Of a stretch of DNA of 64,000 nt, positions 1 through 64,000 are shown piece after piece; position 1 is the first letter of the stretch, and every line of letters starts with the position of its first letter. The DNA lies in NCBI GenBank assembly GCA_029582165.1, contig CM055893.1, positions 28,671,679 to 28,735,678 on the forward strand, in the 5' to 3' direction. The notes below the pieces were generated by a model, which was not told where the DNA came from, did not search any database, and saw only the letters and a list, made by a program, of their open reading frames with translations. Position numbers and translations under genes: made by a program. The DNA comes from Portulaca oleracea (taxonomy: Eukaryota; Streptophyta; Magnoliopsida; Caryophyllales; Portulacaceae).

Positions 1-862
1 ACCGCAACCTAGGATCAAGCTCTTCCTAACCACTTGGGTGCCATGCCAAGATACAATAGAAGAAAGGGGGTGAGAGTTTATCCAAACACTCGAGAGAAAG
101 CTAAAAGCTTAACTATTTTCATAATTTAAAAGGTGTGTTTGCCTTGAGAGGCTTACAATCCTATTTATACTAGGAGAGTCCTTAAGGACTAGAACTCCTA
201 CTTGGCGTGCAAGCCAAGCTATTCTATCGTAGGAGAATCTAACTTGGCGTGTAATTCAAGTAGAACTCCTCTATCTAGACGCCATCCTACAACTACTCTC
301 CCTTGGATTAGAACCCTTATCCTAGGGTGAGTTTGTTATAACAAACCTTATCCTAGTTGTTATTGGCTTCCTCATCCAATTTGGATTAGTTACAAAATAG
401 CCAATTCTATCTAGGAATCAAATAAGTGACGCATATTCTAACTAAACAACACGATAATAGTAAACCTAGGATGATCAAGTTTATAATTCACTTGTCATCT
501 TACATTACTCTAAAAATTAAAAACACACCAAAACTATTAAAAGCTATAATTAAATAAATTACATCCAAAAATCAAGATTATAAAATTGAGCTTGAATTTC
601 TTGACTTGGACGTGTGATCCTTGGGCCCAACTAGGATGTTTGAACATCCTCCTGAAATAAGAGACACACCATATGAATGGGACTTTGTAATTCAACTTTG
701 TATCCTCCTTCTTTAGTCCACATTTTATGAATGAACCGAATCTCCCTTGTTGGGCCTGTATTGGACGGAGTATTTTGATGAAAGACCCTTTCTTGATACT
801 TATACTTTAATTGGGTCTTTTTAATTGGGCTTGGGGAACTTAGCGTGGGCTGATTTCCATCA
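1..862 (-). repeat. LTR-like end, copy 1 of a tandem gypsy unit
   Basis: This stretch recurs almost base for base at 3507-4238, so it is the end of a repeated unit. On the minus strand it follows the polyprotein fragment and begins TGATGG just after a purine tract at 863-876, the position expected of a 3' LTR. A minus-strand TATAAATA box lies at 162-169. The other LTR edge is outside the window, so no target duplication can be checked. The LTR boundaries are inferred from the TG/CA ends and from the tandem arrangement. Confidence 0.55.
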
Positions 863-2801
863 TTCCCCCCTTGTTGAAAGAAGTTTGTCCTCAAACTTGG
901 AGGTTCAAGTTCAAGGACTTTGGTTGGCCCAACTGTAAACTCCACGTGAATCATGACCTTCACGTGAACCATGGTTGCTCCAGTAAACTCTACGTGAATC
1001 AGCGCCTTCATGTGAGCTGCGATCTCCTCAGTAGATGGTTCGGGCTGGCCTCCATTATTCTCCATGAACCTTGGCTCCCCAAAGGTGAGACCAAGGTTAG
1101 ACAAATCTCCAACATTCTTCCATGGTGACCAAGAATTTAGCTTCGAACTTGTTGGAATGAAAGAGATCTTCTTACTGTACAAACGAAGTTGGCTTCCATT
1201 CTCTTCCATGAATCTAGGGTCACCGAACTTCTCACAGTAATAAGTTAAAGGACGACCCTCTTGAGATGGAATTGATAGGACAGTTCCAATACTAACTCCT
1301 GAAGCATTACACTCAACCTCAGACTTCTTATCAAAATTGTGTATAGTTAGGACAAGTGTGGTGCAAAGTTTTCTTTTGCTGGTGTTGAACACTTGCTGGA
1401 TTGTTGGAGTCCATGAAGACTCCTTAGACTTTAGTAACTCGGCTACAGGGATAGAATAGTGCTGAAATTCTTCACAAACCTCTTATAGAAAGAAGTCAAG
1501 CCGTGGAAGATTCGATCACCAAGAATACTGGTTGGAGTAGACCACTGCTTGCTAGCTTTGACATTTTCTCCATCAATCTGGATCATTTCAACCGAGAGTA
1601 CATAGCCAAGAAGGACTATGTTGTTGATGAAGAAGTAACACTTGGATAGATTCACATGCATCTTTTCTTGAGCTAAGATCTCCAGAACAGATTGGAGGTG
1701 AAATGTATGATCTTTCTCACTCTTGCTATTCACAAGTATGTCATCAAAGTAGGAACCAACACACTTGCTAATAAGGGGCTTCAAAACCTGATTCATCAAT
1801 CTCATTAAAGCATAAAGCACATTAGTTAGTCGAGTAGTCATGACTAACCATTCATAGAGATCTCCTTTGGTAATCACACACTTCTTAGACCAATCTCTGT
1901 AACGACTCGGGTACCATCTAGTTCGTCCATTAGATCTTCAATTTTAGGAAACCTGTACTTGGTAGTACTCTTGTTGATGCACAGACGTTGGTTTCCTTCT
2001 TTCTTTGTAATCACAAGGGTAGGGTTTGTGCATGGATTGAAAACTTCTTTGATCATACCCTTTGTTTGAAGATCATCAACTTGCTTTTGAACCTTTGGAG
2101 GTTCACTAGGGTTTTCGTGAGTTGCTTTGACTGGTTTAGGGACCAAATCAGCTTGAACATCACGTTGGGATGGGTGGATGACGAGAGGGTTGCTGTGGCT
2201 TGGATTTTCATGGGTTGGCTCTTTGTGGCTATGGTTTGTGTTTGGGTCTAAGGGAGTGATTTCCTTATTCTCACTAAACTCAGGGCGTTCAGTGGTCATA
2301 AAAGTGATGGGATTCTGATCATTCTCTTTGGGTGGGGAGGAATTGGCTATTTTTTGTGTAGCTAGGGTGATTTTTTTGTGGTTTAAACTGAATTTGTAAG
2401 AGTTGGCTCTTCCATCATGCATCACACTCTTGTCAAATAACAAAGAATCTTCCCAGCAGAATATGACAAGCATCCATAAGCAATACATCACACCAAATAG
2501 AATCTTGATAATTCTTGCCAATGGAAAAGCTTACCAAACATCGTTGAGTCACTTGTAATCCTTCACCTTGATGAAGCCATTGAATGGTGTAGGGCTTGGG
2601 ATGTGGACTGGTTTCCAGCTGAAGTTTGTCCACCATAGTTGTTGAAGCCACGTTGGTGCAGCTTCCTCCATCAACGATTAAAGAACATACCTTTCCTTTA
2701 ATGGTGCAGCGAGACTGAAAGATAACCTTTCGTTGCTGTTGATCTTCAGGAATAATCAAACTGCTGAGGATCCTCCTCATAAATAGCAATTCGTGTGCCA
2801 T
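863..2801 (-). pseudogene. pol: gypsy polyprotein fragment, copy 1 (PR-RT-partial RNase H)
   Basis: The frame is broken. 2801-2433 encodes an aspartic protease domain with the motif IVDGGSCTNVAS. 2521-1874 and 1877-1443 encode RT pieces, including YFDDILVNS. 1392 leftwards encodes the start of RNase H (VECNASGV). Compared with copy 2, about 40 bp of RT motif A are missing near 1885-1895, which causes a frame break. The usual Asp of the RNase H motif (ECDAS) is Asn here. The normal RNase H remainder and the integrase core are absent and are replaced by unrelated codons that run to the purine tract. The YFDDIL signature suggests a chromovirus-type Ty3/gypsy element. Confidence 0.75.
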
Positions 2802-3372
2802 GGTAGGGGCTTGGAACGTCCAGGGTGACGTTGGGTAAGAAGGGGTAATGTGTTTTAGGCTGTTTGTGGAGTTTAGGGTTGCAGGTTGGTACTTAAGGTT
2901 TGAAGGTTATGTGTTTGGGTATTGCAGGTTTAAGCTTTAGACTTGCAGGCCAAGCAATTAGACTTGGAGGTTAAGCTTTTGGAATTTGTCGTGAAAAAGA
3001 GAGGGAATATTCTCGTGAAAAAGGGAGGTTTTGTGGAGGCTATTTTATCGTGAGGACTTTTGTGATTTCAAGATTCAAGAAAGATTGAATCTTGAACGGG
3101 GAAAGAGGGAAAGATTGATGAATCTTGGATGAGGGTTGGATGAGGGATTGACATGAGGTAGGAGGGGAGAGGATTGGCGTTGGAATTGATGGAGAGGGAG
3201 GGAGTAATAGGTTGTTAGAAGAGAGAGACAGAGTTTGTTGAGAGGTTGTTATTGAGAGAGAAAAGAGAGGAGGTGAATATTTTGTGAGAGGAGGGAGAGG
3301 GGGACGTTTGAGGGGGTAAAGAGGAGGTGGAAGGTGGCGTTGGGTGGGATAGATAGGAGGTAGGGATTTGGT
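2802..3372 (-). other. leader of tandem unit, purine-rich on the plus strand
   Basis: No gene is seen. On the minus strand this is a CT-rich leader between the putative LTR end near 3373 and the protease start at 2801. 3120-3360 is dominated by GAGAGG-type words. A standard primer binding site (TGGTATCAGAGC type) is not visible next to 3373, so the leader boundary is uncertain. Confidence 0.4.
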
Positions 3373-4238
3373 TGTGACATAACTATATTGATAGAAAGCT
3401 CACAAAGGAATTACCTTAACTATATTGATAGAAAGGTAAGAATGGATAGAACTAGGTTTCTAACTTGAATCCATAAGATGAACAACCTAGGGCTTACTTG
3501 ATCTAGACCGCAACCTAGGATCAAGCTCTTCCTAACCACTTTGGTGCCATGCCAAGATACAATAGAAGAAAGGGGGTGAGAGTTGATCCAAACACTCGAG
3601 AGAAAGCTAAAAGCTTAACTATTTTCATAATTCAAGTAGAACTCCTCTATCTAGACGCCATCCTACTACTACTCTCCCTTGGATTAGAATCCTTATCCTA
3701 GGGTGAATTTGTTATAACAAACCTTATCCTAGTTGTTATTGGCTTCCTAATCCAATTTGGATTAGTTACAAAATTGCCAATTCTATCTAGGAATCAAATA
3801 AGTGACGCATATTCTAACTAAACCACACGATAATAGTAAACCTAGGATGATCAAGTTTATAATTCACTTGTCATCTTACATTATTCTAAAACTTAAAAAC
3901 ACACCAAAACTATTAAAAGCTATAATTAAATAAATTACATCCAAAAATCAAGATTATAAAATTGAGCTTGAATTTCTTGACTTGGACGTGTGATCCTTGG
4001 GCCCAACTAGGATGTTTGAACATCCTCCTGAAATAAGAGACACACCATATGAATGGGACTTTGTAATTCAAGTTTGTATCCTCCTTCTTTAATCCACATT
4101 TTATGAATGAACCAAATCTTCCTTGTTGGGCCTGTATTGGACGGAGTATTTTGATGAAAGACCCTATCTTGATACTTATACTTTAATTGGGTCTTTTTAA
4201 TTAGGCTTGGGGAACTTAGCGTGGGCTGATTTCCATCA
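3373..4238 (-). repeat. LTR-like segment between tandem copies, TATA deleted
   Basis: Read on the minus strand it begins TGATGG at 4238 and ends near TCACA at 3373, giving TG/CA ends. Compared with 1-862 it lacks 130 bp at about 3629. The missing block lies between two TAATT words of copy 1 (122-126 and 252-256) and contains the TATA box at 162-169. The LTR-internal-LTR-internal order is what unequal recombination between LTRs produces. Confidence 0.5.
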
Positions 4239-5859
4239 TTCCCCCTTGTTGAAAGAAGTTTGTCCTCAAACTTGGAGGTTCAAGTTCAAAGACTTTGGTT
4301 GGCCCAACTGTAAACTCCACGTGAATCAAGACCTTCACGTGAACCATGGTTGCTTCAGTAAACTCTACGTGAATCAGCGCCTTCAGGTGAGCTGCGATCT
4401 CCTCAGTAGATGGTTCTGGCTGGCCTCCATTATTCTCCATGAACCTTGGCTCCCCAAAGGTGAGACCAAGGTTAGACAGATCTCCATCATTCTTCCCTGG
4501 TGACCAAGAATTTAGCTTTGAACTTGTTGGACTGAAAGAGATCTTCTTACTATACAAACGGAGTTGGCGTCCATTCTCTTCCATGAATCTAGGGTCACCG
4601 AATTTCTCACAGTAATAAGTTAAAGGACGACCCTTTTGAGATGGAACTGATAGGACAATTCCAATACTAACTCCTGAAGCATCACACTCAACCTCAGACT
4701 TCTTATCAAATCTGTGTATAGTTAGGACAAGTGTGGTGCAAAGTTTTCTTTTGCTGGTGTTGAACACTTGCTGGATTGTTGGAGTCCATGAAGACTCCTT
4801 AGACTTTAGTAACTCGGCTACAGGGGATAGAATAGTGCTGAAATTCTTCACAAACCTCTTATAGAAAGAAGTCAAGCCGTGGAAGATTCGATCACCAAGA
4901 ATACTGGTTGGAGTAGACCACTCCTTGCTAGCTTTGACATTTTCTCCATCAATCTGGATCATTTCAACCGAGAGTACATAGCCAAGAAGGACTATGTTGT
5001 TGATGAAGAAGTAACACTTGGATAGATTCACATGCATCTTTTCGTGAGCTAAGATCTCCAGAACAAATTGGAGGTGAAAAGTATGATCTTTCTCACTCTT
5101 GCTATTCACAAGTATGTCATCAAAGTAGACAACAACACACTTGCTAATAAGGGGCTTCAAAACCTGATTCATCAATCTCATTAAAGCATAAAGCACATTA
5201 GTTAGTCGAATAGTCATGACTAACCATTCATAGAGATCTCCTTTGGTATTGATAGAAGTATCCCCTTCTTGAATTCGAACTGGATTAGGATACCCACTTC
5301 TTAGACCAATCTCTATAACGACTCGGGTACCATCTAGTTCGTCCATTAGATCTTCAATTATAGGAAACCTGTACTTGGTAGTACTCTTGTTGATGCACAG
5401 ACGTTGGTTTCCTTCTTTCTTTGTAATCACAAGGGTAGGGTTTGTGCATGGACTGAAAACTTCCTTGATCATACCTTTTGTTTGAAGATCATCAACTTGC
5501 TTTTGAACCTTTGGAGGTTCACTAGGTTTTTCGTGAGTTGCTTTGACTGGTTTAGGGGCCAAATCAGCTTGAACATCACGTTGGGATGGGTGGATGACGA
5601 GAGGGTTGCTGTGGTTTGGATTTTCGTGGGTTGGCCTTTTGTGGCTAGGGTTTGTGTTTGGGTCTAAGGGAGTGATTTCCTTATTCTCACTAAACTTACG
5701 GCGTTCAGTGGTCATAAAAGTGATGGGATTTGGATCACTCTCTTTGGGTGGGGAGGGATTGGTTATTATTTGTGGAGCTAGGGTGATTTTTTTGTGGTTG
5801 AACCTGAATTTGTAAGTGTTGGCTCTTCCATCATGCATCACACTCTTGTCAAATAACAA
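4216..5859 (-). CDS. pol: open 547-codon RT-RNase H fusion frame, copy 2 (catalytically degraded)
   Basis: One uninterrupted frame. Residues 1-110 are a polar, proline-rich linker. RT follows from about residue 125, with VYFDDIL near residue 243. An RNase H start (VECDASGV) lies near residue 385. From about residue 415 the sequence leaves the family and becomes repeats of the type GDPRFMEENG/GEPRFMENNG, ending in codons over the purine tract. The family motif A, KIDLRSGYHQ, reads EIGLRSGYPN here, so the catalytic Asp is Gly. The LTN-AxxTF block is also altered. Enzymatic activity is therefore unlikely although the frame is open. Integrase is missing. Confidence 0.7.
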   Translation of the reverse strand: MLFDKSVMHDGRANTYKFRFNHKKITLAPQIITNPSPPKESDPNPITFMTTERRKFSENKEITPLDPNTNPSHKRPTHENPNHSNPLVIHPSQRDVQADLAPKPVKATHEKPSEPPKVQKQVDDLQTKGMIKEVFSPCTNPTLVITKKEGNQRLCINKSTTKYRFPIIEDLMDELDGTRVVIEIGLRSGYPNPVRIQEGDTSINTKGDLYEWLVMTIRLTNVLYALMRLMNQVLKPLISKCVVVYFDDILVNSKSEKDHTFHLQFVLEILAHEKMHVNLSKCYFFINNIVLLGYVLSVEMIQIDGENVKASKEWSTPTSILGDRIFHGLTSFYKRFVKNFSTILSPVAELLKSKESSWTPTIQQVFNTSKRKLCTTLVLTIHRFDKKSEVECDASGVSIGIVLSVPSQKGRPLTYYCEKFGDPRFMEENGRQLRLYSKKISFSPTSSKLNSWSPGKNDGDLSNLGLTFGEPRFMENNGGQPEPSTEEIAAHLKALIHVEFTEATMVHVKVLIHVEFTVGPTKVFELEPPSLRTNFFQQGGMMEISPR

Positions 5860-6217
5860 AGAATCTTCCCACTAGAATATGACAAGCATCCATAAGCAAT
5901 ACATCACACCAAATAAAAACTTGATAATTCTTGCCAATGGAAAAGCTTACCAAACATCGTTGAGTCACTTGTAATCCTTCACCCTGATGAAGCCATTGAA
6001 TGGTGTAGGGCTTGGGATGTGGACTGGTTTCCAGCTGAAGTTTGTCCACCATAGTTGTTGAAGCCACGTTGGTGCAGCTTCCTCCATCAACGATTAAAGA
6101 ACATACCTTTCCTTTAATGGTGCAGCGAGACTGAAAGATAACCTTTCGTTTCTGTTGATGTTCAGGAACAATCAAACTGCTGAGGATCCTCCTCATAAAG
6201 AGCAATTCGTGTGCCAT
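5849..6217 (-). CDS. gypsy aspartic protease fragment, copy 2
   Basis: A 122-residue frame with the protease active-site motif VDGGSCTNVAS at about residues 43-53, followed by the CDVLLMDACHILVGR block that closes plant gypsy protease domains. It overlaps the start of the RT frame by 11 bases in another frame. The family normally has gag in front and RT fused behind. Here gag is absent, and the RT frame is separated from it by a frameshift. The copy 1 equivalent is 2433-2801. Confidence 0.7.
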   Translation of the reverse strand: MAHELLFMRRILSSLIVPEHQQKRKVIFQSRCTIKGKVCSLIVDGGSCTNVASTTMVDKLQLETSPHPKPYTIQWLHQGEGLQVTQRCLVSFSIGKNYQVFIWCDVLLMDACHILVGRFFVI

Positions 6218-6497
6218 GGTAGGGGCTTGGAACGTCCAGGGTGACGTTGGGTAAGGGGTAATGTGTTTTAGGTTGTTTGTGGAGTTTAGGGTTGCAGGTT
6301 GGTACTTAAGGTTTGAAGGTTATGTGTTTGGGTATTGCAGGTTTAAGCTTTGGATTTGCAGGCCAAGCAATTAGACTTGCAGGTTAAGCTTTTGGAATTT
6401 GTCGTGAAAAAGAGAGGGAATATTCTCGTGAAAAAGGGAGGTTTTGTGGAGGCTATTTTATCGTGAGGACTTTTGTGATTTCAAGATTCAAGAAAGA
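6218..6497 (-). other. leader of copy 2, cut at a repeat junction
   Basis: It matches 2802-3089 closely and then stops abruptly at about 6497 inside the word AAGAAAGATTG, where copy 1 continues with its own leader. No gene is seen. Confidence 0.55.
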
Positions 6498-6781
6498 TTG
6501 CGATCTCCTCAATAGATGGTTTTGGGTGGCCTCCATTATTCTCCATGAACCTTGGCTCCCCAAAGGTGAGACCAAGGTTAGACAGATCTCCAGCATTCTT
6601 CCCTGGTGACCAAGAATTTAGCTTTGAACTTGTTGGACTGAAAGAGATCTTCTTACTGTACAAACAGAGTTGGCTTCCATTCTCTTCCATGAATCTAGGG
6701 TCACCGAACTTCTCACAGTAATAAGTTAAAGGACGACCCTCTTAAGATGGAACTGATAGGATAGTTCCAATACTAACTCCT
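6498..6781 (-). repeat. third partial copy of the gypsy unit
   Basis: The sequence matches 1019-1304 and 4391-4677, the chimeric 3' part of the polyprotein frame with both FMEENG/FMENNG blocks. Both edges are abrupt. The left edge is joined to the copy 2 leader with only about 2 bp of shared sequence. The right edge is joined to the LTR of element A. It is a rearrangement product, not an intact insertion. Confidence 0.7.
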
Positions 6782-6784
6782 AAA

Positions 6785-7939
6785 ACCCGTAAAAATAATA
6801 AAATAATTCCGGTCTACGAAACCCAATTCTAAGCTCGGGGGTAAGGATACAAACTCAAGAATTATAAGAACTCTTGAATTCGCCCGTTAGAAAACGGACT
6901 CTACTAAAATCGACATTAAAATGAAAAAAAGCGAGGAGAAGTTTAATTAATGCCGCAAATTTATATTCTTAACATGCATTATAAAACAAGATTTTTGATT
7001 TACAAAATATGAACGTATAATGTAAAGTAAAGCACAGATTACATGATTAAAATAATAACGAAAAGGAATGTAAAAACAGACCTCGTTGGTTTAGGAGCCC
7101 GAATGTGCCGTTCGAAGATCTTGATCTTGCCTTGACTTGGTTAAATGGAAGGATGAGTATGAGAATGGTAGTAGGATAGTATGTGAGTGATGATTCTGGT
7201 ATAGTTAGGGAATGGTAATATGAATATAAATGTAAGAGAGAGAGTTTTGAGAGAGTGGATGTAGGATTATGATAATAGTAGAGTAAGGGTAGAATAATGG
7301 TGTAAGTTGGTGATCATTGGTGAGAATGGGAATATAATGGTGGTAGTTTATGAGAGTTGTTGATGAAATGGATGGAAGTATGGAATTTTGAGGGGAGATT
7401 TAAGTAGAGTATGAGTGTTGTGAAGGATAGTTGATGGTATGAGTGGAAGAATGGAGGGGGTATTTATAGTTGAGTGAGGTGAGGTTTAGGAGGGAAAATC
7501 ATAGGGGACACATCCCCATGATCATGCCATGCAATCACGTAGCTTCCAAGTCAAGGCCAAGGTCAAAGCGCATGGGGCTAATATCAAGGGAGGATGATCA
7601 TATTTTTGGCGCCAGATTTTTGAAGGTAAAACCCGCGCGGGTTTTATAATATCCAGACACGGATCGGTGACGTGGACAAAGTCAAAACGACGCACTTAGG
7701 TTATAGATAACCCGCGCGGGTTTTGGAGTGGGCCGGGGCGCGCCTTGGGCCGGTCTTGGTTCTAGGCCGTCTTCTTCGACTTAAAACCCGTGTGGGTTTT
7801 GCTACTGGAAGTGGACCGGCTTGTTTTGATTTATTTGCATCGCTTGCTACATTGGCCCAATGATGTATCCGGCCTTCGATGTTTTTATTCACACTTTTGA
7901 TAAGTCGGGATTATATTGGTGCAAATCCTGGTGTCTACA
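6785..7939 (-). repeat. element A 3' LTR, truncated
   Basis: It matches 24763-25921 closely. The terminal TGTAGACACC (minus strand) ends at 7939. The last 515 bp or so of the LTR (equivalent to 24247-24762) are missing at the junction with the gypsy fragment. A minus-strand TATAAATACCCC lies near 7461-7468. Three palindromes lie upstream of it at 7628-7645, 7709-7724 and 7783-7800. Confidence 0.9.
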
Positions 7940-7956
7940 GAGAGCCCCCACTTTGA
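7940..7956 (-). promoter_or_regulatory. polypurine tract of element A
   Basis: The minus strand reads AAAGTGGGGGCTCTC immediately before the LTR start TGTAGACACC. The same tract precedes the 3' LTR of element B at 53926-53940, which supports its role as plus-strand primer. Confidence 0.8.
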
Positions 7957-7984
7957 TCGAGTCCGAATTCGACGAAGGTCAAAG

Positions 7985-8510
7985 TAGACTTCATGTCTGT
8001 CTTGATGCTGGCGGTGCTCTTTTATATGGCGACCGGTTGATGACGTTGTCGGTAACATTTAGGTGGCCACCGTTGGACGACTACTGCTGAAGATGTCGTT
8101 GGAGACCTTTAGGTGGAATCCGTTTGGACGACTGCTGCTGTTGATGAGGTTGTAGGTAACCTTTAGGTGGTAACCATTGGACGACTGATGCTGAAGATGT
8201 CGTTGGAGACCTTTATGTGGAACCCGTTTAAACGACTGCTGCTGACGACATCGTTGGAGGCCTTTAGGTGGCGACCGTTGGATGACTATAATTGACGACA
8301 TCGGTGGAGGCCTTTAGGTGGCGACCGTTGGACGGCTGTAGTTGTTGGTGCTCTTTTGTCTGGTAACCGGATAACAGATGGTCCCTTTTTAGCGGCGACC
8401 CAATGATGGTGCTCTTTTATACGACAACCTGACAATGGATGGTCCCTTTCAGCGGCGAGCGGATGATGGTGCTCTTTTATGTGGCAACATGAAAATCATC
8501 AGAAAAGTAA
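7985..8510. repeat. diverged tandem repeats, about 50 bp then 60 bp periods
   Basis: In the first part the word TTTAGGTGG (or a close variant) recurs at 8058, 8108, 8162, 8212, 8263 and 8313, about 50 bp apart, with GTTGGACGACTG between. In the second part GGTGCTCTTTT recurs at 8347, 8408 and 8468, 60-61 bp apart. The array sits between the 3' LTR and the antisense aORF1 promoter. Element B has a 39 bp array in the same place. Frames through it are by-products of the repetition. Confidence 0.8.
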
Positions 8511-8629
8511 ATATTAGTTTTTGCAAAAATGCAAATGGGTTCAGATTTTTACCTAAATGTTGGGGACCCTTGGGTCGCAGGAACTTGGGCCACTGAATTT
8601 GGGTCGCTGAAAAAATTTTGTGTTTGTAT

Positions 8630-8935
8630 AAAACCCGTGCGGGTTTTATGACTCCTACTGTGCCATTAAAAAGCGCTAGGTCGCGAAAAATGGGCCTGTA
8701 GGGTGCTCAAAACCCGCGCGGGTTTTGGCCCCTTTTTCCCTTTTTTTTCCTCGTGAAGGGAATCAATGGTGGGCCATGCATTTGTGTGGACGAGAGGGTG
8801 CCACACAGCTCGGTCTCCTCTTTGGGTGGCAAAGGGATGACCTTTGGATTTTCGGCCAATGAAACGCATTTGGCATCTCGAGGCGGGTCCTAGAAACGAG
8901 TGGTTCATATTCACTCAACATTTCTATAAATACCA
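8630..8935 (+). promoter_or_regulatory. aORF1 promoter of element A: two palindromes and TATA
   Basis: Palindromes AAAACCCGTGCGGGTTTT (8630-8647) and AAAACCCGCGCGGGTTTT (8709-8726) are 79 bp apart. CTATAAATACC follows at 8924-8934, and then a CT-rich leader. The design copies the LTR promoter of the same element. The proposed aORF1 start lies about 200 bp downstream. Transcription is inferred. Confidence 0.6.
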
Positions 8936-9130
8936 AGCCTCATTCACCTCTTTCATTCACATCTTCCATCTTCAACTCTTCTTTACCTCTCCAGCTTCTC
9001 ATTCTCTCTCTGGAAATCTGCTTTTTTGGAGATAATTCGGGTTCTTGAGAAAATGCATCGCTGAGGTCGCAAAAATCCTCCTCTTCCTCATGCTTTTTTG
9101 GAGATAAAACGAGTGGCATGGCCTCACGAG

Positions 9131-12100
9131 ATGTCTTCAAGGCGCAATTTTATTCAGGGTGCAAATGCTGACCCTTCGATGCTTAGTTTAATAATGAAAA
9201 ATCAGCAAGCACGAATTTTATTTTTCATGTCTTGTCGATTTTTATTATTTTAAGCATGCCTTGAATTGATGTATATGCATGTCAACACGATGTCCCTTTA
9301 TTTATTCGCAATGATGACCCATTTTGAGAGACGGACCAAACCTGACCCAAAGAAAACGGAGTGGGTTACAAATATGCTTCGCCCAAAGGAAACAAAGATA
9401 ACAGCCCACTAAAATAGGGAAAACCCGAGCGGGTTTTCTGGGCCATAAACCCCAACCAAAAAAACTGGGCCTGGATGTGCGGCCCATTAGCAGGACCAAA
9501 ACCCATGCGGGTTTCGGCTCTGCTGGGTCGGCTTATTTAAGCCGGCATTTTTTTTTCTTTTTACTTTTTTTTTGTTTCACTTTTTCCAATTCCTTTATCT
9601 TGCGGGCCATGGCTGTGGGCCCAGTGTTGGTGCTGGGTCCAGCTAGGGCCTGAAAGGCTATGCCTTGGTCAACGCATTAGGTGAGCCCCCGATTTTAATT
9701 TTGCCTTTTCCCGTTTTGCCACTAGGAGGATAACTTGAAAACTCCCGGCGTCCTAAAGGATCTCCTTAAGGTAGCCGATTCGATTCTCGGGGATTTCGTT
9801 AGCAACACCCTTATTGCGGCAGGACTCATGCCATTCTGGAAATGCCTGGTGGCCTAGAAAGGCCGTACATTTCGCGTGATAGGCCGCGCTATAGCGGAAA
9901 GGTTTTGGGATATGACCAACTCCTTCCATCTACCTGTTGGTGAGATAACGATTACCCCCACAGATTTTGTTATGATCACTGGTCTTCCTTGGGGCGGGCG
10001 TGACATAGTCTTCAATGCTGAGATCCCTCCAATGGTTTTGGACTTCTTTGGTCGATGTCGGTAGCGTTTAGGCCCAGGTCAAGGCCTGTCCAACCTCGCC
10101 TATGCGCACTTCGAGGTGGCCATCCGTGATGCCAACTTTCAAAATTTGCCCGGGGATCAACGCCGCTTTATCTTCTTGTCTTATGTTATTTCTGCCACTC
10201 TTTTTTCCAACCGGGGAGATAACATTACTTTGACCTAGTTGCGGAATCTTCTGGACTTGAACGAGGTCCGGAACTTGAATTGGGGTAAAGATGTGTATGC
10301 GAATTTCTTCCTTTGGCTTCTTCGCGGTGTCAGACTGACGCTGGATGATGATACAGTTTACCTCCACGAGTCTCACACCCGCTTTCAGTATGGTCCTTCT
10401 TTATGGAAGGTGCTCGAGGTATGTACCCAAGACTCTCCTCTTTGTAGTTTTGCTACTCTTTTTCTATTTCTTTGACTTTATATTCGCGCAGTCATGGGCA
10501 TATAAATATATCCTATCCTTGGGTATTCGCTCCAAGAGAAATAGATACCCCCGAACACTGGATCACGAGGGTATTCGAGGGAAGAAATTCCAGTCGGGCA
10601 GTCTTGACCGTATCCGTCGCGCTCTGGATGATCTCAACCCGGTATATCTTTATACTTGACATCTTTATTTATATTTTTTTTACCTCCATTCTTGAAATGA
10701 CTCTCTTTCTTTCACAGGACCACGTGAACTGGCGTCCATGGGCTGAGTTTGACTTGAGTGGATTACCCACCCCTTTGCAACAAGTGGAGGACGATACTCG
10801 CCTCCCCATCCTGATGGAGGGACCTTCGGGCTTCATATGGTACCTGGGGGAGAGAGCTACGAGGCAGATCCTAGGGGGATATCCTGGCCTCATACGCCAA
10901 GATCTTTCAGAGCACATGTTCGAGCCTTGGCGCGTCGCTCCGGATGTCCTGGGAGATTGAATTCGTGGTCGAGACTTCGACAACTTCGTGTATGACGTCC
11001 CACAGGAGCAGCTTAATGAGAAATTCCAATGCTACTTGAGTCGTTTAGCGCCCCGAGTGGTATATATCTCCCACTTTTCCTATGTTGTGCTTTTGACCAA
11101 TTCCTAACCATAAAGTCTGCAGCTGGGGCCCTATGCTAAGGCTGCTGAGGTTTCTTGGATGTTGAGACTAGTAGTCAGTGCTCTGCACTCCAAGAGTTTG
11201 ATCGGAAACCAATAATTCCTCATTTCTTGTTGCTTCCTTTTATCTCATATGCCACTTATACATGTGTAACCTTTGTTCTCATTACCTTTCAGCCACGATG
11301 GTCTGTCTTTAGGCAAATGACTAAAGAGTGGAGTACTATGTTGAAGCATGACAACCGGTCATTCACTGGCTCAGGCAGATATCGCGGGAATACTGCCGGA
11401 AGAGCTGACATGGAGGCCGATGCGGAGTCTGTTCCTCGGGAACCACCTCGACGCTCTACTGCGGGAGTTCCTCGTACTGAGCCCCCACGTCGTTCTTTGG
11501 TAGGGAAATATTTTTCCCGAGGCCGATCACGGGAGGAGGTTGGTGGGTCCTCTCGTCCTCCCCTAGCAGTTGTGCCGGAGGGTCGTGGTAAAGGCATCAT
11601 GGTTGAGGGTCATCATTCAACTGGGTCCAATCGTAGCAGATCTGGTAGCAGAGGCCGTTGCCCTATTGATGAAGACATGGCTCAGATGTCCTTAGAGGAG
11701 CATCTTGGCCAAGGGGGGTCACATCACAGCGTTGGGTATGGTGGTGATACCCAGCCTCATTCCTATTGGGTGGAGGATGCTTCAGAGTCGAGTGCTACCA
11801 ACCGGCCTTCTCATTCTCGCGGCACTCCAGCTTTAATGCGTTCTACTCGTCGTGGTCGAGAGATTGTGGTGAGGGACCATGACTCAGGTGCATCCGTAGG
11901 GTACCCTGGCAGTCAGGCCCTAGCAGATGGCGCTTCCTCACGTCCTGCACCATACGACGCCTCCTCCTTTGGTTCTGGCTCTTACTCTGCTGGATGCCAG
12001 TCCCGGCTCCTAGAATGGGTCCTTCATGGCCTGCGGGTACGCAAGAGTGGTTTGCACCCAACACTCTTGGCTAGGAGGATCTACCCCTTCTGTTGAGTGG

Positions 12101-12457
12101 CGTGTTCCTGATCATTCATGGCTAGCTGGTTCACAGGATCATTCCATATCATCACCGTCGAGCGTGCATCCTTCCGAAGTTCCCTTGTCTGGGCCACCGC
12201 AGACTGCTCCTAGTTCTGACTACTATTCCGAGGACACCTATTTCGGTACAGCTGGTGCCTCTAACGCTGGGACTTCTCATGTGGTGATCAAACCGATGAC
12301 AAGCAAGACTCTATGCATTTTTAGACTTTTGTTATGCAAGGCAAATTTGTACTACTTTTCTTTTATTTTATATTTTTATCTTAATGCAAGACCTTTATGC
12401 ATTTTGTTTCTTGTTTTATATGCAAGACGTTGTGAATGCACGACTTTATTTTATTAA
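9131..12457 (+). pseudogene. aORF1: antisense plant-mobile-domain-like gene with introns
   Basis: The likely start is ATG 9131 (MSSRRNFIQG, matching B). After a first intron with its acceptor near 9727, the main exon has FHLPVGEITITPTDF followed by MITGLPWGG, which resembles the plant mobile domain. Introns with GT and AG ends at 10419-10491, 10642-10717 and 11060-11122 join a single frame (VLE-SWAYKY, LNP-DHVNW, PRV-LGPY). A fourth, near 11211-11292, has a damaged donor. The C-terminal half is rich in Ser, Arg, Gly and Pro, and ends with a DYYSEDTYFGT block that is also in B. Stops near 9856, 10062, 10238 and 10958 and a small deletion near 11150 break it. The plant mobile domain call is by recognition; function is unknown. 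Confidence 0.62.
9420..9514. promoter_or_regulatory. palindrome pair inside aORF1 intron 1 (A)
   Basis: AAAACCCGAGCGGGTTTT at 9420-9437 and AAAACCCATGCGGGTTT at 9498-9514, 78 bp apart, with TGGGCC/GGCCCA words between. Element B has three of its own palindromes at the matching place (52451-52622). Confidence 0.6.
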
Positions 12458-12708
12458 TTCATTGAACGAGTTTCTATATGACATGATTAATCCCAACTTA
12501 ATCCCGCTTCCCCAAAAAGAAAAGAAAATAAAAGAAAACGAAAACTTAAGTGTCAGAGTAAACTCGAGCCAAAAATATTTCAGAACTGAGCATCATTGGG
12601 TTAGGATCCGAAACATTAAAAATACACAAACGGGCCAGTTTAATTTCATGACCCAAATACAATTAGAAGCGGGTGGGCCGAGCGTCGGAGAGGCGGCCCA
12701 TGAAGATA
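12458..12708. other. spacer between aORF1 and the aORF2 promoter
   Basis: AT-rich sequence with short A and T runs, then GGGCC words. No gene seen. It separates the aORF1 tail from the next palindrome pair. Confidence 0.5.
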
Positions 12709-12950
12709 GAAAGCCCGCGCGGGCTTTCTCTTCAGCAGGCCCTGAGCCTGGGATTGGGCAAGCGCGTGCGTAGGCCTGGGCAGATCAAAACCCGCGCGGG
12801 TTTTGATTTATTTTTCCCCTTTTTTTTGGTTGCTAGCCGTTGAAAAATGACTAAAATCATGGGATATGAATGCAACGGCTCCATGATCACTTGCTGACTG
12901 CATTTCTCCATTTTTGAGCTTAAATGGAGGTGTATAAATACCCCATGTTA
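12709..12950 (+). promoter_or_regulatory. aORF2 promoter of element A: two palindromes and TATA
   Basis: A 20 bp palindrome with core AAGCCCGCGCGGGCTT (12709-12728) is followed, 77 bp on, by a perfect palindrome with core AAAACCCGCGCGGGTTTT (12787-12804). TATAAATACCCC starts at 12933. A CT-rich leader then runs to ATG 13033. The TATA context TATAAATACCCC is the same word used in the LTR. Confidence 0.65.
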
Positions 12951-13705
12951 TGCATGTAATCATCACTCCTCATCTCTACTTCTAAGCCTTCACCCCTATT
13001 CTCCTAAAACACAAAGAAAATCCCCGACTCTCATGGCGTTCGAGAAGAAACTTGCAACTTGGATGAGCACTTTACCCAAGGAGGAGAAGAAAGAGCTTGG
13101 AAGATACAAATTGACGAGCTTGTTGGGCCTTCGACAAGTGAGGATTAACCACGATTTTCTCCGTATGGCGGAAACCTTTTTGGGATCCGAAGATGCATGT
13201 CTTTCGCTTCGCGTGGAAGGAGTTGTGTCTGCTTCCGGAGGAATGGTCCTCAATCTTAGGGAAAAATCACTTTACTCGGCCGACGTCGCCTCCAACACCA
13301 ATGGACATCCCCAAGCAATACAAGGAGCTCTTATGATTGCCATCTCGGGTTATCAAAAGTGCAATATTCAGTGAAAAGGTACACTTCCAAACCATAGTCG
13401 AATATTTTCAATCTCCTGATACATTGGAATATGGTCTCGTGATACGAGTGCGAGCGCTCGTATTATGTCTCCTTGGCGAGTTTTGTTTTTATCAAGGTGG
13501 CAAAAGAACCGGACCGGCGAATTTAATTCAAATCGTCGATGACATGTCCCGAGGCTACAATCCCGTGCACCTAATGTTAGCGGAAACCATGATGGGCTTG
13601 GATGACCCAAATCCAGAACATGACATTCGAGGGAGCCCGCTGCTACTTCAGGTATTTCATTCCTCCTTTTTGCCACTATCTGATTTTTGTGCCTCTACTG
13701 TTTAC

Positions 13706-13723
13706 AAAACCCACGCGGGTTTT
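13706..13723. promoter_or_regulatory. palindrome inside the aORF2 intron (A)
   Basis: AAAACCCACGCGGGTTTT, one mismatch from a perfect palindrome, lies within the 138 bp intron at 13652-13789. It is the only single copy. All other sites in element A come in twos or threes. Confidence 0.6.
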
Positions 13724-14214
13724 CAGCCTTTTTTTTTTTTAGTTTGGGAGAATTGGTGTGCAATCTAACCCTGGCTAACTGTTGGACAGATCTGGTTAAT
13801 GGAGCACTTGGGCCTCATTGAAGAACCCCGGACTTCATCGGCGTTGGCGAACTATTGTCAGAGAAAGAGAAAGTACATCGACATCCGTTCGGTAACGGAA
13901 TGGATTGCTTTCTTAAAGGAGCCTCGGGAGATCTCATGGTGGATCAAATGGTGGCACATTTCTGAATCTGTGACCCATGACTTCCGTAATGCTAACGTGT
14001 GTCTTGCAAGCTTGACGCACATGACTTTTTATTTTCCGGCGCGAGTGAAGTGCCAGATGGGTCGCAAGCAAGATATTCCTGAACTTCTGTGTGACACTCC
14101 TGATCAATTGAAGCTTCGAAGTTCGATGATTGAGTCATGGCTGAAGTATTGGGAAAGAAGACCAACTATCAAATCTCCGCCAAAGGCACGTGTGTCTCAC
14201 ATTGCCGATGCTGG

Positions 14215-15773
14215 TGTAAAGCGGTTTGTAAGACCTCGGTTTTATCGTTCTCTCTCAGGGAGCTGGCGGCCTTGGTCATAGAAACTAAGTCAATGGTCGG
14301 GATGAGATTGCTAAGGTAAGGATATCGGTTTGAAGGGATCACAACACAAGAAACAAAACTAAGGTCGGTCAAGGAATGGAAAATGGGCTTCGGAGGTTTT
14401 CGGGATGCAAACGGGGATGAGGAAATGGGTTTTGCAACAAGAGAGTAACGAGAAGGGGAAATCAAATGGTAACTCCGTTAGAAAATACCCACCGGGCTTC
14501 CTCTTTCAAGGATAGTCCGGATTAACCTCCCCAAAGTCCATCGACAGACCCGGGGGAGTTCAAGGAACGGAATTTCCTAGTTAGTTTCTATTCGCTTTCG
14601 CGAACTAGAATACTAACTATCCTAATTCCTACCTTCCAACAAGTGTTGGATGTATTCAGGATGCTTTCACACCCAAATACATCCCACTTGAGGGAAGGAT
14701 AGGATTGGGAAATTGATTTCTTAACTAATTACTCACTAAAATTGCTAACCCAAACCTAATCACCCATTCACACCCTTAATTATCCCCTAACCCTTAGGGT
14801 TCCTAGCCACTAATCATGACACTAACTATGCTAACAACATCCTAACCAAACCTAAACATGATTTCTAACATCAAACAACCATAAACAAGTAAGATAATCA
14901 AATAACAAGCAAGAACAATTAGAGAACAAGCAAAGTAATTAATAAAGGAGTTAAGGGAAGAGAAAACTTATCAAAGTGCTGTAGATGAACAAGAGAAAGC
15001 AATAAAAAGATGACCCAACAATCTTTCAATTGTTTGAATCTCCAAATCTTCAATAATAAACACAAATCTCCAAAATCCTAGATTAATCTCTCACTAATCT
15101 CTCTCTAAAACCCTTAATTACAAAGCTCCCAAAATGTCTAAGTCTATCCCTAGATGCCCCCTAAGAAATCGTCAACAAGGAGTATATATACAAGGTAAAA
15201 CTGTTGGCCAACACGCAGCACTTCAAGCCGAAAACACGCGCAGGACATAGGGAGACCGTGGTCACGGTCTAGGAGACCGTGGCCACAGTCATGTTATGTC
15301 CCGTGAAACCTGTTTGGTGATTTAGGGCAGACAAATTTTCGCTCCTTCGCACTGTCGTGGCTACGGTCTCCCAAGACCGTGGCCACGGTCTTGCTCGGCC
15401 ACTTCTTCCCTTAGACATGTCATGAACCCACCGTGGCTATGGTCAACTTCGACTGCCACGGCCTAGCTTCGCTTTCTTTCCTTTGTTCTTCCTTCTTCCA
15501 AGCATGTAACGCCGATCCAAGGTCGTAGCATGCGTTACTTCACTAATTGGCACCAAAGGTCGGAGTGTGGTCCGGTCGTTTCAATCGGTTTCGCCTCGGC
15601 TCGGGAAATCGCCAAGAACGCTATAAAAAGGCTCGTTTTGCTACATTTTTGGTGAAAACTCCAAAATCTACAAAATAATCAAAAACACATTAAAAGCTAT
15701 GAAATTAAACCACGAAACAAGTTAAAAGCCTAAGTATTTAGGCGGTATTTAGACACAAAATTGGGTTTAAACA
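14215..15773 (-). repeat. family-C solo LTR with TSD GCTGG
   Basis: It begins TGTAAAGCGG and ends AAACA, and is flanked by GCTGG at 14210-14214 and 15774-15778, a perfect 5 bp target duplication. It matches the truncated LTR at 56966-58337, where a polypurine tract shows that the element reads on the minus strand. Minus-strand TATA at about 15183-15190. Palindromes of the AGACCGTGGCCACGGTCT type lie upstream at 15252-15462. No internal sequence is present, so LTR-LTR recombination has occurred. Confidence 0.92.
15183..15462 (-). promoter_or_regulatory. family-C LTR promoter: TATA and three palindrome pairs
   Basis: The minus strand has GTATATATACTCC at the TATA site. Upstream, palindromes with arms ACCGTGG/CCACGGT are centred near 15260 and 15280, 15361 and 15380, and 15437 and 15456. 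Members of a pair are about 20 bp apart and pairs are about 100 and 76 bp apart. The copy at 57839-58002 keeps the 20 bp phase. Confidence 0.6.
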
Positions 15774-16061
15774 GCTGGTTATCATGGATGGCTGATTGCT
15801 GCTATTGAATCTCGTCGTTCTGGGGAAACGAGACGAAGGCATGTATCTGCGAAGGAAAGGTTGGGTCCTCGTACATCGGTAAAGGACCGCCTTGGCGCAA
15901 GAGACTCAGTGAAAGATCTACTTGGTCCGAGAGTGGAGGCACGAAAATCAGGCAGGCGGGCCTATAAGCCCAAGGACAAAGAGAAAGCTCCTAACGGACT
16001 TGGAGACATGGAGACTGACCATGAGACAACTGGCGAAGTAGAGAAAGTGAAGCAAGATTAG

Positions 16062-16294
16062 AAGATGGATGGAGTGAAGGAACTGAAACTGCTTTGCCAG
16101 AATAATCTTTTATTTAATTATGTCTTTCGAATTTTCTTATGTTACAAATAATGTACCCGCATTTTCACTTAATAAAGGAGAAATATTTGTTCACAAATAT
16201 TGTGTTCTTGCAAACTTTATTTTTCTTAAGTACATGAGCATTTATGAAATATATCCCAAGTGTCAGAAAATTGGTTTCCAGTTGCTTGGTTATA
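16062..16294. other. convergent intergenic gap between aORF2 and pol (A)
   Basis: About 230 bp, AT-rich, between the end of aORF2 (plus) and the stop codon of pol (minus). Element B has a gap of the same size at 47551-47780. No gene. The sense and antisense transcripts must terminate or overlap here. Confidence 0.6.
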
Positions 16295-17860
16295 TTAAGC
16301 ATAATATCGCTTGAGTTGATCCAAATTCGTGGGCTGAATTATATCTTCTCCATCCATGGCAGCGAGCCGAGCTGCTCCCCCCGGCAAAATACCCTTAATC
16401 ACGTAAGGACCCTTCCAATTAGGTGTAAATTTTCCCCTTGGATCATTTATAGGTGCCCTCATCTCCTTAATCACCAAATCGCCTACTTGAAGCGAACGAC
16501 TTTTTACCCTCTTATTAAAAGCTCGAGCGATCCTACTTTGGTATACTTGCACACTATGTATTAATGCTCTCAATCGCCTTTCATCCATCAACATCAGCTC
16601 CTCGAACCTTGCTCTAGCCCATTCTGCTTCTAGCAACTGACTTTCAGCCACTATCCATAACGAAGGGATCGCTACTTCGATTGGTAAGACTGCTTCCATT
16701 CCATATACCAAGGAATACGGTGTTGCCCCCGTAGCAGTTCGTATAGAGGTTCGGTATCCCCATAGGGAAAATGCTAATTTATCTGGCCAATCTTTGTAAG
16801 TGACAACCATCTTGTTGATAATTCCCGACACTGTCTTATTGGCCGCTTCTACAGCTCCATTGGCTTGAGGTCGGTCCGGCGAAGACTGATGATGCTGGAT
16901 TTTCTAAGTGGTGAGCAAAGCTTCTACCTCCTTCTGAAAATGGCTTCCATTATCACTAATGATCTCATGAGGCACTCCATATCGACATATGATGTTTTGA
17001 AGGATGAATTTGGCCACGTGTTTGGATGTGAGTTTGGCAAACGAGGCTGCCTCTACCCATTTAGTAAAATAATCGATGGCGACCAATATGTACTCATGTC
17101 CTCCTGTTCCGGTTGGGTGTATCTTGCCAGTGATGTCAATACCCCATACCGAGAATGGCCATGGAGATGTCAAAGTAGTTAGGTATGATGGGGGTTGATG
17201 CTGTAGATTAGCATATTCTTGGCATTTATGGAACTTTCGAACGAACTCTAAGCAATCTGCCTCCATAGTGGACCAATAGTAACCAGCCCTTTGAATCTTC
17301 TTTGCTAACATTCGTCCATTCATGTGGGGACCGCACTCTCCTCCGTGTACAGTAGTCATGATCTCCTTGGCACTCTTAGCATCGATGCATAGCAAATTAA
17401 TGCCCGTAGGTGATTTCTTGTAGAGTTGATCTTGGATCAAGCAGTATTGTGCTGCTAGGGACCTGACCGCTCGCTGTCCTCGAGCATCCAACTCAGCTGG
17501 ATATTCTCCTTTCGGCAGAAAATTGTATATGTCATGGAACCATTCCTCAGTTTCTTCCTCTTGTGCTTCCAGGTGGCAAACATATGCCGGTTCAGACTGC
17601 CGTTCCACTACTACTGGCAATTGAAGCGTGCTTAATGGTATGGATATCATCGAAGACAACTTGCCTAAGGCGTCAGCTAACTCATTGTGATCCCTGGAGA
17701 GGTACTGGAAACTGATTTGCTCAAATTGGTCAGCAAGTCCCAAGTGCTTCTGTTGATAAGCCATAAGACATTCATTCCGAACCTTCCATGTATTTTTAGC
17801 CTGATTAATGATGAGGCTAGAATCCCCAAAGACTTTTACATGACGTATGCCTAAAGCCAA
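16295..17860 (-). pseudogene. pol: second RNase H end and integrase of element A
   Basis: From 17860 leftwards: the end of the second RNase H (ALGIRHVKVFGDSSLIINQ, SRDHNELADAL), the integrase zinc finger, the catalytic core and the C-terminal domain, ending LDQLKRYYA. Core motifs are WGIDITGK, IISDNGSHFQKE and QANGAVEAANK, so all three acidic catalytic residues are present. The zinc finger reads RKFHKCQ where RKCHKCQ is expected, so one Cys is lost. The frame breaks between about 16904 and 16831. In the family, integrase inserts the cDNA and the second RNase H degrades the RNA strand. Confidence 0.85.
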
Positions 17861-19570
17861 GGTGGCTTGGAAACCCTTGATACATGCTTCATATTCTGCA
17901 GCATTTTTAGTAGCATCAAAGTCCTACTTCACTGATACAGGGACATGTGCCCCTTTTGGACAGATCAATAAAACTCCCACTCCGCAGCCCATTTTGTTAG
18001 AAGCTCCGTCGAAATACATTTCCCATGTTATTTCGTCAGTGAAAAATACATCCTCATCTGGGAATTCCAAGTGAGTGCTTGGAGGTTCCTGTGATGGTGA
18101 GGCAACCAGGAAATCAGAAACAACTCGTCCCTTGATGGACTTCTGAGGCAAGTACAGAAGATTGAACTCTGAAAGCATGACCACCCATCGAGGAATGCGG
18201 TTGTTGATGGTAGGTTGCTCCATGATAAACTTAATGGGATTATTCTAAGCTATGACATATACAGTATGTGAAAGCATGTAATGTCTTAACTTCTTGGTGG
18301 CCCACACTAGCGCAAGAGCCATTTTCTCTATGTCTGCATATCGACTTTCGTAGTCTAAGAATTTCTTGCTCAAGTAGTAGATGGCGCTCTCTTGACCTTT
18401 AACCTTCTCAGCTAGTATAGCCCCCATTGCAGAGCTAGTCACGGTAAGGTAAAGGAGTAGAGGCTCATCTGGTACCGGCGGCATGAGGAGTGGAGGATGT
18501 TGCAAATATTCCTTGATTTTGTCGAAGGCTGCTTGACATTGATCGTCCCATTCTATTTTGCTTCCTTTCTTTAGTTTCTTGAACAAAGGTTCACACGTCA
18601 TGGTGAGCTTTGAGATGAACCTGCTGATATATTGGACTCGTCAACTTTTGTCTTTGAAGGGTCAACTTTTGGATAGCCTTTATCTTCGAAGGGTCAACTT
18701 TAATGCCTTGTTGGCTAACCACATAGCCTAGCAGCTTCCCAGAGGTGACACCGAAGGTGCACTTTGCTGAGCTGAGTTGAGCCGCATTTTGTATTTGCGA
18801 AGTCGGAGGAAAAACTTGCGAAGGTTAGGAATGTGCCCTTCCCTTGTTTTGGACTTTACGATCATGTCATCCACATAAACCTCTACCTCTATATGCATCA
18901 TATCATGAAGTAGGGTGTTAGCTGTCCGTTGATATGTTGCCCCAGCATTTTTGAGACCAAAAGGCATAACCACATAATAGTATGTTCCCCATGGTGTAGT
19001 GAATAAGGTTTTCTCCATGTCTTCTTCCACCATTTTGATTTGGTTATAACCCGCATATCCATCCATAAAGGATAGTAGCTCATGTCCGCAAGTGTTATCC
19101 ACTAATACGTCGATATGTGGTAATGGGAAACTATCCTTGGGACTGGCTTTGTTGAGGTCTCGAAAATCTACGCACATGCGCACCTTCCCATCTTTCTTGG
19201 GTACTGGGACAATGTTAGCAATCCACTCGGGGTATTAGACTGCTTTGATGAACTTAGCGTTAAGCTGCTTGATCATCTCTTCCTCGATCTTCTTATCCCA
19301 TTCAGGCTTGATCCTTCTAGCCTTTTGTCGAACCGGCTTTGCATTAGGAAGTAAAGGTATAGTATGTTCCGCAATTTCCCTGTCAATCCCAGGCATGTCC
19401 TCGTAGGACCATGCGAATACATCTAGAAATTCCTTGAGAAGCTCCGTGAAGGCTACCCGTTCTTCTGCTATGAGCGAGCTACCTAACTTCAATTCCCGAG
19501 GTTGTTCTTCTGTGCCCACATCTATGGTAATGGTGTCTTCTAACACCGCTATTTTTTTACTCATGTTCAT
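17861..19570 (-). pseudogene. pol: reverse transcriptase and RNase H region of element A
   Basis: The RT starts with DMPGIDREIAEHTIPLLP and continues MRMCVDFRDLNKASPKDSFP, FMDGYAGYNQIKM (catalytic Asp present), MPFGLKNAGATYQR and EVYVDDMIVKS (YVDD intact). A first RNase H-like domain (YLSKKFLDYESRYADIEKMAL) is followed by the start of a second one (EMYFDGASNKMGCGVGVLL). Two RNase H domains mark the Tat lineage. Breaks occur near 19200 (frame), about 18650 (rearranged), 18245 and 17926 (TAG between SVK and DFDATKN). Confidence 0.85.
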
Positions 19571-20567
19571 TAGGAAATTCCTTTAAGGGTTCATTAAATT
19601 CCAGATTATTGTTGGCGCAGCAGCTCAAGGAAGAGGGGAAAGAAGAATCAGAGTAAGTTGAAAGGTTCATCTTATTGAATGCAGAAAGGAATACATTGCC
19701 AGCAGACTCAAGACCAGACTCACTTGACTCTAAACCATTAAAACCTGACTCTATGTCTTTAGGAACAGACTCTCCTACAGATAAAGCAAAATTATTCTCC
19801 TCAGCGTCGACCCACGAGACCGCCTTAACTCCTCCGTCTTCAGCAATCATGAGACTTGGATCAAAGCTTGGGTTAAACAGCGCAGCGACAACAACATCAA
19901 CTTCAGACTTCTCCGGGGTAGCTTCTTGTCCAAACAGCATGCCAAAAATGTTGCTCCCAGCAAGATGAGTCCATTCCAATGGAGGCTGTTTGTCCCGAGC
20001 GGGAATAAAGACAGTAGCCATATTATTGGAGAAATCGTTGAAGACTTCTAATCCGATGACTTGAACTCCTTTGTTCTTTAGATAGAATGGCTCAGGAAAC
20101 CCATAGTAGGGGAAGTCATCTCCTTCCCTAACAAACTGTCCATTCAGAGTGAGTGGATAGGCCTTCATCTAGAATAAAGATGGAGGATTGTCCATTCTCT
20201 TCTGTTCAACGATAGCCATTTTAGCGAACCTGACCTCCTTCTCGGTTGGTTTATACCCTAAGCCAAATCTTCCCTTTTGCTTAAAGGTCTTGAATACAGG
20301 AGGAATTTTATTCTTCGGATTCCTCCCTAGCGGCATTCCAGGGAAATATCCTTGTTTCTTGAGCATAGCATGTACCTTGGGATTTGAATAGGGATCGAAG
20401 TCAAAAGGTGCTTCATCCTTGCTCATCATTGGCACGAGCTCAAAATTGTGGAGTTCTTCGTCCATCGAGTTGTGCTCCACCTCAAGAGTTGACTGTTTAG
20501 GAGTGAAAACAACATTGACAGATTCTCCTGAGATAGTGATCACTTGGCCTTGAACCAGCATTTTCAC
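19557..20567 (-). CDS. pol: G-patch-like and linker region of element A polyprotein
   Basis: The segment 20567-20169 has YFPGMPLGRNPKNKIPPV and GRFGLGYKPTEKEV, a glycine-rich G-patch-like block found between protease and RT in Tat-type polyproteins. After a stop at 20169 comes a 203-residue, acidic, serine-rich linker (20168-19557) leading to RT. The corresponding part of element B is 42685-43296. G-patch domains bind nucleic acid in retroviral polyproteins; the role here is inferred. Confidence 0.65.
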
Positions 20568-20609
20568 CTTCTGATGTAAGGTGGATGCTATAGCATTACA
20601 CTCGTGAAG

Positions 20610-21257
20610 CTATGGCCTCCCTAGTAGCAAATTGAAAGAGGCCGGAATCTCTAGTACCACGAACTCCACATTCCGAGTGGCGCTACCGGTAGTAATGTTC
20701 AACACCACAGATCCGACAGACTTCCGGGGTGAATTGTCATAAGCCCTAAGTTGTACACCATTTTGAGCCAAGTGTTGTTGTTGTACTCCCAATTTCTGTG
20801 CCGTCCTCCAAGGGCACACGTTTACAGCCAAACCCTTGTCCACCAAAACCAGTGGGATAGTTTTGTTGGAACATTGCACCGTGAGGTATAGGGCTTTGTT
20901 GTGAGATACCCCTCCTTGAGGTAGATCTTCAATCCTAAAGGTGATCATCTCTTGCTGGGTAGCCACATGAGCAACCAAAGTTTCAGGAGTTGTTGTAGGT
21001 GATACCGTGAGTGCTGTAAGGGCATCCAACATCTTTTGCCTATGAGCATGTGAAGTGCATATGAGTTGCCATATGGTGACCTCAGCCCTAGTCTTTTTGA
21101 GTTGAGAAAGAAGAGGGTCTTCAGGAGAGGTCTGATTGTCATCATCAATTGTTGGTATAGGGTTAAGAATGGCCAACTGGATGGTGGTATTCCTGTTATT
21201 GTTGTGACGGCCAGACCGAGTAAGGAATACTACGTCATCTGGTTCGTCTTTCTCCAT
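20610..21257 (-). CDS. pol: aspartic protease region of element A
   Basis: A 215-residue frame. The active-site loop reads VLVDKGLAVNVCPW, with Asp at about residue 140. In element B the same site reads VLVDNGSAVNVCPW, so A has Lys for Asn and Leu for Ser next to the catalytic Asp and is probably impaired. It ends VLEIPASFNLLLGRP, the usual end of the domain, and then breaks before the G-patch-like segment. Confidence 0.78.
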   Translation of the reverse strand: MEKDEPDDVVFLTRSGRHNNNRNTTIQLAILNPIPTIDDDNQTSPEDPLLSQLKKTRAEVTIWQLICTSHAHRQKMLDALTALTVSPTTTPETLVAHVATQQEMITFRIEDLPQGGVSHNKALYLTVQCSNKTIPLVLVDKGLAVNVCPWRTAQKLGVQQQHLAQNGVQLRAYDNSPRKSVGSVVLNITTGSATRNVEFVVLEIPASFNLLLGRP

Positions 21258-21302
21258 CCATTCTGTCTCAGAATGGTCGTGCTCATCATCCTCATCACTG
21301 TC

Positions 21303-22948
21303 TCAAATACCATGGATGAATAGACCTTCGGGGAACCCAACTATCTCGGGGACAGGTTGCCCTGTTTCTACAATCAAAGCAGAGGGGTCGAAGCTGAAAT
21401 CCCCACATAAAATAGCATTTGCATACTCTGGCATAGGATTACTTTGATTGTTTGGTTTCTTAGCGGCTTTCGGCATTGGTAGCGTCCCGGCCCTTATCAT
21501 ATCTTCTATTTTGTTCCTTAGAGTCCAACATTTTTCAGTGTCATGGCCTCGGCAACGGTGATAGCAGCAAAATTGGTTGGCGTCCCAATTTCTGCCCTTG
21601 ATTTCTGGCTCTTCCTTCGGTGAGGGCAAAACCAGAATCCCTTCTTGACTAAACGGTCGAGAGCTTGAGAGTAAGGAACATCCAATGGTGTATAAGTCTC
21701 ATATTTCGGTACGTAAGGCCCCTTGCGCTGGATAGAGTTAGTCTCCATGATTTTAGGAGGGTAGCTAGCTGCACTAGTAGCCCTCCTGTTGGAGCTGGAC
21801 CCTTTCCATCCAGGCGAAGTTGTCTTATCATTGTGCATGGCTTCTAATTGGGCACAGATGTTCTTCAAGTAATCAAAATCTTTGACGACATGATACCCCA
21901 AGTGCTTGGATAGGCTGCTTTTGAGTCCTTGCTTAAAGGTAGATAACTGTAGACGAAGAGGAATTGTCTTGTTGATGTGGGACAATTTCGTATGCCACCT
22001 CTCAAAGTAATCCATAAAGGACTCATCATCCCGCTGCTTCCTGGCGGTTAAATCATCCACTGTAGCTTGTTTTTTCTGGATGCGTGTGTAGTGGTGGATG
22101 AAAGCCTTGAACAATTCAGTCCAGCTAGCTATGATTTGGGGTGACAGAGCGTGATACCATACTTTCGCTTCTCCATCTAGGGTGGATGGGAAGACTGTAG
22201 AGTATAGGTCAGCATCAATTCGATTTAAGGGTGCCAACCACATGAACTCCTCAACATGATGAATAGGGTTCTCAGAAGGTTTGAACCTAATATTCGGCAC
22301 TTCAACTTTGTCACCTATCTTCAAGGTTGGCTGAACAGGTAATGGAACCTCTAAGTACTTGTCAGCAAAAGCCGGAACAGAGCTCATTGCCTTGGTGAGG
22401 CTTTCTAACTTCTGCTCAAGAGCTTTAACAACGAGATCCCTTGTAGACTTTTCAGTCATGTTAACCTTAGCCTTAGATATCCTTGTTCCTCTAGAATATG
22501 GGGATATCTTGATGATTTCAGGATCAGATTCATATCCATGCATTTCTTCATCATCTTCTTCAGCATTCAACCCTAACTTGGTGTTGATCTTAGTGATGGC
22601 TTGTAGCATGCCATCCATCACCTGTTGTTGTTCATTCAGCCTTTTGCTCATCTTCTGTTCCTGCTCTAGGGAATTAGCGAAGACCAGACCCTGCATCTTG
22701 GTGTAGAGCTCGTCCAAATGCTTCGTGATGTTAGCTTAAGTGCTTTGGACCGGGATCTCTTGGAATTGCTCTCCATACATGGTGCTGTCGCTAGTTGCAG
22801 ATGAATCGTAATGTGGGTTCCGAATCAAACGACCAGTTCGTGGATCTCGAATGCGGGCTTGGAGTCGATCACCAATGATGCCTGCATGGAAATTCAAAGT
22901 TAGAACACTCAATGACATACTCTGACACGTACTACCCGATGCATGCAT
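21303..22948 (-). pseudogene. gag: gag of element A
   Basis: Retrotransposon gag domain with LDGEAKVWYHAL, LFKAFIHHYTRIQ, FMDYFERWHTKLSHI and LKSSLSKHLGYHV, then the zinc-knuckle-like block FCCYHRCRGHDTEKCWTLRNKIE. A stop (TAA at about 22736-22738, where B has GAG) separates the N-terminal part 22948-22739 from the main frame. A frameshift lies between 21629 and 21518, and a TGG-to-TGA stop at about 21303 cuts gag from protease. In the family, gag builds the virus-like particle and packages RNA. Confidence 0.85.
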
Positions 22949-24225
22949 GCCCTAGGAGACCTATATGATCCTAACTAACTCGACACATATATGCTGACAC
23001 AAGAGACTCACCCACTTTCTGGGAGTGCATGACCTAACTCTATATGGACCTATGGACAAAACATTATAAAGGGCCGCACAAAGCCAAACATAGAGAGCGG
23101 GTCATAAATTGATAGGCTTCAGTCAGTATTTCTCAATTCGGATGGGCCTAATCCACAGGCCGACTGTTTTAAGGAGAATCCGTAACTCGGCCTAATAATT
23201 CAGACAGCTCAAGCCATAATGACTATTAGGCGGACTAGAATAATGTTTCAACAAAACTGACGACCCAACTTTTTTTTTTACCTCTTTTATTGTTTTTTTT
23301 TTGTAGTCGAGGAAAATGGATATTATAAAGGATTGAACAAAGTCAACAATAAGCGAGTCGTAACTAATTTATGGGCCTAATCAATAAATCCAATATGGTT
23401 GGGCCTAACAACGTGCCGGCCAAAAATGCGGTGGATTTATTAATTACATCAATAAATTAATTTACTCAAGCCTAGTGACTATTATGCAATCTAAAATGCT
23501 ATCCATTTACTTTGTTGGACTTTTAATTAATTTTTGGACTTTTGTTAAGAGAATTTTTGTAAAGGGCCATATAATATCATCAAAAGTGAGTCACCTTTTA
23601 TTTATTAATTAAAATAATCACCCTTCAAGCATAAATGGGCCCTTCCACTTGGGCTAACCGTGATGCTTTTTGAGTCAATTATTCTAACTAATAAATAATC
23701 ATTTTCTCAACCTAATGAATTTTATATGGACTAGAACAAAACCTCTAAACTAGGGTCGACTCTAAAACAAAAGGAAAGGGGAAGGGGTAGCACATAGCAC
23801 ATAGCATACAACATAAGGGGATACCCTAAACCAAGGCTCTACGTTCATGGATTTTTCTATGGTTGGATTACATGGCCTACCGCACGTTTTCGTCTCCGTA
23901 CCCCATACCTTTAGGTAAGGAGTGTGAGGTATTGCTCAAAGAACTTCAAGGAAGCCCTTTGAGTGTAACGCGGGGAGAGGAGAGACCAAATGCTTGGCGA
24001 TGTAGAGTGCATCACACAAGTAGTGGCCTACCCGCTCTCCAAGGAATCACCTAGGTATAACTTAACCGTCGCCTTTGTGCTAACGTGTCAAAAGACGCGA
24101 TTAGTGGCCCGGTATGCAAAGAATGCCTAAAAGGAATTATAAAATCGCGAAACAAATCAGCTTCTCCCTTTTACAATTTCAATTTAATTCGATTTTTTCA
24201 AGTTTTACTCTCTTTTAAGTTTAAG
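22949..24225 (-). other. 5' leader of element A
   Basis: Untranslated leader between the PBS and gag. T-rich runs lie near 23270-23300. The leader of element B (37557-40265 minus its solo LTR) is homologous. No ORF1 of the kind seen in classical Ogre elements is recognisable. Many GGCCCA/TGGGCC words occur. Confidence 0.7.
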
Positions 24226-24243
24226 TCCCCAGTGGAGTCGCCA
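24226..24243 (-). promoter_or_regulatory. primer binding site of element A
   Basis: The minus strand reads TGGCGACTCCACTGGGGA, three bases after the LTR end CCTACA. It differs by one base from element B (37539-37556). A PBS of this type is known from Tat/Ogre elements; the priming tRNA (reported as tRNA-Arg in that group) cannot be confirmed here. Confidence 0.8.
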
Positions 24244-24246
24244 ATC

Positions 24247-25921
24247 TGTAGGACCCCGGGAAAAGCAAACGCTTTTCTCCGTGATGCGTTGCTTAATGAT
24301 CGGGAGCCGACTAAGGTTGCTTAATCCTTAAATAAGGATATTTTTATTTTCAAAATTCATTTTTGGGGTGGTGAAATTTTATTTATTTTACAAATCCCTT
24401 TTTTTATTATTTAAATACTTGAAATGACACCAAAAATATATTAAATATAACTTAAACAGCAAATTCAGGCCCAAAAGAAAGCAACCGGATCGCCAAGAGC
24501 TGTCAAAACCCGCGCAGGTTTTGACAATCCTTGGACTGGGCCGTCCGCTTTCCTGGGCCAGAGAAAGTAGGTCAGAAACCATAAAACCTGTGCGGGTTTT
24601 ACCGTTTCATGGCCCATTTTCTCTCGGTTTAAACCTTGAATGTGATGAGTGAGAAATGTTAAGTCATGTTTAATTATTTTTAGTATAAATTCAATTGTTA
24701 AATAATTAAACGGATTATAAAAAGAATAAAAGAGTCGCCAGCCGATTTAAGGAAATCGACAAACCGTAAAAATAATAAAAATAACTCTGGTCTACGAAAC
24801 TCGATTCTAAGCTCGTGGGTAAGGCTACAAACTCAAGAATTATAAGAATTCTTGAATTCGCACGTTAGAAAACGGACTCTACTAAAATCGACATTAAAAT
24901 GAAAAAAGAGCGAGGAGAAGTTTAATTAATTCCGCAAATTTATATTCTTAACATGCATTAGAAAACAAGGTTTTTGGTTTACAAAATATGCACATATAAT
25001 ATAAAGTAAAGTACAAATTACATGATTAAAATAACAACGAAAAGGAATGTAAAAACGGACCTCGATGGTTTAGGAGCCCGAATGCGCCGTTCGAAGATCT
25101 TGACCTTTCCTTGAATTGGTGAAATGGAAGGCTGAGTATGAGAATGGTAGTAGGATAGTATGTGAGTGATGATTTTGGTAGAGTTAGGGAATGGTAATAT
25201 GAATATAAATGTAATAGAGAGAGTTTTGAAAGAGTGGATGTAGGATTATGATAATAGTAGAGTAAGGGTAGAATAATGGTGTAAGTTGGTGATCATTGGT
25301 GAGAATGGGAGTATAATGGTGGTAGTTTATGAGAGTTGTTGATGAAATGGATGGAAGTATGGAATTTTGAGGGGAGATTTAAGTAGAGTATGAGTGTTGT
25401 GAAGGATAGTTGATGGTAGCAGTGGAAGAATGGAGGGGGTATTTATAGTTGAGTGAGGTGAGGTTTAGGAGGGAAAATCATTGGGGACACATCCCCATGA
25501 TCATGCCATGCAATCACGTAGCTTCCAAGTCAAGGCCAAGGTCAAAACATATGGGGCTAATATCAAGGGAGGATGATCATATTTTTGGCGCCGGATTTTT
25601 GAAGATAAAACCCGCGCGGGTTTTATAATATCCAGACACTGGATCGGTGACGTGGACAAAGTCAAAACGACGCACTTAGGTTATAGATAACCCGCACGGG
25701 TTTTGGAGTCTGGGCCGGGGTGCGCCTTGGGCCTATCTTGGTTCTGGGCCGTCTCCTTCGACTTAAAACCCGTGCGGGTTTTGCTAATGGAAGTGGGCCG
25801 GCTTGTTTTGATTTATTTGCATCGCTTGCTACATTGGCCCAATGATGTATCCGGCCTTCGATGTTTTTATTCAAACTTTTGATAAGTCGGGATTATATTG
25901 GTGCAAATGTCGGTGTCTACA
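24247..25921 (-). repeat. element A 5' LTR, 1675 bp
   Basis: Ends TGTAGACACC (25921) and GGGGTCCTACA (24247, minus-strand sense). TATA box TATAAATACCCC on the minus strand at about 25440-25447. Palindromes upstream at 25607-25624, 25689-25704 and 25765-25782, and in the U5 side at 24505-24522 and 24583-24600. The 5' flank begins ATACG at 25922. Confidence 0.92.
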
Positions 25922-25963
25922 ATACGACAATTACACCCTGCACTATGCTGCGATTGAACAAAA

Positions 25964-26738
25964 TGGCGTTGTTGTTCCTAGAGTTGCGCCTTCCGACCTT
26001 TGCGTTTTTCTTGAGCGTTCCCTCTAGGTTTGAAAAAACTAAAAAGGAAAAACAAATTGAAAATCTAGAAAAAAAAAAGAGAGAAATGGCATGTTTTGAC
26101 TTCCCTCAAAATGAGCAGGAGATATTTTGTGATTATCGTGATATATTGAATTATTACCTTGCTTATTGGGCTCCTCATGGTTATAATTTTTCTAATTAGG
26201 AAATCTAATGTGTTATTAATGAGGGTGTGAATTCTGAAACTTGAAATCTGTTAAATTATTATGATTTTAATGTTGACAATTATTATGAGGCTTGGGATTT
26301 ACTTAATTTGTTGATTGAGGGTACATGTAAATTTATGGAGTGTTGTCATGCTTCGGGTTATTATTTTTGATAATCCATGTGCTCACTATGCTAAATCTCA
26401 CTACGAAAGTCAATATGTTATTATTTGTCCTCCTTCCCCTTGTATTGATTTGCATACTCTATCTCCATTTATGGATCAACCGAGGGAAGCTTCTTATGAA
26501 GACTCATATGAGAGTACTCTTTCCTCTCCTAGCTCCTTCAATTTCTATGCATGTCCCCTCCCCATATGCTCAATCTGAATTATCTAGTGATATTATCGTC
26601 TCTTCTACTTATGTTGCGCACCCGACATTTCTTGAAATTGATATGAACTATATGCAACAAGATGAAGGGTTTAATGTAAAAATAGAAAAAAAAATGGAAA
26701 AAGGGCTTCATGAGATAATTCCACAACTTAAGCATAAT
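25964..26738 (+). pseudogene. PBS and degraded 5' ORF of element D
   Basis: The PBS-like TGGCGTTGTTGTTCCTAG resembles TGGCGCCGTTGCCGGGGA of Athila/Tat elements. A short frame starts at ATG 26086 (MACFDFPQNEQEIF) and stops at 26199. Aromatic, Cys/His-containing fragments continue in shifting frames (for example DNPCAHYAKSHYESQYVI at 26315-26578). I do not recognise a domain; it may be a decayed gag-region ORF. Confidence 0.4.
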
Positions 26739-26743
26739 ACAGG

Positions 26744-27079
26744 GCTATGTCTACTACTACTTCCGAATTAGTATTGGTAGCTAATCTTATTCAAGATCTA
26801 AAGATACCCTTGGAGCTTCAAGTTGTTTTACATTGTAACAATAAGGTAGCAATACACATAGCAGAAAATCCAATTTTGCATGAGAGAACTAAACACCTTA
26901 ATATTGATTGTCATTTTACTAGAGACAAAATGATTGAAGGTTTTCTTAGTATTTCTCATGTATCTTCAGATGAGCAGTTAGTAGATATATTGACAAAGCC
27001 ATTGGGAGAAAAACATAATTATCTTTCTGGAAAGCTGGGTCTTCTGGATAAGTATCCAAGAGGGGAATGTGAAGAATAA
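26744..27079 (+). pseudogene. pol: Ty1/copia RNase H C-terminal fragment
   Basis: The frame MSTTTSELVLVANLIQDL continues with LHCNNKVAIHIAENP, HERTKHLNIDCHF and EQLVDILTKPLG. These blocks make up the C-terminal part of copia RNase H (the family reads CDNQAAIHIA and HERTKHIEIDCHF). The upstream pol is missing and the left edge is abrupt. The purine tract AAGAGGGGAATG and an LTR follow. Confidence 0.88.
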
Positions 27080-27249
27080 CAATAACTTTGTCCAGCTCAT
27101 CAAGATTTGTTATAACTAATCTTGATATTGTTTTCTTTTCTTTTTCATTTCTTCTTTCTATATATAGCTTTATATCTTCTCTTATCTTGTATCAATTAGT
27201 TCTTCTCTCAATAAAATTTCTTGCTCTTTCAATCTTTTCTCAGTTGTCA
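27068..27249 (+). repeat. copia-type short LTR
   Basis: A 182 bp segment starting TGTGAAGAAT directly after the purine tract and ending GTTGTCA. It has CTATATATAG (about 27160) and AATAAAA (about 27210), like a compact copia LTR. No matching 5' LTR or target duplication was found. Confidence 0.6.
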
Positions 27250-27989
27250 TGGGGTGTAATCCTGCTTTTTCTTCACACATACTTGATGATATTGATGAGT
27301 TAGATGTTGATTATGGGTTGGAACTTATTTTTTGATTAGATTGTGCAGGAGGTTGAGAACCCTCTAATGTGCATTAAATATGTTGTTGATGTATCCCCCT
27401 CTTCCGATCATACAATCCCCTTGCATTCATTGATGATCACCCCTCAACCGACCACACATGCCTTAAGTCACTAGGTCCCCTTAGAGGGTACGATCCCCTC
27501 CTTGACCCTTATCATGCTTGCCTAGAGGACTCGCCTAGATAAATCCTAATCGTTCACTTGGATCATTATTTAAGTGATTTTTTTAAGCCAATCAATAAGA
27601 TTTTGAGAGCACTTATACTAACTCATTGTTTTGTGTGTTCTCTTACATCCATCATTCTGAAATGCATTCGGGGATGCATCACATGCTACTACAGGTTTTG
27701 ACTGGCTCTGAGACTGATAGCCCGAGTCTTGAAGAATAAGGAGTGGTTGATTCTCCCGTTGTGGTCGAGGTTCACCTAATCATATTTCTTATTTTATTGA
27801 AGACCATGTGGTAACCTCATTCCACCCTTGTTTTTGTAACATTTCAGTTTATTTAGCTTGTTTAGTTTATTTTTGCATGCCTGTTTTTCTTTTTTGATGG
27901 TGTGCCCGATTGTGTATACATGTTGGTTATTTGGATGTTGGAGTAGTGTGGGCTTGTGTCACCACCGTTTGTGTTTTTACTTGGGTTTT
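27250..27989 (+). other. internal region of element D after the copia insert
   Basis: Short acidic frames (ILDDIDELDVDYGLEL) and stops. No recognisable domain. Composition matches 26200-26738, so the copia fragment probably interrupted one region. Confidence 0.35.
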
Positions 27990-28266
27990 TCTTCTTTTTT
28001 TTTACACGAAAGTAAAAACCACTTCATTAACAGGATCCCCAAGAAAGAAGACCATCACCCAAATACAACCAAAACCACCTATACAACATCTAAAAACATT
28101 TAAGCTAAGATGAAATCTGTACAATCTTCATACTTTTTGGATTTCCTAGCTACGTATATCAATCTATAAATCAAGTGATTTTAGATTTCCTTCACAATAA
28201 AATCAACATTATAATGGACTCCTTTCAATCTCGGGGCATTTTGAGTATCCCAAACCGTACATATGA
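27990..28266 (-). repeat. possible LINE/SINE-like 3' tail insert
   Basis: A T run at 27990-28003 is followed by sequence that reads, on the minus strand, as a 3' end finishing ...TTTACTTTCGTG plus A tail. Flanking words TTTTTACTTG (about 27975-27984) and TTTTTTACTTG (28269-28279) may be the target duplication. Similarity to a named family is not established. Confidence 0.35.
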
Positions 28267-28320
28267 TTTTTTTACTTGTGTTTATGTGTTTGTTTTTCAC
28301 CTTTTTCAGACTCTTACCCT

Positions 28321-29521
28321 CACAATGAGGACACTGTGAGATTAGGAGTACCTTATGGTTGTATTTATGCTTATAGCTGAGTTATTTAGTCAAAAACAAT
28401 CATTATGTGCGTGTTAAACCATTCCTTTATAGTTGTTACCATGAATTATTTGCTAGCCTCTCTACCTTTGCATAGCGGTCTCCTTACCCTTCAATCACTT
28501 CTAGTTTGTTTTCGTGATTTTCTTGGTTTAGGAGGTTTTTGTTTTGGTTTTCATGTTTTTCATGCTCTAAATAAGCCCGCGAAATCAACAAGGTTAGTGT
28601 GAGTGGGCGACACTCACACCCCTTAAGTACTTTGTATACATATGGAGCTACCTAAGTTGGGAGGGTAATCCCATTTTGGAGGGCTATCTAAATTCCTGAA
28701 AAAACCCGGCATGAAAACAATAGAAAAGAAAAAAATGAAAAATGAAAAAAAGTATATATGCTTGTTTGTTGGTTTACCAACGTGATATGGTCTAGGTGGT
28801 TCACGACCCCTCGCCCCTTAAGTACATCGTTTATGTACAGAGAAAAACCATGCTGGGAGAGTGAACCGCACACGGGCCGCACTATATCTCAAAACATGCC
28901 AACTAAAAGAAAAAGTTAGAATAAATCAATAAATAAAGTGCGAAACCTTCTCCTATGTAACATACGACCCTCACTAAGCCAAGTGCGACACTAAATAGGG
29001 TAGGATTGACCTACACCTAGTCATTAAAATATAAAAATGAGCATTTGTGCATGGATAGCCGAGACTTGGCCGCCTTTGCCCTGACTTGATCGAAAATAAA
29101 ACTAAGACACATGCACTTGCGCACAAGGAACCCGTTAGGCAAGGTTAATGTAGAAATCTGAAAGATTGGTCTCACCCGAGTCTAGTGTCTTGGCATGTAA
29201 ATATTAACTGCTTTTGGTTTATCAACGACGTTGTTTGAGTAACTTTTGCATAACTGCGATCATGGGTTCTACCTTTCTTGATTTTTACTTTCTTTTCTCC
29301 TTTTTTCTTCTTTTTCCTTTGCCTTTTGTTGGTATAGCTTCTGTAAACCTGCATGAGACCAAACTCGTCCACCCGGGCAGTGGGGTGTTTAAAGGGCTTG
29401 ATGCATATGCTGAATGCATCCACGATTCCTGTAGAATTGAGTTAGGTGTTTTATTATTTGCTTAATGTAGTTCTTTGCTTTATTTTACTCGGGACAAGCA
29501 AAAGGTCAAGTGTGGGAGCGA
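28321..29521 (+). other. conserved 3' module of element D before the LTR
   Basis: It starts with the hairpin CACAATG-AGGA-CACTGTG (28321-28338). It ends with ACTCGGGACAAGC (29488-29500) and the purine-rich AAGTGTGGGAG before the LTR. The block with TCCACCCGGGCAGTGGGG and GGGCTTGATGCATATGCTGAATGC matches, in reverse, 58420-58480 of family C. No gene is seen; it is a non-coding 3' region shared by two families. Confidence 0.6.
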
Positions 29522-29820
29522 TGGGTGCCTAGGTTCGATTTTGAGCCTAAATGCATCCTCTTTCCTTGGCATTTTCCTCGGTTCCATGAATAAATATATT
29601 GTTTTTATGTTACTTTTGTTCCCTTTTATGTTCCATTGGCAATGAAATGCATGTGGAAGAAATGTGCGTAAAAAGAGGCAAAAACTGGAACGATTTGAGG
29701 AAAGGTCGGGATCCTAATGCAAATTTTGAGAAGACCCGGTCGAGAAAGTGGAAGGCCAACCCTTGGCCACAATAAGACTCAAGAGAAACCAACCAGAGCC
29801 TCAAGGTCTTGAGCCATCAT

Positions 29821-30149
29821 GTCACAGCCGTGACCAATGCCTCCCAAGACCAGCTAAGATAGATCGAGTCCGTTGACCCCCTGAACGGAGAGGGTGTCAC
29901 GACCGTGACACATCAAAGAAGAAATCAGGATTCAAGAAAGGAGATGCCTCACGGTCGTTAATAGACACCCTTACGCCGTGACAAGCTGAGATAAAGAGTA
30001 GTTCAGAATAGAAAATGGAATACGGTCGTGAGTCTTGCCCTCACAACCGTGACACCAATCCTCACGGTCGTGACACATCAGAGAGGAGAATTCATAGTTT
30101 TAGACAAAATATACCTCTTGGCCATTACAGACCTCGTCACGACCGTGAC
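29821..30149. promoter_or_regulatory. family-D palindrome cluster in LTR
   Basis: Inverted repeat GTCACG-AC-CGTGAC or variants at 29821, 29896, 29949, 30021, 30040, 30061 and 30136. Two neighbouring pairs (29821 to 29896, and 30061 to 30136) are exactly 75 bp apart. A canonical TATA box downstream is not evident in this family. Confidence 0.55.
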
Positions 30150-30874
30150 GCTCTGTTTCCGCCGACTTATTTTCCGGGTCAAAACGACTGAGTATTGACC
30201 CCTTTCTTCCATGGTAAAAGTAGAGAGACTCATTATTTCCACATCAACTTTCATTATTAGGTCTTAGCTTTACTCTTACGGTTTTAGCTTTTAATTTTAG
30301 GTAGGATTAGATAAGGGTTTTCTCCCAATTGCAAATTCATTAAATGTAAATTTAGGGTTTATCCTTGTAATTGAAACTTTCATTATTGTTTTCATTGCCA
30401 TTAGAGCAACAATTAGTACCGAATTCAAGTAAGTCTCTTCTTCTTCCACTTTAATTTCAGCTTTCAATTTGTTGAATTACTTGTTGATTACCTTGTTTAT
30501 GCTTTTTATTAGTTTTATTAGCATTAATATGTCAGTTTTTGCTAGAATCATATTGAATTTTGAGTTGTTTGTTGGAATAGTGGTAGTTGTGAATATGTGT
30601 TGCTAGTTCCTTAAAGGTTAGGAGGTAATTACGGCCTCCAATAGGGGATTAGGTATGGATTATTAGGATTAGGGTGATTAATGAGGTAATTAAGTGTTCC
30701 TCTCTCTATTTCCACTCAATGTGAAGGATTTTGGTGCCCAGAGGTTATGAATCCTTCCCCAAACATTGAGTTGGAGATAAAGGTAGGAATTAGTTTCTAA
30801 TTCGCTGTAGCGAGGAATTTTTGAACCGATTAGATTGGATTGCGTTCGAATACTATCTAAGGTCGTCATATGTG

Positions 30875-31504
30875 GAGTAAATTACATTTACCCTACCTGA
30901 CATTTGTTGTAATAATTTTTACACACCCGACATTTGTGAAATAATTTTTACCTTACCTAACATTAAGTGTTCATATATTTAAACGTCCTAAGATATTTTA
31001 TATTTGATTTTTGTTGGATTTTTCGGCGAACATTACAAAGATAAATATGAATTCACAGTTTTACCCTAGATATTAATTTGTTTTCATTTTTCATTGTCAT
31101 TATAAGATATTTCTTCCATTATAATTGATTTTTCACCCTTGATATTTTATAAGGTATTTTATAATTGGGTTTTCATTTTTCAGAATGAGGAGGAATTGGG
31201 TTTTCGAAGAAATAAAGTAGAGAAAAGGTTGGGGTTTAAATTCTATATGAATTAATATTAAGGGTAAAAACGTCAATTCTTATTTAATTGAAAGTCATAT
31301 GAATTAATATCAAGGGTAAAAAAGTCAATTCATATTTATATTTTTATGTTCGCCGGAAAATCCAACAAAAATCAAATATAAAATATCTTAGGAGATTTAA
31401 ATATATGAACACTTAATGTCAGGTAAGGTAAAAATTATTTCACAAATGTCGGGTGTGTATAAATTATTACCACAAATGTCAGGTAGGGTAAATGTAATTT
31501 ACTC
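30875..31504. mobile_element. Mutator-like MITE with long terminal inverted repeats
   Basis: The left end GAGTAAATTACATTTACCCT and the right end are inverted copies. Similarity runs inward for about 170 bp on each side (ACACTTAATGTCAGGTAAGG and its reverse complement). Flanks are GTCATATGTG (30865-30874) and GCCATATGTG (31505-31514), a 10 bp target duplication with one mismatch. No transposase frame. Length, long TIRs and a 9-10 bp duplication point to a Mutator-like origin. Confidence 0.82.
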
Positions 31505-32213
31505 GCCATATGTGAGAGTGATGACGAAGTTTAGGAAGTATGCATCAATTTACCACTCGAGAAAGGAAAGATGATGCTAGTTATCCTTGCAATCCTCACA
31601 CTTGATAACCAAATACCGATCATTCCTACGGAACCCGGGCTTAGGTTAGGTTGAGTAGTTTCGGATGATTCGGTGAATTGTTTAGCAATTCCTACAATAC
31701 CTCTCCATTAGATGTTGATACTCTTGATGTCGAGAGGTTATAAATTATCTCTCAACATCGAATTGGAGAGTTATGGATGGTTTAATTAGATGCTAATATA
31801 CATTGATGTGTGATTAGTGTCCGATTAGGAGAATTAGGCCATTATGCTATCTAGAAACCATCCCTATAGGAATAGTGATTAAATCTAGGGAGTAAGCATC
31901 AAATCCTAATTCTAGCGAGAGGGATTCGGGTCTAATTCAATAGCCTAATTCCGGTGTTGAATCGCTTGCCAATGAATCATGCCTAAACCCCTTCACCAAC
32001 CCTTGTTCTCTAGTTAAGAGGCCCGATAATACCTCTGAGCTCTTTCCCTTTTTAATTGTAACTTTGCTTTTGTCGTTTAGCCCATGTGTCTGCTAAAACT
32101 CAAAACCTCGAACATCAAGCCTAATTGATGAGTGCTCCATAGATTCTTGGGTTCGGAAGACCCAACTCCCTGTGGATACGACAATTACACCCTTACTATG
32201 GTGCGATTGAACA

Positions 32214-32524
32214 GAAATCAGCAAGGGGAATGCACATCAAAAAACAAACCATGATGGGCTCACAACCACCACCACCAACAACCGCCAACCTCAACAAATT
32301 CTAACAATTCCAATTCAACACAACCAAACACTAGTTCCAACCATTCAACAACAAATCCCAATAACAATCAATGAACACAGGGGATGGGGTACCCAAATTG
32401 CTCATCAAAATCAAGAACACCAAGAATAACAACAAATCACCACCAAACAACAATTTACAAATCTGGGCACAAACAATACACCCTAAAACAAATTATGTGT
32501 TATATGCCTAGCTCTGATACCAAA
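32214..32524 (-). other. leader remnant and PBS of a minus-strand LTR element
   Basis: GCTCTGATACCA at 32511-32522 is the reverse complement of TGGTATCAGAGC, the initiator-Met tRNA primer site. The region to its left is CAA- and CCA-rich, like a leader. An LTR (starting TGAAGG at 32525) would lie to the right. The left side is cut by element D. Confidence 0.6.
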
Positions 32525-34903
32525 TGAAGGGTAACGAGGGAGTAGGGACTTAGGTTCACACAAATCATGCGAATGATGGAAATCTACACATAGAACTCAT
32601 ACACATAACAACTATTTTTAGGGTTTTGGGATTTTGTTAATAAACAAGAACTAAAACAAGAATTGAAAGGATATGGGCAATTATATAAAGTAAGAACTCA
32701 ACAAATTGAACTATGATAGTCAAGAACATGCACAAGGATTTTCCACAAGCAAAGGAATTTGAATCATTCAAGAAATATCTGTTTCGTCCGCAGTATAATG
32801 CGGGTTTGTTTATCGTATCCACAAGGAGTTGGGGTGATCCTAAAAGTCACTCAAACTCTCACCTACTAGGTTTAGATTTCATGATTTTTGAGAGGTTTAG
32901 AAACTAAAAGAAGACACACTAAAAACCACAAAAAGGAAGGAAAAGGCTCGAGGGTCAGTCTTTCACCGCCTAACGATCACCCAAATCACGAGTAAGTCTC
33001 GGTCAGGACATTAAGCCAAGATAGAAGCTGAGTTATTGCAAGAATTAAGCCACTCTGGGGCCTCTCCCGAGGTATACCCGAATTTATCCCTAAAGGTTTG
33101 TCCACTAAATGAATGAGGACGCGCCTAAAGGGCTTAATATGTAAATCACCCTACCCGAACTTCTCCACTAAATGAATGAGGAGTTATTCGGATATCCATC
33201 CAATCACCCTAGAGATCGTGTTTAAGTAGGTTTAGCGAGCTTCCACTACTTACTAAACCCCACAATCAAAAGAGTTTTTGGATGAAAACCTCATAAAATA
33301 TGGCCTAATGCCCTAACTAAGCCAAACCCTAGAAAAGAGATCTCATTAGGGATTAAAACCTTCCCCTAAGCCAAAGATAAACTAGCCACTAATCATTTTA
33401 TTAACAAACTAAAACTAATAAAAACCCTAAACCCTAAAGACATCTAAAAACCCTAAACAAACAATCACTAACCTAAAGAAAACCCTAAAACTGACTTAGA
33501 CAAATTCTGGCCCAAAACTACTAAGGCCCAAAGAGACGGGCCCAAAAATACTAATAACCTAAAGTAACCCAAAACCTAATACTAAGACTTAACAGACCCA
33601 ACTAAACCTTAATAACCCTAACAACTTTAAAAACATTTAACCCTAAAGCCAACCCTAATCCTAATCTGACCTAAACAGACTCTAATAACCAAACACAGAT
33701 TGACTCTAACCCTAATAATCTAACTTAACTTGAACAGAAAGAAGCAAACCCTTGTGCAATAATTACTCTAACCGAACAAAAAAAGAAAAGAAGAGAAGAA
33801 GGAACCTGGGGACGAAAGAAAAGAAAACAGAGAAAGAACAAACGGAACAAAGAAGAAACAATTGGCAACCAAAAACAGAGCAATGAGAAACAGGGGAGAA
33901 ATCAATCAAATACAGATAAGAAAATGAACACAAAATCAATGAAATAGAGCAGAGTAAAACGAACGACATTAATTCCAGAATCAAAACCAAAAGTTCAAAA
34001 CAAACCCTAGAAATCGACTAACAAGAATAGCAGAACAAAGATATCAAATTAAACCTAGATCTAGACATGCAATTGCAAGTAAAACAATAACCTAACCCTA
34101 AGGATGGAGGCATGGGTTGTCATCCCCAAAACCAACCATCAAAATCTCGAATGGCTCTTCTCTCTTCATTTATAGCCGAATCTCAAACCTCCATCTCGAA
34201 TCTCGACCGTCGATGTACCAACCTTTGAAGGGCGGAGATGGATTCAATTTGGTTGCCTGCAACGAAGGTGTTGGAGTGTGTATACGGAAATGGTGGTGCA
34301 TCTAAACCTCTACGAATTGTACTTCTTCAGTTGCTCTGCGAATCTGAAACGAGAAGAGAAAAAGAGTGAGTGAGAGATTGAAGAATATCGCGAGAAAATG
34401 GGGATGAGAGAAGAGATGAAGAGAGAAGGAGATGAGAATGAGAATGGTGTTGAGGTGGTGGGTGTGTTCGTGGGTTGTGTTTGCAGAAAGGAAAAAGAAG
34501 AATCAGAAAGAAAGTGAGGGGGAAAGTGAGGGGGAAAGGGACGGGAAATGAGAAAGAAAGACAAAAGGGGGAATTGAAGATTAGGATAATTAGATATTAG
34601 GGTTAGGCGGAGAGTGGGCTGAGGGTTTGGGTAGAAGATGGAAAAGGGTTTGGGACACGTGGGGATAGAAGAGGATGAGTGGAGTTAGTGGGGTAGGTTG
34701 GGCTGAATTGAAGTAAAAGAAGAGGGGAATTGGGTTGGATAGAGGTAGGACTAGATTAGGTTTTTATTTTATTTCTAAATTTTATAATTTTGATTCAATT
34801 AATAATAAAAGTAACTAAATCACTTAGGTGAAATAAAACATAACAAAAATATAAAAATGCATAAAAATATAATAATAAATCCTAATTTAATTATTGCAAA
34901 CAA
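32525..34903 (-). repeat. LTR-like debris, minus strand (includes family H)
   Basis: TGAAGGGTAACG at 32525 starts a possible LTR next to the PBS. At 32807 TGTTTATCGTATCCACAAGG gives the reverse of the family signature CTCC-TGTGGATACGA, so a second LTR end lies here. CTCGAGGGTCAG at about 32947 is shared with family F. CCACTAAATGAATGAGGA occurs twice (33108, 33169). 33270-33760 is dense in CCCTAA words and 34340-34560 is GA-rich. I see no gene. Right boundaries and target duplications could not be fixed. Confidence 0.4.
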
Positions 34904-36000
34904 GCATAAAGTCATAGATAAAGGAGAGAAAATCTAGCAAAATACGGAATAAACAATATCTCACAAAGAGTGGAGAAGAAACTCACACTCAGACCAAAAA
35001 GAAATCAACCAGCAAATTCCTCGCAAAGGATTGCTTTCATTGAATTTGGGTTTGAAAACCCTCAATTACAATCTCCCAAGTGGAGAGAATTTGTGGCTAA
35101 AACCTATAAGCTTTAAAAACCTAACTCCAATGGATGGGTTTTACATGTGTATATATAAAGGACAGGATACCAAGGGAATTACACAAAAAGAGGGAGAAAC
35201 AAAAAGGGGGAAGTTGGACTTAAAACCCGATTCCAAGAAACATTGCGGGGGCAACGACCTTCTTGCAGACGCGACATGACACACATCACGGTTGCGACAC
35301 AAAATGTCATGAGTTTGACTAGCATCGGGAATCAGAACCAAAATATGTTGTCTGGAGGGTCACGAGTGGGACCTCTAGGGTTGCGGGTGTGATCATGGGT
35401 TGGTCGCGGCTGCGACTCAGGTAGTCATGGGCGTGACACTGGGCGATTCTCGAACAAAGTCTTCTCCATGTCGCAAGGCTGCGGGCGCGACGCCGTCTAA
35501 CAATTTCAAGGCTTAAGGGGGGTGTCCCAGGCGCAACCAAGTTTGATTGGGGCGTGACTCAAGGCATCGAGCCTTGTCATGGGCGTGACCTACAAGGTCG
35601 CGCCTGTGACTCCATCACTGTCAAGTCTTCTCCCATGCTTGGCTTACACAACGAATTTCATCCCGCCTTGTTATTCGTGCTTATAATCTCGAGGCCCCTG
35701 AGAAGACCTGAGAGGGGTCCTGATGACGATCCGAAACTATGACCTATGGCCTGAGATCTTCCTTGAAATGAACACTGCCCCTAATGATGATCCGAAAGAC
35801 CCTCCAAGTACCCATATCTACCTTTAAATGGATCTTGTGGCCGAGTTTGAACTATGGAGACGGAGGGGTGGCTTTAAGCGAGCCGACAACCATAGGTGGA
35901 CCAAAATGGGACCAACCCCGATATACTTCAAAAGCTTAATTTTGACAAAGAACAATTAGATTCAAAACTAAATTTCAATTTAGAGTTATATTGAAACCTA
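34904..36000 (-). repeat. LTR-like remnant (family G) with palindromes
   Basis: A minus-strand TATA-like CTTTATATATACAC lies at about 35148-35160. To its right, upstream on the minus strand, inverted repeats of the GTCATGGGCGTGAC and GTCGCGGCTGCGAC type occur near 35390-35620. The arrangement mirrors families C and F. No coding region. The boundaries are not resolved, and element B is inserted at its right edge. Confidence 0.4.
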
Positions 36001-36005
36001 TATAT

Positions 36006-37535
36006 TGTAGACACCGAATTTTGTACCGATTAATTTCACTCGAGAAAATTGTGCCAAAAATAAGTTTTCTTAAACCAAAGAAAATAAGAAGGCCACTGGG
36101 CCTTTCCCGTTTTCAAAACAAGCCGGCTGTGCCAAAAATCCCACAGAACAAAGGAAGGCTCGGCGACCTTCCTCATTTCTCTAGGCCTCCTGCAGCCTAA
36201 TAGTGCGCGCCCCAGCAGGAAAAATAGGAAGGCCCGACGACCTTCCTCAATTCTTTGGACCGGGAATGCAATTGCCTACGTGGCAATCCGTGTGAGGTAA
36301 AATCGAAGGCTCATAGGCCTTCCTCTTCAAATGTGATATCCGCGCCAATTTTTTTCCCTCATTTTCCATGCAATCCGATGATCACCGCCGGTTGACTTCT
36401 GACCGTTGACCTGAGCAAGGCTGCCGGGACTTGCGATTGGCATAGAGGGCATGATTCATGGGATCATGTCCCTCTCCTTCCATCCTCACCAGCTCACCCT
36501 CTAACTATAAATACCCCTCTCATCCACACTCATAGCATCAACTTTCATCATCAATAATCCCCATATTATCACCTTCTACTCTCTCTATAATCATCCTCCT
36601 ACACCCTTATCCTCTCCATTTCTCTATTCTTATTACATCATACTCGCAAAATTCCCTTTCATCATCCATATCATCATCACACCAACTATAAACCACATCT
36701 CCAACCAAATAACCTTCATTCCAAGCCATTATCAAGTCACAGTCAAGGGTTCATCATATGGAGTTCGATCTTCAATTCATCATATCGAAGTTCTAAGTGA
36801 GGTTCGTTCATCCTTAAAGTTTCAATAATGTAGTTTATTTTATGTAAACGTGTTATTTGTACAATCATTTTGTAAAATCATCATTCTTTTATTTCATTTG
36901 CATGTTTGAGTAATAACTTCATGAAATTTATTAAAAGTTCTCCCCGCTCAATTTCATTTCAAGTTTGATTTTAGTCGAGTCTGTTTTCTAACAGGCGGAT
37001 TCGAGAACAATTTTAATTCTCGAATTCGTAACCTTGCCCCTAAACATAGAATTCGGGTTCGTAGACTGGAGTCATTATAACTATTTTATGGTTTGTCGGT
37101 TTCCTTAAATCGACTGGGGACTCTTTCATTTTTATATAATCTCTTTTTATTATTTAACGTGAATGTTTATTACGTTGATAGAATTTATAAAATAATTTAC
37201 ATAAATCAATTATCCGATCTGGAGTCCGCACAAGAGAAAATAACGTAAGAATTATTCAAGGTCACATGGCCTTTGATTTTTCTAAGTATTTTCTATTGGG
37301 TTTTGGATCGGATTCGAATCGAGTCTTTTGTGAAATTATTTGTAAATTAATTTGATGTAATTTCAAACATGTGAATAATAAAAATTGATTATTGAATAAA
37401 TAAAAAGTTACCCCCCGAAAATGAATTTCATAAAATGAAAATATCCTTATTTAAGGATTAAGCAACCTTAGTCGGCTCCTGATCATTTAAGTAGCGCATC
37501 GCAGAAAAGGGGTCACCATTTTCCGGGGTCCTACA
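36006..37535 (+). repeat. element B 5' LTR, 1530 bp
   Basis: It runs from TGTAGACACCGAA to GGGGTCCTACA. B-type quasi-palindromes are centred near 36096, 36162, 36236 and 36312, upstream of TATAAATACCCC at 36506. A further similar word, AAGGTCACATGGCCTT, lies at about 37258-37274 in the U5 side. Confidence 0.93.
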
Positions 37536-37538
37536 GAT

Positions 37539-37556
37539 TGGCGACTCCACTAGGGA
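37539..37556 (+). promoter_or_regulatory. primer binding site of element B
   Basis: TGGCGACTCCACTAGGGA, three bases after the LTR end CTACA. It differs from the site of element A only at one position (A for G). Confidence 0.82.
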
Positions 37557-40265
37557 CTTAAACTTAAAAAGAGGGTAAATTTTAAAAAAATCAAGTTAAT
37601 TTGAAATTGTAAAAGGGAGAAAGTTTGTTTATCTCACGATTTTATTATTCTTTTAGGCATATTGCATACCGGGCTACTCCATGAGTCTTTTGACACGGGA
37701 GCACAAAGGCAACGGTTTAGGATAAACCTAGGATTTTTTCCCGAGAGCGGGCGGCCACTACTTGTGTGATGCAACCTACATCGCCAAGCATTTGGTCTCT
37801 CCTCTCACCCATGTTATACTCCAAGGCTTCCTTAAAGTCCGACGACCAACACCTTACACACTTTATCCATAAACTTTATATGGGTGAAGTGCACCGACGG
37901 GAGAACATGTGGTATGCCATCCTATCCTAACCTTAATAATTCATGAATATAGAGCCCCGGTTTAGGGTACCCCTCATGTTGTATGCTATATGGATATATG
38001 TTCCCCTTCCCCTTTCTTTTTTGTAAAGAGTCGACCCTAATTTAGAGGCTTCGTTCTAGTCCATATAAAATTTATTGGGTTGAGAATATGATTATTTATT
38101 AATTAGAATAATTAACCCAAATGCATTATGGCTAGCCCAGTGGACTACCCCATTTATGTACAAAGGTTGATTATTTTAATTAATAAATAAAAATTGACTC
38201 ACTTTTGATGATATTATATGACCCTTTACGATGTTCTCTTAATAAAGGTAAAAAAAAAAATAAATTGACTAAAGTCCAACAAAGTCAATGGATAGCGTCT
38301 TAGACTGCATAATAGTCACTAAGCTCGAGTAAATAAATCTATAGATTTAATTATTAAATCCATCACATTTATGTCCGGCCCATTGTTTAGGCCCAACCAT
38401 ATTGGATTTATCAAATAAGCTTATAAACTAGTTATATGTTCTGTCTCATTTCGAGCCGAATTGATACCGTTAATAAAGGGTTTTTGCTTGTTTTAATCCC
38501 CTATTTATGAATAAGTTATGATAATTTTGTGTTTTGTAGGTTAAATCAAAGGAAACGAGTAAAGGGAAAACAAAAGTGCATGAAAAATCCATCGTCCGCA
38601 ACAAAAACAGGCCCAACACAGACCGTGTCAGCCTAACACGGATCATATTTGCTAGCTGAACGATAAAGAACGAAGCGACCAGTGGCAAGCACCATGGACC
38701 CTGGTAGGTCAACACGGACCATGTTGACCAGCCATGGACCGTGTTGAGACTGGGCTTTTGAAGAAACGAAGCAAAGAAAATAGCGCGCATCACGGGCAGC
38801 CCGTAGCAGCCACCACAGACCGTGGTAGGCCAACACAGACCGTGTTGACCAGCCACGAACCGTGTTGGCTGGCGTCTTTTTTTTTTTCCGCGGCGGCTGA
38901 TTATGGTTTTGGGAGTTTATTATTTTCTTTTCCTTTCCTAAACTTTGTTATATATACATAATGCATTAGCCTTTAGCAATTATTAGATTTTAGTTTTAGT
39001 TTTAGTTTTAATTTAGTCTTAGTCTTTAGTTTCCTTAAGTTTTCTTTCAATTCCTCGATTGTAATCACATTCTCTTTCAAGATTAATTCAAGTTCTAGTT
39101 CTTTCCTGTTCTTTACTTTCTGTTTCGCTATTCTCAATTTGATTAGTGTTAGTTCCCACAAATTCCACCTTTTTTAGTGAAGAGGAGGATTAAGGTTCCT
39201 CGAATTCTCCCTTCAGTTGAGGATTCGAACAGTCTTAGTAATCTAAATCACGCCCTTTCTTGTTTGTTCGGGAGGAAGATCGGTGATTCAAGATTAAAAG
39301 AGGAGAATATCGATAGAAAGAAATATGCATTCAGTAATGTTTGCTATTTTCAATTCTGTAATTAGTTTAGTTTATACTTTCATAGTTTTTAATTGCTTCC
39401 TTGAATATGCTCTTGATTTCTAGTTTAGTTTCTTGTTGTTGTTCTAGTAGTTAGGTTTTGTTTTCAATTTCATGTTTTCTTTAGTTTCCATTGTTTTCAA
39501 TTCATAATTAGTTTAGTTTAAATTATTTACTACTTCCTACAATTTGAAACCTTACCAAACCAATTTCCTAAAAACCCGACACACCATCCTTATGGATTCG
39601 ACAACCCTACTCTCAGGAAACCCAATTTCTACAACCGAACATTATAACTCGCTTATTGTTGGCTTTATTCAGTCCTTAACAATATCTATTTTCCCTGAGT
39701 AAATAATAAAAGTAAAATAAAAAAAATAGAAGCGAAAATAAAAAAATATGTTGTCGGTCTTGTTGAACATTATATTAGTCAACGTAGCTAGAGCTGTCTA
39801 AGTTTGTTGGGCCAAGTTACGGATTCTCCTTAAAAAAGTTGGCCTGTGGATTGGGCCCATCCGAACTGGGAAACACTGAGTTGTGCCTTCCAACTTACAA
39901 ATAACCTGCTATATTTGACTTTATTCGGCCCTTTATGAAGTTCTGGTGTTAAGCTCATATAGAGTTAGGTCATGCACTCCCAAAAAGTGGGTGAGTCTCT
40001 TGTGTCAGCATACAAGTGTCGAGTCTGTTAGGGTCTCATATAGGTCTCTTAGGGCATGCATGCATCGAGTAGAAAGTGTGAGAGTAAAACACTGGGTTTC
40101 TAACTAAGAATTTCCATGCAGGGACCATTGGAGATCGACTAAAAGCCCGCACTAGAGATCCACGCACCAGTCGTTTGGTTCCAAATCCCCATTACGATCC
40201 ATCTACTACTCGAGACTGCATCATGTCTGGAGAATAATTCCAAGAGGTTCCTGTCCAAAGCACTG
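37557..40265 (+). other. 5' leader of element B, interrupted by a solo LTR
   Basis: Non-coding leader homologous to 22949-24225. The solo LTR at 38437-39641 splits it. No ORF1 is seen. Short AT-rich tracts, for example an A run near 38250. Confidence 0.7.
38437..39641 (+). repeat. family-E solo LTR with TSD TTATA
   Basis: It starts TGTTCTGTCTC and ends CAACCGAACA. TTATA flanks it on both sides (38432-38436 and 39642-39646), and the flanking leader joins perfectly when the segment is removed. TATA at about 38949. Palindromes of the CAACACGGACCGTGTTG type at 38613-38865 lie upstream, in triplets about 18-20 bp apart. The end has TTATGGATTCGACAACCC, like the CTGTGGATACGAC signature. Confidence 0.92.
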
Positions 40266-41729
40266 AGGCCAACATCACAAAGCATATGGAAGAGCTGTAC
40301 ACCAAGATGCAGGGACTGGTGTACGCTAGTACCTTAGACTAGGTGCAGTAAGATAGGAAAGAGGCTTAATGAGCAACAAGTCATGGATGGCGTGCTGCAA
40401 GCCATCACCAAGATCAACATCAAATTGGGCCTGAATACGGAGGAGGACGATGAAGAGGTTCATGGATATGAATCTGAGCCTGAGCTTATCAAAACATCAG
40501 CTGAATCTGTAGGTGAAGAATCATTCAAAGGAAAGGCTAAGTATGTCCTGGAGACACCCAAGCTTACAAGGGACTCTGTTGTCAAAGCCCTTGAACAAAA
40601 GCTAGAAAACATCACTAAGGTGATGAGCACTGTGCCAGCCTTTGTTGATAAATACATGGAGGTACCTTTGACTATTCAGCCTATCCTGAAAATTGCTGAC
40701 AAAATTGAGGTGCCTAACATCAAGTTTATGCCATCTGAGAACCCTACTCATCAAATTGAGGAATTCATGAGGCTAGCACCGCTAAACTGAATAGATGTTA
40801 GCTTATACTCTACAGTCTTGCCATCCACTTTAGATGGAGAAGACAAGGTGTGGTATCAGGCTTTACCACCTCAGATCAAAGCTGATTTGAATGAATTATT
40901 CAAGGCAATCGTCACTCATTATAGCCGCATCCAGAACAAGCAAGCTACGGTGGATGACTTAACCACCATGAAACAAAAGGATGATGAATCCTTCCTAGAA
41001 TACTTCGAGAGGTGGCACACCAAGCTATCCCATATTAATGAAACTATACCTCTCTGCCTGCAGTTGTCCACTTTCAAGCGAGGACTCAAGAGCAGCTTAT
41101 CCCGTCACTTGGGATACCATGTCATTAAGAACTTTGATTATCTGAAGGACATCTGTGTCCAAATAGAAGTCATGAATAATGACAAAACTATTGCCCCTAG
41201 TTGGAAAGGTTCTAGCTCCAACAGGAAGGCCACTAGTGCAACTAGCCACCCTCCTAAAATTGTTGAGACTAATTCCATCCAACGCAAAGTGCCTTTTGTG
41301 CCAAAGTACGAGACCTACACACCATTAGATGTTTCTTATACCCAGGCTCTCGACAGGTTGGTCAAGAAGGGTATCTTGATTTTGCCCTTACCAAAACAGG
41401 AGCCAGAGATCAAAGGTAGGAATTGGGATGCTAACCAATTCTGCTGGTACCATCGTTGTCGAGGGCATGATACTGAAATATGATGGACTCTTAAGAACAA
41501 AATCGAAGATATGATAAGGGCAGGGACGCTCCCTATGCCAAAAGTAGCAAAGAAACCCAACAATAAGGATAATCCTATGCATGAGCATGCACATGCTATC
41601 TTCAGTGAGGTCTCTCTCGTCGACCCCTACTCCTTAATTGTCGAAGTAGGTCAACCAATCCCAAGGGAATTTGGGATTCAGGAGGAATTATCCGTCCATG
41701 GCGTTTGGGATAGTAGTGATGATGATTAG
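40266..41729 (+). pseudogene. gag: gag of element B
   Basis: Homologous to gag of element A: YTKMQGLVYAS, LDGEDKVWYQALPPQ, LEYFERWHTKLSHINE, LKSSLSRHLGYHV, and the zinc-knuckle-like block CWYHRCRGHDTE. Stops near 40340-40375, at 40788-40790 (PLN stop) and at 41482 (TGA after HDTEI) break it. The last segment (41511-41729) ends at a TAG where A has lost its own frame by a TGA. Confidence 0.85.
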
Positions 41730-42684
41730 TACAAGTCTTCTGAAGGAGATTGGATCGAGGAAGACAATCAAGCGTCGAGCAGTGTAGTGTTCCTCACTCG
41801 GTCTGACTCGCTACAACAATAGGAACACCATTACCCCAGTGGTTGTCTCTAATCCTGCTCCAGTGGCTGGTAACGACTATCAGACTCCTCCGGAAAACCC
41901 TCTTCTCACCTAACTCAAGAGGACCAAAGCTGAGGTCACCATCTGGAAACTACTATGCACATCGCAGGCTCAAAGGCAAAAGATGCTAGATGCCCTTAAT
42001 GCACTAACTGTATCTCCTACAATGACCCCTGAATCCCTGGTCGCTCACGTGACCCCCAACCAGGGGATAATTGCCTTTGAAGATAAAGACTTACCTACAG
42101 GAGAAGCATCCCACAACAAAGCCCTGTACCTTACAGTGCAATGCTCGAATAAGACTATTCCCTTGGTGCTAGTAGATAATGGATCAGCTGTGAATGTGTG
42201 CCCTTGGAGAACGGCACAGAAGTTAGGGGTTCTGCAGCAACACTTGATCCAAAATGGGCTACAACTTCGACCATATGACAACTGTCCCCGAAAATCAGTT
42301 GAGTCCATAATTCTGCCTATCATCATGGACCAAATCACTCGGAATGTTGAATTTGTAGTACTTGACGTCCCCGCTTCCTTCAATCTACTTTTAGGGAGGC
42401 CTTGGCTTCATGAGTGCAATGCCATAGAATCTACTCTACACCAGAAAGTGAAGATGTACATGTTAGTCCAAGGTCAAGTGATCACGATCTTGGGAGAACC
42501 TATCAATGCTTTATTCACCCCTAAGCAACTGACCTTGGAGGTGAAACATAGTTCTATTAATGAAGAGTTGCATAACTTTGAAGTAGTGGCGGTTTTGAGC
42601 AAGGATGAAGCTCAATTTTACTTTGATCCCTACTCAAACCCCAAGGTCCATTCAATTCTTAAAAGGCAAGGCTACTTTCCTTGA
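41730..42684 (+). pseudogene. pol: aspartic protease region of element B
   Basis: An open segment 41983-42684 with VLVDNGSAVNVCPWRTAQKL, the intact DNGSA active-site version, and FVVLDVPASFNLLLGRPW. The upstream linker (41730-41980) has stops. A TGA at 42682-42684 separates it from the G-patch-like segment. The catalytic site looks better preserved than that of element A. Confidence 0.82.
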
Positions 42685-43296
42685 ATGCCATTAGGAAAGA
42701 ACTCGAAGAATAGGATTCCACTTGTGATAAAGACCTTCAAGCAAAAGGGAAGATTTGGCTTTGGGTATAAACCGACCGCCAAGGAGGTCAATGTTGCAAA
42801 GATGGCGATCGCTGAGCAAAAGAGGATGGACAATCCTCCTACGCTATACAAAATGAAACCATACCCTCTTACTCAGAATGGGCAATTCGCTAAGGAGGGG
42901 GACGACTTCCCTTACTATGGTTTTCCGGAGCCAATCTACCTTAAAGGCCAAGGAATACAGGTGACTACGATAGAAATTTTCAAGGACTATTCCACTAATA
43001 TGGCTACAGTCTTTGTCCCAGCTCGAGACAAGCAGCCACCATTAGAGTGGACTCATCTCGTTGGGAGTGGCATATATGGCATGCTGTTCGGACAAGAAAC
43101 TACGCCAAAGAAGACTGAGCTGATGTTGTTATCGTTGCACTGTCCAACCCAGGGTTCGACCCAAGTCTTATTATTACCGAAGATGGAAAAGCTAATGCGG
43201 TCTCCTGGGTCGATGCTGAAGAGAATAGTTTTATCCTGTCTGTAGGAGTGTATGTCGCTAAGGTCATTGAGTAGGGTCCTAAAAGTCTAGAGTCGG
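42685..43296 (+). pseudogene. pol: G-patch-like linker of element B
   Basis: The frame 42685-43245 has MPLGKNSKNRIPLV and GRFGFGYKPTAKEV, the counterpart of the Gly-rich block in A (GLGYKP). A frameshift near 43120 replaces the acidic linker seen in A. Stops lie just before the RT frame. Confidence 0.65.
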
Positions 43297-44850
43297 GTGG
43301 GGCTAACATCGAGTCAACTGGCGATCGATGTACTTCTTTCTTTATTCACTAAGATGAACATTTCTGCTTACTCTAATTCTTCTTCACTTCCCCCAAACTG
43401 TTGTGCCAACAATAATCTTGAATTAAATGAACCCTTAAATGAACCTGATGATAAACTGGAGCACAAAGTGGCGGTGTTAGAAGATACCATCAGCATAAAT
43501 AAGGGTACGGAGGATCAGCCTCGAGAGTTGAAGTTGGGTAGCTCTCTAACCAAAGAGGAGCAACTAGCATTCACGGAGCATCTCAGAGAGTTTGTAGATG
43601 TGTTCGCTTGGTCTTACGAGGACATGCCTGGGATTGACAGGGACATCGCAGAACATACTATGCCATTACTTCCAAATGCAAATCCACTTCGGCAGAAGGT
43701 CAGGAGGATTAAGCCAGAATGGGCCAAGAAGATTGAAGAGGGAGTGATCAAGCAGCTCAACGCCAAGTTCATTAAAGTAGTCCATTACCCTGAATGGATT
43801 GCCATCATAGTCCCGGTACCTAAGAAAGACGGAAAGGTACGTATGTGTGCAGAGTTCAAAGACCTTAACAAAGCTAGTCCCAACATTAGTTTCCGATTAC
43901 TTGTCATTGATGTGTTGGAGGATAATACTTGCGGACATGAGCTTTTGTCTTTCATGGATGGTTATGCTGGATACAATCAAATTAAGATGGTCGAGGAAGA
44001 CATGGAGAAAACTTCATTCACCACACCTTGGGGAATGTATTGCTATGTGGTCATGCCCTTTGGCCTCAAGAATGCTGGTGCAACATACCAAAGGACTGCT
44101 AATACTTTGCTCCATGACACGATGCATAAGGAAGTAGAAGTTTATGTGGATGATATGGTTGTCAAATCCAAAACTAGGGATGAACATGTTCCTAATCTCC
44201 GCAAATTCTTCTTTCGGCTTCGCAAATACAAGATGCGGCTTAACCCAGCAAAGTGTACCTTTGGTGTCACCTCTGGAAAGCTATTAGGCTATGTAGTTAG
44301 TCAAAGGAGCATTGAAGTAAATCCCTCAAAGATAAAGGCTATTCAAGATCTGCAACCGCCCAAAACAGAAAAGGAGGTAAGGGGATTTTTAGGGCCAGTT
44401 CAATACATTAGTAGGTTTATCTCTAAACTTACCATGACTTGTGAACATTTATTCAAGAAATTGAAGAAGGGGAGTAAGATAGAATGGGATGACCAATGCC
44501 AAGCTGCTTTTGACAAGATCAAGGAATACTTGCAACATCCACCGGTCCATATGTCGCCAGTACTAGATAAGCCTTTCCTCCTTTATCTTACAATAACAAG
44601 CTCGGCAATGGTGGCTATGTTAGCTCAAAAGATAAAAGGTCAAGAGAGCGTCATCTATTACATGAGCAAGAAGTTCCTGGAATACGAGAGTTGGTACGCT
44701 GATATAGAGAAAATTGCTCTTGGATTGGTGTGGGCCACCAAGAAGCTAAGACATTATATGCTCCCGCACACTGTATATGTCATAGTTGAAAGTAACTCCA
44801 TCAAATTCATCATGGAGCAACCTACCGTCAACAATCGCATCGCTCGCTAG
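43297..44850 (+). CDS. pol: RT and first RNase H of element B, 517 codons open
   Basis: The longest intact pol segment: DMPGIDRDIAEHTMPLLP, VRMCAEFKDLNKASPN, FMDGYAGYNQIKM (catalytic Asp), MPFGLKNAGATYQR, VYVDDMVVKSKT (YVDD intact), LLGYVVSQRSIEVNPSKI, then an RNase H-like connection domain (YYMSKKFLEYESWYADIEK). The Asp in MCVDFRDL is Glu here (MCAEFKDL). It ends artificially at TAG 44848-44850, which is the first base triplet of the inserted hAT MITE. Confidence 0.88.
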   Translation: MGLTSSQLAIDVLLSLFTKMNISAYSNSSSLPPNCCANNNLELNEPLNEPDDKLEHKVAVLEDTISINKGTEDQPRELKLGSSLTKEEQLAFTEHLREFVDVFAWSYEDMPGIDRDIAEHTMPLLPNANPLRQKVRRIKPEWAKKIEEGVIKQLNAKFIKVVHYPEWIAIIVPVPKKDGKVRMCAEFKDLNKASPNISFRLLVIDVLEDNTCGHELLSFMDGYAGYNQIKMVEEDMEKTSFTTPWGMYCYVVMPFGLKNAGATYQRTANTLLHDTMHKEVEVYVDDMVVKSKTRDEHVPNLRKFFFRLRKYKMRLNPAKCTFGVTSGKLLGYVVSQRSIEVNPSKIKAIQDLQPPKTEKEVRGFLGPVQYISRFISKLTMTCEHLFKKLKKGSKIEWDDQCQAAFDKIKEYLQHPPVHMSPVLDKPFLLYLTITSSAMVAMLAQKIKGQESVIYYMSKKFLEYESWYADIEKIALGLVWATKKLRHYMLPHTVYVIVESNSIKFIMEQPTVNNRIAR

Positions 44851-45015
44851 GGGTGTTCAAAAAACCCGGAACCGCTTCACCGAACCGTAAATCAGTAAAA
44901 AAAAAATAGAAACGGGCAACACCAAACCACTTCATTTTTTCGGTGCACCGAATCGGATAAACCGGATGTTAAACGGGGCGATTCCGGTTTGTAATTTTAA
45001 AACCGACGGGAAACA

Positions 45016-45074
<59 letters not shown>

Positions 45075-45317
45075 TTCTGGAAGCAAAGAAAAACATCATT
45101 GTCCATGGCGGCAGAAACTAGAAAGGTTGAAGCAGAACAAATAACTCAGTGTATCAAAAAAAAGGTTGAACTTAGAGTCATTGTATGTGCAAAAAGAAAA
45201 AGAAGTACCGGGCTATACTTGATGTTGTTTGCGCACAAAGAATCTAGGGTGTGAGGCAATTTCCTCACCGTTGTAATTTACATTGGTCTGATAATGAATT
45301 TCCATGCATTAACTTTG

Positions 45318-45364
<47 letters not shown>

Positions 45365-45651
45365 TTTGATTTAAAAAAAAGTTACACACCCATAGTGGGA
45401 ACTAGTAAGGAAAAAAAAATTTACACAGACACAGTCGGAATCGAACTTGAATTTTTTTTTGTTGGGTTGATTGAATGATGATCTTTTAATTTTGATGGAA
45501 ATAAAGGCGGTTCCAGTTAATTGGTGACACCACACCTTTAAATCTGGTGCACCGATTTAAAAAAACCGGTTGTTCCGGTTAACGATTTTGGAAAACCGTT
45601 TCGGCCGGTGCACCACTTCGTGAAACCGTCACCACACCGTGAACACCCATA
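44848..45651. mobile_element. hAT-type MITE, 804 bp
   Basis: The ends TAGGGGTGTTCA and (reverse complement) TATGGGTGTTCA are the classic hAT MITE terminal repeat. The flanks TCGCTCGC (44840-44847) and TCGCTCTC (45652-45659) are an 8 bp duplication with one mismatch. Subterminal CCGGTT/AACCGG words recur. Two TA microsatellites lie inside (45017-45071 and 45318-45361). No transposase. Confidence 0.88.
45017..45071. repeat. TA microsatellite
   Basis: About 27 TA dinucleotides with one TGTA interruption, inside the hAT MITE. A second tract is at 45318-45361. Confidence 0.95.
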
Positions 45652-45659
45652 TCGCTCTC

Positions 45660-47550
45660 TAGGTGGTCATGCTCTCGGAATTCAATCTCCAATACCTACC
45701 CCAAAAGTCCATCTAAGGCCGAGTCGTTTATGACTTTTTAGTTGCATCTCCATCACAGGAACCTCCAAGCACTCACTTGGAGTTCCCAGATGAAGATATC
45801 TTTCTTACTGATGAAGTTACATGTGAGATGTATTTTGACGGGGCCTCTAATTAGATGGGTTGTGGAGTAGGAGTCCTATTGATCTCTCTCAAAGGGGGCT
45901 CACATCCTTGTATTTGTGAAGTTGGATTTTGATGCCACCAACAATGTCGCAGAATACGAGGCATGTATAAAGGGATTACAAGCTGCTCTGACTATAGGTG
46001 TTCGCCATATAAAGGCCTTTGGAGATTCTAGCCTCATCATCAACCAGGCTAAGAATACATGGAAGGTTCGAAATGAATTCCTTCTGGCATATCAAGAGAA
46101 GCTCCTTGGACTTGCTGACCAATTCGAGAAGACCAGTTTCCATTACCTTTCAAGGGATCACAACGAGCTGGCCGATGCCTTGGCTAAATTATCTTTGATG
46201 GTGTCAATCCCAGCGGGCATGCTCCAACTACCCATGATAGTAGAGCGATAATCTAAACCAGCATACATATGCACCATGGACATTCAAGAAATCAATACCA
46301 AGGCATAGTTTTAAAATATATACAACTTTCTGCGGAAAGGGGAGTATCCAGCCGAGCTGGATGCCCGAGGACAACGAGCGATCAAGTCTTTAGCAGCACA
46401 ATACTGCTTAATCCAAGATCGTTTGTATAAGAAGTCGGCTACAAGCATCAATTTGTTGTGTATAGACGCCAAAGATGCAGAAGAAGTCATGACCACTATA
46501 CATGAAGGAGAGTGTGGCTCTCACATGAATGGGCATATGCTGGCTAAGAAAGTACAGCGAGCAGGGCACTATTGGACGACCATGGAAGCAGATTGTTTGA
46601 ATTTCGTCTGAAAGTGTCACAAATGTCAAGAGTATGCTAATCTGCAACATCAACCTCCTTCGTATCTGACCACCTTGACATCACCATGACCATTTTCTGT
46701 ATAGGGTATCAATATCATTGGCAAGATACACCCTACAGGAACGGGAGGTTACGAGTACATCTTGGTCGCTATTAATTACTTCACTAAGTGGGTAGAGGCA
46801 ACTTCTTATGCCAGACTCACATCCAAGCAAGTGGCTAAGTTTTTCCTTCGGAACATCATATGCATGTATAGGGTACCTCATGAGATCATCAGCGACAATG
46901 GAAGCCACTTCCGAAAGGAAGTAGAGACGCTGCTCAGCTCGTATCATATTCAGCATCACCGATCTTTGCCTTATAGACCTCAAGCTATTGGAGAAGTGAA
47001 GGCAGCAAACAAAACAGTGGCTGGGATCATTAAAAAGATGACCATAACCTATAAGGATTGGCCAGATAAGCTATCGTTTGCTCAATAGGGATACTGCACC
47101 TCCATACGAACATCTACAGGGGCAACCCCCATATTCATTAGTTTGTGGGATGGAAGCAGTCCTTCTAGTTGAGTTAGCAATCCCTTCGTTAAGAATAGTT
47201 GGAGAAAGTCAGTTGCCAGAAGCATAATGGGCGCGAGCAAGGTTTGAAGAGTTAATGTTGATAGATGAAAGGGATTAAGGGCATTAAATAATGTGCAAGT
47301 GTACCAAAGCAGGATTACCCATACATTCAACAAAAGAGTTAAGGATCGTGCGCTTCAAGAAGGTGATTTGGTGCTTAAGGAGATGAGGGCACCCATACAA
47401 GACCCTAGAGGGAAGCTTGTACCAAATTAGAAGGGTCCTTATATGATTAAGGAGATTCTACCTGGAGAAGCAACCCGTCTTGCTACCATGGATAGAGAAG
47501 ATGTTACCCAACCCACAAATTTAGATCAGCTAAAGCGGTATTATGCTTAA
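45660..47550 (+). pseudogene. pol: second RNase H and integrase of element B
   Basis: The second RNase H (MKLDFDATNNVAEYEACIKG, FGDSSLIINQ, SRDHNELADALAKL) lies at 45916-46251 after a stop-rich start. The integrase zinc finger keeps CHKCQ (46614 onwards). The core reads GINIIGK where A has GIDITGK, and QAIGEVKAANK where A has QANGAVEAANK, so two of three catalytic acids are lost. The C-terminal domain ends LDQLKRYYA at 47550. Many stops. Confidence 0.85.
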
Positions 47551-47780
47551 TATATCCAAGCAACTAAAAAACCAACTTTCAGACACTTGGGTTATATTAA
47601 ATATAAATGCTCATAAAGACATAACTTACAATTTGAACAATGATTAGAAGAATGTCATTTTTACTTCATTAAGGGACAATACAAGTACATCGCTTGTTAT
47701 TGAGAAAATGCGAAAATTAAATACAAGATTATTTAATGGCGAAAGCAGCTTCATTTCTTTCGTTCATTTCTTTCCATCTC
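47551..47780. other. convergent gap between pol and aORF2 (B)
   Basis: About 230 bp, AT-rich, between the pol stop (plus) and the aORF2 stop (minus). It matches the gap in element A in size and position. No gene. Confidence 0.65.
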
Positions 47781-49159
47781 CTATTCTTCATTCACTTCCA
47801 TTGCATCGCCAGTAGTCTCGGGGTTTGTCTCTTCATCTCTTTGACTGTCTGGTCCTGTGTCTGTGTTCTTCGGGCAATAAATTCTCTTAGGCTTTTTTTT
47901 ACCTTCAACCCTAGGACCAAGCCGATCTTTTGCAGAGGTTTTGGGCCCTAACCGGTCCTTTACTATGGTTCGAGGATCAAGTCTTTCCTTTACCGATGTT
48001 GCTGCTTGTTCTCTTCTCACCTCCCCGACCCAACGAGACTCCACAACCATTATCAACCATCCCTAATATCCCGCATCAGTATAAAGAAACACGTGCGCCT
48101 TCGAAGGAGCACGAATGGTGGGCCTTTTCTCCACGTATTTCAACCACGACGCCATAATAGATGGACGAAGCTTCTGACACTTGGGGGCTTCATATAGCAG
48201 CTCAGGATGATTTGTTTCCGTCCCATTTGCCTTCGCACTCGATCGGGGAAGTAGTAGGTCATAAGTGTTAGATCAGTGATGCACACATATGCATTCCTCG
48301 AATCACAAGTGACATGTTCGGGGGATATACCATCACTCAATCCACCACATATTATCCCGAGGCTCTTTCAGGAATGTTATCCATGTTGTAACTTACCGAA
48401 GGTCGGTGTATTTTCTATTCCTTTGACAGTAATTCGCCAAAGCAGAAGATGTCCTGCGTTCCTCCACGAGCCCCAAATGTTCCGTCAGCCATACATGTCA
48501 AACAAAGAAAAAGTAATTAGCAAGGGATATAATTGCACACCAATTTATCCCAAACTAAAAGAAATGGCTTAGATTAATTACCTATTGTAACAGGGGGCTT
48601 CCTCGGTACTCATGTTATGGATTGGGGTCATCTAAGCCCAACATTGTCTCTGCCAACATCAAAGGAACTAGATTGTAACCCCGAGCCATGTCCTTAATGG
48701 TAGAAACAGAATTCACCCAAAAGGCATAGCGCTAGAGCTTGAACTCTTATCACGGGGTCATACTCTAAGGTTTCAAGAGCTTGAAAGTAATCAACAATAG
48801 TTTGATAGTGTACCTTATTGCCAATTAAGGCACTTCCGATGACACGGGAAGGGAGGCATAACAGCTCCTTGTAGTCCTTGTTGGAATTAGTGGACAACAG
48901 CGGTGAAGTTGGGGGAGCATAATGATTTGTTCCCAAGATAGGACCATTCCTCCGCCAATGGGCATAGTTTCTTAATTCCGAAGCAAAACATATGCATTTT
49001 GGAATCCCAAAATGTTTCAGCAGCACGAATTAAGGAAGTCGAAATTCATACGCATCTGCCGCAAACTCACAACTGCGTTAGCTTGTATCTCCCAAGCTCT
49101 CACTTTTCTTCCTTGGATTGAGTGCTCATCCAAGTTGCAAGTTTCTTCTCGAACGCTAT
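47781..49159 (-). pseudogene. aORF2 of element B (antisense)
   Basis: The C-terminal frame 48056-47781 has VVESRWVGEVRR and four (E/D)RLGP repeats (KERLDPR, KDRLGPK, KDRLGPR), matching A. 48340-48140 matches the TYYFPDRVRRQMGRKQ block. 49026-48694 matches exon 1 (LPSRVIGSALIG, IRVQALALCLLGEFCFY). The start codon equivalent (A: ATG of MAFEKKLATW) is ATA at 49159-49157, so the start is lost. Frameshifts and stops separate the pieces. The same gene order and exon content as A shows that it is an old component of the family. Confidence 0.6.
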
Positions 49160-49243
49160 CTTTGCTTTTCAGACTTTTTTATAACTCTCTTGGATATCTC
49201 ACAAGCTAGAAGATGATGAATGAATTCCTAATGTTTGGATGGG

Positions 49244-49465
49244 TATTTATGCTACTCAAAGGAGTTCAAAAATTGATTAAAATCACCACAAACGGTCACA
49301 CTACCGTTGATGATCATATCCCTTCATTCAAGCCTTTGCAACGGCTAAAAATAAAAAAGAAAAAAAGCAAGGCTCGGCGGCCTTGCTCGTCAGCAAGCAG
49401 GCGCGCGCCACGCCGAGCCCAGCCCAGTTCTCCTTAGCCCACAGCAAGGCCGCCTAGCCTTCCTT
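49244..49465 (-). promoter_or_regulatory. aORF2 promoter of element B
   Basis: Minus-strand CATAAATACCCATCC at 49237-49251 in the TATA position. Upstream, quasi-palindromes GCAAGGCTCGGCGGCCTTGC (49367-49386) and GCAAGGCCGCCTAGCCTTCC (about 49444-49463) are 77 bp apart. They take the same place as the AAAACCC palindromes of element A. Confidence 0.6.
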
Positions 49466-49699
49466 TTTGTTGGGCTTTGGGAATTTGCTCCTATTTCGAG
49501 TTCTTATTCGATCCAATCAAATCATGCTCTGAAATTTGTGCCCAATGAACTCTAACACTTAGGTTTTGTTTTTTTTTTTTTATCTTTTTTCCGTTTGGGG
49601 AAGCGGGATGTATCCCATTGCATAAATAAAGCAGAAATGCATTAAATAGATAAGTCACGATACAAAGCGTTAATAGAGTCTAGCATTAATAAAAATTAA

Positions 49700-52600
49700 A
49701 AAAAAAGTCGTGCATAAATTAAAAAAAAGTCTTGCATAAAAAAAAATTAGTCTAGCATTGCATACAAGAGGAGCTTTCAGTCGAACCACATCAAGGAGCT
49801 CGAATTGCCGCTATCCTTAGCCATGTCACCACCAACATTCGAAGTTCCGGCATTGGAGGTACCCGTAGTGCCAAAATAAGTATCCCACGAGTAATAATCA
49901 GGGTCGGGCATGGGATCGAAGCTCGATAATATCGGGTATAAAGGAACAGAAGGTGTCGGAGGCGACAAAGACACAAGAAGAGGAGAAGGATTGTTCCGTG
50001 TCTGCATCGGGACATGAGATGGACCTCTTGAAGGTATTGGCACAAGAGATGGCTCCCTGGTGGTGACGACATTGGAGATGGCTCCCTCGGAGGTGACGGC
50101 TCAGACAAAGGCACCTCTGGTTAGATTAGAGACGTCCTTGAAGGTGACGACATGGCAGATTCTTGCGAAGCAGCAGACCAAGAATGCTCCGGGACGTACC
50201 AACCAAAAGATGGATTCGGCCAAGCAAATTCCATTGCTTAATCGAGGGCTGGCCAACCAGAAGAAGAAGACCTTCCTAACCAAGAATGTTGGTGTGCTGA
50301 CTACTCCTGTAGGCCTATGGGCCATGAAGGACCCATATCAGGAGCAGGGATGGGCCATCCCGCGAAGTAAGTATCAAAGCCAAATGAAGGAGCAGCAGAA
50401 GGTGCAGGATATGAAGCAGTGTCATCTGCTAGGGCCTGAGTACCAGCATACCCTATGGACGCACCTGAGTCACGATCCCTCACCACTATCTCGCGACCTC
50501 AACGACCAGAGCGCGAGGAGGAATAACATTTGATCGTCGCGGTGGCTCCCTAGGTATAGACTCTACATTAGCCTCCACATCCACGCCTCTGGCTACATTA
50601 CCTTGATATCTACCTGAGTTAGTGAACGCTTGATGGATATGTTTCTTCATGGTGCTCTACTCCTTGACTATATGCCGAAAACGTGCCTACCTCGGCTGAA
50701 AGGAACAAAACCAAGGTTATTCACGAGAAAAGGGGTCATCGATAGGCAGTGCAGAAAGGAAATTACCGGTTTCCGATCGAACTCCTGTAGTGTAGAGCAC
50801 GAGCTGCTCTTTTCCACCTCCAAGAAGCCTCCTATCTTTTCTTCTCCAGCAGGGATTGCCTCTTCGACGGCCTTGCCATAAGGTCCAAGCTGGCTAACAC
50901 CCAGAAAATAAACATGATGTACAAAGAAGGAGAGCAATATAGGTAAGGGATACATACCACCCTAAAAGCTACACGACTGTGGTATCGATCGAACTCTTCG
51001 GTGAAAATTGTTCTGGGACGTTTACGATGAATTGCTCAAACTCATTACCTTGGATGTCATCTCTCCAAGGATCTGCATCTAAGCACCAAGGTTCAAACAT
51101 CTTCTCTGGAGGATCCATAGCAAAGAGAGGCGGATGGCGCCCCAAGATTTGCATTGATGCGCGCTTCTCAAGATACCAAATGAAGCCTGAAGGAGACTCG
51201 ATCAACACACAAAGACATGTGTCATGCTCCGCCAACTCCAAGGGAGCTGAGAGTCGTGCCAAATCAGAGCCCTTCCATGGGCGCTAGTTCACTTGGGCCT
51301 GCAATGGGGGAGTGGTATGACAAGTTACCAAAAACAAAAGCAGGAAGAAGAAGGATGAGAAGTCATGCCGATGTAAGGTTATCTAGGATGTTCAGAACGT
51401 CATCCAGACGCTCTACAGTAAACTTCTTGCCTTATATGTTCTTAACAGGCCAGCGTTCAGCAGCAGAAACTGACCTACCCTTTTTAGAGCGAATATTCAG
51501 AGGGCGAATATATTCGTAAGCCCACGCCAGCATAAAAGAAAAGAAGAGGGTCATCCGCATAAACAAAGGAAGTGAAGAAACACAAAAGAGAAGCGTCTCG
51601 AGTGCATACCTCGAGCACCTTCCAGAAAGCAAGGCCATATTGGAAGTGCAGGCGAGCGGGATGCACAAGGTTGAGCTCATCATTCTGAGAGATCCTTACC
51701 CCACGACGAAGACCGTGGAGAAACGCCGCATAAGCTGCTTTACCCCAGTTCAGTCGAAGGATATCGTCAAAGTTCAGCAAATTCCCCATCTTAGACAACA
51801 ATATGTTGTCGCCGTGGTTGGCAAAAATGGTGGAGCAAATAAAGTATGCCATGAACAAGAAGCGGCGCTGGTCCAACGGCATAGAGGCAAAGTTGTCGCT
51901 GAATAAGGCCTCCAAATGCAGGTACGAAAAGCTGGCTAAACCTTGCCTAGGCTGGAGCCGCGCCAGGACAGAGTCCAACATAGCCATAACTCCCGGAGGA
52001 GGATCTTTGAGAAATTCAACATTTTGACCACCCCAACAAAGGCCTGTGATCATAACGAAGTCGGTTGGGGTCACCGTCATCTCGCCTACTGGCAGATGAA
52101 AGGAATCGGTGTTATCCCAAAACCTTTAAGCCATATCTCTCCCTAAGACGTGATGGGTTTTGTCGTTCCAAGCCACTAGACATGACCGGAAAGTGACAAA
52201 GTCAGTAGCTGCTAGAGTACCGCGAGTAAAATCTCCAAAGGACTCAACAATCTTTAGGAGCTTTTTTAGATTCCCAAAGGTCTTTAGGGAATCCTCCTAA
52301 AACATCAAATGAAAAGAGTTAAAACTACGAAGCATGAACTCGGTTAGCACTCTACTAACGGGTCAAAATATGGGAGATTACAAAAGAAAACAACATGACA
52401 TTCCACTTTGGGTCGATTCAAGAGGAAGGACCACAGCCACAATCACAAAAGGAAGGCTGCCGGGCTTTCCCATTTTCCTTAGCCCACCAGCCAAGCCCAC
52501 GCAAAATTTGGCCCGGTACAACAAAAAGGAAGGCCGCTGGGCCTTCCTAATTTTCATCGGCCCATCACAGCCTCACAAAGCTGCCTGCCCAATGCAGTTA

Positions 52601-53000
52601 AAGGGAAGGCCGCCGAGCCTTCCTAAAAACGAACCGTGAACTTTCATTTTGGGCCAGTTATCATGTGAACATAATTTTGGGCATTTTTCAACTTTGGGCA
52701 AAATAAAGAGGCGCATGCAAGTATCCAAAGGGCTATAAAGTATCAAGCATGCAACATGGAATTAGATAAAATTGACAAGACAGGATGAAATTAAATATTT
52801 CTGCTTGCTCATTTTACGCTAAAATAAATGTTGGGTTCGACGATTACCTTAATGTGTGATCGATGGTACCAAACTTGGTTCCAGTTGCGCAGAATCAAGT
52901 CAGCAGCGGCAGTCTCGACCCCGGGAATAAAGCTTCGCCTAGAAATGCCTTCGTGGGCCCATCCAGCTGCATTGGGAAAAGGGGGATTCCTCTGGCTTCA
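49700..53000 (-). pseudogene. aORF1 of element B (antisense plant-mobile-domain-like)
   Basis: The main exon 52080-51610 has MTVTPTDFVMITGLCWGG, QRRFLFMAYFICSTIF and LNWGKAAYAAFLHGLRRGVR, closely parallel to A. 51262-50969 matches the exon after intron 3 (ESPSGFIWYLEKRASMQILG). The exon boundary VLE/GTATGC is kept, but the acceptor AG has become TG. The fourth intron (50766-50696) keeps GT and AG. The tail 50486-49777 matches A (VRDRDSGASIGY; YYSWDTYFGT). The first exon, near 53000-52846, contains HEGISRRSFIPG and ends at a GTAATC donor. Stops and frameshifts are present. Confidence 0.62.
52451..52622. promoter_or_regulatory. three B-type palindromes in aORF1 intron 1
   Basis: GGAAGGCTGCCGGGCTTTCC (52451-52470), GGAAGGCCGCTGGGCCTTCC (52529-52548) and a third centred near 52613, about 78 and 75 bp apart. 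They correspond to 9420-9514 in element A. Confidence 0.62.
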
Positions 53001-53128
53001 TGGCTGCATCCTTCTTCGAATAAAAGACAAGACCTATAACTTTCAAGAAGAGAATTTTTGAAAGCAATTTGACAGCTTCAAGAGGAAGGAATAAAGAGAT
53101 GTGAATGAATGAATGCAATGAAGTTATG

Positions 53129-53412
53129 TATTTATAGAAAAAGGCGAACGAAAATGGAGCATCCGTCTCAAGGACCCGCCTCGAGATGCTAAACGCACCT
53201 CATTGTTTGGAAATCTCCAACCTCATCTTCTTGCCCCCCAAAGCAATAGCATGGCATGCATGTGGGCCCTATTGAAGATTCCCTCAACAAGAAAAACAAA
53301 AAAATAAATAAAAAGGAAGGCTCGGCGGCCTCCCGTGTCCAAAACAGCCCAAGCCTGCCATTTGAAAGCGCGGGTCAGGCCAATTAAAATAGGAAGGCTA
53401 AGCGGCCTTCCT
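53129..53412 (-). promoter_or_regulatory. aORF1 promoter of element B
   Basis: Minus-strand CTATAAATACATAAC with TATA at 53129-53136, followed by a CT-rich leader. Upstream are GGAAGGCTCGGCGGCCTCCC (53315-53334) and GGAAGGCTAAGCGGCCTTCC (53392-53411), 77 bp apart. Same layout as 8630-8935 in A. Confidence 0.62.
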
Positions 53413-53504
53413 TGCTGCAGATGGGCCATTTTCATTCTAAGTTAAGGTTTTGTCCAATGTTCTCTTGAAACTGACACCGGTTTCTCATTACTATTTTGCA
53501 GGAC

Positions 53505-53870
53505 ATCTTTCGGTTGCCACATAAAAGAGCACCGACATAGTCCATCTTCCGGTTGCCACATAAAAAAGCACTGACATCGTCCACCTTCCGGTTGCCACAT
53601 AAAAGAGCACTGACATCGTCCACCTTCCAGTTGCCATGTTAAAGAGCACCGACATCGTCCACCTTTCGGTTGCAACATAGAAGAGCACTGACATCGTCCA
53701 CCTTCCGGGTGCCACATAAAAGAGCACTGACATCGTCCATCATCCGGTCGCCACATAAAAGAGCACCGACAACATCGATCATCCGGTCGGTAAATAAAAG
53801 AGCACAGACAGCATCCATCATCCGGTCGCCGTATAAAAGGGCATTGACGACATCCATCTCCAAGACAGAC
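53505..53870. repeat. 39 bp tandem repeat array, nine units
   Basis: The word ATAAAAGAGC (or a close variant) starts at 53521, 53560, 53599, 53638, 53677, 53716, 53755, 53794 and 53833, exactly 39 bp apart each time. Each unit also holds GACATCGTCCA and CCGGTTGCCAC. Because 39 is a multiple of three, all frames stay open and give 13-residue repeats, which I do not regard as genes. It lies where A has its 50/60 bp array. Confidence 0.95.
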
Positions 53871-53925
53871 GTCAAGCAGTCAGCATCTTAGACTACTTTG
53901 ACCTTCGTCCTATTCGGACTCGATT

Positions 53926-53940
53926 AAAGTGGGGGCTCTC
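53926..53940 (+). promoter_or_regulatory. polypurine tract of element B
   Basis: AAAGTGGGGGCTCTC directly before the 3' LTR, identical to element A. Confidence 0.85.
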
Positions 53941-55459
53941 TGTAGACACTGAATTTTGTACCGATAAATTTCACTCAGGAAAATCGGGCCAGAAATAAGT
54001 GGGCTTAAACCAAAGAAAATAAGAAGGCCACTTGGTCTTGCCCATTTTCAAAACAAGCCCGACTGCTAAAAAGCCCACAAGAAAAGGAAGGCTCGGCGGC
54101 CTTCCTCATTTCTCTGGGCCTCCAGCAGCCCATTAGCGCGCGCCCCAGCCAGGAAAAATGGGAAGGCCTGAAGGCCATCCCCATTTCCTTGGACCGGGAA
54201 TGCGATTGCCAGCGTGGCAATCCGTGTAAGGTAAAATAGAAAGCTTAGCGGCCTTCCTCTTCAAATGTGATATCCGCGCCATTTTTTTCCTTTCTTTTCC
54301 ATGCAATCCCATGATGACTTCCGGTTGACTTCTGACCGTTGACCTGAGCACTTGCTATCGGCATGGAGGGATGATCCATTGGATCATGTCCCTCTCCTTC
54401 CATCCTCACCAGCTCACCCTCTTACTATAAATACCCCCTCTCATCCACACTCATATCATCAACTTTCATAATCAACAATCCCCATATTATTACCTTCTAC
54501 TCTCTCCATAGTCCTCATCCTACACCCTTATCTTCTCCATTTCTCTATTCTTATTACATCATACTCACAAAATTCCCTTTCATCATCCATATCATCATCA
54601 CACCAACCATAAACCACATCTCCAACTAAATAATCTTCATTCCAAGCCATTATCAAGTCACGGTCAAGGGTTCATCATAAAGAGTTCGATCTTCCATTCA
54701 TCATATCGAAGTTCTAAGTGAGGTTCGTTCATCCTTAAAGTTTCAATAATGTAGTTTATTTTATGTAAATGTGTTATTTGTACAATCATTTTGTAAAATC
54801 ATCATTCTTTTATTTCATTTGCATGTTTGAATAATAACTTCATGAAATTTATTAAAAGTTCTCCTCGCTCAATTTCATTTCAAGTTTGATTTTAGTAGAG
54901 TCTGTTTTCTAACAGGCGGATTCGAGAATTATTTTAATTCTCGAATTCGTAACCTTGCCCCCGAACTTAGAATTCGGGTTCGTAGACCGGAGTCATTTTC
55001 CCTATTTTGTGGTTTACCGGTTTCCTTTAATCGGTTGCCGACTCTTTTTTTTTTATATATAATCTCTTTTTATTATTTAACGTGAATGATTATTACGTCG
55101 AAAGAATTTATAAAACAATTTACATAATTCGATATTCCGATCTGTAGACCGCACAAGAGAAAATACCGTAGGAATTATTAAAGGTCACATGGCCTTTGAA
55201 TTTTCTAAGTATTTTCTATTAGGTTTTGGCCCGAATTCGAATTGTACTTTTTATGTGAAATTATTTGTAAATTAATTTGATATAATTTCAAACATATGAA
55301 TAATAAAAATTGATTATTGAATAAATAAAAGTTACCCCCAAAAATGAATTTCATAAAATAAAAATATCCTTATTTATGGATTAAGCAACCTTAGTCGGCT
55401 CCCGATCATTTAAGTAGCGCATCACGGAAAAAGGGGTCACCTTTTCCTGGGGTCCTACA
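53941..55459 (+). repeat. element B 3' LTR, 1519 bp
   Basis: It runs from TGTAGACACTGAA to GGGGTCCTACA, followed by TATAT. Quasi-palindromes are centred near 54030, 54096, 54170 and 54248, at the same spacing as in the 5' LTR. TATAAATACCCC at 54426. Confidence 0.93.
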
Positions 55460-55637
55460 TATATATATAATAGCAATTAGTGTAGCAAACATATTTTTAG
55501 AAAGAAAAAAATGTTTAGTGTAATAACTAGACTAGTCAATTCGGTCGGGCGGGCAGGTTTTGGGTTAGGCGTATATCAGGTTCAAGTAAATACGGTCGGA
55601 TGTATTTCAAGTTTGGGTAAATACGGGTGTATTTCGG
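55460..55637. other. flank between element B and the LINE tail
   Basis: Starts with the TATAT duplication. AT-rich, then GGGTAAATACGGGTGTATTTC words. No gene seen. Confidence 0.5.
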
Positions 55638-56966
55638 TTTCAAGTTTTTTTTTTTTTTTAGAGGGGGAAAACAGGAAAAAATTATATTGCTTCTTTGTCA
55701 ATCAATACAAACTAGGCAATTTGCGTGGGAGACAACCCCAGCCAAACCTGTTCTTCCCCTATCGGGTAAACTTTTGCCATATTGTGAGCAATCAAGTTAC
55801 CCTCACGTCTGACATGATGCCAATCACAACTATTCACTTAATATGAATAAGTCTTCTATAATTATATCACTCTCACTAAGAAAAAAGATTGGATTTTTCA
55901 TTCCTGGATCAAGCTGGTAAGCGAATTTGACTCAAAAATTACCCGGTCATAAGCAAATCTCTGAGCCAGACGCGCCGCGAATAGGGCAGCTTCGACCTCT
56001 GCAATCAGAGGACTCCAGAATGCATTCACTCTCCGCGATGCTGCTATTACAGTTTCCCCCTCTAAATTCCTCCCCACCACTCCCAGGCCAATGCTGCCAT
56101 GATCTGAAAGTGAGGCGTCAAAATTCATCTTTACTCAATTCACTTGGGGAGGAGACCACCTTACTTCACCTGCTACATGCATCTTCTACTTTGTTTCACC
56201 GTCGACTCTTGTATTTTATTTTGGTCTTTTACAATCTGTTGTGCTGAATTGGGGTGGAATGATCTACCTTTCGAAAACATATTTATTCCGTGCCCCCATA
56301 GCTTCCAGGTTATTACTAGCCGCAGATTGTAGGCTTTCGTGTCACACTCCTCATACATAGCTGTTAACAGCTCTTCCGATGCCATTTGAACTACTGCCTT
56401 AGTGATGGTTTCATCCCCGAACTGCCTCCACACCTCCTTTGCTTCTTTACATTATACAATGGCATGCCAACCATTCTCCACCGCTTGCTGACATCGCTCA
56501 CAAGTTGCTGCTGATATAATTTGTGTCTTTGTCAGCAGTTCATGCGTAGGGAGGATGTTCGAGATCCACTGCCACCAAAACAATTTTGCTTTTGGAATGC
56601 ACCAAGAGTGCCAAAGCTTTGGCCAGTAGCTCTCATAGTCATTCCAATCTATGCTTGCACCAAGGATATAAGCTGACTTTACCGTGAAAATACCTCGATC
56701 GTCAAAGCACCAGGCTGGGAAATCCGATCTTTTCCGTTTGCTGAGGGGGATGGCCAAAATCAGGGCCCTGTCTCTCTCATTGAATATGCTATTTATTATA
56801 TCCACCTTCCATGTCCCATTGTCATGGTCTATTAGCTCGCTAACCATTTGGACACCATCCTCAGCAGGCTGTGCCGATGTCACCCGTTTTCCTTGTTCAT
56901 CAAAGAGCCAATCATCCTTCCAAATATTGATCGAACTGTCGTTCTGTAACGTGGTTTTGTGGACCT
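55638..56966 (-). mobile_element. 5'-truncated LINE (non-LTR) 3' half
   Basis: The minus strand ends in an A tail (T run at 55646-55661 on the plus strand). 56883-56452 has KSAYILGASIDWNDYESYW and KAKLFWWQWISNILPTHELL, typical of the zinc-binding domain that follows LINE reverse transcriptase. ATCERCQQAVENGWHAI carries its cysteines. 56128-55898 has MNFDASLSDHGSIGLGVVGR, an RNase H-like domain. A WKDDWLF motif lies near 56920. Stops occur between the frames. The right edge is abrupt at family-C LTR sequence. No clear target duplication was found. Confidence 0.85.
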
Positions 56967-58337
56967 CGGAGGTTTTCGGGATGCAAACGGGGATGAGGAA
57001 ATGGGTTTTGCAACAAGAGAGTAACGAGAAGGGGAAATCAAATGGTAACTCCGTTAGAAAATACCCACCGGGCTTCCTCTTTCAAGGATAGTCCGGATTA
57101 ACTTCCCCAAAGTCCATCGACAGACCCAGGGGAGTTAATGGAATGGAATTTCCTAGTTAGTTTCTATTCGCTTTCGCGAACTAGAATACTAACTATCCTA
57201 ATTCCAACCTTCCAGCAAGCGTTGGATGTATTCGAGATGCTTTCGCACCCAAATACATCCCACTTGAGGGAAGGATAGGATTGGGAAATTGATTTCCCAA
57301 CTAATTACTCACTAAAATTGCTAACCCAAACCTAATCACCCATTCACACCCTTAAGTACCCCCTAACCATAGGGTTTCTAGCCACTAATCACGACACTAA
57401 CTATGCTAACTACATCCACCCAAACCTAAACATGATTTCTAACATCAAACAACCATAAACAAGCAAGATAATCAAATAACAAGCAAGAACAATTAAAGAA
57501 CAAGCAAAGTAATTAGCAAAATAATTAATAAAGGAGTTAAGGGAAGAGAAAACTTATCAAAGTACTGTAGATGAACAAGAGAAAGCAATAAAAAGATGAC
57601 CCAACAATCTTTCAATTGTTTGAATCTCCAAATCTTCAATAACAAACACAAATCTCCAAAACCCTAGATTAAACTCTCACTAATCTCTCTCTAAAACTCC
57701 TAATTACAAGTTGGAAATTGTCTAAGTCTATCTCCCCTAGATACCCCTAAGAAATCATGAAAGATAGATATATATACAAGTGAAAATTGGTTGGCAAAAC
57801 GCAGCACTTGAAGCCGAAAACACGCGCAGGACATAGGGAGACCGTGGTCACGGTCAAGGAGACCGTGGCCACGGTCTCATTCTGTCCAGCGAAATCTGTA
57901 TGGCGATCTTTTCCTTTGAGAGACCGTGGGTACGGTCTGGGAGACCGTGGCCACGGTCTAGAACACCGTGGGTACGGTATGGGGGACCGTGGGCACGGTC
58001 TCACTCGGCCAACCTCTGACTTCCTTCCTCTTGTTCCTTCCTTCTTTCCAAGGCATGTAACACCCGTTTCGAGTATCATGACGGGTGTTACCTTACTAAT
58101 TGGCACCAAAGGTGGGGAAAGTGGTCCCGGGTCAACTCCGCCTCGGCTTTCGGTCCGGCTCGGCTCGGGAAATCACCAAAAATGCTCTAAAATAGCCCTT
58201 TTTGCTACGTTTTGAGTAAAAACTCCAAAATCTACAAAATAACCAAAAACATATTAAAAGATACGAAGTTAAACCCCGAAACAAGTCAAAAGCCTAAGAA
58301 TTAAGGCGGTATTTATACACAAAATTGGGTCTAAACA
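56966..58337 (-). repeat. family-C 3' LTR, truncated
   Basis: It matches 14390-15773. The minus-strand start TGTTTAGACCC is at 58337, next to the purine tract AAGTGTGGGGGG. It lacks the last 175 bp or so, lost at the LINE junction. TATA at about 57767-57777. Six palindromes at 57839-58002, including a perfect AGACCGTGGCCACGGTCT at 57942-57959, about 20 bp apart within groups. Confidence 0.88.
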
Positions 58338-60089
58338 CCCCCCACACTTAAAGTTTTGCTCGTCCCGAGCAAAACAAGACAGAAACTATCTAAACTAACA
58401 CTAACTTCCTGTCGTGGGAGAGAAACGGGTGCATTTAGCGTATGCACCAAGCCCTTTGAACCCCCCGGCAGCCCGGGTGGACGAGATGGACTCGTGAGGG
58501 TTTGTAGCGGCTATACTCACAAAAGCCAAAGAAAAAGGAGTGAGGGAAAGTGAAAACAAAATCAACGAAAAACAAAGGAAAAGAAAAACAACAGCTTCGC
58601 TTCAAAAGATCTCGAAATCTAAATCAGGAAAACTTTATTAAACCTCCAAAAGGAACCGTTATGAGCGTCTCACAAACACCTATCCTAAGCAAAAGTCAGT
58701 CTTTGAGATTTTCGATGTCCGACACTTAATTTCAAGCAAAACCCCATGTGCGTAAGTGCTAGTGGGTTCCAACCGAATCCAAAAGACTCCAAAGACTCAT
58801 GCCCGAGCTCAAAATAACGAAATGAACAAGGAACGAGCTGCCTTTCTTCGCATTTGGTCGCCCTTGGCTTGGTGAGGGCCGTACGTGATGCAAGGAGAGG
58901 CCCCACACTTTATTAACGCTCAAACTTTTCTTTTTGGGGTTGGGTAATCCCAACAAAATTGGTTTTTCTTTTTCTCTTTTTTTTTCTTTTTATAGGTCGG
59001 TATTAACCTTACTTTCAGGAATTGGACAACCCAAATATGGGGTTTACCCTCCCAACACATTCTTTTACATACACACCTCCGCCGAGAATTCAATATGGGA
59101 GGAGCTTAAGGGGTAATAGCGCCGTACCGCTAATACCGGGCCCGTGTAGGTTGGCTAAATGTATTGTGGTTGATTTCATTCAGCGACACGCTCCACTTAA
59201 TCCGGTTATTGTAGCTTTTCTTTCTTTTTCTTTCTTTTTGACTTTGCTTTTGCTTTTATTAAACGGGAAAAAGAACAAGCTCGGACACAAACTCCTAGAA
59301 TCTCCCAACTTCAACCAGAACGTGAAAGGAATCGGGGGTTTCACTAGGCACTTGATGAAGGACATCTAAAGAGATAAGTCATGACTCGTACCCGACACAG
59401 GGTCGAAAATGTTTAGACCGGTTTCTTTTAAAGAAGTTTAAGAACGGCTTCTCAATTTTGACAACAAGACCCAAGAAACAAAGTAAAAACAAAACGAGAA
59501 TGAAAACGAAAGAAAACTTTTAAGCTTTTCACTCCCTTTTTTCTCCTTTGTCACACGAAAATTTTTCAAAATTTAGGCAAAAACTAGAAAACAAAAACAA
59601 AAATGCTAGGTGATCTACCCTTGAAACATAATATCTCCCCCCCACACTTAAAACGCCACAATGTCCTCATTGTGGGAAGGTGTCACATGAAAAGGGTAGA
59701 GAACCTACAAAAACAAACAAACAAGAACAACTAGCACATAAAAGTGGTGGCGACCCGAGCCCACACGGCTCCAACAGCAATATAATCCCAACACAAACAC
59801 TCAAAGGGGCTCGGCACCCAAAAGAAAAATCAAGCATGCAACAAGGATCAAAATTATGTACACATTCAAAGAGTGCAGAAAGAGGTTACCTCGGGGTCTT
59901 CAAATAAATAACGAACCCAATCCTCGATCCAAGAAAACGTCACACTTTGGTTAGGAATAGACAAGAAAAACATAATAATGGGAGTGTTCGCATGCAAGAT
60001 TAGAAACATGAAAAAGAAACCAACTAAGAAAAGAAAATAACTTAAAAGAAAGAAATAAAAGTATGGGTTGCCTCCCATAAAGTGCTTGT
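58338..60089 (-). other. 3' non-coding module of the family-C element
   Basis: It begins at the LTR edge with CCCCCCACACTTAA and hairpin TTTTGCTC-GTCCC-GAGCAAAA (58354-58374). At 59645-59675 a second CCCCCCCACACTTAA is followed by the perfect hairpin CACAATG-TCCT-CATTGTG (59657-59674). The block at 58420-58510 matches element D 29340-29440 in reverse. Near 60070-60110 the minus strand reads CTCGGGACCTTAAACAAGC, then GGGAGGCAACCCA, common at the end of Athila/Tat coding regions. No gene. Confidence 0.65.
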
Positions 60090-61010
60090 TTAAGGTCCCG
60101 AGCTTGACCTAATTACCCGTTTAATTCTAGAGAGACGTGGTGCACATGAGAGGCACATATTCAACTTCTTCCACCATGATCGCTTCTTCTTCCTTCCTCT
60201 CCAACTCCTACCATTTTTGGACAACCTCAAGTTGAGTCGTCCCTCCAGTTGTTTGGTTGACCATGTGCGGGGAAGAGGTGATGATGTCTTCGATATCTTC
60301 CAATGTCGCTTCCTCCTCCTTTTCTGACACCTCCTCATCACCTCCGCAAATAGAGCAAGGGTCTCCTCAGGTGGTTTGATTTGGTGATGGGGATGAAGAA
60401 GTAACTCAGGTTCTTCTTCAAGTGGTTCTCCACGTTTCAGACACATGGGAACACTCTTCTCAATCTCTATGTCCTTAATATAAACTTCATCTAATGAGAT
60501 CTCCCTCCTCAAAGGAACAATCTTGAGGGAATCATCACGAGATGCATCTTCAATTACCTCGGGTTCAGAACATAAGGCCTTGGGATGATTGTTGTTCTTC
60601 CCATTGTCGGGTTCCACTTCAAGAATATAAACTTCCTCTCTATTCTCATGAACAACTGTGGTTATTGAATTTACTTCAACACAAAGTGGCATGAGAAAAG
60701 GTTTCTCAATCGGAACATCATGCCTTAGATCTATATGCTCTACATCATTCAAGTGTTGTATCAACCATTCGGGGAGTGGAATTTGCATTTGGTGTGGATC
60801 AAATTGCTCTTTGGAGCATTCACGGATATTTCCTCCTAAAATCTCTTCTCTGGGTTGTTCTTCCTTCTTTTCCTCATCCAACACCCTCTCTTCCTCAACC
60901 TTAGCTTCCTCAACCACAACTCCCTCCTCTACGTTCATCTCCATCTCATTCTCTACTTTTTCCTCCAAAACACTATGCTCTACCCAAGAAAACTCATCAA
61001 CCTCTTCCCC
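60090..61010 (-). pseudogene. acidic ORF of the family-C element
   Basis: A Glu/Val-rich protein (EEVDEFSWVEHSVLEEKVENE, ENREEVYILEVEPDNGK). Near 60340 a frameshift turns the acidic frame into a basic one; in the other frame the text continues acidic (EEEATLEDIEDI) and ends near VEYVPLMCTTSLE. The family-F LTR interrupts its N-terminal part at 61010. I recognise no enzyme domain. Its position before the Athila-type coding end suggests an accessory or decayed pol-region ORF. Confidence 0.45.
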
Positions 61011-62399
61011 TGTTGTCGTACTTTTGGGAGTACGGTTGTCGTATCCACAGGGAGTTGTGTTCGCGGTACTCAAAACTGACTCAAGTATTTCAAGCTAGGT
61101 AGATTAACCAAAGATAATGGTTGTGATAATCAAAACTACGAACTATGAAAACAATAAAAGAAGTTTAGGATGCAAAAATGATATGCAACAACTAATAAGT
61201 CTAAATAGCCTAATCTACCAATTCTAAACAAGTAATCAAGACGGGTCGATTGCAAAATATTAAACATCAAAGACCTCTCTCGAGGGTCAGAGACTTGCCA
61301 ACGCCCTCTCTCGAGGGTCAGAGGCTAACTTAATCCCGTGACTCTCCAAAGCCCTCTCTCGAGGGTCAGAGGCTTGCTTAACAATTCTAACGGTCTATTC
61401 TCATAAAGTTAGTCTAATTAAATTATAGGATTAAAAACCTAGACCTAGTCAGAATTCAACACTCTCGTGCCAGAACCCCAACCATTTTCCCTACCCACAC
61501 TAGAAACTTGATCTCACCTCTCAGCATAAATCAATTGCCTAATCAAAACAAATGAACCTCGAGCATTTCATCAAACATGTGGCGAGCAAAGAGAAAACCT
61601 CACATTACAAGCATGAATTTGGTAGATTAAACCTAAACAAATTAATTCATCGTCAATTGCATCAATCACAATCGAAAAACACTAAATTAACAACAAATTA
61701 ACATATTAAAGTAATTTGTGATAAAGGAAACGAATCTAACAAAGAAACAAATCAACATAAAGATATAAAGAGAAGAGAAAACAAACTTGATCTTGAATTA
61801 GATAAGAAATCCAGAAACGATGTTGATAAATTCTTGCAAAACATAATCTAAAACCTAAAAACTACCCTAATGCCTCTAGAGAGGCTAGAGAGAAAACTCT
61901 CTCAAAGTCTAGATAAAAGATAGAATGAAAAACTAGCCCCTCTAGAAACCCTAGAATTATGTATTAATATGAGGGAAAAACGAAACTGCCAGCAGCACAC
62001 CCTGTGCTGACCTTGTCACAGCCTGTGCTAATATGAAAAATCAGCAGAAATGATTTTCAGGCAGCAGCACAGCCCGTGTTGACTTTGCACAGCCTGTGCC
62101 AAACCCTTTTTCTCTTTTTTCTTCAACAAATCTTGTGCTAAGGGTTGTGCTAGTTGGCCTTCTCTTTATGTCTTTATTCTTCCACCTTCCATTGCTCCTT
62201 GCTCTCTTCCTAATCGTCATTAAAAGCGTCGATCCTCAATTATAAGGGGTAAGAACACCTAAATACAAGGAAATTCACACACTTAGTTATAAATGAAGGA
62301 AGTAAATGATTCTAACTTATAAATTAGGGAAAAAGAGCTTGAAAGGCGAAAACTAGCATAGAAAAGAAGGCTAAAAACTGGTAAAAATTCGGTTTATCA
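61011..62399 (-). repeat. family-F 3' LTR, 1389 bp
   Basis: The minus-strand start TGATAAACCGAATTTTTACC is at 62399, after the purine tract GGGGGAGGGGGG. The end is near 61011 (...ACGACAACA), with CTCCCTGTGGATACGAC just inside. Three copies of CTCTCTCGAGGGTCAGAG at about 61275, 61305 and 61354. Minus-strand TATA-like TATTAATA at 61962-61969, with palindromes AGCACAGCCTGTGCT-type at 61993-62100 upstream. The left flank TCCCC (61006-61010) is one half of a target duplication; the other half is outside the window. Confidence 0.78.
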
Positions 62400-63302
62400 A
62401 CCCCCCTCCCCCATGCTTACTCCTTGCTTGTCCCCAAGCAAGATCATCATCAAGTACTAAAGGAATAGGGGAGGAAGAAAATCAATGTCTCCCTCCTCAA
62501 GTGGAAGGGCATACCAGACAACCAAAACAAGTGCACACAAAGGTTTCCATAGCATGGTCGAGAATCAAATTGAGACCAAATTGTAGTTCAAATCAAGATT
62601 GCAAAACCTAGTAAGCAACACAACCAATCTATCTCAACCCTAATGCAATCAAGTTCCATTCAAATGCTTGGCGAACTAGTTGGGATCAGTAGGACCTCAA
62701 TTTAGGGTATGTGGATCACTCCCCTCATGTGTTTGAAAATGTAATGGTGGTTCTCTCAATACTCTCCCAAAACAAGCAGGCTACCATAAGCTTGCTAAAA
62801 TTCTCAATTCTCCACCACTGGAGACAAACCATGCAAATTTTCCAATCAAGAAGACTTATAAATGGGTTGTCATGAGGCTTGGGTTAAGGGAAAGGAGAGG
62901 AAAATAATTTTGGGAATGTGGAGCTTAAAAGCCAAAGTTAGGGAGCACAATTATTCTCACCAAACAACAACACTCCTCCAAATATATACATAATTCACAC
63001 CATCACCCCAACCTTTCAAGTAACAAAGGAGCGGAGGTTTTTTCAACGCAATACTATTCTTGCCTTAACAATGAAATCGAATTGAACACTTTATTTCAGA
63101 AGCAATTCTTCTCTTTTTATTTATATTTTTTTAGTTTTTTTTTCTTTTTTTTTGAAAACTTTTTTTCTTTTTGAATTGTTTTCTTTTTTTTCTATCTTGT
63201 TTTTTAGAAAAGAAAAAAAAAGTTACAACTTACAACCAACAATAGAACTTGGCAAGGTAAGTATAATCATTAACACTAATAACCATTTCCACTCAAACTC
63301 CT
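62400..63302 (-). other. PPT, hairpin and 3' non-coding part of the family-F element
   Basis: A purine tract on the minus strand at 62400-62412, then the perfect hairpin CTTGCTTG-TCCC-CAAGCAAG at 62423-62442. The rest is non-coding, with a T-rich run at 63105-63200. No gene is seen. Confidence 0.65.
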
Positions 63303-63707
63303 TTAGAGAACCCACAAACCAATCACCATCAACATCATCTTGACACCCAACAAGGAACGTGCTCCACTAAACCAAGGCTTAAGGATGGGAGTCGGTGAAG
63401 GTTGAGTGGCTTGAGAAATTTGGGGTGGTACAATGTCCTGTTGAGTTGAATGGGAGGATTCTTCTTGGACAAATGAGTGGTGGTCATAAGGTTGAGAAAT
63501 GGGGTTGAATGTAGGATTGATAAACGTGGTATAGTCATAAGCATGCTCTCCAAAAGAATGGGAGAAAAGTGGGTTGAAATATGATGGATAGATAGCATTC
63601 ACACGCTCTACTTGATTAAACTCCCCACATTGATGCTCGGGATGTGGACCCAAACACAACTTATGAGTATGCATATTAAGAACAGAAGTAGATGTAAGGG
63701 TTAGCAC
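63303..63707 (-). pseudogene. gag: C-terminal gag part of the family-F element
   Basis: A 134-residue frame with CLGPHPEHQCGEFNQVERVNAI, a Cys/His block followed by VNAIY, as at the end of Tat/Athila gag proteins, and then an aromatic, Pro/Ser-rich tail. A frame break at about 63710-63770 separates it from the upstream gag piece. Confidence 0.55.
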
Positions 63708-63773
63708 ACCTTAGGCCACTTTCAAATGCTTAGACGTCTCCTCATTTTCCTTCTCTTTTTGCAATTCGTAAAC

Positions 63774-63989
63774 TTAAGCCAAAAGGAGTGTAATAATAGG
63801 ATCATGTTCTAAAGATAAATCTCCTCTACTAGATTTGCAACCTCCAAAATCAGGAGCATATTGAACGAGCTCATGAAGGAATTTGTCGGCCTCCTCCGCA
63901 GTTTTCTTCAAAAACATCCCTCCGGATGCAATATCGATCGATTCTTTGAGAGAATCAAAGAGTCCACAATAAAAGTGCTGAAGTAGCAT
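63774..63989 (-). pseudogene. gag: gag core fragment of the family-F element
   Basis: MLLQHFYCGLFDSLKESIDI and ASGGMFLKKTAEEADKFLHE match the conserved end of the gag domain in Athila/Tat elements (family: LL..FY.GL......ID.ASGG.....T..EA). It reaches the window edge. It lies less than 1.6 kb from the 3' LTR, leaving no room for pol. Confidence 0.78.
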
Positions 63990-64000
63990 CCAGTTGGGTA

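Follow-up and report, generated by a model that had tools for sequence, protein, structure and literature searches.

Element-specific palindrome arrays in two Ogre-like retrotransposons of Portulaca oleracea diverge along the phylogeny of an antisense plant mobile domain gene

Two LTR retrotransposons, A and B, lying in the window (the whole 64,000-nucleotide stretch of Portulaca oleracea DNA analysed here), carry short dyad-symmetric palindromes that recur at a regular pitch before their sense and antisense promoters and in an antisense intron, mostly share one word per element and change in both arms together, and the word diverges among relatives from the same genome along the phylogeny of the encoded plant mobile domain (PMD) protein. 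We propose that the palindromes may be cis-regulatory sites read by a co-diverging dimeric factor, likeliest the element's own PMD protein, a reading whose chances we place a little short of even.

Structure of the two elements

Ogre elements, of the Tat group, harbor an additional RNase H domain that separates RH from INT and a PMD gene outside gag-pol, the PMD being present in 57% of them (Neumann et al. 2019, PMC6317226; Ikeda et al. 2017, PMC5418596). Element B contains RVT_1 followed by RT_RNaseH (43291-44850) and element A contains RVT_3, H2C2 and rve, arranged in this order (16904-17923), and in both elements the first antisense gene (aORF1) is an extra PMD ORF, located between pol and the 3' LTR. 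Judged by domain order and the PMD ORF, A and B are Ty3/gypsy elements of an Ogre-like kind (OTA, Tat). The features of element B are the following:

36006..55459, element B, an Ogre-like Ty3/gypsy element, a giant plant retrotransposon
36006..37535, plus strand, 5' LTR, ends TGTAGACACC...GGGGTCCTACA, with TATAT (5-bp TSD) directly before it
36087..36106, no strand assigned, palindrome, U3 slot 1 of the 5' LTR
36153..36172, plus strand, palindrome, U3 slot 2 of the 5' LTR
36227..36246, plus strand, palindrome, U3 slot 3 of the 5' LTR
36304..36323, plus strand, palindrome, U3 slot 4 of the 5' LTR
36415..36434, plus strand, palindrome with 3 mismatches, U3 slot 5 of the 5' LTR
36505..36514, plus strand, TATA box of the 5' LTR, CTATAAATAC
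48060..49178, minus strand, aORF2 remains, frames broken
49243..49250, minus strand, degenerate TATA box of aORF2, ATAAATAC
49367..49386, plus strand, palindrome, aORF2 promoter, G-C changed to C-G on both arms (GCAAGG..CCTTGC)
49444..49463, minus strand, palindrome, aORF2 promoter
51487..52125, minus strand, aORF1 exon with the PMD (PF10536, E 2.1e-12)
52297..52847, minus strand, putative aORF1 intron, placed by eye from its GT-AG ends, without a transcript
52451..52470, minus strand, palindrome, aORF1 intron
52528..52547, minus strand, palindrome, aORF1 intron
52604..52623, minus strand, palindrome, aORF1 intron, the reference word exactly inverted
53128..53137, minus strand, TATA box of aORF1
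53315..53334, plus strand, palindrome, aORF1 promoter
53392..53411, plus strand, palindrome, aORF1 promoter
53941..55459, plus strand, 3' LTR, with TATAT directly after it
54022..54041, no strand assigned, palindrome with 3 mismatches, U3 slot 1 of the 3' LTR
54086..54105, plus strand, palindrome identical to the reference word, U3 slot 2 of the 3' LTR
54161..54180, plus strand, palindrome, U3 slot 3 of the 3' LTR
54238..54257, plus strand, palindrome, U3 slot 4 of the 3' LTR
54425..54434, plus strand, TATA box of the 3' LTR

All 15 palindromes that a preliminary description had placed in B, in its LTRs, its two antisense promoters and its aORF1 intron, are present, and a sixteenth was added at 36415, which lies 111 bp from the neighbouring site, ends 71 bp upstream of the TATA box and was not found in the 3' LTR; by hand count, 7 of 20 ten-kb loci around B-type sites likewise have a site at an offset of 109-110 bp from the next one. 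The two LTRs of B are 90.0% identical. The B word is asymmetric at its center, (T)CGGC(G), and lies in inverted orientation in the intron. In B, neither the leader nor coding sequence yielded a called palindrome, and the 39-bp tandem repeat at 53465-53893 was rejected as a source of the palindromes, bearing no resemblance to them by eye. Two pieces of the B aORF2 gave no Pfam match and the A copy gave a weak PMD match (E 3.3e-4); the PMD match of the A aORF1 had an E of 1.5e-8 and scored 34.6 bits, the gathering score being 34.9. Other LTR-like sequences in the window, of unassigned lineage, also bear palindromes.

The palindromes of element A are built on a different word, AAACCCGCGCGGGTTT, and are all on the minus strand:

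7629..7799, minus strand, 3' LTR, palindromes at 7629, 7708 and 7784
8631..8725, minus strand, aORF1 promoter, palindromes at 8631 and 8710
9421..9514, minus strand, aORF1 intron, palindromes at 9421 and 9499
12711..12803, minus strand, aORF2 promoter, palindromes at 12711 (AAGCCC..GGGCTT, both arms changed) and 12788
13707..13722, minus strand, single palindrome amid aORF2 coding blocks
24506..24599, minus strand, 3' part of the LTR (U5 side), palindromes at 24506 and 24584
25608..25781, minus strand, 5' LTR, palindromes at 25608, 25688 and 25766

No U5-side palindromes like those of A were called in element B.

The words are element-specific and regularly spaced

Allowing up to two mismatches, GGAAGGCN6GCCTTCC was found 14 times in B (mean 0.03, maximum 1 in 60 shuffles of B) and neither in A nor in the 24,899 bp that make up the remainder of the window, and with three mismatches 16 times in B (shuffle mean 0.67, maximum 3). 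Conversely, AAACCCGCGCGGGTTT at up to two mismatches was found 15 times in A (shuffle mean 0) and neither in B nor in the remainder. The palindromes sit in unalignable gaps amid alignable blocks of A and B, so that the slots are orthologous; with no cross-matches, the two elements indeed hold different palindromes in the same intervals, as initially described.

The spacing had been given as mostly 74-80 bp with 66 bp once per LTR, and we measured 66 and 64 bp once per LTR and 74-77 bp elsewhere in B. Pooling A and B, 12 of 13 independent spacings fall within 74-80 bp when the slot at 36415 is left out (12 of 14 with it), compared to a maximum of 6 in 20,000 trials of random placement in the same intervals. 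When only the geometry of an 8-bp arm and a 4-bp loop was fixed across 34 relatives, similar palindrome pairs occurred at 74-82 bp in 18 loci, versus 0, 1, 1 and 0 loci in four other spacing bins and none in 20 shuffled sets. Shuffles, random placement and spacing bins thus reject a chance origin of the arrays, and a simple origin by tandem duplication of a 77-bp unit was rejected since the spacers are largely unrelated, with 11 of 156 comparisons at z > 3. Three of the best four spacer alignments shown fall on GCCCA words, which we take to be site II/TCP-like and which, together with TGGGC, are enriched 13-fold in the spacers of A and 8.5-fold in those of B, LTR copies being counted twice. 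Slots agree with one another at an identity of 0.88 in A and 0.79 in B over the core, and of 0.23-0.30 further than 10 bp away, B sites having in addition an A-rich left flank with an identity of 0.57-0.64 over 5 bp. The palindrome arrays (n = 11) have a GC content of 0.46-0.54 and a CpG observed/expected ratio of 0.58-1.29, gag-pol having a ratio of 0.52.

Relatives in the same genome join the two words in a graded series

Because the divergence between A and B is very high (dS 1.2-2.4 in 9 of 10 estimable blocks, saturated in 5 further ones), these two elements alone cannot reveal a simultaneous change of sites. The analysis covered 34 relatives from the same genome, selected via the antisense PMD gene and hand-picked, not at random, among 151 matches to span 54-83% identity; in a first look at the PMD matches, 150 candidates out of 4246 had been scored. 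One reverse transcriptase query each against viral_contigs and genome_contigs found no relatives, and one PMD exon gave no informative result against a protein database.

The relatives link the words of A and B by a graded series, GGAAGGCC / TGTAGGCC / TAAAGGCC / (C/T)AAAACCC, in which a site consists of an 8-bp arm, a 4-bp loop (most often NNGC) and the complementary arm, at a pitch of ~77 bp. The two words, initially called unrelated, are therefore the ends of a series with intermediates. The pure T word TGTAGGCCN4GGCCTACA occurs in 37 places in the genome, and B arms complete on both sides in at least 34 places among the 100 matches listed; the exact B/T hybrid GGAAGGCCN4GGCCTACA had no match genome-wide, which by itself does not prove the word rare. 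The palindromic templates used for scanning favor symmetric sites in the word series, in the Mantel test and in the mispair counts given below, a bias limited by this hybrid search and by a test with the outer pair masked; 4-mismatch matches recurring near the exon start were excluded as coding.

That all sites of an element change together, as had been suggested, is only approximately true. A, B and L013 each have a single word common to U3, aORF1 promoter and intron, which in the K-type L013 extends to U5. The rule fails in L037, L051 and L057, where the promoter word differs from the intron word, and in L056, whose three intron sites combine a T-like left arm with a B-like right arm. Overall, the words change stepwise along with the PMD gene, and a change mostly affects both halves of the word and the majority of the sites.

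The word follows the PMD tree

On a PMD tree of 36 elements the word label changes 7 times, compared to a mean of 19.1 for shuffled labels, and none of 200 shuffles was as low; the labels were set by hand before the tree was seen, with identity to B known, those of L034, L035, L036, L049 and L054 being based on sites that are weak or few in number, while no sites are present in L032 and L047, and the PMDs of L011, L013, L019, L021 and L025 were left out of the tree. Word and PMD distances are also correlated in Mantel tests (r 0.67 and 0.65) on the 31 of 36 elements with at least two intron sites of up to three mismatches. The A clade (98/93) is joined next by L041 (K) and then by L054 (T), while the T type is not one clade and accounts for 4 changes. 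The earlier proposal that motif type follows aORF1 type is hence upheld, even with the mixed-motif elements, few in number, that our search of the relatives uncovered. Such a correlation is expected even without interaction, since word and PMD ride in one element, and co-inheritance alone would produce it, so that a self-encoded reader is not proven. The structure prediction of the PMD exon (pLDDT 40) was uninformative.

Proposed mechanism

The module shared by A and B consists of two to five sites, mostly at a 74-80 bp pitch with GCCCA words in between, whose nearest site lies ~70-200 bp before a TATAAATAC-like box; it stands ahead of the LTR promoter on the sense strand and of the two antisense promoters, and extra sites lie in the aORF1 intron. 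A dimeric DNA-binding factor would read both arms, so that any change of its specificity would have to be matched in both arms and across the sites. The element's own antisense PMD protein is the most likely reader, as an unproven leading candidate, and could establish a VANC-like loop, autoregulatory or anti-silencing, in which protein and word would fit as lock and key within each family. The antisense PMD of both elements, the family-specific words, the pitch, the linked arms and the order on the PMD tree are consistent with this reading. Against it stand the joint transmission of word and PMD in one element, the differing promoter and intron words of L037, L051 and L057, the unlike arms of L056, the T type, which is not one clade, the outermost pair of A-type sites described below, and the presence of palindromes in Sireviruses (PMC2829016) and in other LTR-like sequences of the window. 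Taken furthest, a PMD dimer would read a palindromic address repeated before every promoter, and the address would walk through sequence space by double changes that keep its symmetry while the protein diverges, so that each family would activate or unsilence only itself, which we put forward as a tentative model with distinctly limited chances.

Alternative explanations

Host transcription factors might read the palindromes, each family having drifted to a different host factor and GCCCA being the shared, host-driven part. The slots of A and B lie mostly at promoter or intron positions, GCCCA words are enriched in both alike, and the Sirevirus palindromes, set against plant cis elements already known, yielded chiefly stress-related sites and no common binding site (PMC2829016). 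Nevertheless, several word changes in one genome, mostly in both arms and most slots, together with the order on the PMD tree, would need coordinated switches and many host factors, and so we regard this explanation as somewhat unlikely.

Alternatively, the palindromes could work as hairpins or cruciforms, of DNA or RNA, in the way of the small-RNA hotspots of Sirevirus LTRs, with word turnover as an escape from siRNA silencing and pairing as the keeper of symmetry. The letters outside the shared core of A-type sites are compensatory: among 47 sites, which include close relatives (L043/L045, L040/A) and matches with three mismatches, 31, 25, 18 and 19 had complementary letters at the first to fourth pair going outward, where 17.3, 14.9, 12.4 and 14.6 were expected (p <0.0002, 0.0014, 0.045 and 0.093, outer pair masked), and the outermost pair varies within single elements while staying complementary (C-G, T-A, G-C). 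This points to pairing or palindrome-making mutation, rather than base reading, at that position. The flanks of element A alone gave a weaker signal than this masked multi-element test, with a single offset out of 16 reaching p 0.005-0.009. In Sireviruses the palindromes are hotspots of sRNA mapping (PMC5311732), and CpG transitions account for 11 of the 16 departures from the A word, as expected after methylation. However, no covariation was detected in the flanks of B, the orientation of B sites varies among slots, free hairpins need no common arm sequence at all sites, and mispairs in the relatives, though mostly decay of dead copies, are strand-symmetric (G.T versus A.C, 46 versus 47 in introns and 17 versus 18 in promoters), so that no RNA strand is favored; we consider this explanation unlikely.

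There may also be no reader at all, the words being homogenized by tandem-repeat turnover, short gene conversion and quasi-palindrome template switching, and the PMD correlation reflecting co-inheritance. Quasi-palindrome template switching creates and maintains symmetric changes, and could have done so here; the mixed or hybrid elements L037, L051, L056 and L057 fit as well. Yet slot identity beyond the word is at chance, which confines conversion tracts to within ~10 bp of it and disfavors conversion of whole slots as a form of the concerted gene conversion considered initially, the pitch is maintained despite largely unrelated spacers, and B has no called site in leader or coding sequence, all of which makes this account quite improbable. 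Finally, RNA-RNA recognition by self-complementary words, in dimerization or co-packaging of same-family genomic RNA, would suit self-recognizing palindromes whose slots would all lie in the sense genomic RNA, but is very improbable given a B 5' leader without called sites, slots that track promoters and strand-symmetric mispairs.

Comparison with known systems

Among PMD proteins, those of the A1 and A2 clades are encoded by Gypsy elements only, and an anti-silencing role has been speculated for PMDs captured by MULEs (PMC5418596); the Ogre study makes no mention of palindromes (PMC6317226). The host PMD proteins MAIN and MAIL1 of Arabidopsis are linked to a 'DOWN' promoter motif and to silencing or expression, the motif being thought to be recognized by a further factor (Nicolau et al. 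2020, PMC7156037); unlike the antisense PMDs of A and B, they are products of host genes. Retand elements, like A and B, have antisense genes between pol and the 3' LTR, proposed to encode DNA-binding regulators, and tandem repeats near the 3' LTR (Vicient 2025, PMC11963269). With an E cutoff of 0.01, ten pieces of the A and B aORFs yielded PMD only and not the Retand domain TRP28 (PF04195), and in the Retand paper the word palindrome occurs only in a reference.

Sireviruses, which are Ty1/copia elements, carry element-specific palindromic repeated motifs in 8-32 copies, which cluster in the LTR ahead of its TATA box and recur before the ENV gene, and whose words differ among many elements and have a CGG-CCG core in 12 of 13 cases (Bousios et al. 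2010, PMC2829016). A and B likewise have many palindromic copies ahead of the TATA box of the LTR and of another gene, but their pol is of the gypsy type, the core is, by eye, CCCGCGCGGG in A with GGC..GCC arms in B, and their words also stand at antisense promoters and in an intron, at a ~77 bp pitch, and a comparison was made between word type and an encoded protein.

VANDALs belong to the Mutator-like DNA transposons. Their introns, intergenic and terminal parts hold family-specific short noncoding motifs that co-diverge with the encoded VANC protein, whose binding, along with methylation loss, was experimentally shown (Hosaka et al. 2017, PMC5735166; Sasaki et al. 2023, PMC10398659). The word type of the relatives of A and B follows the phylogeny of the encoded PMD in the manner of this motif/protein pair; in contrast to VANDALs, the elements are LTR retrotransposons, the protein is a PMD and the candidate sites are palindromic and known from sequence alone. 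An address that changes along the PMD tree offers a direct and cheap test of PMD function in retrotransposons, and the graded series provides, within one genome, ordered intermediates for the co-change of binding specificity and sites. If our reading is true, sequence-specific self-recognition would have evolved in LTR retrotransposons as in VANDAL transposons, and the Sirevirus palindromes may share the same general strategy. The Sirevirus palindromes and the VANC/VANDAL motifs are thereby close precedents of the arrays described here.

The palindromes of A and B occupy corresponding places

The window (28671679-28735678 within a 1.13-Gb assembly) holds elements of plant kinds, two of which carry the palindromes:

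25921 to about 6790, minus strand: element A; 3' LTR truncated, LTRs 95.0% identical over their common part
36006-55459, plus strand: element B; flanked on both sides by TATAT, LTR pair 90.0% identical

Judged by their sequence, both are Ogre-like Ty3/gypsy elements. They have gag, RT and, as observed in A, an additional RNase H ahead of the integrase. The stretch from pol to the 3' LTR holds antisense genes, and one of these, aORF1, carries a plant mobile domain (PMD, PF10536), a domain given for 57% of Ogre elements in the part of PMC6317226 drawn on here. The B pol gene contains an insert at 44859-45636, a gap between A/B alignment blocks. Tandem repeats of 39 bp lie close to the 3' LTR of B (53465-53893), and repeats in A (about 8004-8500) are partly homologous to them, though the adjoining palindromes differ.

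We found 15 sites of AAACCCGCGCGGGTTT in A, and in B 14 matches to GGAAGGCN6GCCTTCC with at most 2 mismatches, to which 54022 and 36415 add two at 3 mismatches. Neither word occurred in the other element or in the remaining 24,899 bp of the window at up to 3 mismatches. The A and B palindromes occupy shared intervals, unalignable themselves but bounded by A/B blocks that do align, namely U3, the aORF1 promoter, the aORF1 intron and the promoter of the second antisense gene (aORF2); A has further sites on the U5 side of the LTR (two) and between aORF2 coding blocks (one). At each promoter the closest site lies about 70-200 bp upstream of a TATAAATAC-like box. Word identity among the slots of one element was 0.88 in A and, after turning sites to one orientation, 0.79 in B (0.71 as found), and dropped within each element to 0.23-0.30 past 10 bp from the word, B sites having an A-rich left flank (identity 0.57-0.64 over 5 bp). 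CpG transitions made up 11/16 departures from the A word.

The spacing of mostly 74-80 bp noted in the preliminary description was borne out by 12/13 independent spacings (12/14 if B's fifth U3 slot, at a distance of 111 bp, is included), while random placement in 20,000 trials never put more than 6 in that range. The spacers have little in common besides short GCCCA words, enriched near sites 13-fold in A and 8.5-fold in B, LTR copies being counted twice. Between A and B, dS was saturated in five blocks; it came to 1.2-2.4 in nine others and to 0.63 in a single short block of aORF1. The dN/dS ratio was 0.04-0.15 in gag-pol blocks with an estimate and 0.13-0.37 in aORF blocks. With dS this high, unconstrained DNA would by now be beyond recognition; the retention of slots, pitch and symmetry therefore suggests that the architecture was under constraint even as the word was replaced.

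Other palindromes were present in the window. An LTR-like sequence, whose copies at 14384-15773 and 56960-58337 are about 84% alike, carries palindromes of a different kind, GAGACCGTGGCCACGGTCTC, in many cases spaced by 21 bp (57840-58000, 15253-15436); similar ACCGTG palindromes stand at 75-bp steps (548, 623, 698) in one relative locus, L049. A TCACGACCGTGA-type cluster at 29897-30155 belongs to another repeat, unlike A and B. CAACACGGACCGTGTTG-type palindromic words (38620-38870) sit in an insert in the B leader (about 38434-39647), just upstream of a TATATATA stretch, and GTCGCGGCTGCGAC-type words are repeated in the sequence adjoining the B 5' LTR (35230-35640).

Palindrome words are graded along the PMD tree

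With the B PMD exon as query, 151 matches were listed, 150 out of 4246 candidates having been scored on first look. We hand-picked 34 of these matches across 54-83% identity, each locus comprising the PMD exon and about 1.4-1.7 kb upstream. With only the geometry of 8-bp arms and a 4-bp loop fixed, alike palindrome pairs 74-82 bp apart were found in 18/34 loci (30 pairs), compared with 0, 1, 1 and 0 loci in four other spacing bins and none in 20 shuffled sets. The words were of four types:

B: GGAAGGCC-N4-GGCCTTCC
T: TGTAGGCC-N4-GGCCTACA
K: TAAAGGCC-N4-GGCCTTTA
A: (C,T,G)AAAACCC-N4-GGGTTTT(G,A,C)

GC stood at loop positions 3-4 (gene orientation) in 57/87 intron and 15/38 promoter sites.

On the midpoint-rooted PMD tree of all 36 rows, word labels took 7 changes (minimum possible 5), and shuffled labels a mean of 19.1, with 0/200 as low as 7. 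All 14 B labels fell inside one 100/98 branch, which also took in the two elements that had no calls; A labels formed a single branch (98/93), adjoined by a K-type locus (L041) and then a T-type one (L054), and T was not one clade (4 changes). PMD distance correlated with arm distance (r 0.67 and 0.65, 31 elements). Motif type thus follows aORF type, as far as the PMD is concerned. The earlier view that the A and B words are unrelated did not hold: since words grade from B through T and K to A along the tree, sequence comparison indicates that A and B are the ends of one series.

That all sites of an element changed together, as also proposed, stood in part. A single K-type word is common to U3, U5, promoter and intron in L013, a locus fetched on account of an adjoining B-type site; its two B-type sites, past the LTR end, were taken for part of a neighbouring element. 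On the other side, the aORF1 promoter word is unlike the intron word in L037, L051 and L057, unlike arms are joined at the three intron sites of L056, and L053 has GCAAGGCC-like sites. In view of these exceptions the concert of sites is strong but imperfect. Simultaneous change of all sites cannot be demonstrated from two elements alone. In L006 (4769-6863), B-type and A-type LTR arrays adjoin, each ahead of its own LTR end.

Arm symmetry and possible readers

Genome-wide, TGTAGGCCN4GGCCTACA occurred at 37 places and GGAAGGCN5GGCCTTCC in 132 forward and 128 reverse matches, at least 34 places having full B arms on both sides among the 100 matches listed; reversed control words gave 0. The exact hybrid GGAAGGCCN4GGCCTACA also gave 0 genome-wide, which from a pattern search alone is no proof of rarity, and a near-hybrid exists in L056.

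Within an element most sites carry one word, and between families this word changes together with the PMD gene; each site is a dyad, and the slots lie mainly at promoters and in an intron. All this would be explained most simply by a reader that acts as a dimer, is common to the element's promoters and recognises the palindromes. The PMD protein is a natural candidate for this reader, because it is encoded by the element's own antisense gene, because MAIN and MAIL1, its host relatives, have a role in silencing and a link to a promoter motif, according to the portions cited of PMC7156037 and PMC5418596, and because the element PMD clades in question are known only from Gypsy elements, in the cited portion of PMC5418596.

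A hairpin or cruciform component may also be at work beside such a reader. A search that masked the outer pair gave 47 A-type sites, and 31 of them had a complementary outer pair (C-G 15, T-A 12, G-C 4; expected 17.3; equalled in 0/5000 shuffles). Moving outward, the following three pairs were complementary in 25, 18 and 19 sites (expected 14.9, 12.4 and 14.6; p 0.0014, 0.045 and 0.093); B flanks tested for like covariation showed none. Outer pairs that vary yet stay complementary are better explained by pairing or template switching than by base reading, and hairpins, cruciforms or siRNAs may therefore play a part. G.T and A.C mispairs were about equal (46 against 47 in introns, 17 against 18 in promoters), so neither RNA strand is favoured, but the majority of mispairs must stem from decay in dead copies. 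An siRNA-driven arms race, of the sort that Bousios 2016 reportedly discussed for Sirevirus palindromes, may likewise have shaped the words. Such a race is discussed for them in the part of PMC5311732 used here.

Paired changes were seen in two relatives. In the B-type L048 (922-1096), 2/3 intron sites read GGAAGGT..ACCTTCC, one inner pair being altered alike on both arms at both sites, and in the T-type L058 (815-834) TGTAAGCC..GCTTACA has a paired change on both arms.

Comparison with known systems

In the VANC/VANDAL system, motif and protein diverge together in noncoding parts of the element, which is proven there, as the cited parts of PMC5735166 and PMC10398659 describe. Sirevirus LTRs have a like array, with element-specific palindromes ahead of the TATA box and ENV (PMC2829016, in the part consulted), and the palindrome array is thus already known as a kind. 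As far as open-literature listings show, what is new is that such arrays occur in PMD-bearing Ogre-like elements, where their slots include antisense promoters and an intron, that they keep a pitch of 77 bp, and that their symmetric words form a graded series tracking the encoded protein.
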